64,000 bases of DNA from Thermothelomyces thermophilus ATCC 42464 (Eukaryota; Ascomycota; Sordariomycetes; Sordariales; Chaetomiaceae), in the NCBI RefSeq assembly GCF_000226095.1, contig NC_016477.1, positions 2,046,001 through 2,110,000 on the forward strand, given 5' to 3'. The first letter of the stretch is position 1. Every line of letters starts with the position of its first letter. Positions 1 to 64,000 of this stretch are shown here, piece after piece. A program made the position numbers and the translations under genes. The notes below the pieces were generated by a model, which was given only the letters and a program-made list of their open reading frames with translations, ran no database searches and was not told where the DNA came from.

Positions 1-639
1 TATACGAATGCCGATATCACTTCCGCGACAAATTCGAAAACAATCACTAGCCGACCTAATAGGAAAACGGGGACAGAGGCTTGTACCCTATAGAATAGGT
101 CTATAATATAGGAAATAGAGTAGCCGAATTGCTCTAGAAGATCGAAGCCTGTGATCTAGGAAGCATTACGATAGTTCTAAGACGAGCCTGGCCTAGGCAC
201 TGCGGAACCGGACGAGACATATAGGACTCGTGCTAGAGCAACGATTGCCTCTATCATGCGGACAAAAAGAAATTACGAATTCGGGAGCTTCAGATGAAGC
301 TATGGCACATACGATGGAAAGCGGAACGGACCTAATAGTAGGAAGCCACAAGCACTTAATGGCTTACAGAAATGAGCACGATCGACGAAGCTGCTATTAG
401 CCAAACAACCGGAGAGGTCAGCACTGACCTGGGAAACAGGTCAGGGCCCTTCAAGGGGCCCGGAAACCATTAACGCCCACGTAGCGGCAAGTGGTAGCGT
501 AGTACAGGAGGAACTGGCGCAAGAGACCACTATACCGAGACCTCCCGGCAGAAACATAGGAAATCGCCGCAATCTTTGGATGACGGCGGCAAGACAAGCA
601 GCTATAGATAACAGCATAGTAGAAACAGCACGAAATGCT

Positions 640-3600
640 CGTACTAGTAGATAGTGGAGCAGAGATGAATCTGATTTCGCCGACACTTGTAAATCAGCTA
701 CAGATACCCTGGAGAATGAAGCGGAAGCATGGCATAGTCAAAGGGCCATTTCCGACGTAATAGGTATATAGGGAGACCAAACCGATCGATATCACTATGG
801 CAGGGAAGACTACAGTAGTCATATTTAGCATCGTGGACATAGGCAACGACAAAGACATGATATTGGGGTTACTATGGCATGAAGATTACGACCCGGACAT
901 CAGCTAGAAGAATGGTAGCCACCTACGACCCTAAACGGAGTCGTATTCGACCAGCGAGATAGGGAGCACACAAGGATCGCGAGCAGACGATGCTTAGAGA
1001 AAGGCATGTCCTACAGATCCACCGCAAGAGACAGACAGTGGCAGGCAGACCACTACGGACTCTAGAAGAAGCGGCATAACGATACCGACGTTACAACAGG
1101 AGGAACGAGCTGAATTGCCGATAGCTATTCTCTCCGTTGACGAATACGGAGCACTACAATAGGAGCAGTAGGTTGAGATAGGAGAAATCGCTAGTATCGC
1201 CATAGATAGAACCAAGTTCGTATACTACTAGAAAACCGAGAGACAAGACAAGACTAGGGAAGTACCGAAGGAATACGAAGGACACCTAGCATTCGAACCG
1301 AAGTATCTAGAAGGATTACCAGAACACGGCCTATAGGATTACGAGATCAAGCTCAAGGAAGGAGCACGACTAAAGTTCTTTAAGATTTACTATACGAGCT
1401 AGACATAGGACGAAGAACTTAAGCGATATTTGGAGGAGAACCTTCGAAGAGGACATATCCGCCTGTCGACATCGCCAACAGGCTACCTAATCCTGTTTAT
1501 GCCCAAGAAAGACGGAAAGCTACGGTTATACGTCGACTATCGGCAACTCAACGAACAGACCGTGAAAAATCGATACCCGTTACCGCTAATCTCACGGCTC
1601 CGAGATCAGTTGGCAGGAGCCTAATATTTCACGCGTCTTGACTTGCCATCGGCCTACAACCACATACGGATCAAAGAAGGCGACAAGTAGAAAACGGCCT
1701 TTAGGACACCTTATAGCCACTACGAGTACCTCATCATGCCATTTGGACTTACGAACGTACCGGCAACGTTCCAAGCCCTGATTGATCAAGCTATCCGACC
1801 CTTTCTCGACAAATTTACGGTATATTATCTCGACGATATACTCATCTTCTCTAAGACGATAGACGAACACCGGAAGTATATAAAAGCAGTGCTAGACGTG
1901 CTATACGCGTACAAGCTATTAGTCAACAAGGGAAAGAGCGAATTCCACGTCAGGAAAACGGTGTTTCTAGGATACGAGATATCCCTAGGACAAATCCGGA
2001 TAGAACCTTTAAAGGTTGAAGCTATCAAGAATTGGCTACGACCGACGTTAGTCATGGAAATACGAAGCTTCATCGGATTTGCAAACTTCTACCGGATATT
2101 TATCAGGAACTTTAGAGCGATCGCACGACCTTTATACGAACTCACTAAGAAGAATGCTAAATTCCAATAGGAAGAACAACACGAGCAAGCATTCACGTAG
2201 ATCCGGAACGCCATTACCGAAGACCTAGTACTAGTACTACCAGACCCCAAGAAGCCATTCGAGGTAGAAACGGACGCTTCAGACTACGCCATCGGAGGAC
2301 AATTGGGATAACAAGACAAACAAGGGAAGCTATATCTTATAGCCTTCTTTTTAAAGAAGCTCGATAGACCACGTCTTAATTATCTGATCTATGATAAGGA
2401 ACTACTTGCAATTGTCGAAGCTTTCAAGGAATAGCGACTATACCTTAGCGGCACGATTAAACCAGTATAAGTATATACAGATCACAAGAATTTGCGATAC
2501 TTCACGACGACAAAGGAACTCAACAGACAACAAATACGATAGGCAGAATTCCTCGCGGAATTTAACTTTGAGATCTGCTACAAGAAGGGCAAAGAGAACG
2601 TACGAGCAGACATCTTAAGTCGACGAACGGATCATACGGAAGGACAAACGGGAACGACACCACCGTTGTTCAAGGAACGGACAGACGGAACGCTGCATCA
2701 CGAGACGTAGACACCTATAGAAGATGATCCACTCGACTCGTTCCTCGAATGCTGCGTAATCTTTCGAGAAGAAAGGATCAACAAGGCATAGTATCAAGCA
2801 GCACCCGGACCAGTGGTACCTGACGGAGTGGAAGAAAAAGATGGGAAACTCTGGTACCGAGGTAAAGCATATATCTACGACAAAGATCAACAGCTACGGA
2901 TGATTCGAGAACTCTACAAGTCGAAACTCGGAGGACACAAAGGAGTCACGAAGACTGTCGTACAAGTCAAGAAACACTACGACTTTCCACAGTTAACGGT
3001 ATAAGTTAAGGAAGTTATACGGAGTTACGACATCTATAATCGAAGCAAAACGGCACGACATAAGCCGTATAGGCTACTTCAGCCACTGCTAACAGCTGAC
3101 AAACCATGGAGTTTAGTTACGATGGACTTCATCACGAAGCTGCCAGAATCCAAGGACACAGCCACAGGAGTGACCTACGACAGTATTCTTACTGTAGTAA
3201 ATCGCCTGACTAAGTAGGCATACTTCTTTCCCTACAAGGAGTCCTAGATAGCGGAACAGTTGGCAGACGTGACCTATCGGCAAGTTACATCAGTGCATAC
3301 TTGGCCGCAAGAATGGATCACCGACAGAGACACCAAATTCGCATCGAAGTTCTGGCAAGCGTTAATGCAACGATTAGGCGTTAATAGCAAGCTGTCAACG
3401 GCATATCACCTATAGACTGACAGACAAACGGAGCGACTAAACCAAGTTGTCGAGCAGTATCTCCGTTCTTACATCAACTACCAGCAAAACAACTAGGTCA
3501 TACTATTACCAATAGCACAACTTGCCTATAACACGACACCGACAGAAACGACCAAAGTCACACCGTTCTTCGCGAACTACGGATACAAAGCAAACCTTAG

Positions 3601-4219
3601 GCAAGGACCAGAAGTCACAGTGCCAAGAGCAGCAGTCAAAGCGGAACAAATGTACGCACTATATGAAAAGCTCAAAAAGGAACTCGAGTTTGTCAGAACC
3701 AGAATAAAGAACTACTATAATAAACACAGGCTCAAGGGACCTTGCCTAGAGAGGGGAGACAAAGTCTACTTGATTGCACGGAACTTACGAACCAAACGAC
3801 CAAGCACGAAGCTAGACTTCAAGAAGGTCAGACCCTTTGTTATCAAAGAACAAATTTTGACATCTAACTACCGACTATCGTTACTGTCATCTATACGACT
3901 ACGGACAGATGTTTTTTATATTTCACTTCTTGAACCAGTACCAAAGAGCGCCAAGGTTGCTACGCACATCGAAGCAGAGGACAAGGAAGAAGAATGGGAC
4001 GTCGAAGAAATTCTGGATTCACGCATTATCAACGGAGAACTACAATACCTGGTCAAATGGCTTAATTTTGGACCAGAAGACAACTCATGGGAACTAGTCA
4101 AGAACCTAAATTACCCTGAGAAGCTGGAGCAGTTCCACCGGCAGAATCCTAACCGGCCACAAGAACCGGCTCTAAAGCCTATTCCCCGACAGAAAAAGAG
4201 GGGAACCCGCCAGAATTAG
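640..4219 (+). pseudogene. E1 pol: protease, reverse transcriptase, RNase H, integrase, chromodomain
   Basis: A single damaged reading path. The aspartic protease motif DSGA is at 650-661. RT spans about 1380-2170, with PKKDGK, MPFGLTNVPATFQ and the catalytic YLDD near 1830. RNase H is at about 2245-2620 (ETDASDYAIGG). Integrase spans about 2930-3560, with the HKGVTK zinc-finger start, WITDRDTKF and TDRQTERLNQ. An uninterrupted stretch 3620-4219 carries the integrase C-terminus and a chromodomain at about 3985-4140 (EEEWDVEEIL, YLVKWLNF). In-frame TAG stops and Cys-to-Tyr changes in the zinc finger fit RIP, so the gene is dead. The chromodomain marks the chromovirus branch of Ty3/gypsy elements. 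Confidence 0.9.
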
Positions 4220-4433
4220 GACCGGGATCCAACCCGATCGACTCCCAATCAAGCACGTCAAAAGTACCTAACGCCTGAGCCTGACCCGTGAGGGTCTATG
4301 TCTCCGACATCGGCGGAGGAGTATCTAGTTCTTCCTCTTCCTCTAGACGAGCTATGCTACGACGAAAAACTTCGGCACTACGATCGCGCAGGGATTGCTA
4401 TAAACGACGTAATCGACTTAAACGGCTTAGCGT

Positions 4434-4775
4434 CTAAGCAAGCAGCGCCTCGGTCTCGGCAATCTCTTTCGAAACCTTCTCCTGCTCCGACAAATTCGAA
4501 AGGACTAAGACAGTCAGCAACCCAAGACTACGAAGGAAAACTACGAGGAACCTACAGGCATCCGCAATGTTCGGACCACTGCACTTCTTGCCCATACAAA
4601 CACAATTTTGGCACTTGTTCAAACCCTCTATTATCATACAACGCTTCCACGGCTTCACATTCCAACAATGCTCGCAAGGTATAGCGACTTTGTAACCCTC
4701 TCGCTCGATCTTGATCGCAATAGCGTGTCGTTCGCGCTTAAGATCGCGACGATTCCTGGGAATACGATCAGCCAT
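4434..4775 (-). CDS. E1 antisense ORF encoding a Zn2Cys6-like small protein (113 aa)
   Basis: This ORF is on the strand opposite to pol, between the chromodomain and the 3' LTR. It is open for 113 codons in a RIP-affected copy. A basic N-terminus of about 30 residues (rich in RNRR, KRER) is followed by cysteines spaced C-x2-C-x8-C-x8-C-x2-C-x6-C. This is close to the fungal Zn(II)2Cys6 binuclear cluster (C-x2-C-x6-C-x5-12-C-x2-C-x6-8-C). Counterparts lie at the same place and orientation in E3 and E5, and a truncated one is in E4. Function is unknown; DNA binding or an antisense regulatory role is inference. It overlaps a 128-codon plus-strand frame at 4298-4684 that I consider a shadow. Confidence 0.6.
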   Translation of the reverse strand: MADRIPRNRRDLKRERHAIAIKIEREGYKVAIPCEHCWNVKPWKRCMIIEGLNKCQNCVCMGKKCSGPNIADACRFLVVFLRSLGLLTVLVLSNLSEQEKVSKEIAETEALLA

Positions 4776-4890
4776 GACGAAAGGAGGTTAGCGGAAGAAG
4801 GACATTACCTATTGAGAAAGGGGATGTTAGTGGTATTTGAAACAAATCATAAGAAGCTTTCGGGTCGAAAGCCCTGAAGAGGGGGCATCG

Positions 4891-5342
4891 TATCACGAGC
4901 CAACCATATACCGCGACCCGGTAGGGTACAGCAGGCCGAATGAGCCACCAATCAAGAAGGGCACGAAGCGAGGCTGACACGGATCGCTAGGGAGCGCAGG
5001 CTACCACGAGCGAACAATTGCCAAAAGGGGAAAGATAGCGGAGGATAGCTAGCTACCAAAGGCGATCCAAAGACAGGATCGAAGAAGGCCATAAGCGATC
5101 AGGAAGAGTATATATACATGTAAATAGTCACTCGTTATGGTGGACTCTGGGAGTTCACCAGTGGTAACAATCACAATCACAGTACTTATACCAAGCATTG
5201 CTGATTACTGTAAGAGACAACTCTAAGTGTTGTTGTGAACCCTTTGGCTTCACCGAATCCCTCAGACGACCTGCCTGCTTGTCCCGCTTCACCCACCTCC
5301 GTCTGGACCCTTTCAGAAGAAGTCTGAGTTGGGTTCGTCACA
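4891..5342 (+). repeat. E1 3' LTR (452 bp, U3 type A)
   Basis: It starts TATCACG, two bases short of the family TGTCACG, right after a purine-rich GAAGAGGGGGCATCG. It ends TTCGTCACA. The 3' half (from about 5125) matches the R-U5 of every other copy. The first approximately 225 bp share no similarity with the other U3 types and retain CpA dinucleotides. A TATA-like run lies at about 5108-5116 and the predicted transcript start 11-mer AGTGGTAACAA at 5160-5170. Confidence 0.85.
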
Positions 5343-5439
5343 GTGGAGGAAATGGGCTACGGTACTCCTAGGCTTATAGGACCTCGAAGAGGCCCGGAAG
5401 GCCTGTAACGAGGGCGTGGTCTAGGATGCCCGAGTGCTA

Positions 5440-5900
5440 GACTACAAACCCTACTAGGATGCTCTAGAGCCAAGGCAGTGCTATAGGTGCTAGAGCTTTG
5501 GCTATACCTAGCGGTACTACTAGCGGCCGGCCCGTTATAGCCGTTACGGCGCAAAGGCCTACGGGGAGGGGGGGAAGACTAGGGAGGCCTAATGCCCTAC
5601 CTACTCTAACCAACTCCCTTACAGGTATACGGCCTGTAGGGGCCCCTATATAGCCTGGTATAGGGGCTGCCTAAAGAAAGTCGAAGCCTAGGAGAGAGCT
5701 AGGGAGGCCTACTAGTACAGACCCCGGACCTTCTAACCACTAGAGCAACCACACTAGAAGGTAGCCTTTAAGTTTAGCAGCCAGCTAGAGGATGACGACT
5801 ACTACCAAACCAGGGCTAAACGCCCCCGTAGGAGGCCTACCCTAGCCCAACAGGCGGCCAGGAGTGCCTTGTTCGATGCCCAACAGACCTGTATCTCCTT
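5440..5900 (+). pseudogene. LINE ORF1 (gag-like) C-terminal part with CCHC zinc knuckle
   Basis: Around 5479-5520 the frame reads C-Y-R-C, then x4, a position where CAC could have become TAT, then x4 and a Cys codon turned to Tyr. This is a RIP-damaged C-x2-C-x4-H-x4-C knuckle. A second, poorer knuckle follows. Such knuckles end the ORF1 protein of Tad-clade LINEs. The N-terminal part is not visible; it was lost or lies beyond E1. Confidence 0.6.
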
Positions 5901-5946
5901 TTTACAGCCCAGAACCCCCTCCCTCTTGTAGCCGGCTAAGGGGGTA

Positions 5947-8371
5947 ATGGCTATAGAGCCTACTACTACCACCGTGCCTTTATCCTTTGCCCTAGCTACC
6001 TCGAATGTAAATTAAGATCCTTTAGTAGAACACCTAAGGCAATAAACAGGCCCTTAAGGTCCTACTAGAGGAGGCCAATTACAACCTACTAGCCATCTAG
6101 GAACCGTAGATCAACCGGTTTATAGGGTTAATATACTACCCCTAGGCTTCGAAATACTACCTAGTCTACAAGCCTAAGGGCAAAGCGGCTATTCTAGTGG
6201 CTAAACAGTTTCTGGTTAGCTAGTAGAACTATTCGGTAGAAGAGAACTAGTATAGGGTAACCTTTCTAGCCCTAGGAGAGAAGGGGTTCGAACTCTAGTC
6301 AGTCTATAATAACAAGGGCGAACGGGCCCTCTTATAGGACCTGCTAGCCCTACCTTAGCTAACCTACCCCCTAGTTCTTATAGGGGACTTTAACCTCTAC
6401 TACCTAGTCTAAGACCTACTTAACAGGCTTAGCCTAGGGGCTAGGGACCTCCTTAGCCTTGTAGACTAGTGGGACCTCGACTTATATATACGCCCTATAG
6501 CTAGGTTACTAGGGCACCCTAAGGAGACTAACGTGGCCGGCCTTCTACGATAGACCTATTCTAGGCCTTAGCTAGGCTAGAAGTAACCTATAGGGATATT
6601 ATAGAACATAGGAAATCTGACCACTACCTATAGGCCCTAAACGTCTCCCTCTAGGGGACTAAAGGGCCTATACCGGCTAGTAAAGGGTAGGACTAGAAGA
6701 GCCTAGACAAGGAGGTCGCGCGGGCCGAGGTGGCCTATCTCCTACTCTAGCTTGGTAGGTAGGTATTGGCCCTGGCTAGGCCTGTTTTCCGGGGCCCGGA
6801 GGAGCTTCTATAGGCCTTCGATAGGTTTATAGAGGCCCTTAAAGAGATAGCTATAGTCTCGGCCCTGGTAAAGAAGGCCAGTATAGGTAGCAAACGAGCT
6901 CGATAGTAGACGAAGGAGGTTCGGGAGGCCCGGAAGAGAGCTAAGGAGGTAAAGAGGGCCTATAGGGGTACCTTAAACCCCTATATATAAGAGGTACTTC
7001 GGCAGGCCCTACGGGACCAGGCTAAGACCATTACGGCCGCGAAGACTAAGAGCTAGAGAGCTACGTTACGGGAGGCAACCAACTGGCCAGACCTACTATA
7101 GAGGCTAGAGAGGTGGGCAAGGCTATAAAGCTACCTACCGGTCGACCTCCTAAAGCTCCTAGCCTTCGAAGGAAGGCTTATAACCTACTAATAGAAGGCT
7201 AGAGCACTGGCCGATAAGTTCTTTCCGAACCTAGAAGTAGACCTATCGGATATCGACGACCCAGATCTGAATGACTACTAGGAGCCGAAGTTCGAAATAA
7301 GCTAGGAGGTTACAGTAGGCGAAGTTAAGGTAGTACTAGCTAGGGCGGCCCTATAGAAAGCCCTAAGAGAGGACCTCCTCTCTATAGGCTTATTAAAGGC
7401 CTATAGGCGGCCGCTCTACCGGATACTAGCTAAACTAGCCTTAGAGAGCCTATAGCTTAGCTGTTTCCTAGCCCGGTTTAAAAGGGCTAAGACAGTAGTC
7501 CTCTGTAAGCCTGGCAAACCCCTATAGGCCTACTTTACCCTGGGTAGCTATAGGCCTATAGCGCTCCTACTAATAGTAGGTAAGGTGCTAGAGGCTATAG
7601 TTACCTAAAAGGTAACGGCTATCGTAGAGGCCTATAGGCTTCTCCCGGCCGAGTAAATAGACAACCGGGAATATAGGTCTATAGAACTAGCTATTCGGCT
7701 TGTTATAGCTTAGGTTTAGGAGGCTTAGAGGTATAAGGCGGCTACCTCCCTCTTATAGCTCGATATCTTAGGGGCTTTTAATACTATTAACTATACCTGG
7801 CTATTAGCTACTTTACGGAGCTAGGGCTTCCTAAAGTGGCTAGTGGTCTAGGTTAGGGAGTGGCTATAGGATAGGGTGGCTATCCTTTACTTTGATAGCT
7901 AGGAAATAGAGGATATAGTAGTAAGGGCCGGGGTCCTATAGGGGTCACCCCTCTCCCCTATACTATTTATCCTCTATATAGCCTCCCTCTACCAGGCCAT
8001 TCGCTAGGCCAGCCCTATGGTCAGTTTAATAGGCTTTGCTGACGATACTAACCTCCTAGCCTTCGGGAGGGCTAAGGAGGCCTATAATGGTCAGCTACAG
8101 AGGGCCTAGAAGGCCTACTTCTAGTAGGCAAAGACCCGGGGTATAGCTTTTGCCCCGGAAAAGTACAAGCTTATCCACTTTAATAGGGGCCGGAAACAGT
8201 AGTCACGACCGCTAGAGCTCTTATAGCCCGGAGGGGATACTACTACTATAGCCCCCTTAAAGTCGGCCAGATTCCTTAGGGTCTAGCTAGACTAGAGGCT
8301 ATAGTAGGGCCCCTACTACACAAAGGTAGCTAAGAAACTAGAAACCTAGGAGTTTACCCTAACTAGGCTTA
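5947..8371 (+). pseudogene. LINE ORF2: endonuclease and reverse transcriptase, truncated by E2
   Basis: A possible start ATG lies at 5947. The APE-type endonuclease motif GDFN is at 6383-6394. The RT shows G-V-L-(stop)-G-S-P-L-S-P from 7931, where the stop replaces the usual Gln, and the catalytic F-A-D-D at 8035-8046. The frame is broken by numerous TAG codons. Coding similarity stops at 8371, where the E2 LTR begins, before the RNase H and C-terminal zinc region expected of ORF2. Confidence 0.8.
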
Positions 8372-8818
8372 TATTATAGATAAGCATATAGATGGCCTAG
8401 TAGGCTACAGCCAGGACGTAGGACATTCTAATAGCTAATTACTTAATAGACCAATTAGAAGATTATCACCGCCAAGACTAAGGTCTTCACTAGTAATAAT
8501 AACATATTACCATCGATAACGCGGAATTACGAAGTAAAAGGAAAAGTAGTACTAATGATAACTATTAAAGAAGGATAGACAATTATATATATATAGCTAG
8601 CTAGTTACTCGTTATAATAGACTCTAGGAGTTTACTAGTAATAGTAACTACAATTACAGTACTTATACTAAGTATTGCTAACTACTATAAGGAATAACTC
8701 TAGTGTTATTATAAACCCTTTGGCTTTACTAAATCCCTTAGATAACCTATACGCTTATCCTACTTAACCTACCTTTATCTAAACCCTTTTAGAAGAAGTC
8801 TAAGTTAGGTTCGTTATA
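8372..8818 (+). repeat. E2 5' LTR (447 bp, U3 type B)
   Basis: It starts TATTATAG, a mutated TGTCACGA, and ends CGTTATA, a mutated CGTCACA. It is collinear with both E4 LTRs and both E5 LTRs over its full length. It contains a TATA-like run at about 8586-8594 and the R-start 11-mer at 8637-8647. Confidence 0.85.
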
Positions 8819-8820
8819 TA

Positions 8821-8831
8821 TTACTATTACT
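8821..8831 (+). promoter_or_regulatory. E2 primer-binding site, self-primer type
   Basis: The 11-mer TTACTATTACT lies two bases inside the LTR. Undoing CpA/TpG to TpA changes gives TTGCTACCACT, complementary to the unmutated form of the R-start at 8637-8647 (AGTGGTAGCAA). Confidence 0.6.
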
Positions 8832-8845
8832 CTCTTTATTCTATT

Positions 8846-9560
8846 ATAGTTTAGAACGAAGGTGACTTTGACCTTGATATCGATATAGCTACTAACGTTA
8901 TAGCTAAATAGCTGCTTGCCTAGCTTAGGTAACTTTAGTAGCAGGTCTAGGAGTTAGACTAGAGAGATAAGGCTACTTAAGCTCGAATTAAGGAACTCGA
9001 GAACGGCGAAAAGCACTTACAGAAACTAGTTAACGAGGCTTATACTAAAATCAAGGCACTTAAGACTGCCAAAGCAAGCCGTATCGATTTATATATAAGA
9101 AAGACTTGCTAGTCTCTGATAGACCAAGTTAGCAGCCTCCTATACTATATAGTTTAGATAGGACATACTTAAGTCTTAGCTTAATGACAAGGCATTAATA
9201 TAACTATTTTATAATAGCTTAAAAGAAAAGGTTAAAGACAAGTTATATAAGTATAATCGGCCTAAGACTCTAGACAAATATATCATACAGGCTATTAAAA
9301 TTGACGATCGGCTCTATATATAGGAGTAGCAGAAACAAGGTCAAATAAATGGAACTATAGTCAAGGCTAACAATGAAAAAAATAGGTATATATTAGTACC
9401 TTATATAGGACACATCCTAGAGCTATAGATATAGACGTAACGCAGAAGCAGGACTAGAAGAAGACGACTAAAGATAAGTCTAATATTACCTACTATAACT
9501 ATAGAAAGAAAGGACATTACAAACGAGAATATCGAAGCCCGAAGAAAGAGTAGAAACTAG
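8846..9560 (+). pseudogene. E2 gag, internally deleted
   Basis: The start codon has become ATA (8846-8848). The N-terminal coiled-coil part is followed near 9085 by a jump to the segment that lies about 290 bp further on in E5. Most of the capsid core is therefore missing. The C-terminal zinc knuckle survives only as a damaged remnant near 9490-9530. Confidence 0.7.
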
Positions 9561-11179
9561 TCCCTAGAAAGGAAATTGCGGTCATTGACGAAACTACTAA
9601 GGATATTATCGAAGTAGTAGCTATAAGCTATGAAGATAGGGGTAATAATATAAATAGTCTTAGATATAATAGTAATGATAAAGATAAACAAATACCGTAC
9701 TCTAAGCTAGTTATTATAGATTTAGAAATAGGTATTACTAAATAGGATATAGTAAGAGAGTATATACTACCGATTTCGATTCTCCTAGTCTTAAGGTAAT
9801 AGGGTTTTATAGTTATATAGAGATAGGATAGATTATCGATAACTAATACCTAAGGAATCGAGAGACCTAGACCTAATGTTCTATTCCTCCAAGAACGAAT
9901 CGAATAGTACTATAATAAAGTTTTCCGGCTCAACATAGAACTATACGAATAGGATAGACGCTTAACTCGACTTGCTTAGCAAAGTAATAAGATAAGGGAC
10001 AAGATAAGGGAACTCTAACGTATTATAGAAACTATTAAAGGAGAATAGCCTATGATATATAATAGGCCTAATAGCTATACTAAGTATTTCAACGACTAGT
10101 AACTTAGCTATAATGTATAGAACCTAGAGCACTAGTTTATATATATAAACTATAGAAAAGACAAACGTATATAGGAAAACTATTAGAGAAAATATTCCTA
10201 CCTTAGTATTAAGGTACCTATAGTCTACGTATAGTAGGAAGGATTTAGGAAAGAGTTCTAATACCTTCCAGGCAACGTTATATAACTATACCCTCGATAC
10301 GAGGTATACGTATAAGTGCCCTGGTTCTAGTATATAGTATATAAATACTAATACTACTTTTACGATAAATTCGAAAATAATCATTAGCTGACCTAATGAG
10401 GAAATAAAGACAGAAGCCTCTACCCTATAGAATAGATCTATAATATAGAAAACAGAGCGGCCGAATTGCTCTAGAAGATCGAAGCCTATAATCTAGAAAG
10501 CATTATGGCAGTTCTAAAACAAGCCTAGCCTAGGTACTATAGAATAGAACAAAATATATAGGACTCGTGCTAGAGTAACGATTACCTTTACTATACGGAT
10601 AAAAAGAAATCGCGGATTCGGGAGCTTTAGATAAAGCTATAGTATATACGACGAAAAGTAGAACAGACCTAATAGTAAGAAGCTATAAGCACTTAATAGC
10701 TTATAGAAATAAGTACGATCGACGAAGCCGCTATTAGCCAAATAATCGAAGAGGTTAGCATTAACTTAGGAAACGGGTTAGGGCCTTTCGAGGGGCCCGA
10801 AAACCATTAACACCTATATAGTAGTAAGTAGTAGTATAGTATAGGAGGAACTAGTATAAGAGACTACTATATCGAGACTTCCTAGTGGAGATATAGGAAA
10901 TCGCTATAATTTTTAGGTAACAATGGTAAGACAAGCGACTATGGATAATAGTATAATAGAAATGGTATAAAATGCTTATACTAATAGATAGTAGAGTAGA
11001 GATAAACCTAATTTTGCTAATACTTATAAATTAGCTATAGGTATCTTAGAGAATAAAGCGGAAGTATAATATAGTTAAAGGGCCATTTCCGACGTAATAG
11101 ATATATAGGGAGACCAAACTAATTAATATTACTATAGTAAGGAAGACTATAGTAGTCGTATTTAGCATCATAGATATAG

Positions 11180-11618
11180 TATCACGATTTAGCTATATAA
11201 GGCGACCTAACAAGGCATACAAAACCAATTAGAAACCATAAGATCCAAGGACTAATTAGGAAGTGATCATAGTAATCGCACTTTGATCAAGGCAAGCACC
11301 CAAACAATGATCAAAGGAACGTAGCAGCGATTACACGATCAGAACCTAAGGGGGAACACTTAGGAATAAGGGAACCAGACAAATATATTAGATAGTTAGT
11401 CACTCGTTTTAATAGACTCTAGGAGTTTACTAGTAATAGTAACCTTACAATTATAATATTTATACTAAGCACCGTTATTAACTACTATAAGAGATAACCC
11501 TAGTGTTATTATAAACCCTTTAGCTTTACCAAATCCCTTAGACGACCTGCCTATTTGTCTTGCTCAATCTACCTTCGTCTAAACCCTTTTAAAAGAAGTC
11601 TAAGTTAGGTTTGTTATA
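11180..11618 (+). repeat. E3 5' LTR (439 bp, U3 type C)
   Basis: It starts TATCACG and ends TTGTTATA. The U3 (11180 to about 11395) is unlike the other U3 types and still rich in CpA, whereas the R-U5 half is thoroughly converted. The R-start 11-mer is AGTAATAGTAA at 11432-11442. Confidence 0.8.
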
Positions 11619-11620
11619 CG

Positions 11621-11631
11621 TTACTATTACT
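11621..11631 (+). promoter_or_regulatory. E3 primer-binding site, self-primer type
   Basis: TTACTATTACT lies two bases inside the LTR. Reversing RIP gives TTGCTACCACT, the exact complement of the deduced R-start AGTGGTAGCAA in this LTR and in the type D LTR (18577-18587). Confidence 0.6.
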
Positions 11632-11645
11632 CCCTTTGTTCTATT

Positions 11646-12640
11646 ATAGTTTAGAATAGAGGTAACTTCGACCTTAATATCGATATAGCTACTAACGTTA
11701 TAGCCAAATAGCTACTTACCTAGCTTAGTTAACTCCATTAGCGAATCTAGGAGTTAGACTAGAGAGATAAGGCTACTTAAGCTCGAATTAAGGAACTCGA
11801 GAACGGCGAAAAGCACTTATAGAAACTGGTTAATGAGGCCTACGCCAAAATTAAGGCACTCGAGGGCGCCAAAGCAAGCCGTATTAAGATCGAACTACCT
11901 AGTAAATATGGAGGAACTAAGGAAGATCTTGTAGGATTTCTGATAAACCTTTGATCCTACTTCTAGCTTAATAATAACAAGTTTCTAGACGATAAAGCCA
12001 AAGTTCTCTATATAGCTATAAGACTAGAGGGCAAGGTACTTAGATAGTTTAAGCCTATATAGAACGATTATCTTACTAAGGAAGACGAAGACGACCGAGA
12101 CACGTTTATATAAGTAGTCTTTCGATCCTATGACTATTTTAAAGAAGAGCTTTGGAAGGTTTTTAGTGACAAAGACGAGAAGATTTATATATAAGAAAGA
12201 CTTGCTAATCTCTAATAGACCAAGTTAATAGCTTCCTATGCTATATAGTTTAGATAGGATATACTTAAGTCTTAGCTTAACGATAAGGTATTAATATAAC
12301 TATTTTATAATGGCTTAAAGGAAAAGGTTAAAGACAAGCTATATAAGTATAATTAGCCTAAGACTTTAGACAAATATATCGTATAGGCTATTAGAATTGA
12401 TAATCGACTTTATATATAAAAGTAATAGAAATAAGGTTAAATAAATAGAACTATAGTTAAGGCTAATAACAAGAAAAAGCGAGTATATATTAGTACTTTA
12501 TATAAGACGTACCCCGAAGCTATAGATATAGATATAATATAGAAGTAGGACTAGGAGAAGATGACTAAAGACAAGTCTAATGTTACCTACTATAACTATA
12601 GAAAGAAAGGGCACTATAAGTAAGAATATCAAAGCCTAAA
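11646..12640 (+). pseudogene. E3 gag remnant
   Basis: The start ATG is mutated to ATA at 11646. The order matches E4 gag: an N-terminal coiled-coil (KELENGEK-like), a capsid core and a C-terminal zinc-knuckle region near 12590-12635 where Cys codons read as Tyr. Stops are in all parts. Confidence 0.75.
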
Positions 12641-14059
12641 AAAAGAGTAGAAGATAGTCCTTAGAAAGGAAATTATAGCTATCGACAAAACTACTAAGGA
12701 CGTCATCGAAGTAGCGGCTACAAGCTATAAAGATAGGGGCAATGATATAGATAGTCTCGGATACGATGGTAATGGTGAAGACGAATAAGCATTATACTCT
12801 AAACTAGTCACTATAGACCTAGAGACAGGTCTTGCTAAATAGGACACGGTAGGAGAGTATATACTACTAATTTCGATTTTCCTAGCCTTAAGGCAGTAGG
12901 GTTTTATAGTTATATAGAGGCAGGATAGATCGTAGATAACCGACACCTAAGGAATCGAAAGACCTAGACCTAATGTTCTATTCCTCTAGGAACGAATTAA
13001 ATAGTACCGTAATAAAGTTTTCTAGCTTAATATAGAACTATATAAATAGGATAGGCGCTTGATTTAACTTGTCTAGTAGAGCGATAAGATAAGGGACAAG
13101 ACGAGGGAACTTTAATATATCGTAGAAACCATTAAAGGAAAACAGCCTATAATATATAATAGGCCTAATAATTATATTAAGTACCTTAATGACTAGTAAC
13201 TTAGTAATGATATGTAGAACCTAGAATACTAGTTTATACGTGTAAACCACGGAAAAGACGAGTATATATAGGGAAGCTACTAGAAGAAATACTCTTACTT
13301 TAGCATTAGAATACCTATAGTCTACGTATAGTAGGAAGGATTCGGGAAAGAATTCTAATACCTCCTAGGTAACGTTACACGACTATATCCTTAATATAAG
13401 GTATATATACAAGTACCCTAGTTCTAGTATATAGTATACAAATGCCGATACTACTTCTGCGATAAATTTGAAAACAATTACTAGCCAACTTAACAAGGAA
13501 ATGAGGATAGAAGCTTACACCCTATGGAATAGGTCTACAATATAAGAAATAGAGCGGCCGAATTGCTCTAGAAGATCGAGGCCCGCGATCTAGAAGGCAT
13601 TACAATAGTTCTAAGACGAGCCTAGTCTAGGCACTATAGAATAGGACGAGACATATAGGACTCGTACTAGAGTAACGATTACCTCCATTACACGGACGAA
13701 AAGAAATCGCGAATTTAGGAGCTTTGGATAAAGCTATAGTACGTACGATGAGAAGTAGAACGGACTTAATAGTAAAAAGCCGTAAGTACTTAATAGCTTA
13801 CGGAAATAAGCACGATCGATAAAGCCGCTATTAGCCAAATAACCAAAGAGGTTAGCACTAACCTAGGAAATGGGTCAGGGCTCTTTAAGGGGCCTAGAAA
13901 CCATTAACGCCTATATAATAACGAGTAGTAGCATAATATAGGAGGAACTAGTATAAGAGACTACTATATCGAGACCTCCCGGTAGAAATATAAGAAATCG
14001 CTATAATCTTTAGACGATAGTAGTAAGATAAGTAACTATAGATAATAGTATAATAGAAA

Positions 14060-17000
14060 TAATATAAAATGCTTATATTAGTAGATAATAAAGTAAAGAT
14101 AAACCTAATTTCGCTAACGCTTGTAAATTAGCTATAGATACCCTAGAGAATAAAGCGGAAGTATAATATAGTTAAAGGGCTATTTCTAATATAATAGGTA
14201 TATAAAGAGACTAAACCGATCGATATTACTATAGTAAGGAAGATTATAGCAGTCGTATTTAATATCGTAGATATAAGCAACGATAAAGATATAATATTAG
14301 GGTTACTATAGTATAAAGATTATAACCTAGACATTAGTTAGAAGAATAGTAGCTACCTATAACCCTAAATGGAGTTATATTTGACTAGCGAGATAGGGAG
14401 TACGCAAGGATCGCAAGTAGACAATGCTTAGGGGAAGGTATATCCTACAGATCTACTATAAGAGACGGATAGTAGCAGACAGACCACTATAGACTCTAGA
14501 AGAGGCGGCATAATGACATCGATATCGCAATAGGAGGAACGAGCCGAACCGCCGATAGCTATTCTCTCTATTAATGAATACGGAGCACTATAATTAGAGT
14601 AATAGGTTAAGACAGGAGAAATCGCTAGTATTGCTATAGATAGAACTAAGTTTGTATACTATTAGAAAACCGAGAGACAAGATAGGACTAGGGAAGTACC
14701 AAAGGAATACAAAGGACACCTAGCATTTAAACCGAAATATCTGGAAGGATTAGTAGAATACGGCCTATAGGATTACGAGATCAAGCTTAAGGAAAGAATA
14801 TAACTAAAGTTCTTCAAGATCTACTATATAAGCTAGACTTAGAATAAAGAACTTAAGCGATATTTAGAGGAGAACCTTTAAAGAGGATATATCTGCCTAT
14901 CGATATTGCTAGTAGGCTATCTAATTCTACTTGTACCTAAGAAAGACGGAAAGCTATAGTTATATATCGACTATCGGTAACTTAACAAATAAACTATAAA
15001 AAATCAATACCTATTACCGTTAATCTTATAGCTCTAAGATTAGTTAGTAGGAGCCTAATATTTTATATATGTTGACTTACTATCGGCCTATAACTATATA
15101 TAGATCAAAGAAGGCAACAAGTAGAAAACGGCCTTTAGGATGCCCTATAGCTACTATAAGTACCTTATTATGCTATTCGGACTCATAAATATATTAGTAA
15201 TATTCCAAGCCTTAATTGATTAAGCTATCTAACCCCTTCTCGATAAATTTACAGTATATTATCTCGATAATATACTTATCTTCTCTAAAACGATAGACGA
15301 ACACCGGAAGTATATAAGAATAGTGCTAGACGTATTATATATATATAAGCTATTAGTTAACAAGGAAAAGAGCGAATTCTATATTAGGAAAATAGTGTCT
15401 TTAAGATACGAAATATCCCTAGGATAAATCTAGATAGAACCTTCAAAGGTTAAAGCTATCAAGGATTAGCTATAACTAACGTTAGTCACGGAAGTATAAA
15501 GCTTTATCGGATTTGTAAACTTCTACCGAATGTTTATTAGAAATTTCGGAGCGATTATACGACCTTTATATAAACTTACTAAGAAGAACGCTAAATTCTA
15601 ATAGGAAGAATAGTATAAGTAAGCATTTACGTAGATCTATAACGCTATTACTAAAGATCTAATACTAGTACTACTAGACCCTAAGAAGCTATTTAAGGTA
15701 GAAACGGACGTTTCAGACTATACTATTAGAGGACAATTAGGGTAACAAGACAAACAAGGGAAGCTATATCCTATAGCCTTCTTTTTAAAGAAGCTCAATA
15801 GACTATATCTTAATTATCCGATCTATAACAAGGAACTACTTATAATTATCAAAGCTTTTGAGGAATAGTAACTATATCTTAGTAATATAATCGAACTAGT
15901 ATATGTATATATAGATTATAAGAATTTACGGTACTTTATAATAATAAAGGAGCTTAATAGATAATAAATACGATAGGTAGAATTCCTTATGGAATTTAAT
16001 TTTAAGATCTGCTATAAGAAGGGCAAAGAGAACGTATAAGTAGATGCCTTAAGCTGACGAACGGATTATACGAAAGGACGAACGGAAATAATGCTACCGT
16101 TATTTAAGGAATAAATAGACGGAACGCTATATTATAAAATATAGATACCTATAAAAGATAATCCATTCGACTCGTTCCTAGAATGTTACGTAATCTTTCG
16201 AGAAGAAAGGATCTACAAGGCGTAGTATTAAGTAATAACCGGACTAGTAGTACCTAATAGAGTAAAAGAAAAAGATAGAAAACTCCAATACTAAGGCAAA
16301 GTGTATATTTATAATAAAGACCAATAGTTACAAATGATTTGAGAACTCTATAAGTCGAAACTTGGAAGATATAAAGGAGTTACAAAGACTATCGTATAAG
16401 TCAAAAAATATTACGACTTTCTATAGTTAATAGTATAAGTTAAGAAAGTCGTATAGAGCTATAATATCCATAATCAAAGCAAAACGATATAATATAAGCT
16501 ATATAGGCTACCTTAGCTATTACTAATAGCTAACAAACTATAGAATTCGGTTATAATGGACTTTATTGCAAAGTTACTAGAATCTAAGGATGTAGCTATA
16601 AAAGTAATCTATAATAATATTCTTACTATAGTAGACCGCCTAATTAAATAGATATACTTCTTTCTCCATAAAGAGTCCTAGATAGTAAAACAGTTAGTAG
16701 ACGTAATCTATTAGTAAGTTATATTAGTATATACTTAGCTATAAGAATAGATTACTAATAGAGATACTAAGTTCATATTAAAGTTCTAATAAGCGTTAAT
16801 ATAACAATTAGATATTAATAGTAAGCTATTAATAGCATATTACCTATAGACTGACGGACAAATGGAGCGACTAAATTAAGTTATCAAGTAATACCTCTAT
16901 TCTTATATTAACTACTAGTAAGATGACTAGGTCATACTATTACTAATAGTATAACTTGCTTATGATATAATACTAATAGAAACGACTAAAGTTATATCAT

Positions 17001-17580
17001 TCTTTATAAACTATAGATATAAAGTAGACCTTAGGCAAAGACTAGAGGTTATAGTGCTAAGAGTAGTAGTTAAAGCAGAACAAATGTACGTACTATATAA
17101 GAAGCTTAAAATGGAACTTGAGTTTATTAGAACTAAAATAAAGAACTACTATAATAAATATAGGCTCAAGGGACCTTACCTAGAGAAGGGAGACAAAGTC
17201 TATCTTATCATATAAAACCTACGAACTAAATGACCAAGTATAAAGCTAGACTTTAAAAAGGTCAGACCCTTTATTATCAAAGAACGAATCTCGATATCTA
17301 ACTATTAACTATCGTTACTATCATCTATACGACTATAGACAGACGTTTTTTATATTTCACTTCTCGAACCAATACCGAAAAACGCTAAGGTTACTATATA
17401 TATCGAAGCAGAAGACGAGGAGGAAGAATAGGATGTCAAAGAAATTCTAGATTCGCGTATTATTAATAAGGAACTATAGTATCTAGTCAAATAGCTCGAT
17501 TTCGGATTAGAAGACAACTTATAGGAACTAGTCAAGAACTTAAACTACCCTAAGAAACTAGAATAGTTCCATCGCCAAAA
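14060..17580 (+). pseudogene. E3 pol remnant with chromodomain
   Basis: Collinear with E1 pol. The protease segment is near 14080, RT about 14860-15600 (catalytic region near 15260 with Asp codons altered), RNase H about 15690-16060, integrase about 16360-17010 and chromodomain about 17410-17570. RIP has destroyed the frames. Region 12640-14060 upstream holds the damaged coiled-coil and aromatic-rich spacer seen best in E4. Confidence 0.8.
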
Positions 17581-17929
17581 CCTAGATTAACTGTAGGCAC
17601 TAGTTTAGACAAAATAGCCAAGTCGGCCTCTAATAAATCTAGGCCTAAGGAGGACTAATCAAATAGGACGTTAGCACCCTAGGACTATATATTATTAATA
17701 ATACGTGCTTTAGAATCCTATACCTTCTGTTTTTCTGCCTCTATTTCCTCTAGAGACTATATACCTTGATGAAACAGCTTAGAACCCTACTCCTTTAAGA
17801 AACGTTTCTAACGATAAAGACGAGCTAATCGACTAATAGCCATCTAAAGTTAAATCTAAAGAATAAAAAGGGCCTCTTTAGCATTAGCCTCTTCTTATTC
17901 TATATGCTTTTGTTTAGATATAATCTTCG

Positions 17930-18141
17930 TCACTATAAAAGATTAGCTATAAACATTAAGGCGATAAACAAGGCTATAAATAAGCAGACGCTACGTCAGA
18001 ACTATCGTAAGAACGACTCTAACGTATATACTTGCTATAGCAAGAAGAGCCTAACGCTATACGACAAGCCAAGTTCTGCTTGAAACACTATAAATATAGT
18101 ATAACGTCTATATTAGAAAAATCAATAAAAGAAGTAAGCAT
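17930..18141 (-). pseudogene. E3 antisense Zn2Cys6-like ORF remnant
   Basis: From a minus-strand ATG at 18141, treating RIP-type Tyr codons as former Cys, the spacing is C-x2-C-x6-C-x8-C-x2-C-x6-C. This fits the Zn2Cys6 consensus. Intact Cys codons remain at three of the positions. The location, between chromodomain and 3' LTR, matches E1 and E5. Confidence 0.5.
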
Positions 18142-18329
18142 GGTATACTATTAGGATTTCGAAGATTAGCGTTTAGAGATATGATCTACTATCTTGTCAG
18201 TCACTAGCAGTGCGAAAAAAAGAAAAAGAGGAAAAAAAAATTAAGAGGTATATATAAAAAGAATATTAGCGCTATTTGAAACGGCCTAAGATAAGCTTTT
18301 AGGTTAAAAGCCTTAAAGGAAGGGCATTA

Positions 18330-18656
18330 TATTATGAAAATATATATATAGAACGCTACCTAAGCCGCCTCCCTAATGGACCAATAGGATAGTAGGAATA
18401 ATAGGCTAATTAGAACAGGATTATACTTGGCAAGAAATGATCCTAGCAGAGGATCACTAGCTTACGATATGAGCTAGGTAAGCTAGTATAGAGGATCACT
18501 ATGACTGTTAGTAATCCTAGGATTATATATATATATATAGATAGTCACTTGTTACGGTGGACTCTAGGAGTTCACTAGTGATAGTAATCACAACCATAGT
18601 ACTTATACCAAGCATCGTTAAATACTGTACGAGACAACTCTAGCGTTGTTATGAAC
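18330..18656 (+). repeat. E3 3' LTR, left part (U3 type D and start of R)
   Basis: It begins TATTATG after AGGAAGGGCATTA. The U3 is distinct from types A-C. The R-start 11-mer is AGTGATAGTAA at 18577-18587. It is cut at 18656 by E4; the last five bases TGAAC (18652-18656) are the left target duplication. With 23667-23768 it makes a 429 bp LTR. Confidence 0.85.
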
Positions 18657-19104
18657 TGTGACGAACCCAACTCAGACTTCTTCTGAAAGGGTCCAGACGG
18701 AGGTGGATTGGGCGGGACAAGCAGGCGGGTCGTCTGAGGGATTCGGTGAAGCCAAAGGGTTCACAACAACACTTAGAGTTGTCTCTCACAGTAATCAGCA
18801 ATGCTTGGTATGAGTACTGTGATTGTGATTGTTACCACTGGTGAACTCCCAGAGTCCACTATAACGAGTGACTAGCTAGCTATATATACACAATTGTCTG
18901 TCCTTCTTCAATAGTTATCACCAGTACCACTTCTCCTTTCACTTCGTGATTCTGCGTTGTCGACGGTGACATGTTATTATCACTAGTGAAGACCTTAGTC
19001 TTGGCGGTGATAATCTTCTGATTGGTCCGTCAAGTGATTGGCTGTCGGAATGTCCCGTGTCCTGGCTGCAGCCTGCCAGGCCGCCCATGTGCTTATTCGT
19101 GACA
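18657..19104 (-). repeat. E4 3' LTR (448 bp, U3 type B)
   Basis: On the minus strand it starts TGTCACGAATAAG and ends GTTCGTCACA. A purine-rich AAGGAGGGG (19110-19118, minus strand) precedes it as the polypurine tract. The R-start 11-mer is intact: AGTGGTAACAA on the minus strand, at 18829-18839. A TATA run lies at about 18881-18890. Confidence 0.95.
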
Positions 19105-19231
19105 CGATGCCCCTCCTTCAAGGCTTTCGACCCGAAAGCCCTCTTAGGCCGTTTCAAATAGCGCCAACAACCCTTCGCTTGTGAGTACTGCATTCTCCCT
19201 GTTTCTACGTCGCGGTCGCCATGTTGACAAA

Positions 19232-19330
19232 ATGCCGATAGAGAAACGGAAGTCGCATTCTGCACGTTACCGTGCTTCCCTTGCTCAGAACATCGCTGAG
19301 AACGGTTTTGTCGTTATGCCTTGCTCGTGT
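19232..19330 (+). pseudogene. E4 truncated antisense ORF (N-terminus of Zn2Cys6-like protein)
   Basis: This runs opposite to E4 pol. The ATG at 19232 begins MPIEKRK and a basic segment of about 30 residues, reaching M-P-C-S at the first cysteine. There the internal deletion fuses it to antisense RT sequence, and the frame runs on to 19420. The start is the same as in E5, showing that the ancestor carried the full ORF. Confidence 0.6.
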
Positions 19331-20760
19331 TGTTCTTCCCATTGGAATTCAGCATTCTTCTTGGTAAGTTCGTGCAAAGGTCGTGCGATCGCTCCAAAGT
19401 TCCTGATGAACATCCGGTAGAAGTTCGTAAATCCGATGAAACTTCGTACTTCCGTGACTGACGTCGGTCGTGGCCAATTCTTGATGGCTTCAACCTTTGA
19501 AGGTTCCATCCGGATTTGTCCCGGGGATATCTCGTATCCCAAAAACACCGTTTTCCTGACGTGGAATTCGCTCTTTTCCTTGTTGACTAATAGCTTGTAC
19601 GTGTGCAGCGCGTCCAGCACTGCTTTCACGTGCTTCCGGTGTTCGTCCATCGTCTTAGAGAAGATGAGTATGTCGTCGAGATAACATACCGCAAATTTGT
19701 CGAGAAAGGGTCGGATAGCTTGATCAATCAGGGCTTGGAACGTTGCCGGCGCGTTCGTAAGTCCAAATGGCATGACGAGGTACTCGTAGTGGCCATAGGG
19801 TGTCCTAAAGGCCGTTTTCCACTCGTTGCCTTCTTTGATCCGTATGTAGTTATAGGCCTAGTCGACACATAACCGTAGCTTTCCGTCTTTCTTAGGCACA
19901 AACAGGATTAGGTAGCCTGCTGGCGATGTCGACGGGCGGATATGTCCTCTTCGAAGGTTCTCCTCCAAATATCGCTTAAGTTCTTCGTTCTGCGTCTGGC
20001 TCGTGTAGTAAATCTTGAAGAACTTCAGTCGTGCTCCTTCCTTGAGCTTGATCTCGTAATCCCATGGGCCGTGTTCTAGTAATCCTTCCAGATGCTTTGG
20101 TTCGAATGCTAGGTGTCCTTTGTATTCCTTTGGTACTTCCCTAGTCTTGTCTCGTCTCTCGGTTTTCTGGTAGTATGCGAACTTGGTTCCGTCCATGGCG
20201 ATGCTAGCGATTTCTCCTGTCTCAACCCACTGCTCCAATTGCAGTGCTCCACATTCGTCAACGGAGAGAACAGCTATCGGCGATTCAGCTCGTTCCTCCT
20301 GTCGCGATATCGATGTCGTTGTGCCGCCTCTTCCAGAGTCCGTAGTGGTCTGCCTGCCACTGTCCGTCTCTTGCGGTAGATCCGTAGGACATGCCTTCCC
20401 CTGAGCATCGTCCGCTCGCGATCCTTGCGTGCTCCCCATCTCGCTAGTCAAATACGACTCCGTTCGGGGTCGTAGGTGGCTACCATTCTTCTAGCTGATG
20501 TCCGGGTCGTAATCTTCATACCATGGTAACCCTAATATCATGTCTTTGTCGTTACCCATGTCTACAATGCTAAATACGACTACTATAGTCTTTCCTACCA
20601 CAGTGATGTCGATCGGTTTGGTCTCTTTACGTACCCATTACGTCGGAAATGGCCCTTTGACTATGCCATGCTTCCGCTTCATTCTCCAGGGTATCCGCAG
20701 CTGATTCACAAGCGTCGGCGAAATCAGGTTTATCTCTGCTCCACTGTCCACTAGTGCGAG
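19300..20760 (-). pseudogene. E4 protease and partial reverse transcriptase
   Basis: The protease motif DSGAEI is near 20745. RT reads in two long frames: 19858-20451 (to KDGKLRLCVD) and 19285-19773 (from MPFGLTNAPATFQ, with CYLDD near 19690). Between them about 117 bp present in E1 is missing. That segment holds the RLDL motif A with a catalytic Asp. After the RT thumb region the sequence jumps, at a GAGCAAG shared by both ancestral flanks, to the 3' region, so RNase H, integrase and chromodomain are gone. Confidence 0.85.
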
Positions 20761-20769
20761 CATTTCGTG

Positions 20770-22180
20770 CTGTTTCCACTGTGCTGTTATCTACAATCGC
20801 TTGTCTTGCCGCCGTTGTCTAAAGATTGTGGCGATTTCCTATGTTCCTGCCGGGAGGTCTCGATATAGTGGTCTCTTGCGCCAGTTCCTCCTGTATTACG
20901 CTACCACTTGCCGCTGCGCGGGCGTTAATGGTTTCCGGGCCCCTCGAAGGGCCCTGACCCGTTTCCCAGGTCAGTACTGACCTCTTCGGTTGTTCGGCTA
21001 ATAGCGGCTTCGTCGATCGTGCTCATTTCCGTGAGCCATTGAGTGCTTGCGGCTTCCCACCATTAGGTCCGTTCTGCTTTCCGTCGTACGTGCCATAGCT
21101 TCGTCTGAAGCTCCCGAATTCGTAATTTCTTTTTGTCCGCGTGATAGAGGCAATCGTTGCTCTAGCACGAGTTCTATGTATCTCGTCCGGTTCCGTAGTG
21201 CCTAGGCCAGACTCGTTTTGGAACTACCGTGATGCCTTCTAGATTGCGAGTTTCGATCTTCCAGAGCAATTCGGCCGCTCTATTTCTTACATCGTAGACC
21301 CATTCTACAGGGCACAAGTCTCCGTCCCTGTTTTCCTGTCGGGTCGGCTAGTAATTGTTTTCGAATTTGTCGCGGAAGTGATATTGGCATTCGTGTGCCA
21401 CACACTGGAACCAGGGCACTTGTGCATGTGCCTCGTGTCGCGGGTGCAGTCGCGTGGCGTCGCCTGGAAGGTATTGGAATTCTTTCCCGAATCCTTCCCA
21501 TTGTACGTAGACCGTAGGTACTCTAATGCTGAGGTAGGAGTGTTTCTTCCAGTAGCTTTCCTACGTACGTTCGTCTTTTCTGCGGTTCGCTCGCATGAAC
21601 TGGTATTCTGGGTTCCGCACGTCGTTATTAAGTTGCTAGCCGTTAAGATGCTCGGTGTAGCTATCGGGCCTATCATATGTCACGGGCTGTTCTCCTTTGA
21701 TGGTTTCCACGATACGTCAGAGTTCCCTCATTTCGTCCTTCATCTCATCGCTCTGCTGGGCGAGTCGAGTCAAGCGTTTATCCCGTTCGCGCAGTTCCGT
21801 GTTAAGTCGGAAAACTTCGTTGCGGTACCATTCGATTCGTTCCTGGAGGAATAGAGCATCGGGTCTAGGTCTTTCGATTCCTTAGGTGTCGGTTGTCCAC
21901 GATCTATCCTGCCTCTACGTGACCGTGAAACCCTACTGTCCTAAGGCCGGGAGAATCGAAGCTGGCGGTGTATATTCTCCTGCCATGTCCCATTCGGCAA
22001 GACCTGTCTCTAGATCCACAGTGACCAGTTCGGAGTTCGGTGCTTGTTCGTCTTCACCGTTGCCGTCGTGTCCGAGACTGTCCGTGTCACTGCCCTTGTC
22101 TTCGTAGCTCGTGGCCGCTACTTCGATGACGTCCTTGGTGGTTTCGTCGATAGCCGTAATTTCCTTTCCTGGGGTTGGTT
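20770..22180 (-). pseudogene. E4 spacer region between Gag and protease: coiled coil plus aromatic-rich domain
   Basis: About 450 codons lie between the Gag zinc knuckle and DSGA. On the minus strand 21700-21865 reads as a heptad-rich helix (RLNTELRERDKRL). 21180-21620 is rich in Trp, Tyr and Phe (VYVQWEGFGKEFQYLPG, CQYHFRDKF). Frames are broken by a few TAG codons. Related damaged sequence is in E1, E2, E3 and E5. I do not recognise the domain. Confidence 0.6.
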
Positions 22181-22189
22181 TCTATCCTT

Positions 22190-23186
22190 TCTTCGGGCTT
22201 CAGCATTCTCGCTTGTAGTGCCCTTTCTTTCTATAGTTATAGTAGGTGACATTGGACTTGTCTTTGGTCGTCTTCTTCTGGTCCTGCTTCTGCGCTGCGT
22301 CTACATCCATGGCTCCAGGGTGCGTCCCGTACGAAGTACTGACGTACGCTCGCTTTTTCTTGTCGTTAGCCTTAACTGTGGTTCCGTTCATTCGACCTCG
22401 TTTCTGCTGCTCTCGTGTGTAGAGTCGATCATCGATTCTGATGGCCTGCGCGATGTATTCATCCAGAGTCTCAGGCCGATCGTACTTGTATAGCTCGTCC
22501 TTAACCTTTTCCTTCAAGCCGTTATAGAACAATTGCATTAACGCCTCGTCGTTAAGCTAAGACTTGAGCATGTCCTGTCTGAATTGTGCGGCGTAGGAGG
22601 CTGCTAACTTGGTCTGTCGGAGATTGGCGAGTCTTTCTTGCATATGAATCTTCTCGTCTTTGTCGCCAAAAACCTTCCGAAGCTCTTCTTCGAAACGGTC
22701 GTAGGACCGAAAGACTGCCTGTGTGAACGCGTCTCGGTCGTCTTCATCTTCCTCGGTAAGATAGTCGTTCCACGTAGGCTTGAACCATCTGAGTGCCTTG
22801 CCCTCTAGTCTCGTGGCTACGTAGAGGACTTTGGCTTTGTCATCCAGAAACTTGTCGTCATTAAGCCAGAAGTAGGATCGGAGGTTTGTCAGGAATCCTA
22901 CAAGATCCTCCTTGGTTCCTCCGTATTTGCCAGGTAGTTCGATCTTGATACGCTTCGCTTTGGCGCCCTCGAGTGCCTCGATTTTGGCGTAGGCCTCGTT
23001 GACTAACTTCTGCGAGTACTTTTCGCGGTTCTCGAGTTCCTTGATTCGAGCTTGAGCAGCCTTGTCTCTCTGGTCCAACTCCTAAACCCGCTGCTGGAGT
23101 TGACCAAGCTGAGTGAGCAGCTGTTCGGCCGTGACGTCGGTAGCCATGTCGATGTCGAGGTCGAAGTCACCTCCGTTCTGAACCAT
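22190..23186 (-). pseudogene. E4 gag
   Basis: It starts at ATG 23186 (MVQNGGDFDLDIDMA). An N-terminal coiled coil (QRDKAAQARIKELENREK) is followed by a capsid domain (KYGGTKEDLVGFLTNL, VFRSYDRFEEELRKVFGD). The C-terminal knuckle near 22200-22240 reads Y-x2-Y-x4-H-x4-C, where the first two positions were probably Cys before RIP. Two in-frame TAG codons, near 23083 and 22557, split the ORF; otherwise it is intact. Confidence 0.85.
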
Positions 23187-23200
23187 GATAGAACAAAGGG

Positions 23201-23211
23201 AGTGGTAACAA
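23201..23211 (-). promoter_or_regulatory. E4 primer-binding site, self-primer type
   Basis: The minus strand reads TTGTTACCACT two bases inside the 5' LTR, unmutated. It is perfectly complementary to AGTGGTAACAA in the E4 3' LTR (18829-18839); the 5' LTR copy (23386-23396) has one RIP-type change. Confidence 0.75.
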
Positions 23212-23213
23212 CG

Positions 23214-23661
23214 TGTGACGAACCCAACTCAGACTTCTTCTGAAAGGGTCCAGACGGAGGTAGATTGGGCGGGACAAGCAGGCGGGTCGTCTAAGGGATT
23301 CGGTAAAGCCAAAGGGTTCACAACAACACTTAGAGTTGTCTCTCACAGTAATTAGCAATGCTTGGTATGAGTACTGTGATTGTGATTGTTACTACTGGTG
23401 AACTCCCAAAGTCCACTATAACGAGTGACTAGCTAGCTATATATACACAATTGTCTGTCCTTCTTCAATAGTTATCACCAGTACCACTTCTCCTTTCACT
23501 TCGTGATTCTGCGTTGTCGACGGTGACATGTTATTATCACCAGTGAAGACCTTAGTCTTGGCGGTGATAATCTTCTGATTGGTCCGTCAAGTGATTGGCT
23601 GTCAGAATGTCCCGCGTCCTGGCTGTAGCCTGCCAGGCCGCCCATGTGCTTATTCGTGACA
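23214..23661 (-). repeat. E4 5' LTR (448 bp, U3 type B)
   Basis: Same length as the 3' LTR, with TG...CA ends. The TATA run at 23439-23445 lies about 49 bases upstream of the proposed transcript start at 23396. Confidence 0.95.
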
Positions 23662-23666
23662 TGAAC

Positions 23667-23768
23667 CCTTTGGCTTCACCGAATCCCTTAGACGACCTGT
23701 ACGCTTATCCTGCTTAATCTACCTTCGTCTAAACCCTTTTAGAAGAAGTCTGAGTTAGGTTCGTCATA
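23667..23768 (+). repeat. E3 3' LTR, right part (R-U5 end)
   Basis: It continues the LTR cut at 18656: CCCTTTGGCTTCACC through TTCGTCATA. Removing E4 and one TGAAC restores a continuous LTR. The preceding five bases (23662-23666) are the right copy of the target duplication. Confidence 0.9.
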
Positions 23769-24312
23769 TAAAGGCACTAGGGCCTAATAAAGGCCTAGAG
23801 CTCCCTACTAGTATAGGCCTATATAGGGGCTATTAGCCTCTGTAACTTTCTTTTTAGGGTTCAAGTCCTAGGGGTTAGTACCTCCTATTATGCCCATAGC
23901 TAGGGGAGAGAAACTATAAAGCACCTAGTTGTATAGTGCCCGAACCTACTAAGAAGCCGAACGTAGGAATCCTAGGAAATACAGTCGTAAAGGGACCTAG
24001 ACCTCGTTCTATAGGGGATAGGGACCTGTAACTATCGTTTGGCAAGGAGGGTTCTACAGTGGCTAATAGACCTAGGGAGGTTCCCGGAATACCGCCTTGT
24101 AAGGAGGCTAGACCAGGAAGGAAGGCCTCTATAGGGCTATTCTAGCCACTTCTCCTTTTCTTTGTAGTGTATTAATACTCCGGATTAGGCGTTAGAGGCG
24201 GGACAGAGGTTTTTATCTAGCCTATTAGGCACGGTTTCCTTTGTATATAACTAGAGAGGCTCTGGCATGCTTATTAGCATAGTGGTATAGGACTAATAAT
24301 AATAATAATAAT
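23769..24312 (+). mobile_element. LINE 3' end with TAA-repeat tail
   Basis: Near 23907-23942 the frame reads R-E-T-I-K-H-L-V-V-(stop)-C-P, the RET-x-KH-L-x3-CP signature that closes ORF2 of Tad-clade LINEs. After about 350 bp of 3' sequence comes a (TAA)6 tail at 24294-24312, where similarity to coding LINE ends. It may be the other half of the LINE at 5343-8371, with an intervening loss, or a separate 5'-truncated copy. Confidence 0.65.
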
Positions 24313-25440
24313 ATTTCCTCCTTAAAGCGTATAACAATCTCTTAGGATTTGTAGAAGCCGAAGTCCTACCTAATAAGTTAGCTAGAGCGGTAAAGAACTT
24401 TATTAACTGTAATATTCTTCTTTGTTAGGGGCTCCTGATAATTATAGTTGTTAATAAGGGATCTAAATTCAAAGGGGAAGCGAAAGCTATCCTAGAGGAA
24501 CTAGGGGTAAAATATATTATTATTTCTCCCTATAACTCTAGGGCCAACGGTATTAATAAGGCTAGGTATATATCTATTATAGCTGCCTTAGCAAAGATGA
24601 CTATAAGGACTAGAAAGAACTAGCGATAGCTTCTTCCCTATATTCTATATACTAACTATACCACCATTCGAAATAGCTATAGCCACTTACCCTTCAACCT
24701 TATCTATAACTATAATCCTATTAGCCTGATCGAAAACGATATCCTAACCTAGCGAATATTTTACTAGGACTCTATAGCCGTCTAACTAGACAGGGAAAAT
24801 CAAGTAGAGGCCTGTCTATAATTGCTAGAACTCTATACTAAGGTACTACTTGATACAGAATTCGATTTAGAAGTTGCCACTAAAAAGGTTACCAAAGCCA
24901 GACGAAAAATGGCTAAACGCTAAAATAAAGCCTACTACCGTGAATTTAGAGCTAAGAATGCCTAAATCAAGGTAGGCAATCTTATTCTAGTTTATAACAA
25001 TATCCGGTAGATCAATATAAGCTTGTTTCGAAAACTCTAGTATCGGTAGTATAGCCTATACCAGGTCTAGGAAGTTAAGAATAGGAATACCTATTACCTA
25101 GAGACTCTTGATAGTATAACTATATAGATACTATATTCTATAAACTATATTAAGAAGTTTTCAAGTAGGATAGAGTTTAGCTTAAAGCCAATAGATCTAA
25201 TAGTTTTCTAGGCAAATAGAACCCCTAGAACTAGGAAGTAGGTTCTTCGCTATTAGAAGCGCTTAAAGAAGTAATAGTAGAAGAGGAAGCTCCTAGACGA
25301 ACTAGGTAACTATAACTAAGTGACTGACTTACTAGATCTAAAGTCTAAGAGTAACGACGGTAACAGTAGGAGCTTATAGTCGAACTAACTAGAGGGAAAC
25401 TACCGGGATTTTGACCTTTAAGCCGTTAATAGAAGTACAA
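24313..25440 (+). pseudogene. Second Ty3/gypsy family: integrase core and C-terminus
   Basis: Reading through RIP stops gives LLGFVEAEVL, IIVVNKGSKFKGEA (a DxGSEFK-type Asp motif), IISPYNSRANG with a following degenerate ERGH-like block (the Glu motif), then a basic C-terminal region. The protein differs from the E1-E5 integrase. It starts abruptly after the LINE tail, suggesting the LINE landed inside this integrase gene. I find no LTR for it. Confidence 0.65.
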
Positions 25441-25869
25441 GTTAACCCTATTCGATTTCATTTCTATTTACTCTTTACTATCTAAACCCCTAATTACCCC
25501 TGTTCTATACTACCTTTACCCCTTTTCCCTAAATTCCTAATTCCCTACCTATAAATGCTATCTACCCTGTTTATAAGCTACCCGTTAATCCCTAACTACA
25601 CTATCTAAATCCGTTGAAATTAGAGAGCTCTTTTTCTATATTATTAGCTAGACGTTCTTTAGCTAGCTGTTAAGGTCAAATTTGGCCTAACCTATAAGTC
25701 GAAGGTTAGGATCCTAGGAATTATCGTTAACTATATCTTCCTATAAGCACTTCTTATCACTCTAGTAGTAGTTTCTATACCGTCTATCTAGGACGGGACC
25801 TATTAAAACGTAGCTATAGAATGGCTATATAGTATAAATAGTAATAGGCTTCTTGTTCTTTAGAGGGAT

Positions 25870-26523
25870 AACCTTAGTTATCGACCTTTGGTAAGACTAT
25901 TTATAGGCCTAGTACAGTATCGGATTTCTATACCCCCGATTAGCTCTTCCTCTAACTAGAGGGAGGAAGTTATTCTTATATATCCCCAAATACCTAGATA
26001 AATAAACCGAGAACTCTAGCCTAATAGGTAACTATAGTATAAATCTACTAATCAAACGGACTACTATTATTAATTTCCGCGAAAACTAGGTATAACTACT
26101 TTACTAGAGCTCCCTTATAGGTATAGAAGAATTTTATATAGGTAGGAGCAAGTCTTAGGATTCTAAATATCTACTCTAAGGTATTAGGATTAGGGTTTAG
26201 CTCCTAGCAAATATATAGAACTACCTATATCTTAAGGTACTTAATAAAGAAGAATCTATAGTATAAAAGGAACAGTTTATACTAGTACTATATTAAGGCT
26301 ACCTCTAGATAATCTAAAGGTATTAGGGGATCTTCTAGGTAAGCTACTCTCACTACCTATACAAACTTAGGAAGCGCTAGGAACTAATTATCCTAGGTAG
26401 TCGTCAAATCTACTAGCTAATTAGTTATCGAGGGAAGTATAGGCTTAATATCCTCGTCGATTTCTATATCTTCCTAGATAGAGGATTTATATCTCTAGCG
26501 TTTAACTCTTTCGGTAGACATAG
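25870..26523 (-). pseudogene. Decayed ORF, product unknown
   Basis: From ATG at 26523 (MSTERVKR) about 210 codons can be read if TAG is taken as a former Gln or Trp. There is an acidic N-terminus (DIEIDEDIKPI) and then a Leu/Tyr-rich body (YLEVALIQYQYKLFLLYYRF, with stops read through as Gln). It could be a Gag-like protein of another element. No zinc knuckle or enzyme motif is visible. Confidence 0.35.
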
Positions 26524-27199
26524 TAGTTAAACTTGCTTATAGGAGCTTATAGCAAGTTTAAAGGGAAAGTAATATAGGAAGAAGTAGTACTAGCTATCTA
26601 AGTAGAGGAAGACAATTATAAGTAAGAGTTAGTTAAAAGGGTAGAAAAGTAGAAAGAAGTTTAAAGAGAAATAGGAGATACTTATCCTTTAAATAATTTA
26701 ATAGTTAGGGTATTAGAACTACTAGACTTCTATTCAAAGAAGGTATACCTAGGCTAGAATGATCTATTATATAATAAGTTATACTCCTTTATTACCATTA
26801 GATGAAATATAAGTTAAAGTCATTCCTTAGAGTTATAATAAAGAATAACCTAATTATATAGAGGTTAATATAGTTACCTATCGGATAGCACTAGAACCGG
26901 TAAATATAGCCTAGAATAGCTAGATAAGGAAGGTATCTAAAAGGAACTAGAAAGTCTATAAATACTCTTAATTTAACCTTCCTCCTCTCTCTTTTCTATA
27001 ACTAATAACTATAAACTATAAATTGCTAATTTACGAAAATGCCAAACAAAATATCTTCTCTATCTAGTTAGATAGCTAGGTACTATTAGGTAAGTATTCT
27101 ACTAAGCAATTTATTTCTAAATGTTAGTAATCTAGGTTTTAAGCGACTCTACATAAGTCTTCCGACGGTAAACACGTATAGGGACAATGTTAGAGAGTT

Positions 27200-28970
27200 A
27201 GATTAAAGAAGAAGAGAAGGATCGGTTCCTCTCCCTCTGACTAGAGGGCCGAGCTAACTAAGTGTAGGACTACCTTTACTCCTCCTAGGGGAGGATCCCG
27301 AAACCCTAAGGCTCTTTCTTTGGTACCTCCTTATGACTTAGGTTCTAGGGGAAGAAATCGCTAACTACCTAGGGAGCGGCAATACTTAGAAGCTCTTTAA
27401 TAAACTATATACTAGGCCTATTCCCTACCCTAGGGAAGTAGTAGCTAGAAGGCTAGAGTAGCTTATAAGTCCTAGTCTTGAGACTAATAAGTAGATTATT
27501 AGCTACCTATTTCCCTTATATATAGGGCTATATAGTTAGGGAAAGATATACTTTGGCTAGCGTTAGTATAATATTACTATAAGCCTATATAATATTAAAG
27601 GGCTTATATTAAGAAAGGAGTACCTAAACGGTTATAACCTCCTGAACCTACTTTAATATATATTAGTATCTTATAAGCTATATATCTATATCTTTCTAGA
27701 AGCTGTTAGCGACCTAAAGCCTAAATAGTTAGTACTACCCCTATAGAAATAAAAGGATATAGCTAGAAAACGATTCTAGGTAATCCTTTGCCATTTATAA
27801 TAGTTATACTAAGCTATAGCTATATATAACTAAATAAAGTCTTATCTTTATTATATAGACTCCTATCCTTCTAATAAGTAGAGTCGAAAAGACCTATTTA
27901 AGACTCTATAGAATAAGGTCATTTACCCTAGCTTTCTTTTTCTACTACCCGGAGGTTATATATATTAGCTAATAGTATAGGTAACGTCAAAGCAAAAAGG
28001 CTAGTAGGAATATAGTATCTAGGTCGCTAAGTTCTATCGCTTCTACTTCTAAGAGATTTAATAGGGAGATAAGATATAGCTTAAGCTCCCCTAGTAGAAG
28101 GGCCGTCTATATGTAGGGCTAAAAGTAATAAAGGCTAAGAACAAGATATTAATACTCTAGCTTAGAACAATCTAGATAGCTCTAGGCTATCCGCCTAATA
28201 GCTCCCTCTGGCTAGAGAAGCCGAAGAACCCTTAGAGGGATATCTATCCTTATTAACTACCTAGGTAGCCTATAGACAAGCCACTTTACAGGCCGCTAGT
28301 TTTATAATTATAGCTATAGCTAGGACAGGCGAAATTAGTTATCTCTATCTAGATAGAGGAAGGAGAGGACAACCCCCTGCCGATAAAAGAGTAACTAGTT
28401 ACGAAAAAGGATCACTAGGTTCCCCTAGACAATATTATCTAGCAGTTTCTTAGTAAGGTACCTAAGGGACTTAGGCTACCTTAGCTACTTTAATAGGCGC
28501 TTAAGTATCCCTATAAACTAAGAATAGCTATTTACTAATATATAGTAGAATAGATAGAAGAGTAACTTATAGCTATAGAAGGATAAGGAAAACCTTTAAG
28601 ATTATAGTAATAGTAACTAGTTAAGTAGGTACCTTTAACAATATAACGGCCGCCTAGTCAGACTAAGACAAAGCCAAATAAGCTAATATAGATATAGGAG
28701 ATACACTTGACCTAAGCTACTAAGAAAGGACAGGCTTATTAGTATCATTCTAATAATAATCTAGCTAAATAGACTTAGCCCCTACTATTTAAACGCTTAG
28801 GGCCTAAAGATCTAGAGCTAGTTCCTAAGTATCTGCTATAGTTTATAGGCTAGGATACGCTAGATACTAAAGTAGAAGCCTAGTAAAGGCATTAGGCATC
28901 TAAGAAACGGCCCTCGCCTAAAGGTAATAGTAGAGCTAAGCAGGCTAGGCATTACAAGGAACGCAAGTAA
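27200..28970 (+). pseudogene. Decayed long frame, product unknown
   Basis: With RIP stops read through, a continuous frame shows a basic, Gln-rich C-terminal part around 28450-28680. The region looks coding because almost all breaks are TAG, but I recognise no family. Confidence 0.3.
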
Positions 28971-30216
28971 GGTTTTTAGGTCCAAATTTGCTAGTAGGAG
29001 TCTTAGGGCGAATTCGAAGGGAAAGTATAGACTAGGGCTAGGAGTTCTTGATATAACTAAAGGGATATAAGATATAGTTTTATTTTTCCGGTTCCGTAGA
29101 GCTTTACTATATATAATAGGTATAAATAAGGGGTTACCTATCTAGGGGCGCTAGATAAGATAGACAAGGACAATAGATAGCTTTTAATACTCGTTTACTC
29201 TAGTAGATTAGGGTAATAGGATATAGTTCTTCTTTCGTTTATAAGTTAGGAATATCTTTTTCTACGTAAGTAGACTCTTTTACGTCTATCTAGAGGGACA
29301 TCACTATCGCCGCCTTCGCCCCTATCGTCGTTACCATCTAGATAGTCGGACTTACCTACTGTGACCACAAATACTTGGACGCCTTAGACATTTTAAGCTA
29401 AGGCTCCTCCCTATCTGACTAGACAAAGGTTTGGTTCTAGAGGTACTAAGTGGTACCCTAGAGGGTTAGCACTAGCTTAATATAGACGTTTCTAATGTTA
29501 TTAATAAGCGCTTTTAATGCTTCTAGTCTAAGGTAGCTAGCTCTTAAGTGCTAAAGATCCTTAGTATCCTCTCTTATAATAGGTAATGCTTATATCCAGG
29601 ACCTTTTACTATATATAGCAAATACGTTCTATAAGGATATATAAACGTTTATAATACCTACTTTACTAATTAAGACGTAGTCTAGGAAGCTTAGGTAGTA
29701 GAAAAGTAGCTTATATTTAAGGAAGGTAAGATTGTACTTACGTTCTAACTTATAAAGTATAACGTTATTTTCTAGTATTCCGAAACGTAGTAAGTAATCT
29801 AAGCTATAGTACTAAGTACCTACCTTAAGTAATAGAGCTTCTGAGATAATATTAATATAGAATCCTTTGACGATAGCGATATCCTTAAGCGTTAGGCTCT
29901 TAGTATACGGTCTATATAGTCTATCTAGAATATTCTTAATTACCTAAGTACCCCTCTTACTAATAGGAAAGGTTATTATACCTACTTTAATAAACTTAGA
30001 ATCTTCTACCTTAACAAATGTCCTAGATAAAAGGAACTTCTTAATATTAACTAAGTAAGTCGCGCTATATAAGTCTAATAGAGTGTTTTCTAAAAGAGAA
30101 TAGCATTATAAAGCGATTATACTAAACACCCTATAGTAAGTTAAGAGCTTACTAAGCAATTAAGGGCTAATAATTAATATATTAAGGGAACTAGGGTATC
30201 CTACCCCTAACTACTT

Positions 30217-30221
30217 AGAAC
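30217..30221 (+). repeat. E5 target-site duplication, left copy (AGAAC)
   Basis: AGAAC directly precedes the 5' LTR and recurs directly after the 3' LTR at 37809-37813. Confidence 0.9.
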
Positions 30222-30667
30222 TGTCATAGATAAGCATATAGACGGCCTAGCAGGCTACAGCCAGGATACAGGACATTCTAACAGCTAATCACTTGACAGA
30301 CTGATCAGAAGATTATCACCGCTAAGACTAAGGTCTTCACTAGTAATAATAATATATCACCATCGACAATACGGAATTACAAGGTAAAAGGAAAAATAGT
30401 ACTAGTAATAACTATGAAAGAGGGACAGACAATTATATATATATAGCTAGCTAGTCACTTGTTAAGTAGACTCTAGGAGTTTACTAATAGTAATAATTAT
30501 AATTATAGTACTTATACTAAGCATTACTAATTACTATAAGAGATAACTCTAGTGTTATTATAAACCCTTTAGCTTTACCAAATCCCTTAGATGACCTGCC
30601 TACTTATCCCTCTTAATCTACCTTCGTCTAAACCCTTTTAGAAGAAGTCTAAGTTAGGTTCGTTACA
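30222..30667 (+). repeat. E5 5' LTR (446 bp, U3 type B)
   Basis: TGTCATAG to CGTTACA, collinear with E2 and E4 LTRs. The R-start 11-mer is degraded to AATAGTAATAA at 30486-30496. Confidence 0.9.
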
Positions 30668-30669
30668 CA

Positions 30670-30680
30670 TTATTACTACT
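30670..30680 (+). promoter_or_regulatory. E5 primer-binding site, self-primer type
   Basis: TTATTACTACT, a RIP-mutated TTGTTACCACT, two bases inside the LTR. It pairs with the R-start type shared with E4; the 3' LTR copy is AGTAGTAATAA at 37627-37637. Confidence 0.6.
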
Positions 30681-30694
30681 CCCTTTGTTCTATT

Positions 30695-31690
30695 ATAGTT
30701 TAGAACAGAGGTAACTTCGACCTCGATATTAATATAGCTACTAACGTTACGGCCGAATAGCTACTTACCTAGCTTGGTCAACTCTAGCAATAGATCTAGG
30801 AGTTAGACTAGAGAGATAAGGCTACTTAAGCCCGAATTAAGGAACTCGAGAACGGCGAAAAGCACTTGTGGAAGTTAGTTAACGAGGCTTACGCCAAAAT
30901 CAAGGCGCTCGAGACTGCCAAAGCGAGCCGTATCAAGATCGAACTACCTAGTAAATATAGAGGAACTAAGGAGGATCTTGTAAGATTCCTAATAAACCTT
31001 TGATCCTACTTCCGGCTTAATGATAATAAGTTTCTAGATGATAAAGCTAAAGTCCTCTATATAGCTATAAGACTAGAGGGCAAGGTACTTAGATGGTTTA
31101 AACCTATATAGAACGACTATCTTACTAAGGAAGACGAAGACGACCGAGACGTGTTTATATAGGTAGTCTTTCGATCCTACGACCATTTTAAAGAAGAGCT
31201 TTAGAAGGTTTTTAGTAATAAAGACGAGAAGATTTATATATAAGAAAGACTTGCTAATCTCTGATAGACTAAGTTAGTAGCCTCTTATACTATATAGTTT
31301 AGATGGGATATACTTAAGTCCTAGCTTAACGACGAGGTATTGATATAATTATTCCATAATAGCTTAAAGGAAAAGGTTAAAGATAAGCTATATAAGTACG
31401 ATTAGCCTAAGACTTTAGATAAATATATTATATAGGCTATTAGAATTAATAATCGACTTTATATATAAGAGTAATAGAAACGAGGCTAAATAAACGGAAC
31501 TATAGTTAAGGCTAATAATAAGAAAAAGCAAATATATATCAGTACCTTGTATAAGATATACCCTAGAGCTATAGATATAAATATAGTGTAAAAGCAAGAT
31601 TAGAAGAAGATAACTAAAGACAAGTCTAATATTACCTACTATAACTATAGAAAGAAAAAGCACTATAAGTGGGAATGTCGAAGCCTAAAG
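30695..31690 (+). pseudogene. E5 gag remnant
   Basis: The start codon is changed to ATA at 30695. The full-length order matches E4: acidic N-terminus, coiled coil, capsid, and a C-terminal knuckle near 31632-31679 with Cys codons read as Tyr and one surviving Cys. TAG stops occur throughout. Confidence 0.8.
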
Positions 31691-33119
31691 AAAGAATAGA
31701 AGATAGTCCCTAGAAAGGAAATTACGGTCATCGACAAAACTATTAAGGATATTATTAAAGTAGCGGCCATAAGCTACAAAGACAAGGGTAGTAATACAGA
31801 TAGTCTTAGATATAACGATAATAGTAAAGACGAACAAGTACCATACTCTAAACTAGTTACTATAGACCTAGAGACAGGTCTTGCCAAATAGGATATAGTA
31901 AGAGAGTACATACTACTAATTTCGATTCTCCTAGCCTTAAGGTAGTAGGGTTTTACGGTCATATAGAGATAGGATAGATCGTAGATAACCGATACCTAAG
32001 GAAACAAAAGACCTAGACCTAATGTTCCATTCCTCTAGAAACGAATCGAATAGTATTATAATAAAGTTTTCCGACTTAATATAGAGCTATACGAATAGGA
32101 TAGACGCTTAACTCGACTTGCCTAGTAGAGCGATGAAATGAGGGATAAGATAAGAGAACTCTGACGTATTATAGAAACTATTAAAGGAGAATAGCTTATG
32201 ATATATAATAGGCCTGATAGCTACGCCGAGTACCTTGACGACTAGTAACTTAGTAACGACGTATAGAACCTAGAATACTAATTTATACATACGAGCCGTA
32301 GAAAAGACGAGCGTATATAGGAAAGCTATTAGAAGAAACACTCCTATCTTAGCATTAGAGTACCTATAGTCTATATATAGTAGGAAGGATTTAGGAAAGA
32401 ATTCTAATACCTCCTAGGCAACGCTATATAACTATACCCTTAATACGAGGTATATATACAAGTGCTCTAGTTCCAGTATATAGCATACGAATACCAATAT
32501 CACTTCTACGACAAATTTAAAAATAATCACTAGCTAACCTAATAAGAAAATAAGGACAGAAGCCTCTACCCTATAGAATAGGTCTACGATATAAGAAATA
32601 GAGTAGCCAAATTACTCTAGAAAATTAAAGCTTAGAGTCTAGAAGGCATCACGGTAGTTCCAAAACAAGCCTGGCCTAGGCACTATAGAATAGGACAAGA
32701 CATATAGGACTCGTGCTAGAGTAACGATTACCTCTATCACGTAGACGAAAAGAAGTCGTAAATTCGAGAGCTTTAGATAAAGCTATAGCACATATAATAG
32801 AAAGTAGAACAGACCTAATGGTAGGAAGCTATAAGTACTTAATGGCTTATAGAAATGAGTACGATTAATAAAGCCGCTATTAGCCGAATAACCGAAGAGG
32901 TTAGCACTGACCTAGGAAACGGGTCAAGGCCCTTCGAGGGGCCTAGAAACCATTAACACCTGAGTAGCAGCGAGTAGTAGCGTAGTATAGGAGGAACTAG
33001 CGTAAGAGACCACAATATCGAGACCTCCTAGTAGAAATATAGGAAATCGCTATAATCTTTAGATAACGGTAGTAAGACAAGTAACTATAAATAATAGTAT
33101 AATGGAAATAGTACGAAAT

Positions 33120-36100
33120 GCTCATACTAGTAGATAGTAAGGCAAACATAAACCTAATTTCGTTAACACTTGTAAATTAGCTACAAATACCCTAGAGAAT
33201 AAAGCAGAAGTATAGCATAGTCAAAGGGCCATTTCCGATATAATGGGTATATAGGGAGACCAAACCAATCGATATCACTATAGTAGGGAAGACTATAGTA
33301 GTCGTATTTAGTATTATGAATATAAGTAATAATAAAGATATAATATTAGGGTTACTATAGTATAAAGATTATAACCTAGACATTAGCTAGAAGAATAGTA
33401 GCTACCTATAACCCTAAACGGAGTTGTATTCGACTAATAAGATAAGGAGCATATAAGGATTATAAGCAGATAATACTCAAAGGAAGGCATATCCTACAGA
33501 TCTACCATAAGAAACGAATAGTAATAGGCAGATTACTATAGACTCTAGAAGAGGCAGTATAACGATATCGATATCGTAATAGAAGGAACAAGCTAAACCG
33601 CCGATAGCTGTTCTCTCTATTAACGAATGCAGAGCATTATAATTAGAGCAGTAGGTTAAGACAGGAGAAATCGCTAGCATCGCTATAGATAGAACTAAGT
33701 TTATATACTATCAGAAAACCGAGAGACGAGACAAGACTAGGGAAGTACTAAAGGAATACGAAGGACACCTAGAATTCGAACCGAAATATCTAGAAGGATT
33801 ACTAGAATACGGCCTATAGGATTACGAGATCAAGCTTAAGGAAAGAGTATAACTAAAGTTCTTTAAGATTTATTATACGAGCTAGATATAGAACGAAAAA
33901 CTTAAGCGATATTTAGAGGAGAACCTTTAAAGAGAATATATCTGCCTGTCGATACTACTAGTAAGCTACCTAATCCTATTTATATCTAAGAAAGATAGAA
34001 AGCTATAGTTATATATTAACTATTAGTAACTTAACAAATAGATTATAAAAAACCGATACCTATTACTATTAATCTTATAGCTCCGAGATTAGTTAGTAAG
34101 AGCCTAATATTTTATATATCTTGACTTACTATCGGCCTATAACTATATATAGATCAAAGAAGGTAATAAGTAGAAAATAGCCTTTAGGATACCTTATAAC
34201 TATTATAAGTACCTTGTCATGCTATTTAGACTTATAAATGCGCTAGTAACGTTCTAGGCCCTAATTAATCAAGCTATCTAACCCTTTCTTGACAAATTTA
34301 CGGTATATTATCTCGACGATATACTTATCTTCTCTAAGATAATAGATAAACATTAGAAGTACGTAAAAGTAATGCTAGACACGCTATACGCGTATAAACT
34401 ATTAGTTAATGAAAAAAAGAGCGAATTCTATATTAAGAAAACGGTATTTCTAGGATATAGAATATCCCTAGGACAAATCCAGATAGAACCTTTAAAGGTT
34501 AAAGCTATTAAGGAGTAGCTATAACTAACGTTAGTCATAGAAATACAAAGCTTTATCGGATTTACAAACTTCTACCAAATGTTCATTAGAAACTTTAGAG
34601 CAATTATACGACCTTTATATAAACTTACTAGGAAAAATACTAAATTCTAATAGAAAGAATAGTATAAGCAAGCATTTATATAGATCTATAATACCATTAC
34701 TAAAGATCTAGTACTAGTATTACTAGATCCTAAGAAGCTATTCGAGGTAGAAACGGACGCTTTAGACTACGCCATTAGAGGACAATTAGGATAACGAGAC
34801 GAATAAGGAAAGCTACATCCTATAGCCTTTTTTTCAAAGAAGCTTAATAGACTATATCTTAATTATCCGATCTACGATAAGGAACTACTTATAATTATTA
34901 AAGCTTTTAAGGAATAACGACTATACCTTAGTAATACGATTAAACCAGTATAAATATATATAGATTATAAGAATTTACAATACTTTACAATAATAAAGGA
35001 GCTTAATAGACGGCAAATATAATAGGCAAAATTCCTCGTGGAATTTAACTTCGAGATCCGCTATAAGAAGGGCAAAGAGAATATACGAGCGGACATCTTA
35101 AGCCGACGAACGGATCATATAGAAAGATAAACGGAAATAATACTACCGTTATTTAAAGAACGAATAGACGGAACGCTATATCACGAAACGTAGATACCTA
35201 TAGAAGATAATCTACTTAACTCGTTCCTAGAATGCTACGTAATCTTTTAAGAAGAAAGGATTAATAAGGTATAGTATTAAGCAGCACCCGGACCACTAGT
35301 ACCTAACGGAGTGGAAGAAAGAGATAGGAAACTCTAGTACTAAGGCAAAGCATATATCTACGACTAGGATTAATAGCTATAGATGATTTGAGAACTCTAC
35401 AAGTCAAAACTTAGAGGATATAAAGGAGTTACGAAGACTGTCGTATAAGTTAAGAAACATTACGACTTTCTATAGTTAATAGTATAGGTTAAGGAAGTTA
35501 TATAGAACTATAACATTTATAATCGAAGCAAAACGGTATGATATAAGCTATATAGACTACTTTAGCCACTGCTAATAGCTAATAAACTATAGAGTTTAGT
35601 TATAATAGACTTTATTATAAAGCTATTAGAATCTAAGGATATAGCTATAGGAGTAATCTATAATAGTATTCTTACTATAGTAGATCGCCTAACTAAATAG
35701 CTATACTTCTTTCCCTATAAAGAATCCTAGATAGCTAAATAGCTAATGGATGTAATCTATTGGTAAGTTATATTAGTATATACTTAGCTATAAGAATAGA
35801 TTACCGATAGAGATACTAAGTTCGTGTTAAAGTTCTAGTAAGCGTTAATATAACGATTAGGCGTCAATAGTAAGCTATTAATAATATATTACCTATAGAC
35901 TAATAGACAAATAGAGCGACTAAACCAAGTTATTAAGTAGTATCTCTATTCTTACGTTAACTACTAGCAAGATGACTAGGTTATACTATTACTAATAGTA
36001 TAACTCGCTTATAATATAATACTAATGGAAACGACTAAAGTCATACTATTCTTTGTAAACTATAGATATAAAGCAGACCTTAGGCAAGGACTAGAGGTTA

Positions 36101-36630
36101 TAGTACCAAGAGCAGTAGTCAAAGTAGAACAAATGTACACATTATATAAGAAGCTTAAAAAGGAACTTAAGTTTATTAAGACTAGAATAAGGAACTACTA
36201 CAATAAATATAGGCTTGAAGGACCTCGCCTAGAGAGGGGAGACAAAGTCTACCTGATTACACGAAACCTATGAACCAAATAACTAAGCACGAAGCTAGAC
36301 TTTAAAAAGGTTAGACCTTTCGTTATCAAAGAACGAATTTCGACATTTAACTACTAACTATCGTTACCATTATCTATACGACTATAGATAGATGTTTTTT
36401 ATATTTCATTTCTTGAACTAGTACCAAAAAACGCCAAGGTTACTATATATGTTAAAGTAGAAGACAAGGAAGAAGAATAGGACATTAAAGAAATTCTAGA
36501 TTTATATATCATTAATAGGGAACTATAGTATCTAGTTAAATAGCTCGATTTCGGACTGGAAGATAACTTATAGGAACTAGTTAAGAATTTAAACTGCCCC
36601 AAGAAACTAGAACAGTTCCACCGGTAGAAC
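33120..36630 (+). pseudogene. E5 pol remnant with chromodomain
   Basis: The damaged protease motif is near 33131. RT spans about 33890-34680, with Tyr-Leu-Asp-Asp preserved near 34307-34324. RNase H is at about 34740-35110 and integrase at about 35410-36060. A short open stretch at 36025-36273 covers the integrase C-terminus. The chromodomain is at about 36450-36620. The spacer region seen in E4 lies upstream at 31700-33120, broken by stops. Confidence 0.85.
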
Positions 36631-37019
36631 CTAGATTGACTAAAGGAAAACCTAGGATAGAACCAAAGACGACGCCCTAGTCAATAGTATCGACGGCATT
36701 ATTAATCTCTAACAAGGGTATAATAGGTACCTCTTACTACTCTTGCTACTTAACCGCTTCTAACTTATCTAAGGTTGATAAACTATGTGCTACTATATCG
36801 GTACCTTTCTCTATTAAAAACTCCTTCCATTAACGAAGACGCCGGAGCCGTATAAGCTTTTCGGATAACTTGTGCTAGGCTTCTTCTAGATAGCGTTAGG
36901 ATTTATCTAGCTTAAGTTTGGTATGACGTTTAGTATCTTTGATATGACACTACTCCTAAAGAATGCGATCTTTTAGAACAAATATTAGAAATTATAGTAC
37001 TAAAAAAAAAAAAAGGGAG

Positions 37020-37237
37020 ACAAGCTTATAGGAAGAAAGTAAGATATTAGAGCTATTATAAGAACGACCTTAATAAATATAGGCCTTATAACGCTTTATA
37101 TATATAATCATTTTATAGATAAGGCCTTACGATACGTACTAAGAGCAAGGTATAATAATAAAACCATTCTTAGTAATATTCTAAATAAGGGAAGCATAGT
37201 AACGTATAGAATACAACTTTCGTTTCTCTATAGGCAT
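37020..37237 (-). pseudogene. E5 antisense Zn2Cys6-like ORF remnant
   Basis: The minus-strand ATG at 37237 starts MPIEKRK as in E4. A basic segment leads to P-C-S and, reading RIP-type Tyr as Cys, to C-x2-C-x6-C-x8-C-x2-C-x6-C, the Zn2Cys6 spacing. Several TAG/TAA breaks are present. Confidence 0.5.
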
Positions 37238-37362
37238 TTTATTGATATAATAACTATAACGCAGAAATAGGAAGAATATAATACTTATAAGCAAAGGATA
37301 TTAGCATTATTTAAAACGGCCTAAGAGGGCTTTTAGGTCGAAAGCCTTAAGGAGAGGCATCG

Positions 37363-37808
37363 TATCACAGATAAGTATATAGACGGCCTAGCAGGCTACA
37401 GCTAGGACACAGGACATTCCGACAGCCAATCACTTAATAGACCAATCAGAAGATTATCACCGCCAAGACAAAGGTCTTCACTAGTGATAATAACATGTCA
37501 CCATCGACAATATAGAATCATAGGGTAAAAGGAGAAATAGTACTAATAATAACTATTAAAGAGGGATAGATAAATATATATATATAGCTAGCTAGTTACT
37601 CGTTAGGTAGACTCTAGGAGTTCACTAGTAGTAATAATTATAATTATAGTACTTATACCAAGTATTGCTAATTACTATAAGAGATAACTCTAGTGTTGTT
37701 ATAAACCCTTTGGCTTTACCGAATCCCTTAGACGACCTGCCCGCTTGTCCCTTTCAATCTACCTTTGTCTGAACCCTTTTAGAAAAAGTCTGAGTTAGGT
37801 TCGTTATA
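37363..37808 (+). repeat. E5 3' LTR (446 bp, U3 type B)
   Basis: It starts TATCACAG after the purine-rich AAGGAGAGGCATCG and ends CGTTATA. It is followed by the right target duplication AGAAC (37809-37813). Confidence 0.9.
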
Positions 37809-37813
37809 AGAAC

Positions 37814-38990
37814 AGGATAACTCTCCTTACTTAGTAATAAGTTAATTTTTCAATCTAGCCTACTTTAGCTTATTAAGCTCCTAATAAATCCTCTTATACT
37901 CCTTATTAGAAAGGTATAAACGTTATTTGTTACTATAGATAGCTTATTTAAGTGTATAATAGTCTATTAAATCCTATAGATATCTTAAATACTTATAAGG
38001 GTATCTTATATTACGCTATTAACTGCTATAAGAGTCTCTATATAAGTCTCTACCTCTCTCTTTACTACTCTTTTAAGCTATAGGAAGTATTAATATATAA
38101 GTTATTAAGAAGATTCTATACTTCTAAGAGACTCTAGGTTATATATTATTATTAATTAGGATCTTATCTATTATAATAAGGGTACTAAGCTCTAAAAGTA
38201 GCTATCCTATACCATTAACAAGCTCAATTTCTATCCTTTTATTTACTACCTAGGTTAGTAGGATATATATAGTAATAGTATTAAGAAAGGTATAAAGTCC
38301 TTATATACCCTATACTTCTAGGATATCGTATTAGATAGCTTACTAGAAGGCGATATTAAAGTTATAAATCTAATACTATAGATTAACTCCTAAATGCTTA
38401 GCTATATTAAGACTAGTTATATATTATATTATAACTATTATATGGAGTATTATAATAGATAGTATAAGTATAGAACAAAGTACCTAGATAATCCCTATAA
38501 TAAGGTTAATATCCTTCTTCCTATATACTTTTATAGCTTTATAGAGTTTAGAATCTATAATATATACTAGCTAGCATTATAGCTATCCTATCTACTTACT
38601 AATATCTATAATATATATAATATCTTTATAAAAGGAGTCTTATAGTTATATAAACTTAGCTATAATAGCTATATTAGAAGGTATTAAATCTATAGATATT
38701 AAAGGCAATAATCCCTCTAAGAGCTACTCCTAAAAAGTTAGGATAAGGTTATCTCTAGCTTACTTATAGGTTAGGTACTATAGAACTTCTAAATCTAGCT
38801 TACAGTTATCATTAGGGTTAACAAATCCCTATATACTAGCAAATTTAGCCTACAATTATAGTTTAATATACTACAAGTTCTAGGAACTAGGCCCTATAAG
38901 GTATGTAGAAGTCTTAACTAGGATCTCGGATATAATAAACGGATACGTCGTCAAAAGCGTATTAAAGTAGGGTAAGAGAGTTTGTAATAG
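37814..38990. repeat. AT-rich RIP-degraded repeat, family unknown
   Basis: Strong CpA depletion and TATA-like composition. It was the insertion target of E5 together with the sequence left of 30217. A frame around 38690-38990 stays open for about 90 codons once TAG is ignored, but no motif is recognisable. Near 39000 the composition changes abruptly to unmutated DNA. Confidence 0.6.
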
Positions 38991-39631
38991 AAGAAGCTAC
39001 CACTAATATTAAAGATACGTCAGCAGAGGAGCAGTCAAGGCGCCGGGCTTATAACTGCCGAACGTAGTGATAAGCTTCCGGGAGCGTTAAAAGCAGTGTT
39101 TGTAGTAGGTGGCTGTACGAAGGAAAGAGTGCCTTGTTAAACTATCTATAAAGGAGATAAAACGACTGATATTTATAGACAAAGGAGCTGGCCAAAGCGT
39201 TGAACAGCCTTATACAGCTGTGGCATATATGTGGCTAATACTCTTAGAAGCTCCACAGCTTCTGACAATTTGAAATCGAGGCTTTGTGGCAGGCCTGCCT
39301 TGATGTTTGGTGACAACCATCATTTCTTGCTCTTTGTCTTGATGATTATTACGGAATACCCAGCCAGGCAACCCGTGTGATTCCAACATCCCTACTGCCT
39401 ACACTAGTACTAGAATTACCAACAACTGCCGCGCTATGCCGTAGCCCGAATGAGCCATATCTGAAGTCACCAGGAAGTCCAGACCCTGCCCCGGACGCCT
39501 ATCCAGTGACGCCACACGCAATGCTGCAAATGCAATCATGGGACATGCAGAATAACACATGTCAAGTTTCATCGTAACTCGCCACCTCAGATCCAGTGAG
39601 GCTGAAGCATTCGAGGACTGAACGAGGCCGA
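38991..39631. other. Repeat/gene-space boundary and 3' flank of the zinc-knuckle gene
   Basis: CpA-containing ordinary sequence. A 66-codon frame at 39377-39577 has no supporting feature. No RNA gene recognised. Confidence 0.6.
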
Positions 39632-42033
39632 CTACCAGCGCCGACTGTAATTATGCAATTAGCACGTGCAGATAGAAGATGGTCTTTGGCCTAGTATAAA
39701 GCTTACCCAAAGGCCGCGGCAACCTGAACCCTCTTGACAGGCTTCTTCGCCACCGGCTTGGTTTCGGGCTCGCTAGAATCTCTGGCAAGACCTAGCAGAT
39801 CTGCTTCAAGTGCTGTGAGCGGCGACTCGCTACGGTTGCGATCGCTCCTGCTCGGGGTTGAAGCCCGGCTACGACCACGGCTGTGGCCACGACTGAGACT
39901 TCGGTACCGACCCCGGCTATGGCTCCGGCTGTGGCTTCGCCTTTGGCTGCGCCCACGGCTACGGCTACGACTCCGGTCTCGGCCCCGAGACGGCGAGGTC
40001 CGCCGCTGGTATGATCGATCTGAAGACCGACGCCTCCACTCGCCGTCCTGGTACCGTGCTGTGTCCTTCTCGATGGAATGCCCGCTTTGGTAGCCGCTAT
40101 CGTGCCGTCTGTCCGAATAGCTTATCCTTTCGTCCCGGGGCGGGGAGTACTTGGTTGTCTTGTGCACCTCATGATATCGGCGGTCATTAGAAGCTCTGAA
40201 GTTGGTATCTCCTGCCCGTGGTGACCAAGGGTCCCCTTCGAGATTGCATCTCGGCGGGCTTGGACTGCGCCGACGAGCTACATTGGCTCTGCCGTGGTCT
40301 TCACGTGACCAGTCTCTCCGATGTAGAGACCACCGTCGGGCCCGTTTCGGGTCCGGTTCGCCATTGTCGCGGTCATAGCCAGCATCAAAAGACCGCTTTC
40401 GCGGGCGGCGACCGTCCCCATCGTACCAGTCGCGACCCGAGTCGCGCCGCCGGCGGTCAGGAGGCGACTGGGGCCGGATATGGTCATCATGATTATCCGC
40501 TGGATGTCCCTCTGGCCTGTCCTGCTTCGTCCTGATTGCTGATCGGTCAAACCTAAACCGAGGGGGCATCTTGATGGATGAAGGCGAAGGGGGCGCATCT
40601 GGTGGGTCATAGCTTGGGTATTCATGCTCGCTCCCGGGGAAGCAGCGCATGACCATGCCTTGGTAATGCCTAAAGACTGGGTCATTCTTAAGCGTGGCCC
40701 AGGAAGGATGCTCCCTGATGGACCGCCCAAAGTCCTTCTGGTTGTCCTCCCGAAAGAACTCGGACTTCACACATGTCGCATTGTAGGCCGGCGGTATAGT
40801 CGGCTCGTCGGTGTACTCAAGCGGGAGAGGAATGCCAACGGGATCAGCGGGCTTGGTCTTGATGTCCGGAAAGGCCTGCTTGAACTCTTCCTTGAGTCTG
40901 GGATCCCACCCACTGGTGTCTTCTAGACTCCCTTCGCCCGCTTGCTCTTCGTTATCTTGCACCTTTGGCTCGTTGCCTTCGGGCTTTGATCGCGAGTCGT
41001 CAGTCTTTGTTTGCTGTTCGTCGCGGCTGGCTTGATGTCCGCGACGCTCGTTACGGGACTTTCCCTTCCCATGTTTCTCATGCCCATGCCGATTCTGTTC
41101 ACGGTGCTGGTGTGATTTCTTCGAACCGTGGGATTTTAGTGATCTGCCTCGGTGGGACCCTAAAGGGGTTTGGTTTGCTGAGCGCGAGGAAGGGGGCGAT
41201 GGCCCGGCGTGAGCTGAAGACCAGCTGGGAGGGGGAGAGTACTGGTGGCCCGTGGGAGCGGGCGGACCGTAAGGTGGTGGCTGCCCCGGCGCGAAATGAT
41301 AAGGGCCTGGCGGAGGTGGGGTTGGATAGTGAGGAGGATAAGGTGTAGAAGGAGGTGGAGGTGGCGGTTGCCCAGACTGGTGCGGTGGGTATGTGCCTGG
41401 AGGGTACGAAGGTGGTGGGGGAGCTGAAGGAGGAGCAGCACCAGGTGGATAGTAGCCCGGGGCCTGAGGATACGACGGCGGGTAGGCAGGTTGGCCATAT
41501 TGCGGTTGAGGAGTATAACTGGGGGGAGGTGGTGGGGGTGGGGCTGGGTATTGTCCGTATTGCGCCGGTGGAGGAGGCGGCTGATAGCCGCCGACATACG
41601 GATTTGGCGGATAGTTAGGCTGCTGATAGCTTTGGCTCGGAGGAGGTGGTGGTGCCGGAGGGGCGCCAGGGGGGAACGGTGGGGCCGCCGATGGACCGTA
41701 CGGGGCACCAGGGGCGATGTGGGATAGAGGAGGAGGAGGAGGAGGGTAATGAATGACAATGGGCCCTTTCTTCTTGTCTCTTGATGAGCCCCTTCGCTCA
41801 TTGTTTCCATGCTCTTTGTGCTGCTGCCATCGTTGGAGACCCCTGCTCATTGTCAACAACGTACACGCCAAGCAGCAAATGGGCAATGTATAGGGGGGTG
41901 TCGAGAAAAAGACTTACACAGGCACCTCGCGAGTAGGTTCCGGACAAGCAAACGCCCAATGTCCCTTGACGCCACAGTTGTAACATACTGCCTCCTGCTC
42001 TGCGGCATCCTGTCCAGGCGCCTTCGAGCTCAT
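39632..42033 (-). CDS. CCHC zinc-knuckle, proline-rich and SR-rich protein (754 aa, 3 exons)
   Basis: Exons 42033-41918, 41842-39707 and 39644-39632 (introns 75 and 62 bp, GTAAGT...CAG and GTAAGC...CAG). A single CCHC knuckle C17-x2-C20-x4-H25-x4-C30 is followed by a conserved GLQRWQQ-type segment. Then come about 200 residues dominated by Pro with Tyr/Gly/Gln, a basic His/Lys region, an acidic middle, and an Arg-Ser repeat tail (RDRSRSRSRGRS). The last exon supplies only the tail G-R-R-W and stop. I chose the ATG at 42033 because the knuckle follows at once; the frame is open further upstream. Such SR-rich knuckle proteins are usually nuclear and tied to RNA processing; its exact role is unknown. 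Confidence 0.8.
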
Positions 42034-44076
42034 CGCGGTCTCGATTCCAGTGCAGACAGAGGACAAGAGGCCCTGGAGCACCCTAAAGAACGGAAGCCGG
42101 AGACAATGACTGACCAGGCTGAAACTAGAGATTGAAGACAACTGCGAAGAGAACAAAATGGTTGCCCAATGGGGTTGGCACAGCGTACCATTAAACGAGC
42201 GAGTGGTAACGGTTCGGATGTTGGAACGGTCAACCCGGGCAGCCTGGCTCAAGTCATCGATGGTCGGTCGGGATCGACTACCGTCTACACGGGGTCTGTG
42301 AGATGTTGCAGCATGAAAGCACAATCAGACAGGTCTCCCTTGAGGCACAATGCCCTCGAGAGGCCAAGACCCTGTTTTGGCAAGTTAACCGGAGGCGGGC
42401 CGCGTCGACGAATGGTGAAGAGGCGCGACCCGGTCCGGCGCAGTGTGAGCCCCGAGTAGCAAGAATAGTGGATCCTGACGGCGATGTATCCGTAGTCGCG
42501 CTCCAAAATTCCGCTGTGCCTATGACCCAACGTAAAATGTCTTTCCCGCGACATAGGAGACGCGGATGCAGTATTTATCGGGGCTCAACCTCGTGTGCTC
42601 TGAAGTTGCGTGGCGTGGATCTGGCCAAAGTCAATGCTGTGGATCGGCCAGGTCTTGCTGCCGGAGCCCAAAATTCGAGGTTTGAAGGGTGCGCTTGAGC
42701 GTTTGCCGCCGCCGACTGCGGGGCTGACCGCGGCATAGTCACGTGCAACAGAGAGCTACTCTCGGATGCTGCGAGTACCACGCTCGCGCATGTCTTGCGC
42801 AGGCTTCATCAACAACAGCCATCTCAGAAACCCGATTAAGTTATATTGACGAGAACATGGCTCGGGCAGCAGCAATTATTGCATTGAAATCAGCAGCAAC
42901 GGACGAGAGTCAGCCGTGCTGCCAACAGCGGAGGAGAGTTTTGAGAACACTTTGAATTGTTGACATGGCTCTTCAACGCCTCTGCTTGAAGACAGGATCC
43001 AGCTTTCGGATCCGTGCAGATTCATACAAGCCACGTCTTGATGAATAGGAGGTGCGATACAACTTGAGAGAAGCCCCAGGACAGGGCGTGAGGGATAGGA
43101 AGGATAAAACGAGGAACGAGCCAGCCGGGGCAACGAGCTTTCACCCACGTCTTCGTCCACATACCAGCGCCAGGCCAGGCCAACCCTTGAAACCCAAGGG
43201 TAGCCTGGTGTGAAGCCATATCCATTTCCTTTGGACTGGGCTTTGGGCAGACTCAGACGTCCCGAAGGTACAATTGGAAACGAACAAAGAGGAAAAGACG
43301 CCTCAAGCCCGACCGCAATACCGCGATCATGGGCCAGAACAGGCGTAAAGCCAGGGCGAAATGTCACCTCCAAGCTTCAGAGAGGAAACGCCAAACTCCC
43401 GTTCTAGATTGCGATTACTGGCATCGGTGGCAATCAAGAGTAGTAGGAGAAGAATGTCGGGCATCAAGTGACAGTTTAAGGCGCATCGACGCAGTGAGAA
43501 AACAGGGGGGCTGCAAGAAGATGAGGGAGAATTTTCCAGACGGGCGGCAAGTGGGAAGGGAGCTGGTTTTGAATCCGAGAGAACCTTCCCAGGTGTCAAT
43601 GTGGGGAAGCCCCGAGTCCCAAGCACGTGTGGGATGAGCGGGCTCTTGGCGAAGGCCCTCCGGCGGCAGAGACCTCCATTGTTATCGGGCTGTCAGGGAA
43701 GGTCGGGTCGCGCTCCTTATCGCCGAAGATTCTCCGACCAGGCGGTCAATTGTGATGGGAACGCGCCCTGCTGTCAAAGATGCAGGGCTGCAGATTCAGT
43801 GCTGGACCGGAAGCCCCTGGACCATGCTTCGCAGAGCCTCCCATCAACTCGACAACAAACCTCTGCTGCCATCCTTCTCCAATATGTTGTAATGTCCACA
43901 GCGACCGTTCTCTTCAGCTTCTGCTCGATGTGACGCCCAATTTCGGCGAATATGTTGGTTCGCGTACCCTTATTCTCTACCGTTGTCATCGCTCGAACCG
44001 GGTGTCATAGTCCTCCCCTCTGCGGATCCTGATAACGCCCGGTCGTCTATTCTTGCACAACTTGTTCATCTAAAAA
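42034..44076. other. Divergent intergenic region
   Basis: About 2 kb between the starts of the zinc-knuckle gene and the phosphatase gene, holding both promoters and 5' leaders. Several 60-165 codon frames overlap on both strands without recognisable products or splice structure. No tRNA seen. Confidence 0.6.
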
Positions 44077-45366
44077 ATGCCGGGACTTCCTTGTGAGTGC
44101 CCCAGGGTTTCTTGCGCTGGGCTGCCGCGGTTGGCCCCTCCCCTTCCGCTACTTGCAGCGTGTGTGCAGGTTTATAAACATCGATGCCGTTCCCCCCTTG
44201 ACCGACGTTTGGTAACTCGAGAAAATTACGGCTGACCCCCCCCCCCCTTTTCAGCTTCCGTGGACCTCGACGAGTGCATCTCTCGCCTCTACAAAAAGGA
44301 ACTCCTGGCCGAGTCGGTCATCGAAGCAATATGCGCCAAAACTAAAGAGCTTTTGATGCGCGAGAGCAATGTTGTCCACGTCCGCGCTCCCGTCACGGTT
44401 GTCGGTGATATTCATGGGCAGTTCTACGATCTGATTGAGATATTCAAGATTGGCGGCTGGTGTCCGGACACCAACTATCTGTTTCTGGGTCAGTGATGCT
44501 GCGCTGCTCTGCTTCCAGCCCACTTCAGCCGTACCGGACATCCCGCTGACCCCGAGCCGCAAACAGGCGACTACGTCGACCGAGGCATGTTCAGCGTCGA
44601 GACGATTTCTCTCCTTGTCTGTTTGAAACTGAGATACCCCAACCGCGTCCACTTGATACGAGGTAATCATGAATCGCGGGGCGTGACCCAGTCGTACGGC
44701 TTCTACACAGAATGCGCCCGGAAGTACGGCAACGCCAACGTCTGGCACTACTTTACCGACATGTTTGACTTCTTGACCCTGAGCGTTGTCATCAACGACC
44801 AGATATTCTGCGTCCACGGGGGTATGATCTTCCCCACGTCCACCTGCCCTCTCGGCTCCTCGTTCCCTTGAACTCGGTCCTAACCACTTTTCGCCCCGGC
44901 AGGCCTCTCCCCCTCCATCCACTCGATCGATCAGATCAAAATCATCGACCGCTTCCGCGAGATCCCACACGAAGGTCCAATGGCAGATCTGGTCTGGTCG
45001 GACCCGGATCCGGAGCGCGACGAGTTCTCGCTATCACCCCGGGGTGCCGGCTACACATTCGGCGCGCAGGTAGTCAAGAAATTTCTGGCGGTCAACAACA
45101 TGAACCACATCCTGCGCGCCCACCAACTCTGCCAAGAAGGCTTCCAGGTGCTGTACGACGACCGGCTAAGCACCGTTTGGAGCGCGCCCAACTACTGCTA
45201 CCGCTGCGGCAACATGGCTAGTGTGCTCGAGGTTAGCGATACCGGGGAGCGCTTCTTCAACGTGTTCGCGGCGGCACCCGAAAATGACCAGGTCAAGGAT
45301 GCCCAACAGAGTGGTGGGGGAGAAAAGGGGGCTGATGGGGGAGCGTTGCCCGACTACTTCTTGTGA
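44077..45366 (+). CDS. ppg1: PPG1-type serine/threonine protein phosphatase catalytic subunit (322 aa, 4 exons)
   Basis: Exons 44077-44092, 44255-44488, 44567-44821 and 44903-45366; introns 162, 78 and 81 bp with GT-AG ends. It is a PPP-family metallophosphatase, with the metal and catalytic motifs GDIHG (56-60), GDYVDRG (84-90), RGNHE (115-119), an HGG motif and [11 protein letters not shown]. The C-terminal DYFL is the leucine-methylation tail of the PP2A/PP4/PP6 group. The N-terminus ([10 protein letters not shown]) and [15 protein letters not shown] resemble yeast Ppg1 more than Sit4 or Pph3. In yeast Ppg1 acts with the Far (STRIPAK-like) complex; assignment to that complex here is inference. 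The first exon is only 16 bp, and the intron before exon 2 ends in a long C/T tract. Confidence 0.9.
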
Positions 45367-45986
45367 TGGAGGCCTGGCTAGAAGGTGACACTGGCTTATT
45401 TACGATGACCAGGCTGTTTGATACAACCTTGGACCGTGAGATTCCCATGAAACAGTCGGTAAACTGATGTGTTCATGCTGGTCGGCAGCAAAGCCAAAAA
45501 AGCCTGAAGCTACAGAACCGAGATTCGCCTCTATCTCCAACACCTGCACCTCTCCCGGTAGCACCAAGAAACAATGACTCCATGAGCTAGTTTAGCAGCT
45601 ATGTTTTGTCGTCCGGCGATGCGGCGAGGTCTCTCCTGCCGGCCCCGGAGACTGTAATTGTCCGTGGGGCGACCAAAAGGAAAAGAAAAAAAAAAAAAAA
45701 AGGAAGCATTGCCAGATCCCATCATCCAGAAGCCTCCCCCCGGTTCACATTTCTAAATCTAGTGGTGCTCAACTTGTTCGCGGAACCCGCTCCACTTCTC
45801 CAAACACTTCTTCCATCATGCCGTTTCACCAAGGGCGCCAATAGCGATGCGGGAAGGTTGAGCGAGGAAAACCATCAGGAACCCTCCGCAGAAGGTGCCG
45901 CGAAAGCAAAGCCGTGATTGCCGAGTGAAAAGCTGCCTGTTCCTTTTTCATGCCAGACCGGGCGGGGAGTTGTGAAGTAGGCTGGA
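45367..45986. other. Convergent intergenic region
   Basis: 3' ends of the phosphatase and RhoGDI genes. It contains an A-run of about 17 bases near 45685. No gene seen. Confidence 0.7.
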
Positions 45987-47408
45987 TCACCAGTCCTTGT
46001 CGATCTCGAAGGTCCAGTCGAACTGCAGGTGGGTTTTCTTGTCGTCGTCGACGAAGCTAGAGCTGACATCGTACCGACCACGAACGGCCCAGCCCGAGGG
46101 GGCAGTCTCCTCGGCAACTAATGAGATACGTTAGTGACAGCCGTATGGGTGTAAGTGCCGACAGGCTAGGGAGGGAATACATTTCTTGGTATAGATGGGC
46201 TGCTTCTCCGTGTTGGGAGCATAGCTGCCCTGTAATTGTGAGTCAGTTTTTGCCTCGGTTGAAAGGATGTTTGGGAGAGACTGCTCACAATCATCTCGCT
46301 GGTCTTGCCGCCCGGAATACGGATGCCCTTGCGCTTGATCACCTGCACATAGTGCAGGCCGCTAAGAATTTCGTGCTGAACTTTGAACTGCGCGCTCATG
46401 GTGAAGGTGGCACCCTCCTTGATTTTGAAGGGCTGCTTCTTGAGGTTCTCGAGGCTACCGGGAGCGGTAAGGTCGATCACAACTGGGTCGCGACCGGGCG
46501 ACTCCATAGTAAGCGACTGGATGATGCAGACGCGCGGGTCGTTGGGGTCCGAGAGATCCTTCTCGGCGAGGCCGAGAGACCTCTTGTAGCGCTGAAGAGA
46601 CTCATCGTTCTCATCTGAAGTGTCATCGTTGTCAGTCTCGCCACTCTGAGTATCGGCTTCATCCTCCGCCTCGCTCTCCTCCGGACAATCGTGAGGATAA
46701 GGAGAACGGCATCGCACGGGACGAGGTGCCATGGCATTCTCGCGAAAGGCCCGGAACTCAACACCCTGAAAATCAGGCTCGCGGAAGCTGACTTTGCGGC
46801 CAGAGGACATCTTGTCTCTTCACTTTGGTCAAGGACAGGTCGTTGAACGGTTGTTAAAAGGGGGGGAAGTGGGGAAAGAAAGCAAGGCGATGCGGCGTGA
46901 TGTGAATGTCGGGATCGGAAGTTAAAATGAGCGTACTCGCGGTGCGTTATCGCGGGGTTAACTTGGAGCACAAGTGTAAGGAGGACGGGAGGGTTCGATG
47001 GAGAGTCGGTCGTTTTGTGGCAGCGGGCTGAATAGGGTTCAAGGCAGCGGTTTAGGCCCTGCCCACGAGTTCAGATAGAATAGCAAGAGGGTCGGGAACA
47101 AGCACTCAAGAGTTGACATTCTCCCAACTCAGGCCAGGGAGAGAGGGGGGAGGGTAATGAGTGAGCATTGCTGGTCGGGGCAACATATCGAGAGGGACCA
47201 CACGCGTGAGCCCCTTGGACACAGGGCCTTCCGAGTTTTGAAACTTCACTGCAATTGCCCATGGAAAATAATGAAACCAGCAATGCAAGCTCAGCTTCCC
47301 GCACAACAACTTACCCATCTTATTATACTCAGCCAGACTCTGTTTAGGCTGGGAGAGCTTGTAGCCAGAGGTCGACTCTGGCATCAGGTCCTCGTCTGCG
47401 GAAGTCAT
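45987..47408 (-). CDS. rdi1: Rho GDP-dissociation inhibitor (199 aa, 4 exons)
   Basis: Exons 47408-47315, 46614-46289, 46229-46181 and 46117-45987, all with GT-AG introns and consistent phase. The product keeps Rho-family GTPases GDP-bound and cytosolic by shielding their lipid tail. The N-terminal arm GYKLSQPKQSLAEY and the immunoglobulin-like domain (DPVVIDL, FKIKEGA, LSGLHYVQV, GSYAPN, FVDDDKKTHLQFDW, ending EIDKDW) are diagnostic. Length is normal for the family. Intron 1 is 700 bp, very long for this genome, and contains an in-frame alternative start (46810). A TTG nine bases upstream of the ATG is not needed. Confidence 0.93.
46615..46810 (-). CDS. Possible alternative first exon of RhoGDI (65 codons)
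   Basis: Inside intron 1, an ATG at 46810 opens a frame that runs without a stop through the exon 2 acceptor and in phase into the RhoGDI domain. The 65 residues are non-random: MSSGRKVSF, a Pro/Arg stretch, then a strongly acidic run (EESEAEDEADTQ). Translation from here would give RhoGDI lacking the N-terminal arm that contacts the GTPase switch regions and carrying an acidic leader instead. Transcript evidence is needed to decide; a chance open frame is possible. Confidence 0.4.
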
Positions 47409-49297
47409 GATGGGCAATTGATAATAAGTTTAAGCTGCACGCCGTCGATGTTGAGTTCTTGGGGGTGATAACTGGAATATTTCGTTTGTCGGTCGCCTTG
47501 CACTGAAAGTCACAAGATTGAAAAGGGGCTTGACGGGTGTTCGCGCGATGACGGGGATGAAGCTTATTTATTTGGGCGGTGATGAGGGGTGGTGGTCGGA
47601 GGGGTTCCGCTTGGAGTGCTTGGCCAACCAGCTGCAGCCCGGCCAGACCCCGCCAAACCGTGCATTCGTCACAGATATGGAACGCCCACCATCGGCGGGG
47701 GGAAGAAAGAAGGGGGTGAGGCGAGTTCACGATTAGTCTCAGTATACAGACAACATATTAGTCTGCCAGGACCATCGGCACTAAAGCTCTCTCACTTGAG
47801 GTCCCCCAACACTGCCTGGCCCGTCTCCGGCTTCGTTGCCCTGCAAATTCATCCAGATAATGGTAGAAGCAATAGCCAGTGGCATTGATACACCCGCTCA
47901 TACATCAGACCTAGCCTATTTCAAAGAACACCCGGCTGAACATACGTAGTAGCTTAATGACATTCATTTTTTAGGCGCCTGGTAGGTAAGGGGGGCAAGC
48001 CGGACCCCTTTCGCTCAAAGAACTGACATTTTCCACATTTGCAATGGCCCGCTGTGTCCCATCATCCCATCGTCGGTGTGTGTCTGGACAGCACAGGTTG
48101 AGAAGGCCCAATCGATTCACCGCTCATTCGGCCCCGTATCACGGCCAGGCCGGCCGGGACTGCCCGGCGGCGCTGGGCCTGGCATACACGAAACGGAGCG
48201 GCGATTTTCCGACGCGACCAGGGTGGGCAACGTCTGGTCCATCGCCGACGGTCTGGGTGCTTCAACGCGGACAACCCCTTCCCAACGGCGAATATTGCGA
48301 CGCCAATGTGTAGATGATATCGCTGACAATGCAACACAGTCCTTAAGGACCGTCGCGGTCACTGTGGAAATACGCTAGATGGCAGTAGTCTGCAGTCCTT
48401 TCTCCCAAGAAGACGTGGCAATTCAATCGCTGCCCAATCAACGAATCTGGGAGGAGAATGAAGCCTTACCAGTTGTTCAGGTTTCACACCCCGCAGTTCG
48501 AGCAATCGAACGCTGAACGCGGGAACGAGGAAGGTGCCTGCACACGTGAAGTAAACGTACCGCGTAGTGTATCCGCACACCTCAGCAACGGATTACATGC
48601 CGAGTCTCGCTTTACCACCTTGAGAATGGGAGCAGCCGCCTCCCCATTGCGGACACTCTTTTGAGCATGGGCAGGGCTGCACGAACACAATTCGCTGCCC
48701 GGGGCATGATCTCCCGCGAAGAAAGTCGGCATCCTGGTCGTTCCCCTGGTGAGCGCGCTGTTGGAACCCCAACCCTTCCGGGCATGTGGAGACAGAATCA
48801 ATCAACGCACCCAATCATAGCGCTCTTTCTCTCATCCCCGCTGGCACTTGTGGTCTGTGCCTTTCCACTCAACACGCGAGACCTCCCCCTGTGCTCCCCA
48901 CAGCTCGAGTCGCGCAGACGAGCCGGCCAGTTGGTCCTTCGCCTGGGCAACCCCCAGACTCCCTTCTCTGGTCTGTCAATTCCTAAGAACAGATTACAGA
49001 TTGCGCCCAGTCCAGGAGTCGGTCGCAGAAAGTGTCCATATCGCTGCGCCGCCACCGTACCTCCCCGCCGCCGACTCTGCATCATACGCATCATCTGCAT
49101 ACCCCTCCTGACATCATTCTGTTCATCTTCCAGTTTTCTCGCTAACGCTTATCCCCGCGACAACGGCGCTACCTGACGGCCCCTGCGGCTCCGCGCAAAT
49201 ATTTCCCGGTCGCCCGCCGCGCTCACGAACGCGCACAAGTCGCCCGAGTCGCGCGATTAATTCGTCTTCTTTTTCTGGAAAAGGGCATCTGGATATC
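47409..49297. other. Divergent intergenic region
   Basis: About 1.9 kb between the RhoGDI start and the Bqt4-like gene start, on opposite strands. Overlapping frames (for example 48661-49176) look like chance GC-rich frames. A pyrimidine-rich leader precedes 49298. No RNA gene recognised. Confidence 0.6.
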
Positions 49298-50745
49298 ATG
49301 GCGCCAAACAGACATCTCCCCGAACGACACAATCCTCTTCTGCTTGAAGATGTGCCGCCTCGTGCGTCTATCCGTCTTCTTCCCCTTAGACCTGCCACGT
49401 AACTAACCCGTTTCCTTGCAGATAGCGAACTCGTCGCCCGTCGGCGGCTCGGGCAGACACAGCTAACGGCACGCATGGTCGCTGGGGTTCCCGCTGGAGA
49501 CATCCACCCGTCGGCGCTTGGCGCGTTCGATTACGCGCATCTGCGCGCTCCATTACCAAAAGGAATCGTGTCTGGCATCTTCAAGTCGTCGCCGCCGAGC
49601 TACTTTTTGATGCGTCGCAGCGAGGACGGATACGTGTCCGCCACCGGCATGTTCAAGGCCACATTTCCCTACGCAACGCAGGAGGAGGAAGAAGCGGAGC
49701 GCAAGTACATCAAGTCGCTCCCGTCCACGAGCCCCGAGGAGACAGCCGGGAACGTGTGGATTCCTCCTGAGCAAGCCTTGATCTTGGCCGAGGAGTACCA
49801 GATCCTGCCTTGGATCCGCGCGCTGCTCGATCCCGCCGATATCGCGACAACTACCGGCGCGGACAGCGGTCCTCCCAAAAAGATTACCGCGCCGCCCAAG
49901 TTCTTCTCCGGCCAACCCACGCTTGCCCCGCCCACGCCGAGCACCTCGCGCACCTCGCGCAGCCGCCGCTCTGCCAGCCCGGCCAAGTCGACTGCCAGCA
50001 AACGCGCGATTGCCAGCCCGCGGAAGCGCCGCGGTGCCTCATCGCAGCCGTCCGTTGTCACCGACAGCCTGCCGTCTAGCACCGGAGACTCGGTTTCGCC
50101 TACCCTTGTCAACGGGGAGACGCCGAACCAGTCGCAGCTCTCGACCGCGTCAACGTCCAAGGTGGCAAAGGTCGAGGAGGCTCCGGAAGCCGAGCTCAAG
50201 ATCGAGTCGATTGAGAAGGAGCCCGCCGTTGTGCTCGAGCCCGTGGAGGAGGGGCCCAAGGTCAAAATCCATCTGGACCAAGATGTCAAGGTAGACAAAG
50301 AGGGCGACGAGGTCAAGCACACCAAGGTCGAGCTCGAGGTTCCTCTCTTCGGCGAGCTCCCATCGCCCGAGGACGCGGCCAAGATGGTCGCTGACGCTAA
50401 GGCCATGGTGGAAGCTGCAGTCAAGGCCGACAATGAGGCCTCTGGTGCTTCGAGCAGCAAGGGGAAGCGGAAGGCTGATGACATCGCTCAAGATGAGGAC
50501 GGCGAGGGCAAGGAGGAGGGCGGCGCTGAGCCACCCAAGTCCAAGAAGGTCAAGACAGAAGCGGAGCTCCGCAAGGAGAAGATTCGCAAGAGGGCCTACT
50601 TTGGCCTCACAGCCACGGTTGCCGTGGGCGCTATTGGGTAAGTGATACTCGGAGAGTCATCCATATCCATGTGCTGTGGTGCTGACCTGATGTTTACAGA
50701 GCGCTCGTCCCGATACTCACACCTTACGTTATGAACGCTCTATAG
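49298..50745 (+). CDS. bqt4: Bqt4-like APSES-fold protein with C-terminal membrane anchor (441 aa, 3 exons)
   Basis: Exons 49298-49361, 49422-50637 and 50700-50745. Intron 1 is 60 bp (GTGCGT...GCAG, with CTAAC at 49402-49406) and intron 2 is 62 bp. Residues about 60-155 form an APSES/KilA-N-like region (YFLMRRSEDGYVSATGMFK, VWIPPEQALILAEEY). A long low-complexity Ser/Thr/Lys/Glu linker follows. The last 30 residues (YFGLTATVAVGAIGALVP...) are a single hydrophobic anchor completed by the short third exon. In fission yeast Bqt4 has this layout and tethers telomeres to the inner nuclear membrane. Orthology is inferred from architecture; an ordinary APSES transcription factor would lack the tail anchor. 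Confidence 0.75.
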
Positions 50746-51876
50746 CGAAGATCTTGCGTCGTCTGAAGGCAAAAAATACGCCAGAGGACCAAGATTACTC
50801 TGTGGCATTTGCCAGGCTCACCGCCCCGCTCACTGTCAATTCAATCATGCTTTAGAGTTGTGGGAGAAGAGTACCGGACTGATGGGTGGAATGTTCCTGC
50901 GATTTTCAAACATGCGTCTTCATATTGTCACCCTTCTTTTTATTTCTGCACATACCCCCTGCAGCAATGCCGCGTTCCAACATACGGGAGGGAGAGAGCT
51001 CAGGGCCGGGCTAGGTAGCGGGACGCGAGACTCTCGTTAAGGAGAAACCCTCGGATGTGGTCGAGGCCGAAACAGCCAACCTTGGGTCATTTGCGGGCTT
51101 AAGTTTGGAAGGCGATGGAGTGTTTGGATGGAGAAGGGCGTTGAGGTGATCAGATACTCCCAGTATCCCCTTGTAATGAATGGACATGGAATCTCCCAAC
51201 TCCAAATTTCCCGCCGTAGTTGTGCGTCGGTTACATCAATTATCAGAGACAAGAAGCTAAGCTGGTTTTTTTTTGCGATTTGAATCTCGAACGTGAATTT
51301 TGCGGAAGCAAGCCTACTGGCGGTCGGCGTGTTTTGTTGCCAGGCTCCACAGGAGAACTGCTCGACCGCGCCAGCTATATTAAGTACAGTACTTCTTGTT
51401 CCTGAGGGAAGATAAGTAGCTGGGGCCAAGCCCGATTCGGCTCGTTTCCTCATTTGTTGGGCCGCCCGCAAAAAGCTTTTTCTTGTTCCAGCCGCTTTAC
51501 CCTTTTGCTTATTCTTCCTCAAAATTTCTTAAAACCTGATTCTGAGAATCACTTTCTTCTTCTTCCCTCCACGATGTACTTTAATTCTTGAAGATCTCTC
51601 CGAGGCAAGGAGAGGAGCGGGAGCTCCCGCCCTTCCCCCTCTATTCCCCATGCTCTCCGCATTGGTCTGGTGACCCGAAGATCGGGCGGACCATGCTCAA
51701 ATGAGCTGCAGTACCGCCTACGCCCGGCAATGGGCGGCTTTTGGCACTCGGCTGCCCCGCCGCTTGCCCGCGCAGCCGGATCAACAACACCGAGAGAACC
51801 CGCCCTCCTGCTGAACTCTGCATCTTCTCCCATCCCACCAACTCACCGGGCTGCGTCGCGACGAGAGAGATTCAGA
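50746..51876. other. Intergenic region
   Basis: 3' flank of the Bqt4-like gene and promoter of the dehydrogenase gene. Frames of 60-160 codons on the minus strand lack family features. Nothing else recognised. Confidence 0.6.
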
Positions 51877-53218
51877 ATGAAGCCTGCCGTGAGGTTATGG
51901 AAGCCCGTCCTCCGCGCCCAGCGCCGGGCGTTTTCGTCTTCGGCGCGCAGACTGGACAACTATGCCTTCATCGGTCTGGGGCAAATGGTAAGTCTGTTCT
52001 TGTGTGCCATTTCATCCGCGACTTCGTTTGCCCTAACCATTGTATTCTCGGATCAGGGCTACCAGATGGCGAGGAATTTGCAGGCGAAGTTGCCGCCAAG
52101 CGACACCATTCGTGTCTTCGACATCAACAAATCGGCGGCGGACAAGCTGGTGCAGGAGATGGCCGCACAACAGGCCGGCGGCGCGGCTCCGGAGGTGGCA
52201 CACAGCGCGGCAGACGCAGCAAGGGATGCGGTATGTAGTGATCCCCTCCTTTCTTGTTTGTTGTTCCTATCCATCTGGCTTTTATGATGAGTTTGTTTTC
52301 TCAATGACAGTTCTAAGTTGGGCCAGCTCGCCTGGTCTTCCTCGTGATTATTGTTATACAACAAAAGCCAATCCTCTGAGAAGCCCAAGGACCACATTCT
52401 GTCTACTTGTACGATGCACGAAGCAGAAGAGAGCTTTGAGTTGACCGAATACCTTTGAACAGGATACGCTTATCACCTGTCTCCCGGAACCGAAACACGT
52501 CAAGTCGACATATGACGCTATCATCTCGGCTTTTCAGACAGAACCGAAAAGAGACAAATCCTCGCAGTCCAAATCGCGTCTGTTTATCGATTGTTCTACC
52601 ATTGACCCTACCTCGTCACGAGAAGTCGCTAATGCCGTGTCCTCGGCCTTCCCCAACGGTGAGGGCGTCTTCGTTGACGCGCCAATGTCGGGTGGTGTTG
52701 TTGGGGCGACGGCTGGGACTTTGACCTTCATGTTGGGAGCTCCACAAAGCCTGCTCGGCCGGGTTGAACCTATCCTCCTGCGGATGGGTAAGCGTGTTTT
52801 GCATTGCGGGCCACAAGGGGCAGGGTTATCAGCCAAGCTGGCCAACAACTACCTGCTTGCGATTGAGAACATCGCAACAGCAGAGGCCATGAATTTAGGA
52901 GTTAAGTGGGGGCTCGATCCCAAGGTCCTCGCCAGCGTTATCAATGTCAGCACCGGAAGGTGCTGGCCAAGCGAGGTCAACAACCCCGTGCCAGGCGTTG
53001 TGGAAACGGCGCCGGCGGGCCGAGACTACGCAGGCGGCTTCGGTATCGGCCTGATGAGAAAAGATTTGAGGCTTGCTATCCTCGCAGCCAAGGAAGCTGG
53101 CGCAGAGCTCCCATTAGCGAGCAAGGCGTCGGAAGTTTATGAGGCAGCCGAGTCTGACGAGAAGTGTAAGGGGCGTGATTTTTCGGTGGTTTACCGTTGG
53201 CTTGGTGGAAAGGAGTGA
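51877..53218 (+). CDS. 3-hydroxyisobutyrate dehydrogenase, mitochondrial (346 aa, 3 exons)
   Basis: Exons 51877-51987, 52057-52230 and 52463-53218; introns 69 and 232 bp. It oxidises 3-hydroxyisobutyrate to methylmalonate semialdehyde with NAD+ in valine breakdown. Residues 1-25 are Arg/Ser-rich without acids, a mitochondrial presequence. The Rossmann motif GLGQMGYQMA spans residues 33-42 across the first intron. The substrate loop DAPMSGG is at 167-173. The proposed catalytic Lys is K220 in GAGLSAKLANN, and MRKDLRLA closes the C-terminal domain. Length matches the beta-hydroxyacid dehydrogenase family with a presequence. The second intron is long and could hide alternative splicing, but the frame is clean. 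Confidence 0.92.
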
Positions 53219-54276
53219 TCATCAGTTGAGCCCACTGTTGCGCCTTGTTTATCTAGGTTCACCAAACTTGAGCCAAAACACAACCGTTATCCCAGGCCTT
53301 GCGACGTTGAGTGAGTGCAAAAGCCGTTCTCCTTGGCAGGGTGGAGCTCGATTGGTCACTTCGCGGGAGTAGGGGAACCGGACCCTGGAGATACCCTCCT
53401 TCCCCTCTACCCCACGTTTCTCCAACCTTCCAAAGTTCCATGGCCTCGACCTTTCCGTTTTGCATGCAGCGGGCACACTTTCCTTCAGCACGCGGCCCCG
53501 GATTTCGGGAGACACGGGGTCTCACTTCAAGCACACTCAGATGCAGAACAATGTCTCCGAGTCCCTTGTCCAAAACGGTTCGGCCTTCGGTGAAATACAC
53601 AGTACGGAACAGGTACATATATAATCCGCATATTAATCCAGGCCAGTTCTTTGCTCACCTTCGCTGACGAATTGAGGGACAAGGTGACATTCCACCCCGC
53701 GGGGTGCCTCTATTCGGGATCGGTTACGATCCGCCCACCTTTTGACACAACCTCGACTGAACGAGACCCCAATCACCGCGCTCGTCGTGGGAGGCGGCAT
53801 GTCGCCTGGCTTGTTCAGGGATCTTGGCCCGCCAGTGCGCCGGAGAATTTTCTCGTTTCCGGGTCATGAAGGTTGGGTCGGGGCGATCGCTTAACGGTTT
53901 GCCTAACAACGTTGGGTAGTGGCATCTGGGCGGGTAGCATTCCTTCAAAAGACTTCCGGCTCAGACACCCAGACGGATATATTGGACCTTGCCCCGCGAG
54001 TATTCGAGCTGTTTTCTTTGGTCCGTTTCGCGCCTGTCCTATCGGATTTTTTTAGTCCCTAAATGCCCTGGACCTTGGATTGGTATTCTTAAGTGTTCAA
54101 TATCAAGGCAACGACGGCAGTGTTGCTTCAGGTAGCCTTCCGAGTCACCTGTCTGGCAAACCTGACCTTTGGCCCCTCGAACGCACGCTTATGCGCCCGG
54201 TCGCTCTTCTGAGGGCTCGTTACATTCCTGATTCGCACTCTTGTCTCGGATCCGTTTAGAGAGCACCAACACAACC
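53219..54276. other. Intergenic region
   Basis: About 1 kb between the dehydrogenase stop and the RTA1-family start. Frames of around 90-120 codons at 53249-53667 overlap on both strands and resemble nothing known. No RNA gene or repeat seen. Confidence 0.6.
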
Positions 54277-55773
54277 ATGGACAAAGTAGACCCGTCCATG
54301 TTTCCTTCCGACTGGGACCAGGAAGACATTGAGAATGCCATCGCCAATTACTACTATTCCTGCACCCACGTCACACCGACATGCCCCGTCAGGGCCACCA
54401 CGCTAGGGTACTATCCGAACCGAGGAATCAACATCTTTTTCACGATTGGGTATGCCGCGGCCACAGTGATGACGCTCGCGCTGGGCCTCAAGAAGAAGAC
54501 ATGGAGCTACACCGGGTTTATTGCGGCAGGCTGTGCTCTGGAGCTTGCAGGTGGGTGCAGACAGACCCCCCAACCCGTCTCCTGACTTAGAGCTTGAAAG
54601 AGGAAAGACTGTGAAAGGCCAGATCAAGTCAGGTCAGGCCAGGAAAGGAGACAGCTGCGACCACAGAGAAGGGAATATGATCCCGCAAAGGCTTGAAATT
54701 CGGTTGTTGTTGTTGTTGTTGATGCTGAAACGTAAAACGACCAGGTTATGGCGCCCGCATCCCGCTGACCGACAACCCGTGGAACAAGAACGCCTTCGAG
54801 ACCCAGATCGTCGCCATCATTCTCGCTCCAACGCTCATCTGCATATCCATCTACCTCACCCTCAAGCATATCTGCTTGGCCTTCAACCCGGCCCTGTCCC
54901 GCGTCCGGCCGCACAAGTATCCTTTCATCTTCGTCCCGTTGGACGTGTCCTGCCTCCTGGTGCAGGCCATCGGGGGCTCGCTTGCGGCGAGTGCGGCATT
55001 GAGCAATTACAAGTTGGTTCAACATGGGAACCGGTGTATCATCGCCGGGATTGTGCTTCAAGTGGTGGTGTTGAGCTTCTTCGGGGTCTCGGCTGGGGAT
55101 TACTTTGTGAGGGTAAAGAGGTGGTGAGTCTATCGGAAACAGAGTAGGGCGTTGCGGGAACTGCGTTCACTTACGCAGTGGGCAGGATCAAGTCAACCGA
55201 GGCGAGTCCCGAAGCGATTGCGCTATGGCAGGATAAGAAGCTCAGGACATTTGTGTACGCTGTCACAGCGGCGTATAGCGGTATCTTGATTCGATGCATC
55301 TACCGGTGTGTCTGCCCTAGGCTAACCCCTTAATAACGCTGAACGGACGCTAACAGCTGACCATAGCATCGCCGAGATGGCTGGCGGATGGGGAAACCCT
55401 ATCATGCAGGACGAACCGTCGTTTATTGTGCTTGAAGGATTGTGAGTCCTTAGTCGCATTTAATGTATATCGATTTTCGATCAACCAGACACACTGACTT
55501 TGGACGATCAGCATGGTTCTCATTCCATGCATTCTTCTGGCCGTTTTCGCACCTGGCTACCTGTTCCCGCAGATGGCCTCTCGCATGTCCACCCCCGGCC
55601 GAGTCCGACTGTTCAGCAAAAGAGAGAGTGAGAAGCCACCGCAGCCTAAGGTTCTGGCAGGTCAACAACAAGCTGTGAACGGGACGGAGACAGTTCTCAA
55701 TCAAGAACAGACCAAAGAGCAACCGATCTCGACATCCACGACTGTGGAACCAAAGGGCGCCGAGTCTGTTTGA
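54277..55773 (+). CDS. RTA1-family multi-pass membrane protein (369 aa, 5 exons)
   Basis: Exons 54277-54550, 54745-55123, 55186-55305, 55367-55441 and 55512-55773; introns 194, 62, 61 and 70 bp. Hydrophobic segments fit the seven-helix RTA1/RSB1 fold: INIFFTIGYAAATVMTLALG, IVAIILAPTLICISIYL, SCLLVQAIGG, CIIAGIVLQVVVLSFFG, TAAYSGILIRCIYR and MVLIPCILLAVFAPGYL. The family signature is visible in AIGGSLAAS, and in GYGARI at the first exon junction. The hydrophilic C-terminal tail of about 55 residues is Gln/Glu-rich. Members are linked to lipid-base export or drug resistance; substrate here is unknown. The acceptor at 55185 was chosen over an upstream CAG because only it keeps the frame. Confidence 0.88.
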
Positions 55774-56536
55774 AGGGTGTAATGCAGTTCTAATATTAAG
55801 CTGCATGCCTAATACTGATAATTCCTGGGTGGTGTAAACAATTCAGCGACCATGCTTGTTACGCCCTCTCTTTAAGGTTCTTTCGGTCAAGAGTATAATC
55901 CTTACCTGTGGACCAGAAGCTGGAAAGCCTGCCTTGAGGCCTAAACATGGCGCTCTCCGTTATCATTGCTTTCATAGTAGTTTCGGATCAATGAACTCAG
56001 ACAAGGTGGGCGATATCTTTGAGCGTGCCCCTTTACGGTTACAGGAAGCAACCAGAAACCAAGAGTGTGCGGCCGGCCACCGCCGAAGACACTTAATTCC
56101 GGAACCTCATAGAAGCCTCACTTTAGTCGCATACATTTGCGCGACTAATGGGACATCTAACCTTTATTACATGTTTTCTACCTTCCACGATTTGAAAACG
56201 AATGATGGCGAACAAAACCGATGAAAATTGTATAACAGTCACAACCATCACGACCACCAAGTGGTTGCCCACAAGTCACAAACGCCAACACGCATAACCA
56301 GTGGTTTGCCTGTTATCATAACAATGTATGCATCCTCCTCTTTGCTCGTACTCATTCCACATAATCGCAAGGGCTTTCTCCAATATTGAAAGTGCTAACG
56401 CGTACCTCGTCACCACAGGTTTGGCTGTCTGTCAATCACAACCTTCTTCTCTTTCTGGAAAGAGAAGAAGAACAACACGGGGGATCATCGACCCAAAAAC
56501 GAGAAGCAGAAAGAACCTGCTTACACCCCCATCACA
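55774..56536. other. Intergenic region
   Basis: 3' flank of the RTA1-family gene and leader of the next ORF. A 122-codon frame at 55856-56224 has no recognisable feature. Confidence 0.55.
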
Positions 56537-56998
56537 ATGACCAACCAGTTCGACCACCCGTCGCCCTACCCGCCCCTGCGCGGCGCGGTGCGCCCGGTCA
56601 GCTACGCCCACCAGTACTACCGGGTGTGCCCGTACGGCCGCCGCCGCCGCAGCCACGTGCCGCCACCTCGGTCGCCGCGGTCGCGGCTGCCGCCCCAGCG
56701 CGAGGGGGACGAAGAGGAGGAGAAGCCGGAGAAACCGACAGGGAACCCCTCGGAGAAGGACTACGAATTGCAGGGGGTGCACGGGCGTGACTTCCAGGCC
56801 GAGGCGGACGCGATGAAGAAAACGAAGGAGGAGGAGATGGTGGTTGAGAAGGAGGAAGAGGAGAGGAAGAGACAGGCGATGCTGGCCTGGATGTCGGCCG
56901 AGTCGGAGACGGAAGATAGTGAGAGCGAAAGCGGCGAAGGTACGAGTAAGAAAAAGAAGGGGCTTGTGACCTTCGCCGCGTGGGTGATGGAAGGCTAA
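56537..56998 (+). CDS. Hypothetical small charged protein (153 aa)
   Basis: A single open frame from an ATG in acceptable context (ATCACAATGACC). The first 55 residues are Pro/Arg/Tyr-rich. The remainder is dominated by Glu and Lys with a predicted long helix (MKKTKEEEMVVEKEEEERKR), then a Ser/Glu stretch (SETEDSESESGEG) and a hydrophobic C-terminus. No domain is recognised. Codon usage is GC-rich like its neighbours. The minus strand also has a long open frame here, so coding status rests on the start context and composition. Confidence 0.45.
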   Translation: MTNQFDHPSPYPPLRGAVRPVSYAHQYYRVCPYGRRRRSHVPPPRSPRSRLPPQREGDEEEEKPEKPTGNPSEKDYELQGVHGRDFQAEADAMKKTKEEEMVVEKEEEERKRQAMLAWMSAESETEDSESESGEGTSKKKKGLVTFAAWVMEG

Positions 56999-58979
56999 GG
57001 GGGGGGGGTCTTCGAAACGGAGTTGCGAGGAGCAAGAGGGGGGCCATACGAGGATGTGATGGTATTGTATCATCTGAGAGAAAGGAAGTTACAAGAGTGG
57101 TGTCCCTAACATCAATGTTGATGTGACATGCATTTGCGAGGCGGAAACCGAGACAGGCATTGTTATGGAGTTAATGCCAGTGACATGAAAGCCCGTCGGC
57201 GCATGCGTGCCCTTGTCGGTGTTATTCCACCCAAGCTCGCAAGCGGTAAAGCAAAGCCCATGTAGAGTTGGATTCCCTTACCGACCGCTACTGTAGTCCA
57301 TGGGGGTTTCGTCTGGAAATATGACGTCTGAGTGTTTGTACCCTAAAACAAAGCACTATGGGTTTTTTTTTTTGGAAGAGGTCGCCATGATGGTGTGTAA
57401 ACAAGGCCAAAGCTGAGAAAGAGCATTTACGATGTGCATTGATAACTACCTTACCTTAGTTACCTAAGGACAAACGCATCTGATACACTAGGACGTTAAG
57501 CTGTTTATCCTTCTTGGTCACCTAAACAAAATGGTCTTTGCCGAACGTGATAGAGAAGTTCTCTTAATCGAGTTCGAACCATTCGTGATAAAATGTGCCT
57601 TGGTCATCGAAGCGGCTTAAAGTGGGTGAGGAAAGTAGGTGAATAGTGGCATCATAGGAAGGTAGTTCAATTCGAGCTCCAATCGACAGATTCCCATGAA
57701 TTGACTGCCTTTCTAAATGCTGCTGCATGCTTTCTCTTCATCATTTTCTCTTCTTGTTCTGTCTTTGTTCGTGAACAGAAAGGAGATGGTCGTCAGTGAG
57801 TGTTGTGGGGAACACTTTGCTCGGATTGGTATAGTTGAAGGCAAAGAGATGCAAGAAAAATATTACTAACGGTAGGAGCAATGTCAGGTTATACGGAGTT
57901 CTCCGCATGGGCTTGTCATATTTGAGACAATGCATTTGTTACCTGTGGTTGACGGTGTGAGTCTAGGTTTCAGTCATAACTCAATGGCTGGGCGGTTCCC
58001 TGGTACCCCTGGATGTTTATTATGTTCCCATTTTAGGGTGTAGTCTCGGTAATGATCCGACGAGGACCGGGTCAGCCTTGTGAGCCTTGGTCAATCATGA
58101 TTGGTTGGCCCCTCTTTGCGCTGGCCAAGCATTCTGGCCCCGGCCCTTGTCAGGCCTGGCGCCATCTACACTACACGTTAGGTTCAACGCCGAGCCGCTT
58201 TCGTGCCTGGATCGCTGCCCGACCCGCTTTCAGGTTCCTTCCCACCCACCCTCCGATCAGCCTCCATGCCACTCCCCGGCTTGTTACCTTAGGTTGGCAG
58301 CTTCCCAGTTCTGATTCACCCCACGGTTGCGCCCGCTTCCAAGATTGACAACAATCGGGATTTTCGCTCGGTGCCCGTTTGGTAAATTCTGCACAGCTTC
58401 TCTTTCTTGTATAATCATTTTCTACTGCATTTCGGGTTGTGTTTACATCTTGCGTGACATATATCCATAGTCCCAGGGCATACACAGTCGTGCGATCCCC
58501 GCTGCTGCGGCTCATCGTCTTCTCGAGGTGCCCCGTCCAGGTTGCTTTGTTTCTATTCCTCCAAAACAGGGAAGTCGGTGTCGCAGGCCGTTGTGTGTCT
58601 CGAGCTGTACGTACCCGCGACTACCGATCGTCTGCTGCTTGCTACCTGCATCCCGATCTGTCGCAGACCAGCCTCCCAGCCTGCAGCGTCCCGAGCAGGC
58701 GAACACCCCGCCGATCCCGCTTTTGTTTACTTCCGTGCCTCCAAGTGCACCAGCCGGAAATCTTTCAGTTTATACTTGACTCGTCGATAGGGATAGAATC
58801 GCCGGACCGCGCCGCTCGCTTCCCTTCCCCACCTCTCTCTCTCTCTCTCTCTACCCCGCCGTCCTTCCACGACCGATCCCCACGGCACAGTCTACGGCTC
58901 AGACTTTCGCGACGCACCGCAATCGCGAATCGCATCGCTGCCGCCTCTGTCGCAATGAGCCCGGCCAATTGAAGCGACC
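56999..58979. other. Long intergenic region upstream of the RhoGEF gene
   Basis: About 2 kb, less GC-rich in its first kilobase. A 64-codon minus frame at 57741-57935 is unsupported. The part before 58980 is a pyrimidine-rich leader with (CT)n at about 58835-58850. A 177-codon frame at 58439-58972 ends just before the RhoGEF start and is probably leader sequence. Confidence 0.55.
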
Positions 58980-61900
58980 ATGGTTCGTGTCACAGAGGAG
59001 CTGGCGCTCTCGCCGGAGCATGTCACTCTCTACTACGCCAGCGACCCGCTACTTGGCCACCTGCCTGTCCTGATCTTCCACGGTCCCTCGACCACGGCCA
59101 ACTACACCCACAATAGCTCCAGGATCCAGGTACATATCTACAGCCCGGCCGGCTACCAGTCCTTCCCGCGCATCACCGTCTCCCCAAACTCGCCTTTCTA
59201 TAGTGTCGTCGCACACCTGCCGCGCGAGTTCCAGGGCGACGAGGTCTGCAGGGGCTTGGCCTTTGGTTTGTACAAGTATTTCACCGAGCTGCCCGAGGTC
59301 GTCAAAAATCACCTGAAGAACCAATACCCAATCACACAGGCCCGGCGCCCAAGTTCGGCCCCGGCTCTCTTTGGCGAGCAGCATGCTGCCGACCTCGCCA
59401 AGGCTGCCGTGCAGGCAGAGAACACGGCCGAGGCTATTGGAATCCTGGAATATGCGCTGCGGGCGCAGCATCTGAGTGGTGTCGACATGGATTTGGTTCT
59501 GCCCCCTGGCTCGATCGTCCCCTTAGAGAATGCTGATTTTGAGGATGTTGCCGACGACGAGGACGACGTGTTCGACCCTACACTGCGGCAGTACGGTGGA
59601 TACGCTCCCTTGGTGAAGCTCTTTGGCGAGCCGGTCTTCCTGCCGACCTCAAAGCTACGGCGAGCACCATCGAGGCCCATGTCGCTGAAGCGGAACAAGT
59701 CCTTCTCCAAGAACCAAAAAGTTGAGCTGCGCATGAAGATGGGCGAGTTGGTCGATACGGAGGAACGCTACGTTCTCAAGCTGAATGAACTAGTCAAGAA
59801 CGTTGCCAACGACTTTCGTGAGAAGGCGAAGGAGCGCCCGGCCGGTAGCACCAGCCCATGCGAGGAAGACCTGGAAAAGTTGTTCCCCAAATCTGCGGAC
59901 AGCATTCTGGAGAATAATACGGCCTTTATGCAGGAACTCCGTCGGGTCATGGACGAGACCGAGGAGGAAGCCGTCAAGGACATGGAGGCCCCGTTTCCTG
60001 TGACGCGGTTGGGAAGCCCCAACAAGGTCAAGGACCCAACCGGTGCCGTCGCCATGGCCAAAGTTTTCCTCGAATGGTTCCCCAAGTTCACCGACTGCTA
60101 CCAGGACTACATTCGGGCGAGCCAAAATTTCCCGCAGCTTCTCAATGCTTTCTTGGACAAGCAGTCAAGCTTTCGCCAGCGAGTTGTCCAGACGGGGGAG
60201 CAAACCATTCGCTCGCTCCTCATTGAGCCTGTCCAGAGACTGCCGCGGTACAGTTTGTTCATTGACCAGATTGTCGCCTGTCTTCCAATGACGCACCCGG
60301 CGTTGCAACCCCTACTTCGAGCAAGGGACATCATCACGAATATCTGCTCCATGGACGAACCCCTTCCCGACAAACCCCACCTCACGAATCGCCTTCGCGC
60401 CGTGGTCGAGCATTGGCCGCTGGATCTCGAGCCCCAGGGCCGGCTGATCTTGGCTGCCGACTTTCTCGAACTAGCTCCCCCATACGTTTCCGTCTCGCAT
60501 CACCAGGATATCCAGGATCGTTCTGGGGTTTTCCTCCTCTTTTCCGACTGCCTCGTAATCCTCCAAAAGAGGACGAGCTCAGGGCTCACAGGTCGCGTCT
60601 TTCTACGCGAGATTGACAAACCCTCTCCCGCTGGCTTACTTGCGTCAATGACCAACGCTGCCGGCGGCGAAGGGACCTGGGAATTTGCGTTCGCTGGTTG
60701 GCACAGCTTGGCTGACGTCCGCTTCACGGAATCCTCCGACGGTCGGCTTATCTGGATGAGTTCGACCCAGGAGATGAAGGGGGCCCCTCCCAGCAGCGAG
60801 CACTGTGGGAGCAGGGCCATGACGTCGCGGTGCTTTCTACTGCAGGATCACTATGAGGGAAGGGTAAGCAAATGGAGCGAGGACATTATCAAGGCTCGCA
60901 TTGAGGGCAGGTTCTCCGAGAAAGAGAGGGAAGAATCCACCTGGACGCTTCGCACAGTCAAGATGCAGGATATCGGTTTTGGCTTATACGCCGCGGTCTT
61001 CCAGGAGGGTGCGCAGCAACTTATCGAGGGGCGCAGGGAACCGGCACCCATCCGCGTCGTCCTGGACAACGACAAAGGCACCAAAGGAGCGCCTGTCGGC
61101 CACTACGGTGTCGAGATTCTCGTCGAGGCTAAAACCGGCGATATGCAGCGGATCTCCATGAGTACACTGGGCCTGAACGGGAAGAAGTTCACCGATGATG
61201 TTGCGCTGGAAGATTTCCTCCCTACCTTGTCGCGTAGGATCATCCAGTTGCTCAGTACCCAGTTCAGTGTCGCCAACCTGAGGCTCGTCCCAGCTTTGGT
61301 GTCGTATCACACCAAGATCCTCCGCACAATCAATGTTACCCCCAGAACGGAGAAGAACACCCGGTCTTTCCTCTCCTCTTCTCCGGTGAAGATGCTCTCG
61401 AATCTGCTAGTGGGCAGTACCGCTTCGTCGAGCACTACCTCCGTCGACAACGCGGGCATCAACGGCTCGAGACACAAGCGTACCCGGTCGAATAGCACCA
61501 GAGACGTGACCGTGATAGCCGGGTCAATCAAGGACCGGGATATACCTCGCCTGACCGTGGAGGAAGAACCTCCAGAGAACCCGCTGGTTCGGCTCGAGCA
61601 GACCTTTACCGGATTCGTGGCAAACATGCAAGCGCGCAAGGGTTACTTTGTCGCCCGCACCTTGCTCAACAGGGCCTTGGCCGACGAGCTTCAGGTCAAC
61701 GACCTCTACAACCGTCTGATAGAGTTCCCCTTCGATCTAGACGCCGCTTCGGAGCTGGGGACCGAGGTCATCTTTGCGGCCTTTGAAAAGTTCATTCGCA
61801 TTGCCTGGCGCGAGCAGATCGGGCCCGTCATGACCATGGAACACCTTGAAGCCCTTCAGGTGCGCGCATCCAAAAAGGTCGTTGGCGACTTTGCCGATTT

Positions 61901-63563
61901 CGTCCGGTTCATATTTAGCGATATGGCCCCTCAGAATCGACGCGCGTTCACGGCGATTATTAAACTGCTCGCAGACCTTCTCGAGGGCTGTGGAAACGAT
62001 GGCGACAGGGGCGCGTTGACCCTGGCATTTGCAGAGCTCCTAGTCTATGACGGGAACGCCCCAGACTACATCAACCTCCTCGACCGTCTCGTCGAGGATT
62101 GCGATCGCATCTTTGAGAAGGCTGATGCCCGTGACCCTACCGGTCTGCTGAGCAGCCTTTCCTATGAGTCTTTGATAACTCCCAGCAACCGAAGCCAGAA
62201 GTCGACGACGGGATCGATAACCTCGAATACCTCGTCGCTTCGGAGAAAGTTCGGGTTCGACACGCTCCTGCGGCAGAATAGCAAGACGGATACAGAGCGG
62301 TCATCTGTGTGGCGCACCTTGAGCAAACACAGCAAGACTCCCAGCTCCGAGAACGGGAGCCTGTCAAAAGCCAGCAGGTCCAAGTCCGTGGACATGGGGG
62401 TGAATTACACCTACACGCCCAACCGGTTCCGGCGCCCGGGATCTCGCGACCGCCCTTCGGTCGCCGGTGCCTTTGACGACATCGGACATCGCCCAGGTAG
62501 CTCCCACCGGCTCGAAACCATCGGCGAACCGGAAGGCACCGAATCGGGCAGCGTCAAGTCAATCAAAAAGAAGCGCCGGAGTTCGCTCTCGGACCTCAAG
62601 TCCTTGATGGCTGCGACAAGTCTAGAGGACGATGCAGAGGTCATGCCTCTCCAAGTCAACAAGCAGCAGACAGCCGAGAAGTTCAACTCGGTCCCCCGAC
62701 CTCCATCACCCTCCAAGATCCCCATCGGCCCGCAGTCTCACGTATCGACCTTCCGCTCGTCCAAGCAGAAGGAGAACACGGTGGACCCATTCCAGCCGCC
62801 CGTCGAATCTGCAGAAGAGAACGAGAAGCCGGTCCCTCAGAGAACGCGTGCTAGGACCATGACGATCTCGCAAATCCCTACCCTGAAGCCACCGGCGAAC
62901 CCCCGCATCCCTGTGCCCCCGTCACCCGAGCCTCCCACCCGCCCGTCGAGCAGCCCGGGAAAGCCGGCCGGCACCAGTCAAAAACTCCGCCTCCAGTCTC
63001 CACAGAAGCTCCGTGAGCGCCTGCAGACAGAGAAAAGGGCTGTAGAAGAGGTTGATGCCTCACTGAGGAGCGAACTCTCGCGCATCTCGGAGGACATGGC
63101 ACGCGTTAACTCTGCGCTCCCACGCTCGGCCACTGCCGACATCCGCAAGCTGTCGGTGGCCGTCAAGGCGCTCGAGGACCGCGTGCCGCAAGTGTTGGAG
63201 GAGCTCGAGGAACGGCACGCGCTTATGCAGCGCGACCTCGAGGCCACCTTGCGCGCGACCGAGGCCAAGGTTAGGGCCATCGACCAGCTGTACAAGGAGG
63301 CCACGGCGGAGAACGAACTGTTGTACGAGAAGTTCAACTCGGAGCTCGGCAAGATCGTCAAGGCGCTTAAGGGGAAGAACAGGGAGGACAAGGAAGAGCT
63401 GGTGGCGAGGTTGAAGGAGTCGAGTGACGAGGCGGCGAGAATCAAGAAGGAGAACGCGAGGCTGAAAAGGGAGATGGTCAGCCTGAGGGCGCTGCTCAAA
63501 GGAGCGACGAGCGCTGCTGGCGCGGGCAGCGGCGGTACGGGTAGTGATGGGGAGGGGAATTAG
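58980..63563 (+). CDS. bud3: BUD3-like Rho guanine-nucleotide exchange factor (1527 aa)
   Basis: A single uninterrupted frame. Residues about 247-457 form a Dbl-homology domain: VDTEERYVLKLNELV at its start and LLIEPVQRLPRYSLFIDQI, the most conserved helix, at about 411-430. A PH-like region follows to about 620. Residues about 870-1050 are a helical domain, distantly like RhoGAP/Msb1-type folds. Ser/Pro-rich disordered sequence comes next (about 1110-1340), then a coiled coil (about 1347-1515, EERHALMQRDLEAT). The N-terminal block (LYYASDPLLGHLPVLIFHG) and overall size resemble filamentous-fungal Bud3, a Rho4 GEF in septation. The RhoGEF call is strong; the BUD3 name is inference. Confidence 0.88.
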   Translation: MVRVTEELALSPEHVTLYYASDPLLGHLPVLIFHGPSTTANYTHNSSRIQVHIYSPAGYQSFPRITVSPNSPFYSVVAHLPREFQGDEVCRGLAFGLYKYFTELPEVVKNHLKNQYPITQARRPSSAPALFGEQHAADLAKAAVQAENTAEAIGILEYALRAQHLSGVDMDLVLPPGSIVPLENADFEDVADDEDDVFDPTLRQYGGYAPLVKLFGEPVFLPTSKLRRAPSRPMSLKRNKSFSKNQKVELRMKMGELVDTEERYVLKLNELVKNVANDFREKAKERPAGSTSPCEEDLEKLFPKSADSILENNTAFMQELRRVMDETEEEAVKDMEAPFPVTRLGSPNKVKDPTGAVAMAKVFLEWFPKFTDCYQDYIRASQNFPQLLNAFLDKQSSFRQRVVQTGEQTIRSLLIEPVQRLPRYSLFIDQIVACLPMTHPALQPLLRARDIITNICSMDEPLPDKPHLTNRLRAVVEHWPLDLEPQGRLILAADFLELAPPYVSVSHHQDIQDRSGVFLLFSDCLVILQKRTSSGLTGRVFLREIDKPSPAGLLASMTNAAGGEGTWEFAFAGWHSLADVRFTESSDGRLIWMSSTQEMKGAPPSSEHCGSRAMTSRCFLLQDHYEGRVSKWSEDIIKARIEGRFSEKEREESTWTLRTVKMQDIGFGLYAAVFQEGAQQLIEGRREPAPIRVVLDNDKGTKGAPVGHYGVEILVEAKTGDMQRISMSTLGLNGKKFTDDVALEDFLPTLSRRIIQLLSTQFSVANLRLVPALVSYHTKILRTINVTPRTEKNTRSFLSSSPVKMLSNLLVGSTASSSTTSVDNAGINGSRHKRTRSNSTRDVTVIAGSIKDRDIPRLTVEEEPPENPLVRLEQTFTGFVANMQARKGYFVARTLLNRALADELQVNDLYNRLIEFPFDLDAASELGTEVIFAAFEKFIRIAWREQIGPVMTMEHLEALQVRASKKVVGDFADFVRFIFSDMAPQNRRAFTAIIKLLADLLEGCGNDGDRGALTLAFAELLVYDGNAPDYINLLDRLVEDCDRIFEKADARDPTGLLSSLSYESLITPSNRSQKSTTGSITSNTSSLRRKFGFDTLLRQNSKTDTERSSVWRTLSKHSKTPSSENGSLSKASRSKSVDMGVNYTYTPNRFRRPGSRDRPSVAGAFDDIGHRPGSSHRLETIGEPEGTESGSVKSIKKKRRSSLSDLKSLMAATSLEDDAEVMPLQVNKQQTAEKFNSVPRPPSPSKIPIGPQSHVSTFRSSKQKENTVDPFQPPVESAEENEKPVPQRTRARTMTISQIPTLKPPANPRIPVPPSPEPPTRPSSSPGKPAGTSQKLRLQSPQKLRERLQTEKRAVEEVDASLRSELSRISEDMARVNSALPRSATADIRKLSVAVKALEDRVPQVLEELEERHALMQRDLEATLRATEAKVRAIDQLYKEATAENELLYEKFNSELGKIVKALKGKNREDKEELVARLKESSDEAARIKKENARLKREMVSLRALLKGATSAAGAGSGGTGSDGEGN

Positions 63564-64000
63564 GTGATCGCTGGGGTGCTCGGTTGGGGATTGTTTGGCT
63601 GGTCTAACAACTGGTGGCGTGGCGACCGAAGAGCTTATTTTTGTTGGCGTTGGTGAAAAGCGGTTCTGTCAGGGTCCGTTTCGGTTCGTATGGGTATTTA
63701 ACTCTTCGGATACGGCGGGTGTTGGTTCTTGTCTGTGTTTAGATTTTTCAAGACCAAAAAAAAAATGCTGCCCAAAAGCGGCGCGGCCGGTATATGGCAT
63801 CGTCGATATCATCGTTCTGGGGACATTCATTTTTGACGTCAAAACATGGCATAGCCACAACATGAATGCTGGCATGATCTGGGTATCATCATGAATCAAC
63901 TTCCGTGCAAGCCTTGCAGACAGCATTGCCTTACTTCGATTAACTCTGGCTCCCTCCTTCCCCCCTCTCAGTCATTCTCATCAGTGCCTCCTTCGCCTTA
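63564..64000. other. 3' flank of the RhoGEF gene
   Basis: Untranslated and intergenic sequence to the window end, with an A-run near 63760. Frames at 63595-63926 on both strands are unsupported. Confidence 0.6.

Follow-up and report, generated by a model that had tools for sequence, protein, structure and literature searches.

In Tf1, reverse transcription is primed by the 11 nt at the 5' end of the RNA, which are complementary to the primer-binding site (PBS) (PMC7175516, PMC10085805). Self-priming was worked out experimentally in Tf1; in the other elements compared, it is deduced from complementarity of the LTR to the PBS. For SM-Tcn1, a Tcn1-clade element of a moss relative, evidence of neither tRNA priming nor self-priming was reported (PMC2864245). 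Here, we analyze an element with several copies in a 64-kb stretch of the Thermothelomyces thermophilus genome (64,000 nucleotides, hereafter the window) and with several hundred in the genome as a whole. Its sequences indicate that it very probably primes itself in the manner of Tf1, with the 11 nt at the 5' end of its RNA, and that two primer alleles exist side by side.

By its encoded domains, the element classifies as a chromodomain Ty3/gypsy retrotransposon (chromovirus). Gag, protease, RT, RNase H, integrase, and a C-terminal chromodomain were all detected in two gag and three pol pieces of one copy, L159, with the integrase core scoring 32.3 bits, marginally below its cut-off of 32.6, and the other named domains scoring above theirs. 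Among solved structures, the Ty3 Gag-Pol chain 7q5b was the top match for the integrase part and the second for RT; PF24626 (SH3_Tf2-1) also matches, this being the name of a domain and not a phylogenetic placement. In the single copy read, gag and pol occupy two open frames. Its LTRs (TG..CA) are in direct orientation and its insertions are flanked by 5-bp target duplications, identified by eye in L159, L160, L126, L127, and E4, and in the same five copies a CG dinucleotide separates the 5' LTR from the PBS and also directly precedes the 3' LTR, which fits a primer 3' end located 2 nt from the LTR.

Searches with the RIP-prone positions left free recovered two types of R/PBS pair: type I, AGTGGTAACAA/TTGTTACCACT, with 393 pairs in the genome, and type II, AGTGATAGCAA/TTGCTATCACT, with 356. 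What distinguishes the types is a joint change at two complementary pairs, R5:P7 and R8:P4. Matches of mixed type numbered two genome-wide, one of them spurious (a false PBS), and of the 750 copies with all four diagnostic bases readable, 749 have a matching R and PBS; it should be noted that one-sided changes at a diagnostic base escape the matched-I, matched-II, and mixed search patterns alike. Six such one-sided changes, together with one ambiguous copy (L080), were found in the 100-copy sample described below; L162 and L113 are mixed, and six type II copies carry T at P4. The exact type I pair occurs at its own spacing in 89 copies, and a reversed control pattern in none. Another form considered for type II, in which R ends in ..GTAA and the PBS begins with TTAC.. 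(57 pairs), was rejected as a RIP product of AGTGATAGCAA/TTGCTATCACT.

Four window copies retain both R and PBS, and their matching to the names E2, E3, E4, and E5 is our own assignment. In all four we found what the first-pass annotation had described, an 11-mer at the presumed start of R that is complementary to an 11-mer lying 2 nt inside the 5' LTR. E2 (R AGTAATAGTAA at 8637-8647 and PBS TTACTATTACT at 8821-8831, forward strand) and E3 (the same two sequences at 11432-11442 and 11621-11631, forward strand) are of type II, altered at RIP-prone positions, and each pairs 11/11 as it stands. The deduced pair AGTGGTAGCAA/TTGCTACCACT previously assigned to these two copies over-corrects for RIP, and has no exact genomic match at a spacing of 150-180. 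With AGTGATAGCAA/TTGCTATCACT as the true second type, it follows that one covarying pair had been missed: the proposed covariation of R8:P4 stands, and R5:P7 has to be placed beside it. E4 lies on the reverse strand, with its 5' LTR (TGTCAC...GTCACA, 448 bp) at 23214-23661, separated by the CG from the PBS TTGTTACCACT at 23201-23211. The R-start quoted for E4, AGTGGTAACAA, is that of its type I 3' LTR (18657-19104, reverse strand; R at 18829-18839), whereas the 5' LTR carries AGTAGTAACAA (23386-23396, reverse strand), a single RIP-type change from type I that leaves 10/11 paired. E4 interrupts an older LTR fragment (18522-18656) with a type II R 11-mer, AGTGATAGTAA, at 18577-18587 on the forward strand. 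E5 (R AATAGTAATAA at 30486-30496 and PBS TTATTACTACT at 30670-30680, forward strand) is RIP-altered type I at both sites, the type of E4 as had been suggested, and a presumed E5 3' LTR with the type I R AGTAGTAATAA lies 7.1 kb downstream of its 5' LTR, at 37365-37804 on the forward strand. The described distance of about 49 nt from a TATA run to R applies to E4 when counted from the far edge of its presumed TATA box, TATATATA (23438-23445, reverse strand), to R position 1; across the sample of 100, R1 lies 39-53 nt past the beginning of the last TATA-like hexamer in 95 copies, no hexamer being found in the other 5.

To quantify the pairing we used 100 copies drawn without regard to the 11-mers. 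Of the 382 copies that match the sampling pattern, detailed analysis covered these 100, 88 of them on C1 and the other 12 within the initial 2 Mb of C2; the anchor of the pattern misses copies with an altered base after the PBS, including four young ones that were obtained separately (L109-L112). R8:P4 is a Watson-Crick pair in 99 of the 100 (62 A:T and 37 G:C, the remaining one G:T), which bears out the reported switch from A:T to G:C, and R5:P7 is so in 95. Six A/T positions are invariant on both sides in all copies. The RIP-prone pairs are less often Watson-Crick (R2:P10 in 89, R4:P8 in 46, and R9:P3 in 50), and decay after insertion is expected there; these positions excepted, R and PBS do not vary independently in the sample. 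The number of mismatches showed no correlation with the extent of RIP (rho 0.08, p 0.43), perhaps because complete RIP re-pairs both sides. The R site is the best match to the PBS within its 600-nt locus in 84 copies, tied in 10, and beaten in 6. The 11-mer alone is not unique in AT-rich RIPped copies.

A 35-row alignment gave 96.4% of cells paired versus 90.5% in shuffles, and a covariation score of 0.274 versus 0.155 that none of 500 shuffles reached; two of its five measures, pairs changed on both sides and further pair types, did not exceed the shuffles, of which 353 and 500 out of 500 reached the observed values. Its pair counts are inflated because every one of the 20 sampled copies with exact complementarity was put into it; the fair set for pairing is the 100-copy sample. 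Predicted folds of the leader RNA also contain the helix: it is complete in the unconstrained minimum-energy fold of six out of seven copies of our choosing, with 10 of the 11 pairs present in the seventh, and the fold of L109 has a z of -2.93, with 1 of 200 shuffles equally good. The second duplex of the Tf1 "pretzel", a U5 stem, stood out in two copies, where 7 and 14 of 200 shuffles equaled it, against 20 to 65 in the other eight; the third was not supported, 15 to 180 of 200 shuffles equaling it across the 10 copies.

Under the self-priming mechanism, transcription would start at the A of the 11-mer, as the upstream TATA-like hexamers and an association with type that climbs from 0.26 at -10 to 0.94 at R5 indirectly suggest, and the R 11-mer would fold back onto the PBS just 3' of U5, a pairing backed by the covariation and by the predicted folds. 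RNase H would presumably cleave after nt 11, as in Tf1, and the freed primer 3' end could then be extended into the CG dinucleotide and on into U5; two primer/PBS alleles would coexist, each inherited as a matched pair. The covariation need not reflect selected compensation, because copying of the PBS from the primer in each cycle would transmit changes in R automatically; it therefore supports priming without requiring that two mutations arose separately.

Alternatively, R and PBS might match through nothing more than shared descent of two subfamilies in which the four diagnostic changes coincided by accident. R-U5 does behave partly as a block, the nearest U5 neighbor being of the same type for 85 of 95 copies and an insertion column immediately after R having a V of 0.86 with R8, and the covariation is in part inheritance of such a block. 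Against accident, association with R8 reaches a V of 0.98 at P4 and 0.92 at P7, while it is at most 0.43 in U3, 0.62 across 31 intervening U5 substitution sites, and 0.30 downstream of the PBS; the near-clean type-separating substitutions in the aligned stretch are the two complementary pairs (V 0.90-1.0; runner-up substitution 0.62). Three of four purine/pyrimidine U5 sites show all four combinations with type (a small number of sites, for the most part within a single variable patch), and both types occur in all six multi-member U3 clusters, one of which has just one type II copy. On a RIP-collapsed tree built without R and PBS, R8:P4 gave 8 independent pairs (starred branches), on average 7.7 changing the same way and 0.0 the opposite way (median p 0.008, range to 0.031), and for R5:P7 the corresponding means were 7.6 and 0.0 (median p again 0.008, range to 0.070). 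A single clade for the 48 type II rows is rejected by the plain tree (p-AU 0.005, under a model that ignores RIP). Both the plain and the RIP-collapsed tree require 17-21 changes per diagnostic site among 116 copies, which owing to RIP noise and recombination is not a count of origins, and we therefore do not claim many independent compensatory events. Coincidence within two lineages is, on this evidence, very unlikely.

Priming by a host tRNA or tRNA fragment, with the LTR match incidental, would be suggested by an 8-nt complement to tRNA-Thr and by AGTGGTAA, which we take to resemble a tRNA D-arm. The tRNA set was partial, with 63 ARAGORN calls (31 distinct) around 30 of at least 65 Rfam hits, which leaves internal tRNA fragments incompletely represented, and within this set no complement to the PBS exceeded 8 nt, compared with a self-match of 11-12 nt, and no tRNA 3' end matched over more than 5 nt. 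The 8-nt match falls inside the range obtained by shuffling, in which 12 of 100 randomized type I sites reach 8 or 9, and the type II PBS loses it (best tRNA 6 nt) while keeping its match to the LTR. In the two copies inspected for a TGG, noted earlier as absent, none occurs in the 20 nt next to the LTR end, and under tRNA priming the PBS would not track changes in R; this explanation is scarcely credible. With covariation at two pairs and no better match in the partial tRNA set, the Tf1/sushi-type reading of the first-pass annotation is supported. Pairing of the 11-mers in the RNA could also serve a different function (packaging, dimerization, or translation control), with minus-strand DNA primed otherwise, for covariation and folding demonstrate pairing and not priming. 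This appears unlikely, given that the PBS sits at the usual place 2 nt from the LTR end, that the CG lies inside both LTRs in all five copies inspected, that the partial set yielded no tRNA candidate, and that 11 nt is the length given for the Tf1 primer (PMC7175516).

Within the self-priming reading, we tentatively raise the possibility, somewhat short of an even chance, that this genome harbors two circulating self-primer alleles that behave as incompatible or self-correcting cassettes. U3 modules join both types and U5 markers are only partly linked, yet R and PBS are almost always matched among copies with readable diagnostic bases (749/750). If so, the PBS would be rewritten from the RNA's own primer in each cycle, or mismatched recombinants would be unable to prime, and the drop in association across the presumed U3/R border would be a trace that the first strand transfer has left in the genome, marking the RNA 5' end. 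More generally, the hundreds of copies in this genome, which RIP has altered at known positions, amount to a large natural mutagenesis set, in which RIP-open pairs drift apart after insertion and RIP-closed pairs remain matched. A genome-only statistical test of self-priming thereby becomes available, and the approach lets one ask whether the match between primer and PBS is maintained by copying or by selection.

The element shares with the Tf1/sushi chromoviruses and the Tcn1 clade a chromodomain and self-priming predicted from a PBS without a tRNA match (PMC6317226, PMC2864245, PMC7175516), the likeness to Tf1/sushi being one of features. Tj1 of Schizosaccharomyces japonicus likewise has a chromodomain, and its 5' LTR contains a segment proposed as self-primer that is complementary to the PBS; its host is a different one, and it was shown to be active in S. 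pombe (PMC4600332, PMC10085805). Tf1 of S. pombe has in common with the present element the 11-nt PBS complement, the chromodomain, and the lack of a tRNA primer, here as judged from the partial tRNA set (PMC7175516, PMC10085805), as well as a leader whose fold pairs the primer with the PBS, in our case a predicted fold. In contrast to the single ORF of Tf1, gag and pol here lie in two open frames (one copy read), and of the three-duplex pretzel of Tf1 the third duplex is not supported by shuffles; unlike Tf1, the present element has two primer alleles coexisting in one genome.

The subject of this analysis is one large family of LTR retrotransposons, chromodomain Ty3/gypsy elements. With the 11-mer at the presumed RNA start in the LTR (R) numbered R1–R11 and the complementary 11-mer inside the 5' LTR (the primer-binding site, PBS) numbered P1–P11, so that Ri is the partner of P(12-i), type I copies have the R/PBS sequences AGTGGTAACAA/TTGTTACCACT and type II copies AGTGATAGCAA/TTGCTATCACT. 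The types differ at R5:P7 (G:C in type I, A:T in type II) and at R8:P4 (A:T and G:C, respectively); the first-pass annotation had recognized the change at R8:P4 but missed that at R5:P7, and the type II version deduced there has no exact genomic pair at a spacing of 150–180. RIP, which alters copies after insertion, favours CpA; neither R5:P7 nor R8:P4 holds a preferred RIP site (CpA or TpG), and both therefore retain history, which is lost at R2:P10, R4:P8 and R9:P3, where RIP-prone bases occur. Type II copies (e.g., L035 and L084) often carry variable-length insertions (CC, CCTAACC and similar) abutting the 11-mer at R+11 to R+17.

R and the PBS, the latter 2 nt inside the 5' LTR, are both present in the four window copies E2–E5. 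Unedited, they are complementary at 11/11 positions in E2 and E3 and 10/11 in E4, and E5 shows RIP-type differences; the stretches of E2, E3 and E5 bear a RIP signature (TA/AT index 1.53–1.58, GC 0.33), the values for E4 being 0.95 and 0.50. E4 (18657–23661, minus strand) has 448-bp LTRs (TGTCAC...GTCACA) and probably an internal deletion, as it falls about 2.5 kb short of the 7.5–7.6-kb copies L159, L160, L126 and L127. It is nested in an older LTR of this family, which is type II and in the opposite orientation (18522–18656 and 23662–23766), with the 5-bp target duplication TGAAC at 18652–18656 and 23662–23666; such duplications are readable in E4 and four fetched copies. Between E4 and E5, a further degenerate retroelement with integrase-like stretches was called by eye at 24400–24900. 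A piecewise domain search of one copy, L159, identified gag with a zinc knuckle, aspartyl protease, RT, RNase H, the integrase zinc finger and core, a Tf2-1-like SH3 and a chromodomain. Among solved structures its integrase part best matched the Ty3 Gag-Pol chain 7q5b, and its RT matched first 4ol8, which we take to be Ty3 RT, and then 7q5b. The two LTRs of L159 are identical across 415 bp, and this copy is itself nested, since pieces of another copy's internal region form both flanks. The family includes both heavily and lightly RIPped copies (L159, L160, L126, L127).

Patterns with RIP-prone positions free and an R–PBS spacing of 157–187, which omit copies with one diagnostic base changed, found 393 type I, 356 type II and 2 mixed pairs in the genome (38.74 Mb, 7 contigs); same-type patterns are palindromic, forward and reverse counts being one set, and reversed control patterns gave 0 matches genome-wide. 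Both mixed matches have a type I R. L162 is a genuine mixed copy; L161 was rejected because its apparent PBS belongs to a neighbouring LTR in inverted orientation, as the R of that LTR. The same error could affect some of the 749 matched pairs, and a sample anchored outside both 11-mers is not exposed to it. Patterns for RIPped forms gave 57 matched and 6 mixed pairs, all 6 with a type II R and T at P4, and one copy (L113) was found with R8 changed and a type I PBS.

The anchored pattern found 382 copies, of which 100 listed copies were fetched for analysis. R8:P4 is A:T in 62 of these, G:C in 37 and G:T in 1; R5:P7 is G:C in 56, A:T in 39, G:T in 3 and A/C in 2. As haplotypes, 56 are type I on both sides, 37 type II on both sides, and the other 7 comprise three P7 C to T, two R5 G to A and one P4 C to T changes, and L080, which pairs at both diagnostic sites yet matches neither type. 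Six A/T positions are invariant on the R and PBS sides alike. The RIP-prone pairs are almost independent (mutual information 0.01, 0.02 and 0.00 bits), and full 11/11 complementarity is seen in 20/100 copies. Independent variation of the two sites in many copies, named in the first-pass annotation as grounds for refutation, was thus confined in this sample to sites of post-insertion RIP.

R and the PBS lie 160–183 nt apart with U5 between them, and the types might be matched through linkage. In the sample of 100, R8 is associated with P4 at 0.98 and with P7 at 0.92, against maxima of 0.62 among 31 variable U5 substitution sites (18 nt past R), 0.43 in U3 and 0.30 downstream of the PBS; the insertion column immediately after R reaches 0.86. 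Because RIP adds noise at many U5 and U3 sites, and because a site that varies within only one type scores low even without recombination, the analysis was repeated with purine/pyrimidine differences. Of such sites, 48/55 in U3 and 3/4 in U5 combine with R8 in every one of the four possible ways, each in 2 or more copies, the U5 test being thin, with its four sites mostly within one variable patch. U3 at 85% identity formed six clusters of at least two (97/100 copies) and three single copies; all six contain both types, one with a single type II copy. The nearest neighbour was of the same type for 85/95 copies by U5 and 65/95 by U3. Overall, U3 is reshuffled relative to the types, U5 is partly linked to them, and R and the PBS match almost without exception. 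On a tree with the 11-mers left out and RIP collapsed, which is only approximate because of recombination, R8:P4 showed a mean of 7.7 same-way and 0.0 opposite changes over 8 independent pairs (starred branches; median p 0.008, range to 0.031), and R5:P7 7.6 and 0.0 (p range to 0.070).

In the one copy of each type that was compared, the PBS has its longest complement within the element's own RNA (11 nt in type I, 12 nt in type II). The tRNA set, 31 distinct sequences in 63 ARAGORN calls near 30 of 65 Rfam hits, gave complements of at most 8 nt (tRNA-Thr) for type I and 6 nt for type II, and of at most 5 nt at tRNA 3' ends; 100 shuffled versions of the type I site matched tRNAs over 5–9 nt.

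What the sequences show are the two complementary 11-mers, the RIP-resistant pairs that change together, the PBS position, the lack of a tRNA match in the set compared, and the gene content. In the proposed mechanism, transcription would start at R1, the R 11-mer would fold back onto the PBS, RNase H would cut after nt 11 and the primer would extend into U5. In Tf1, the first 11 bases are described as pairing with the PBS and RNase H as cleaving between bases 11 and 12 (PMC7175516). CG stands between the 5' LTR and the PBS and directly before the 3' LTR in E4, L159, L160, L126 and L127, and the C and G before the PBS are each retained in 72/100 sampled copies after RIP collapse. Given CG at the inner side of both LTRs, retroviral biochemistry suggests that unprocessed DNA would end in ..CACG at both 3' ends, with integrase removing two bases, and that the minus strand would start exactly after the 11-nt primer. 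In the general retroviral scheme, plus-strand DNA copies the primer. By this analogy a new copy can take its PBS from the R of the parent RNA, so that matched pairs would arise without a second mutation. Copying from the primer or selection against mismatched recombinants may each account for the matched pairs, and the data fit both.

Of 7 chosen leaders folded without constraints, 6 had the complete R:PBS helix in the minimum-energy structure and the seventh had 10/11 pairs. A consensus fold computed from 35 chosen leaders contained 10/11; the L109 fold had a z of -2.93. Self-priming has been described in Tf1, Tj1 and other Tf1/sushi elements (PMC4600332, PMC6317226, PMC10085805). Titles and abstract openings, with small subscription coverage and thus weak evidence of absence, yielded no description of two primer alleles in one genome in literature on self-priming Tf1, fungal gypsy elements and compensatory change, or on host retrotransposons and RIP and Sordariales chromoviruses; papers retrieved on covariation bore no relation to the subject. 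Three duplexes are described as forming in Tf1 (PMC10085805). The third was not distinct from shuffles in 10 copies (15 to 180 of 200 as good). A predicted pairing of about 13 bp between the U5 end and an upstream LTR segment, in 5/10 copies (L109, L114, L033, L014, L035), resembles the second; against 200 shuffles it was notable only in L109 (7/200) and L114 (14/200), the other eight copies giving 20–65. The U3 clusters joined to both types recall the mosaic U3 described for the Tosmo elements of fission yeast (PMC10085805).
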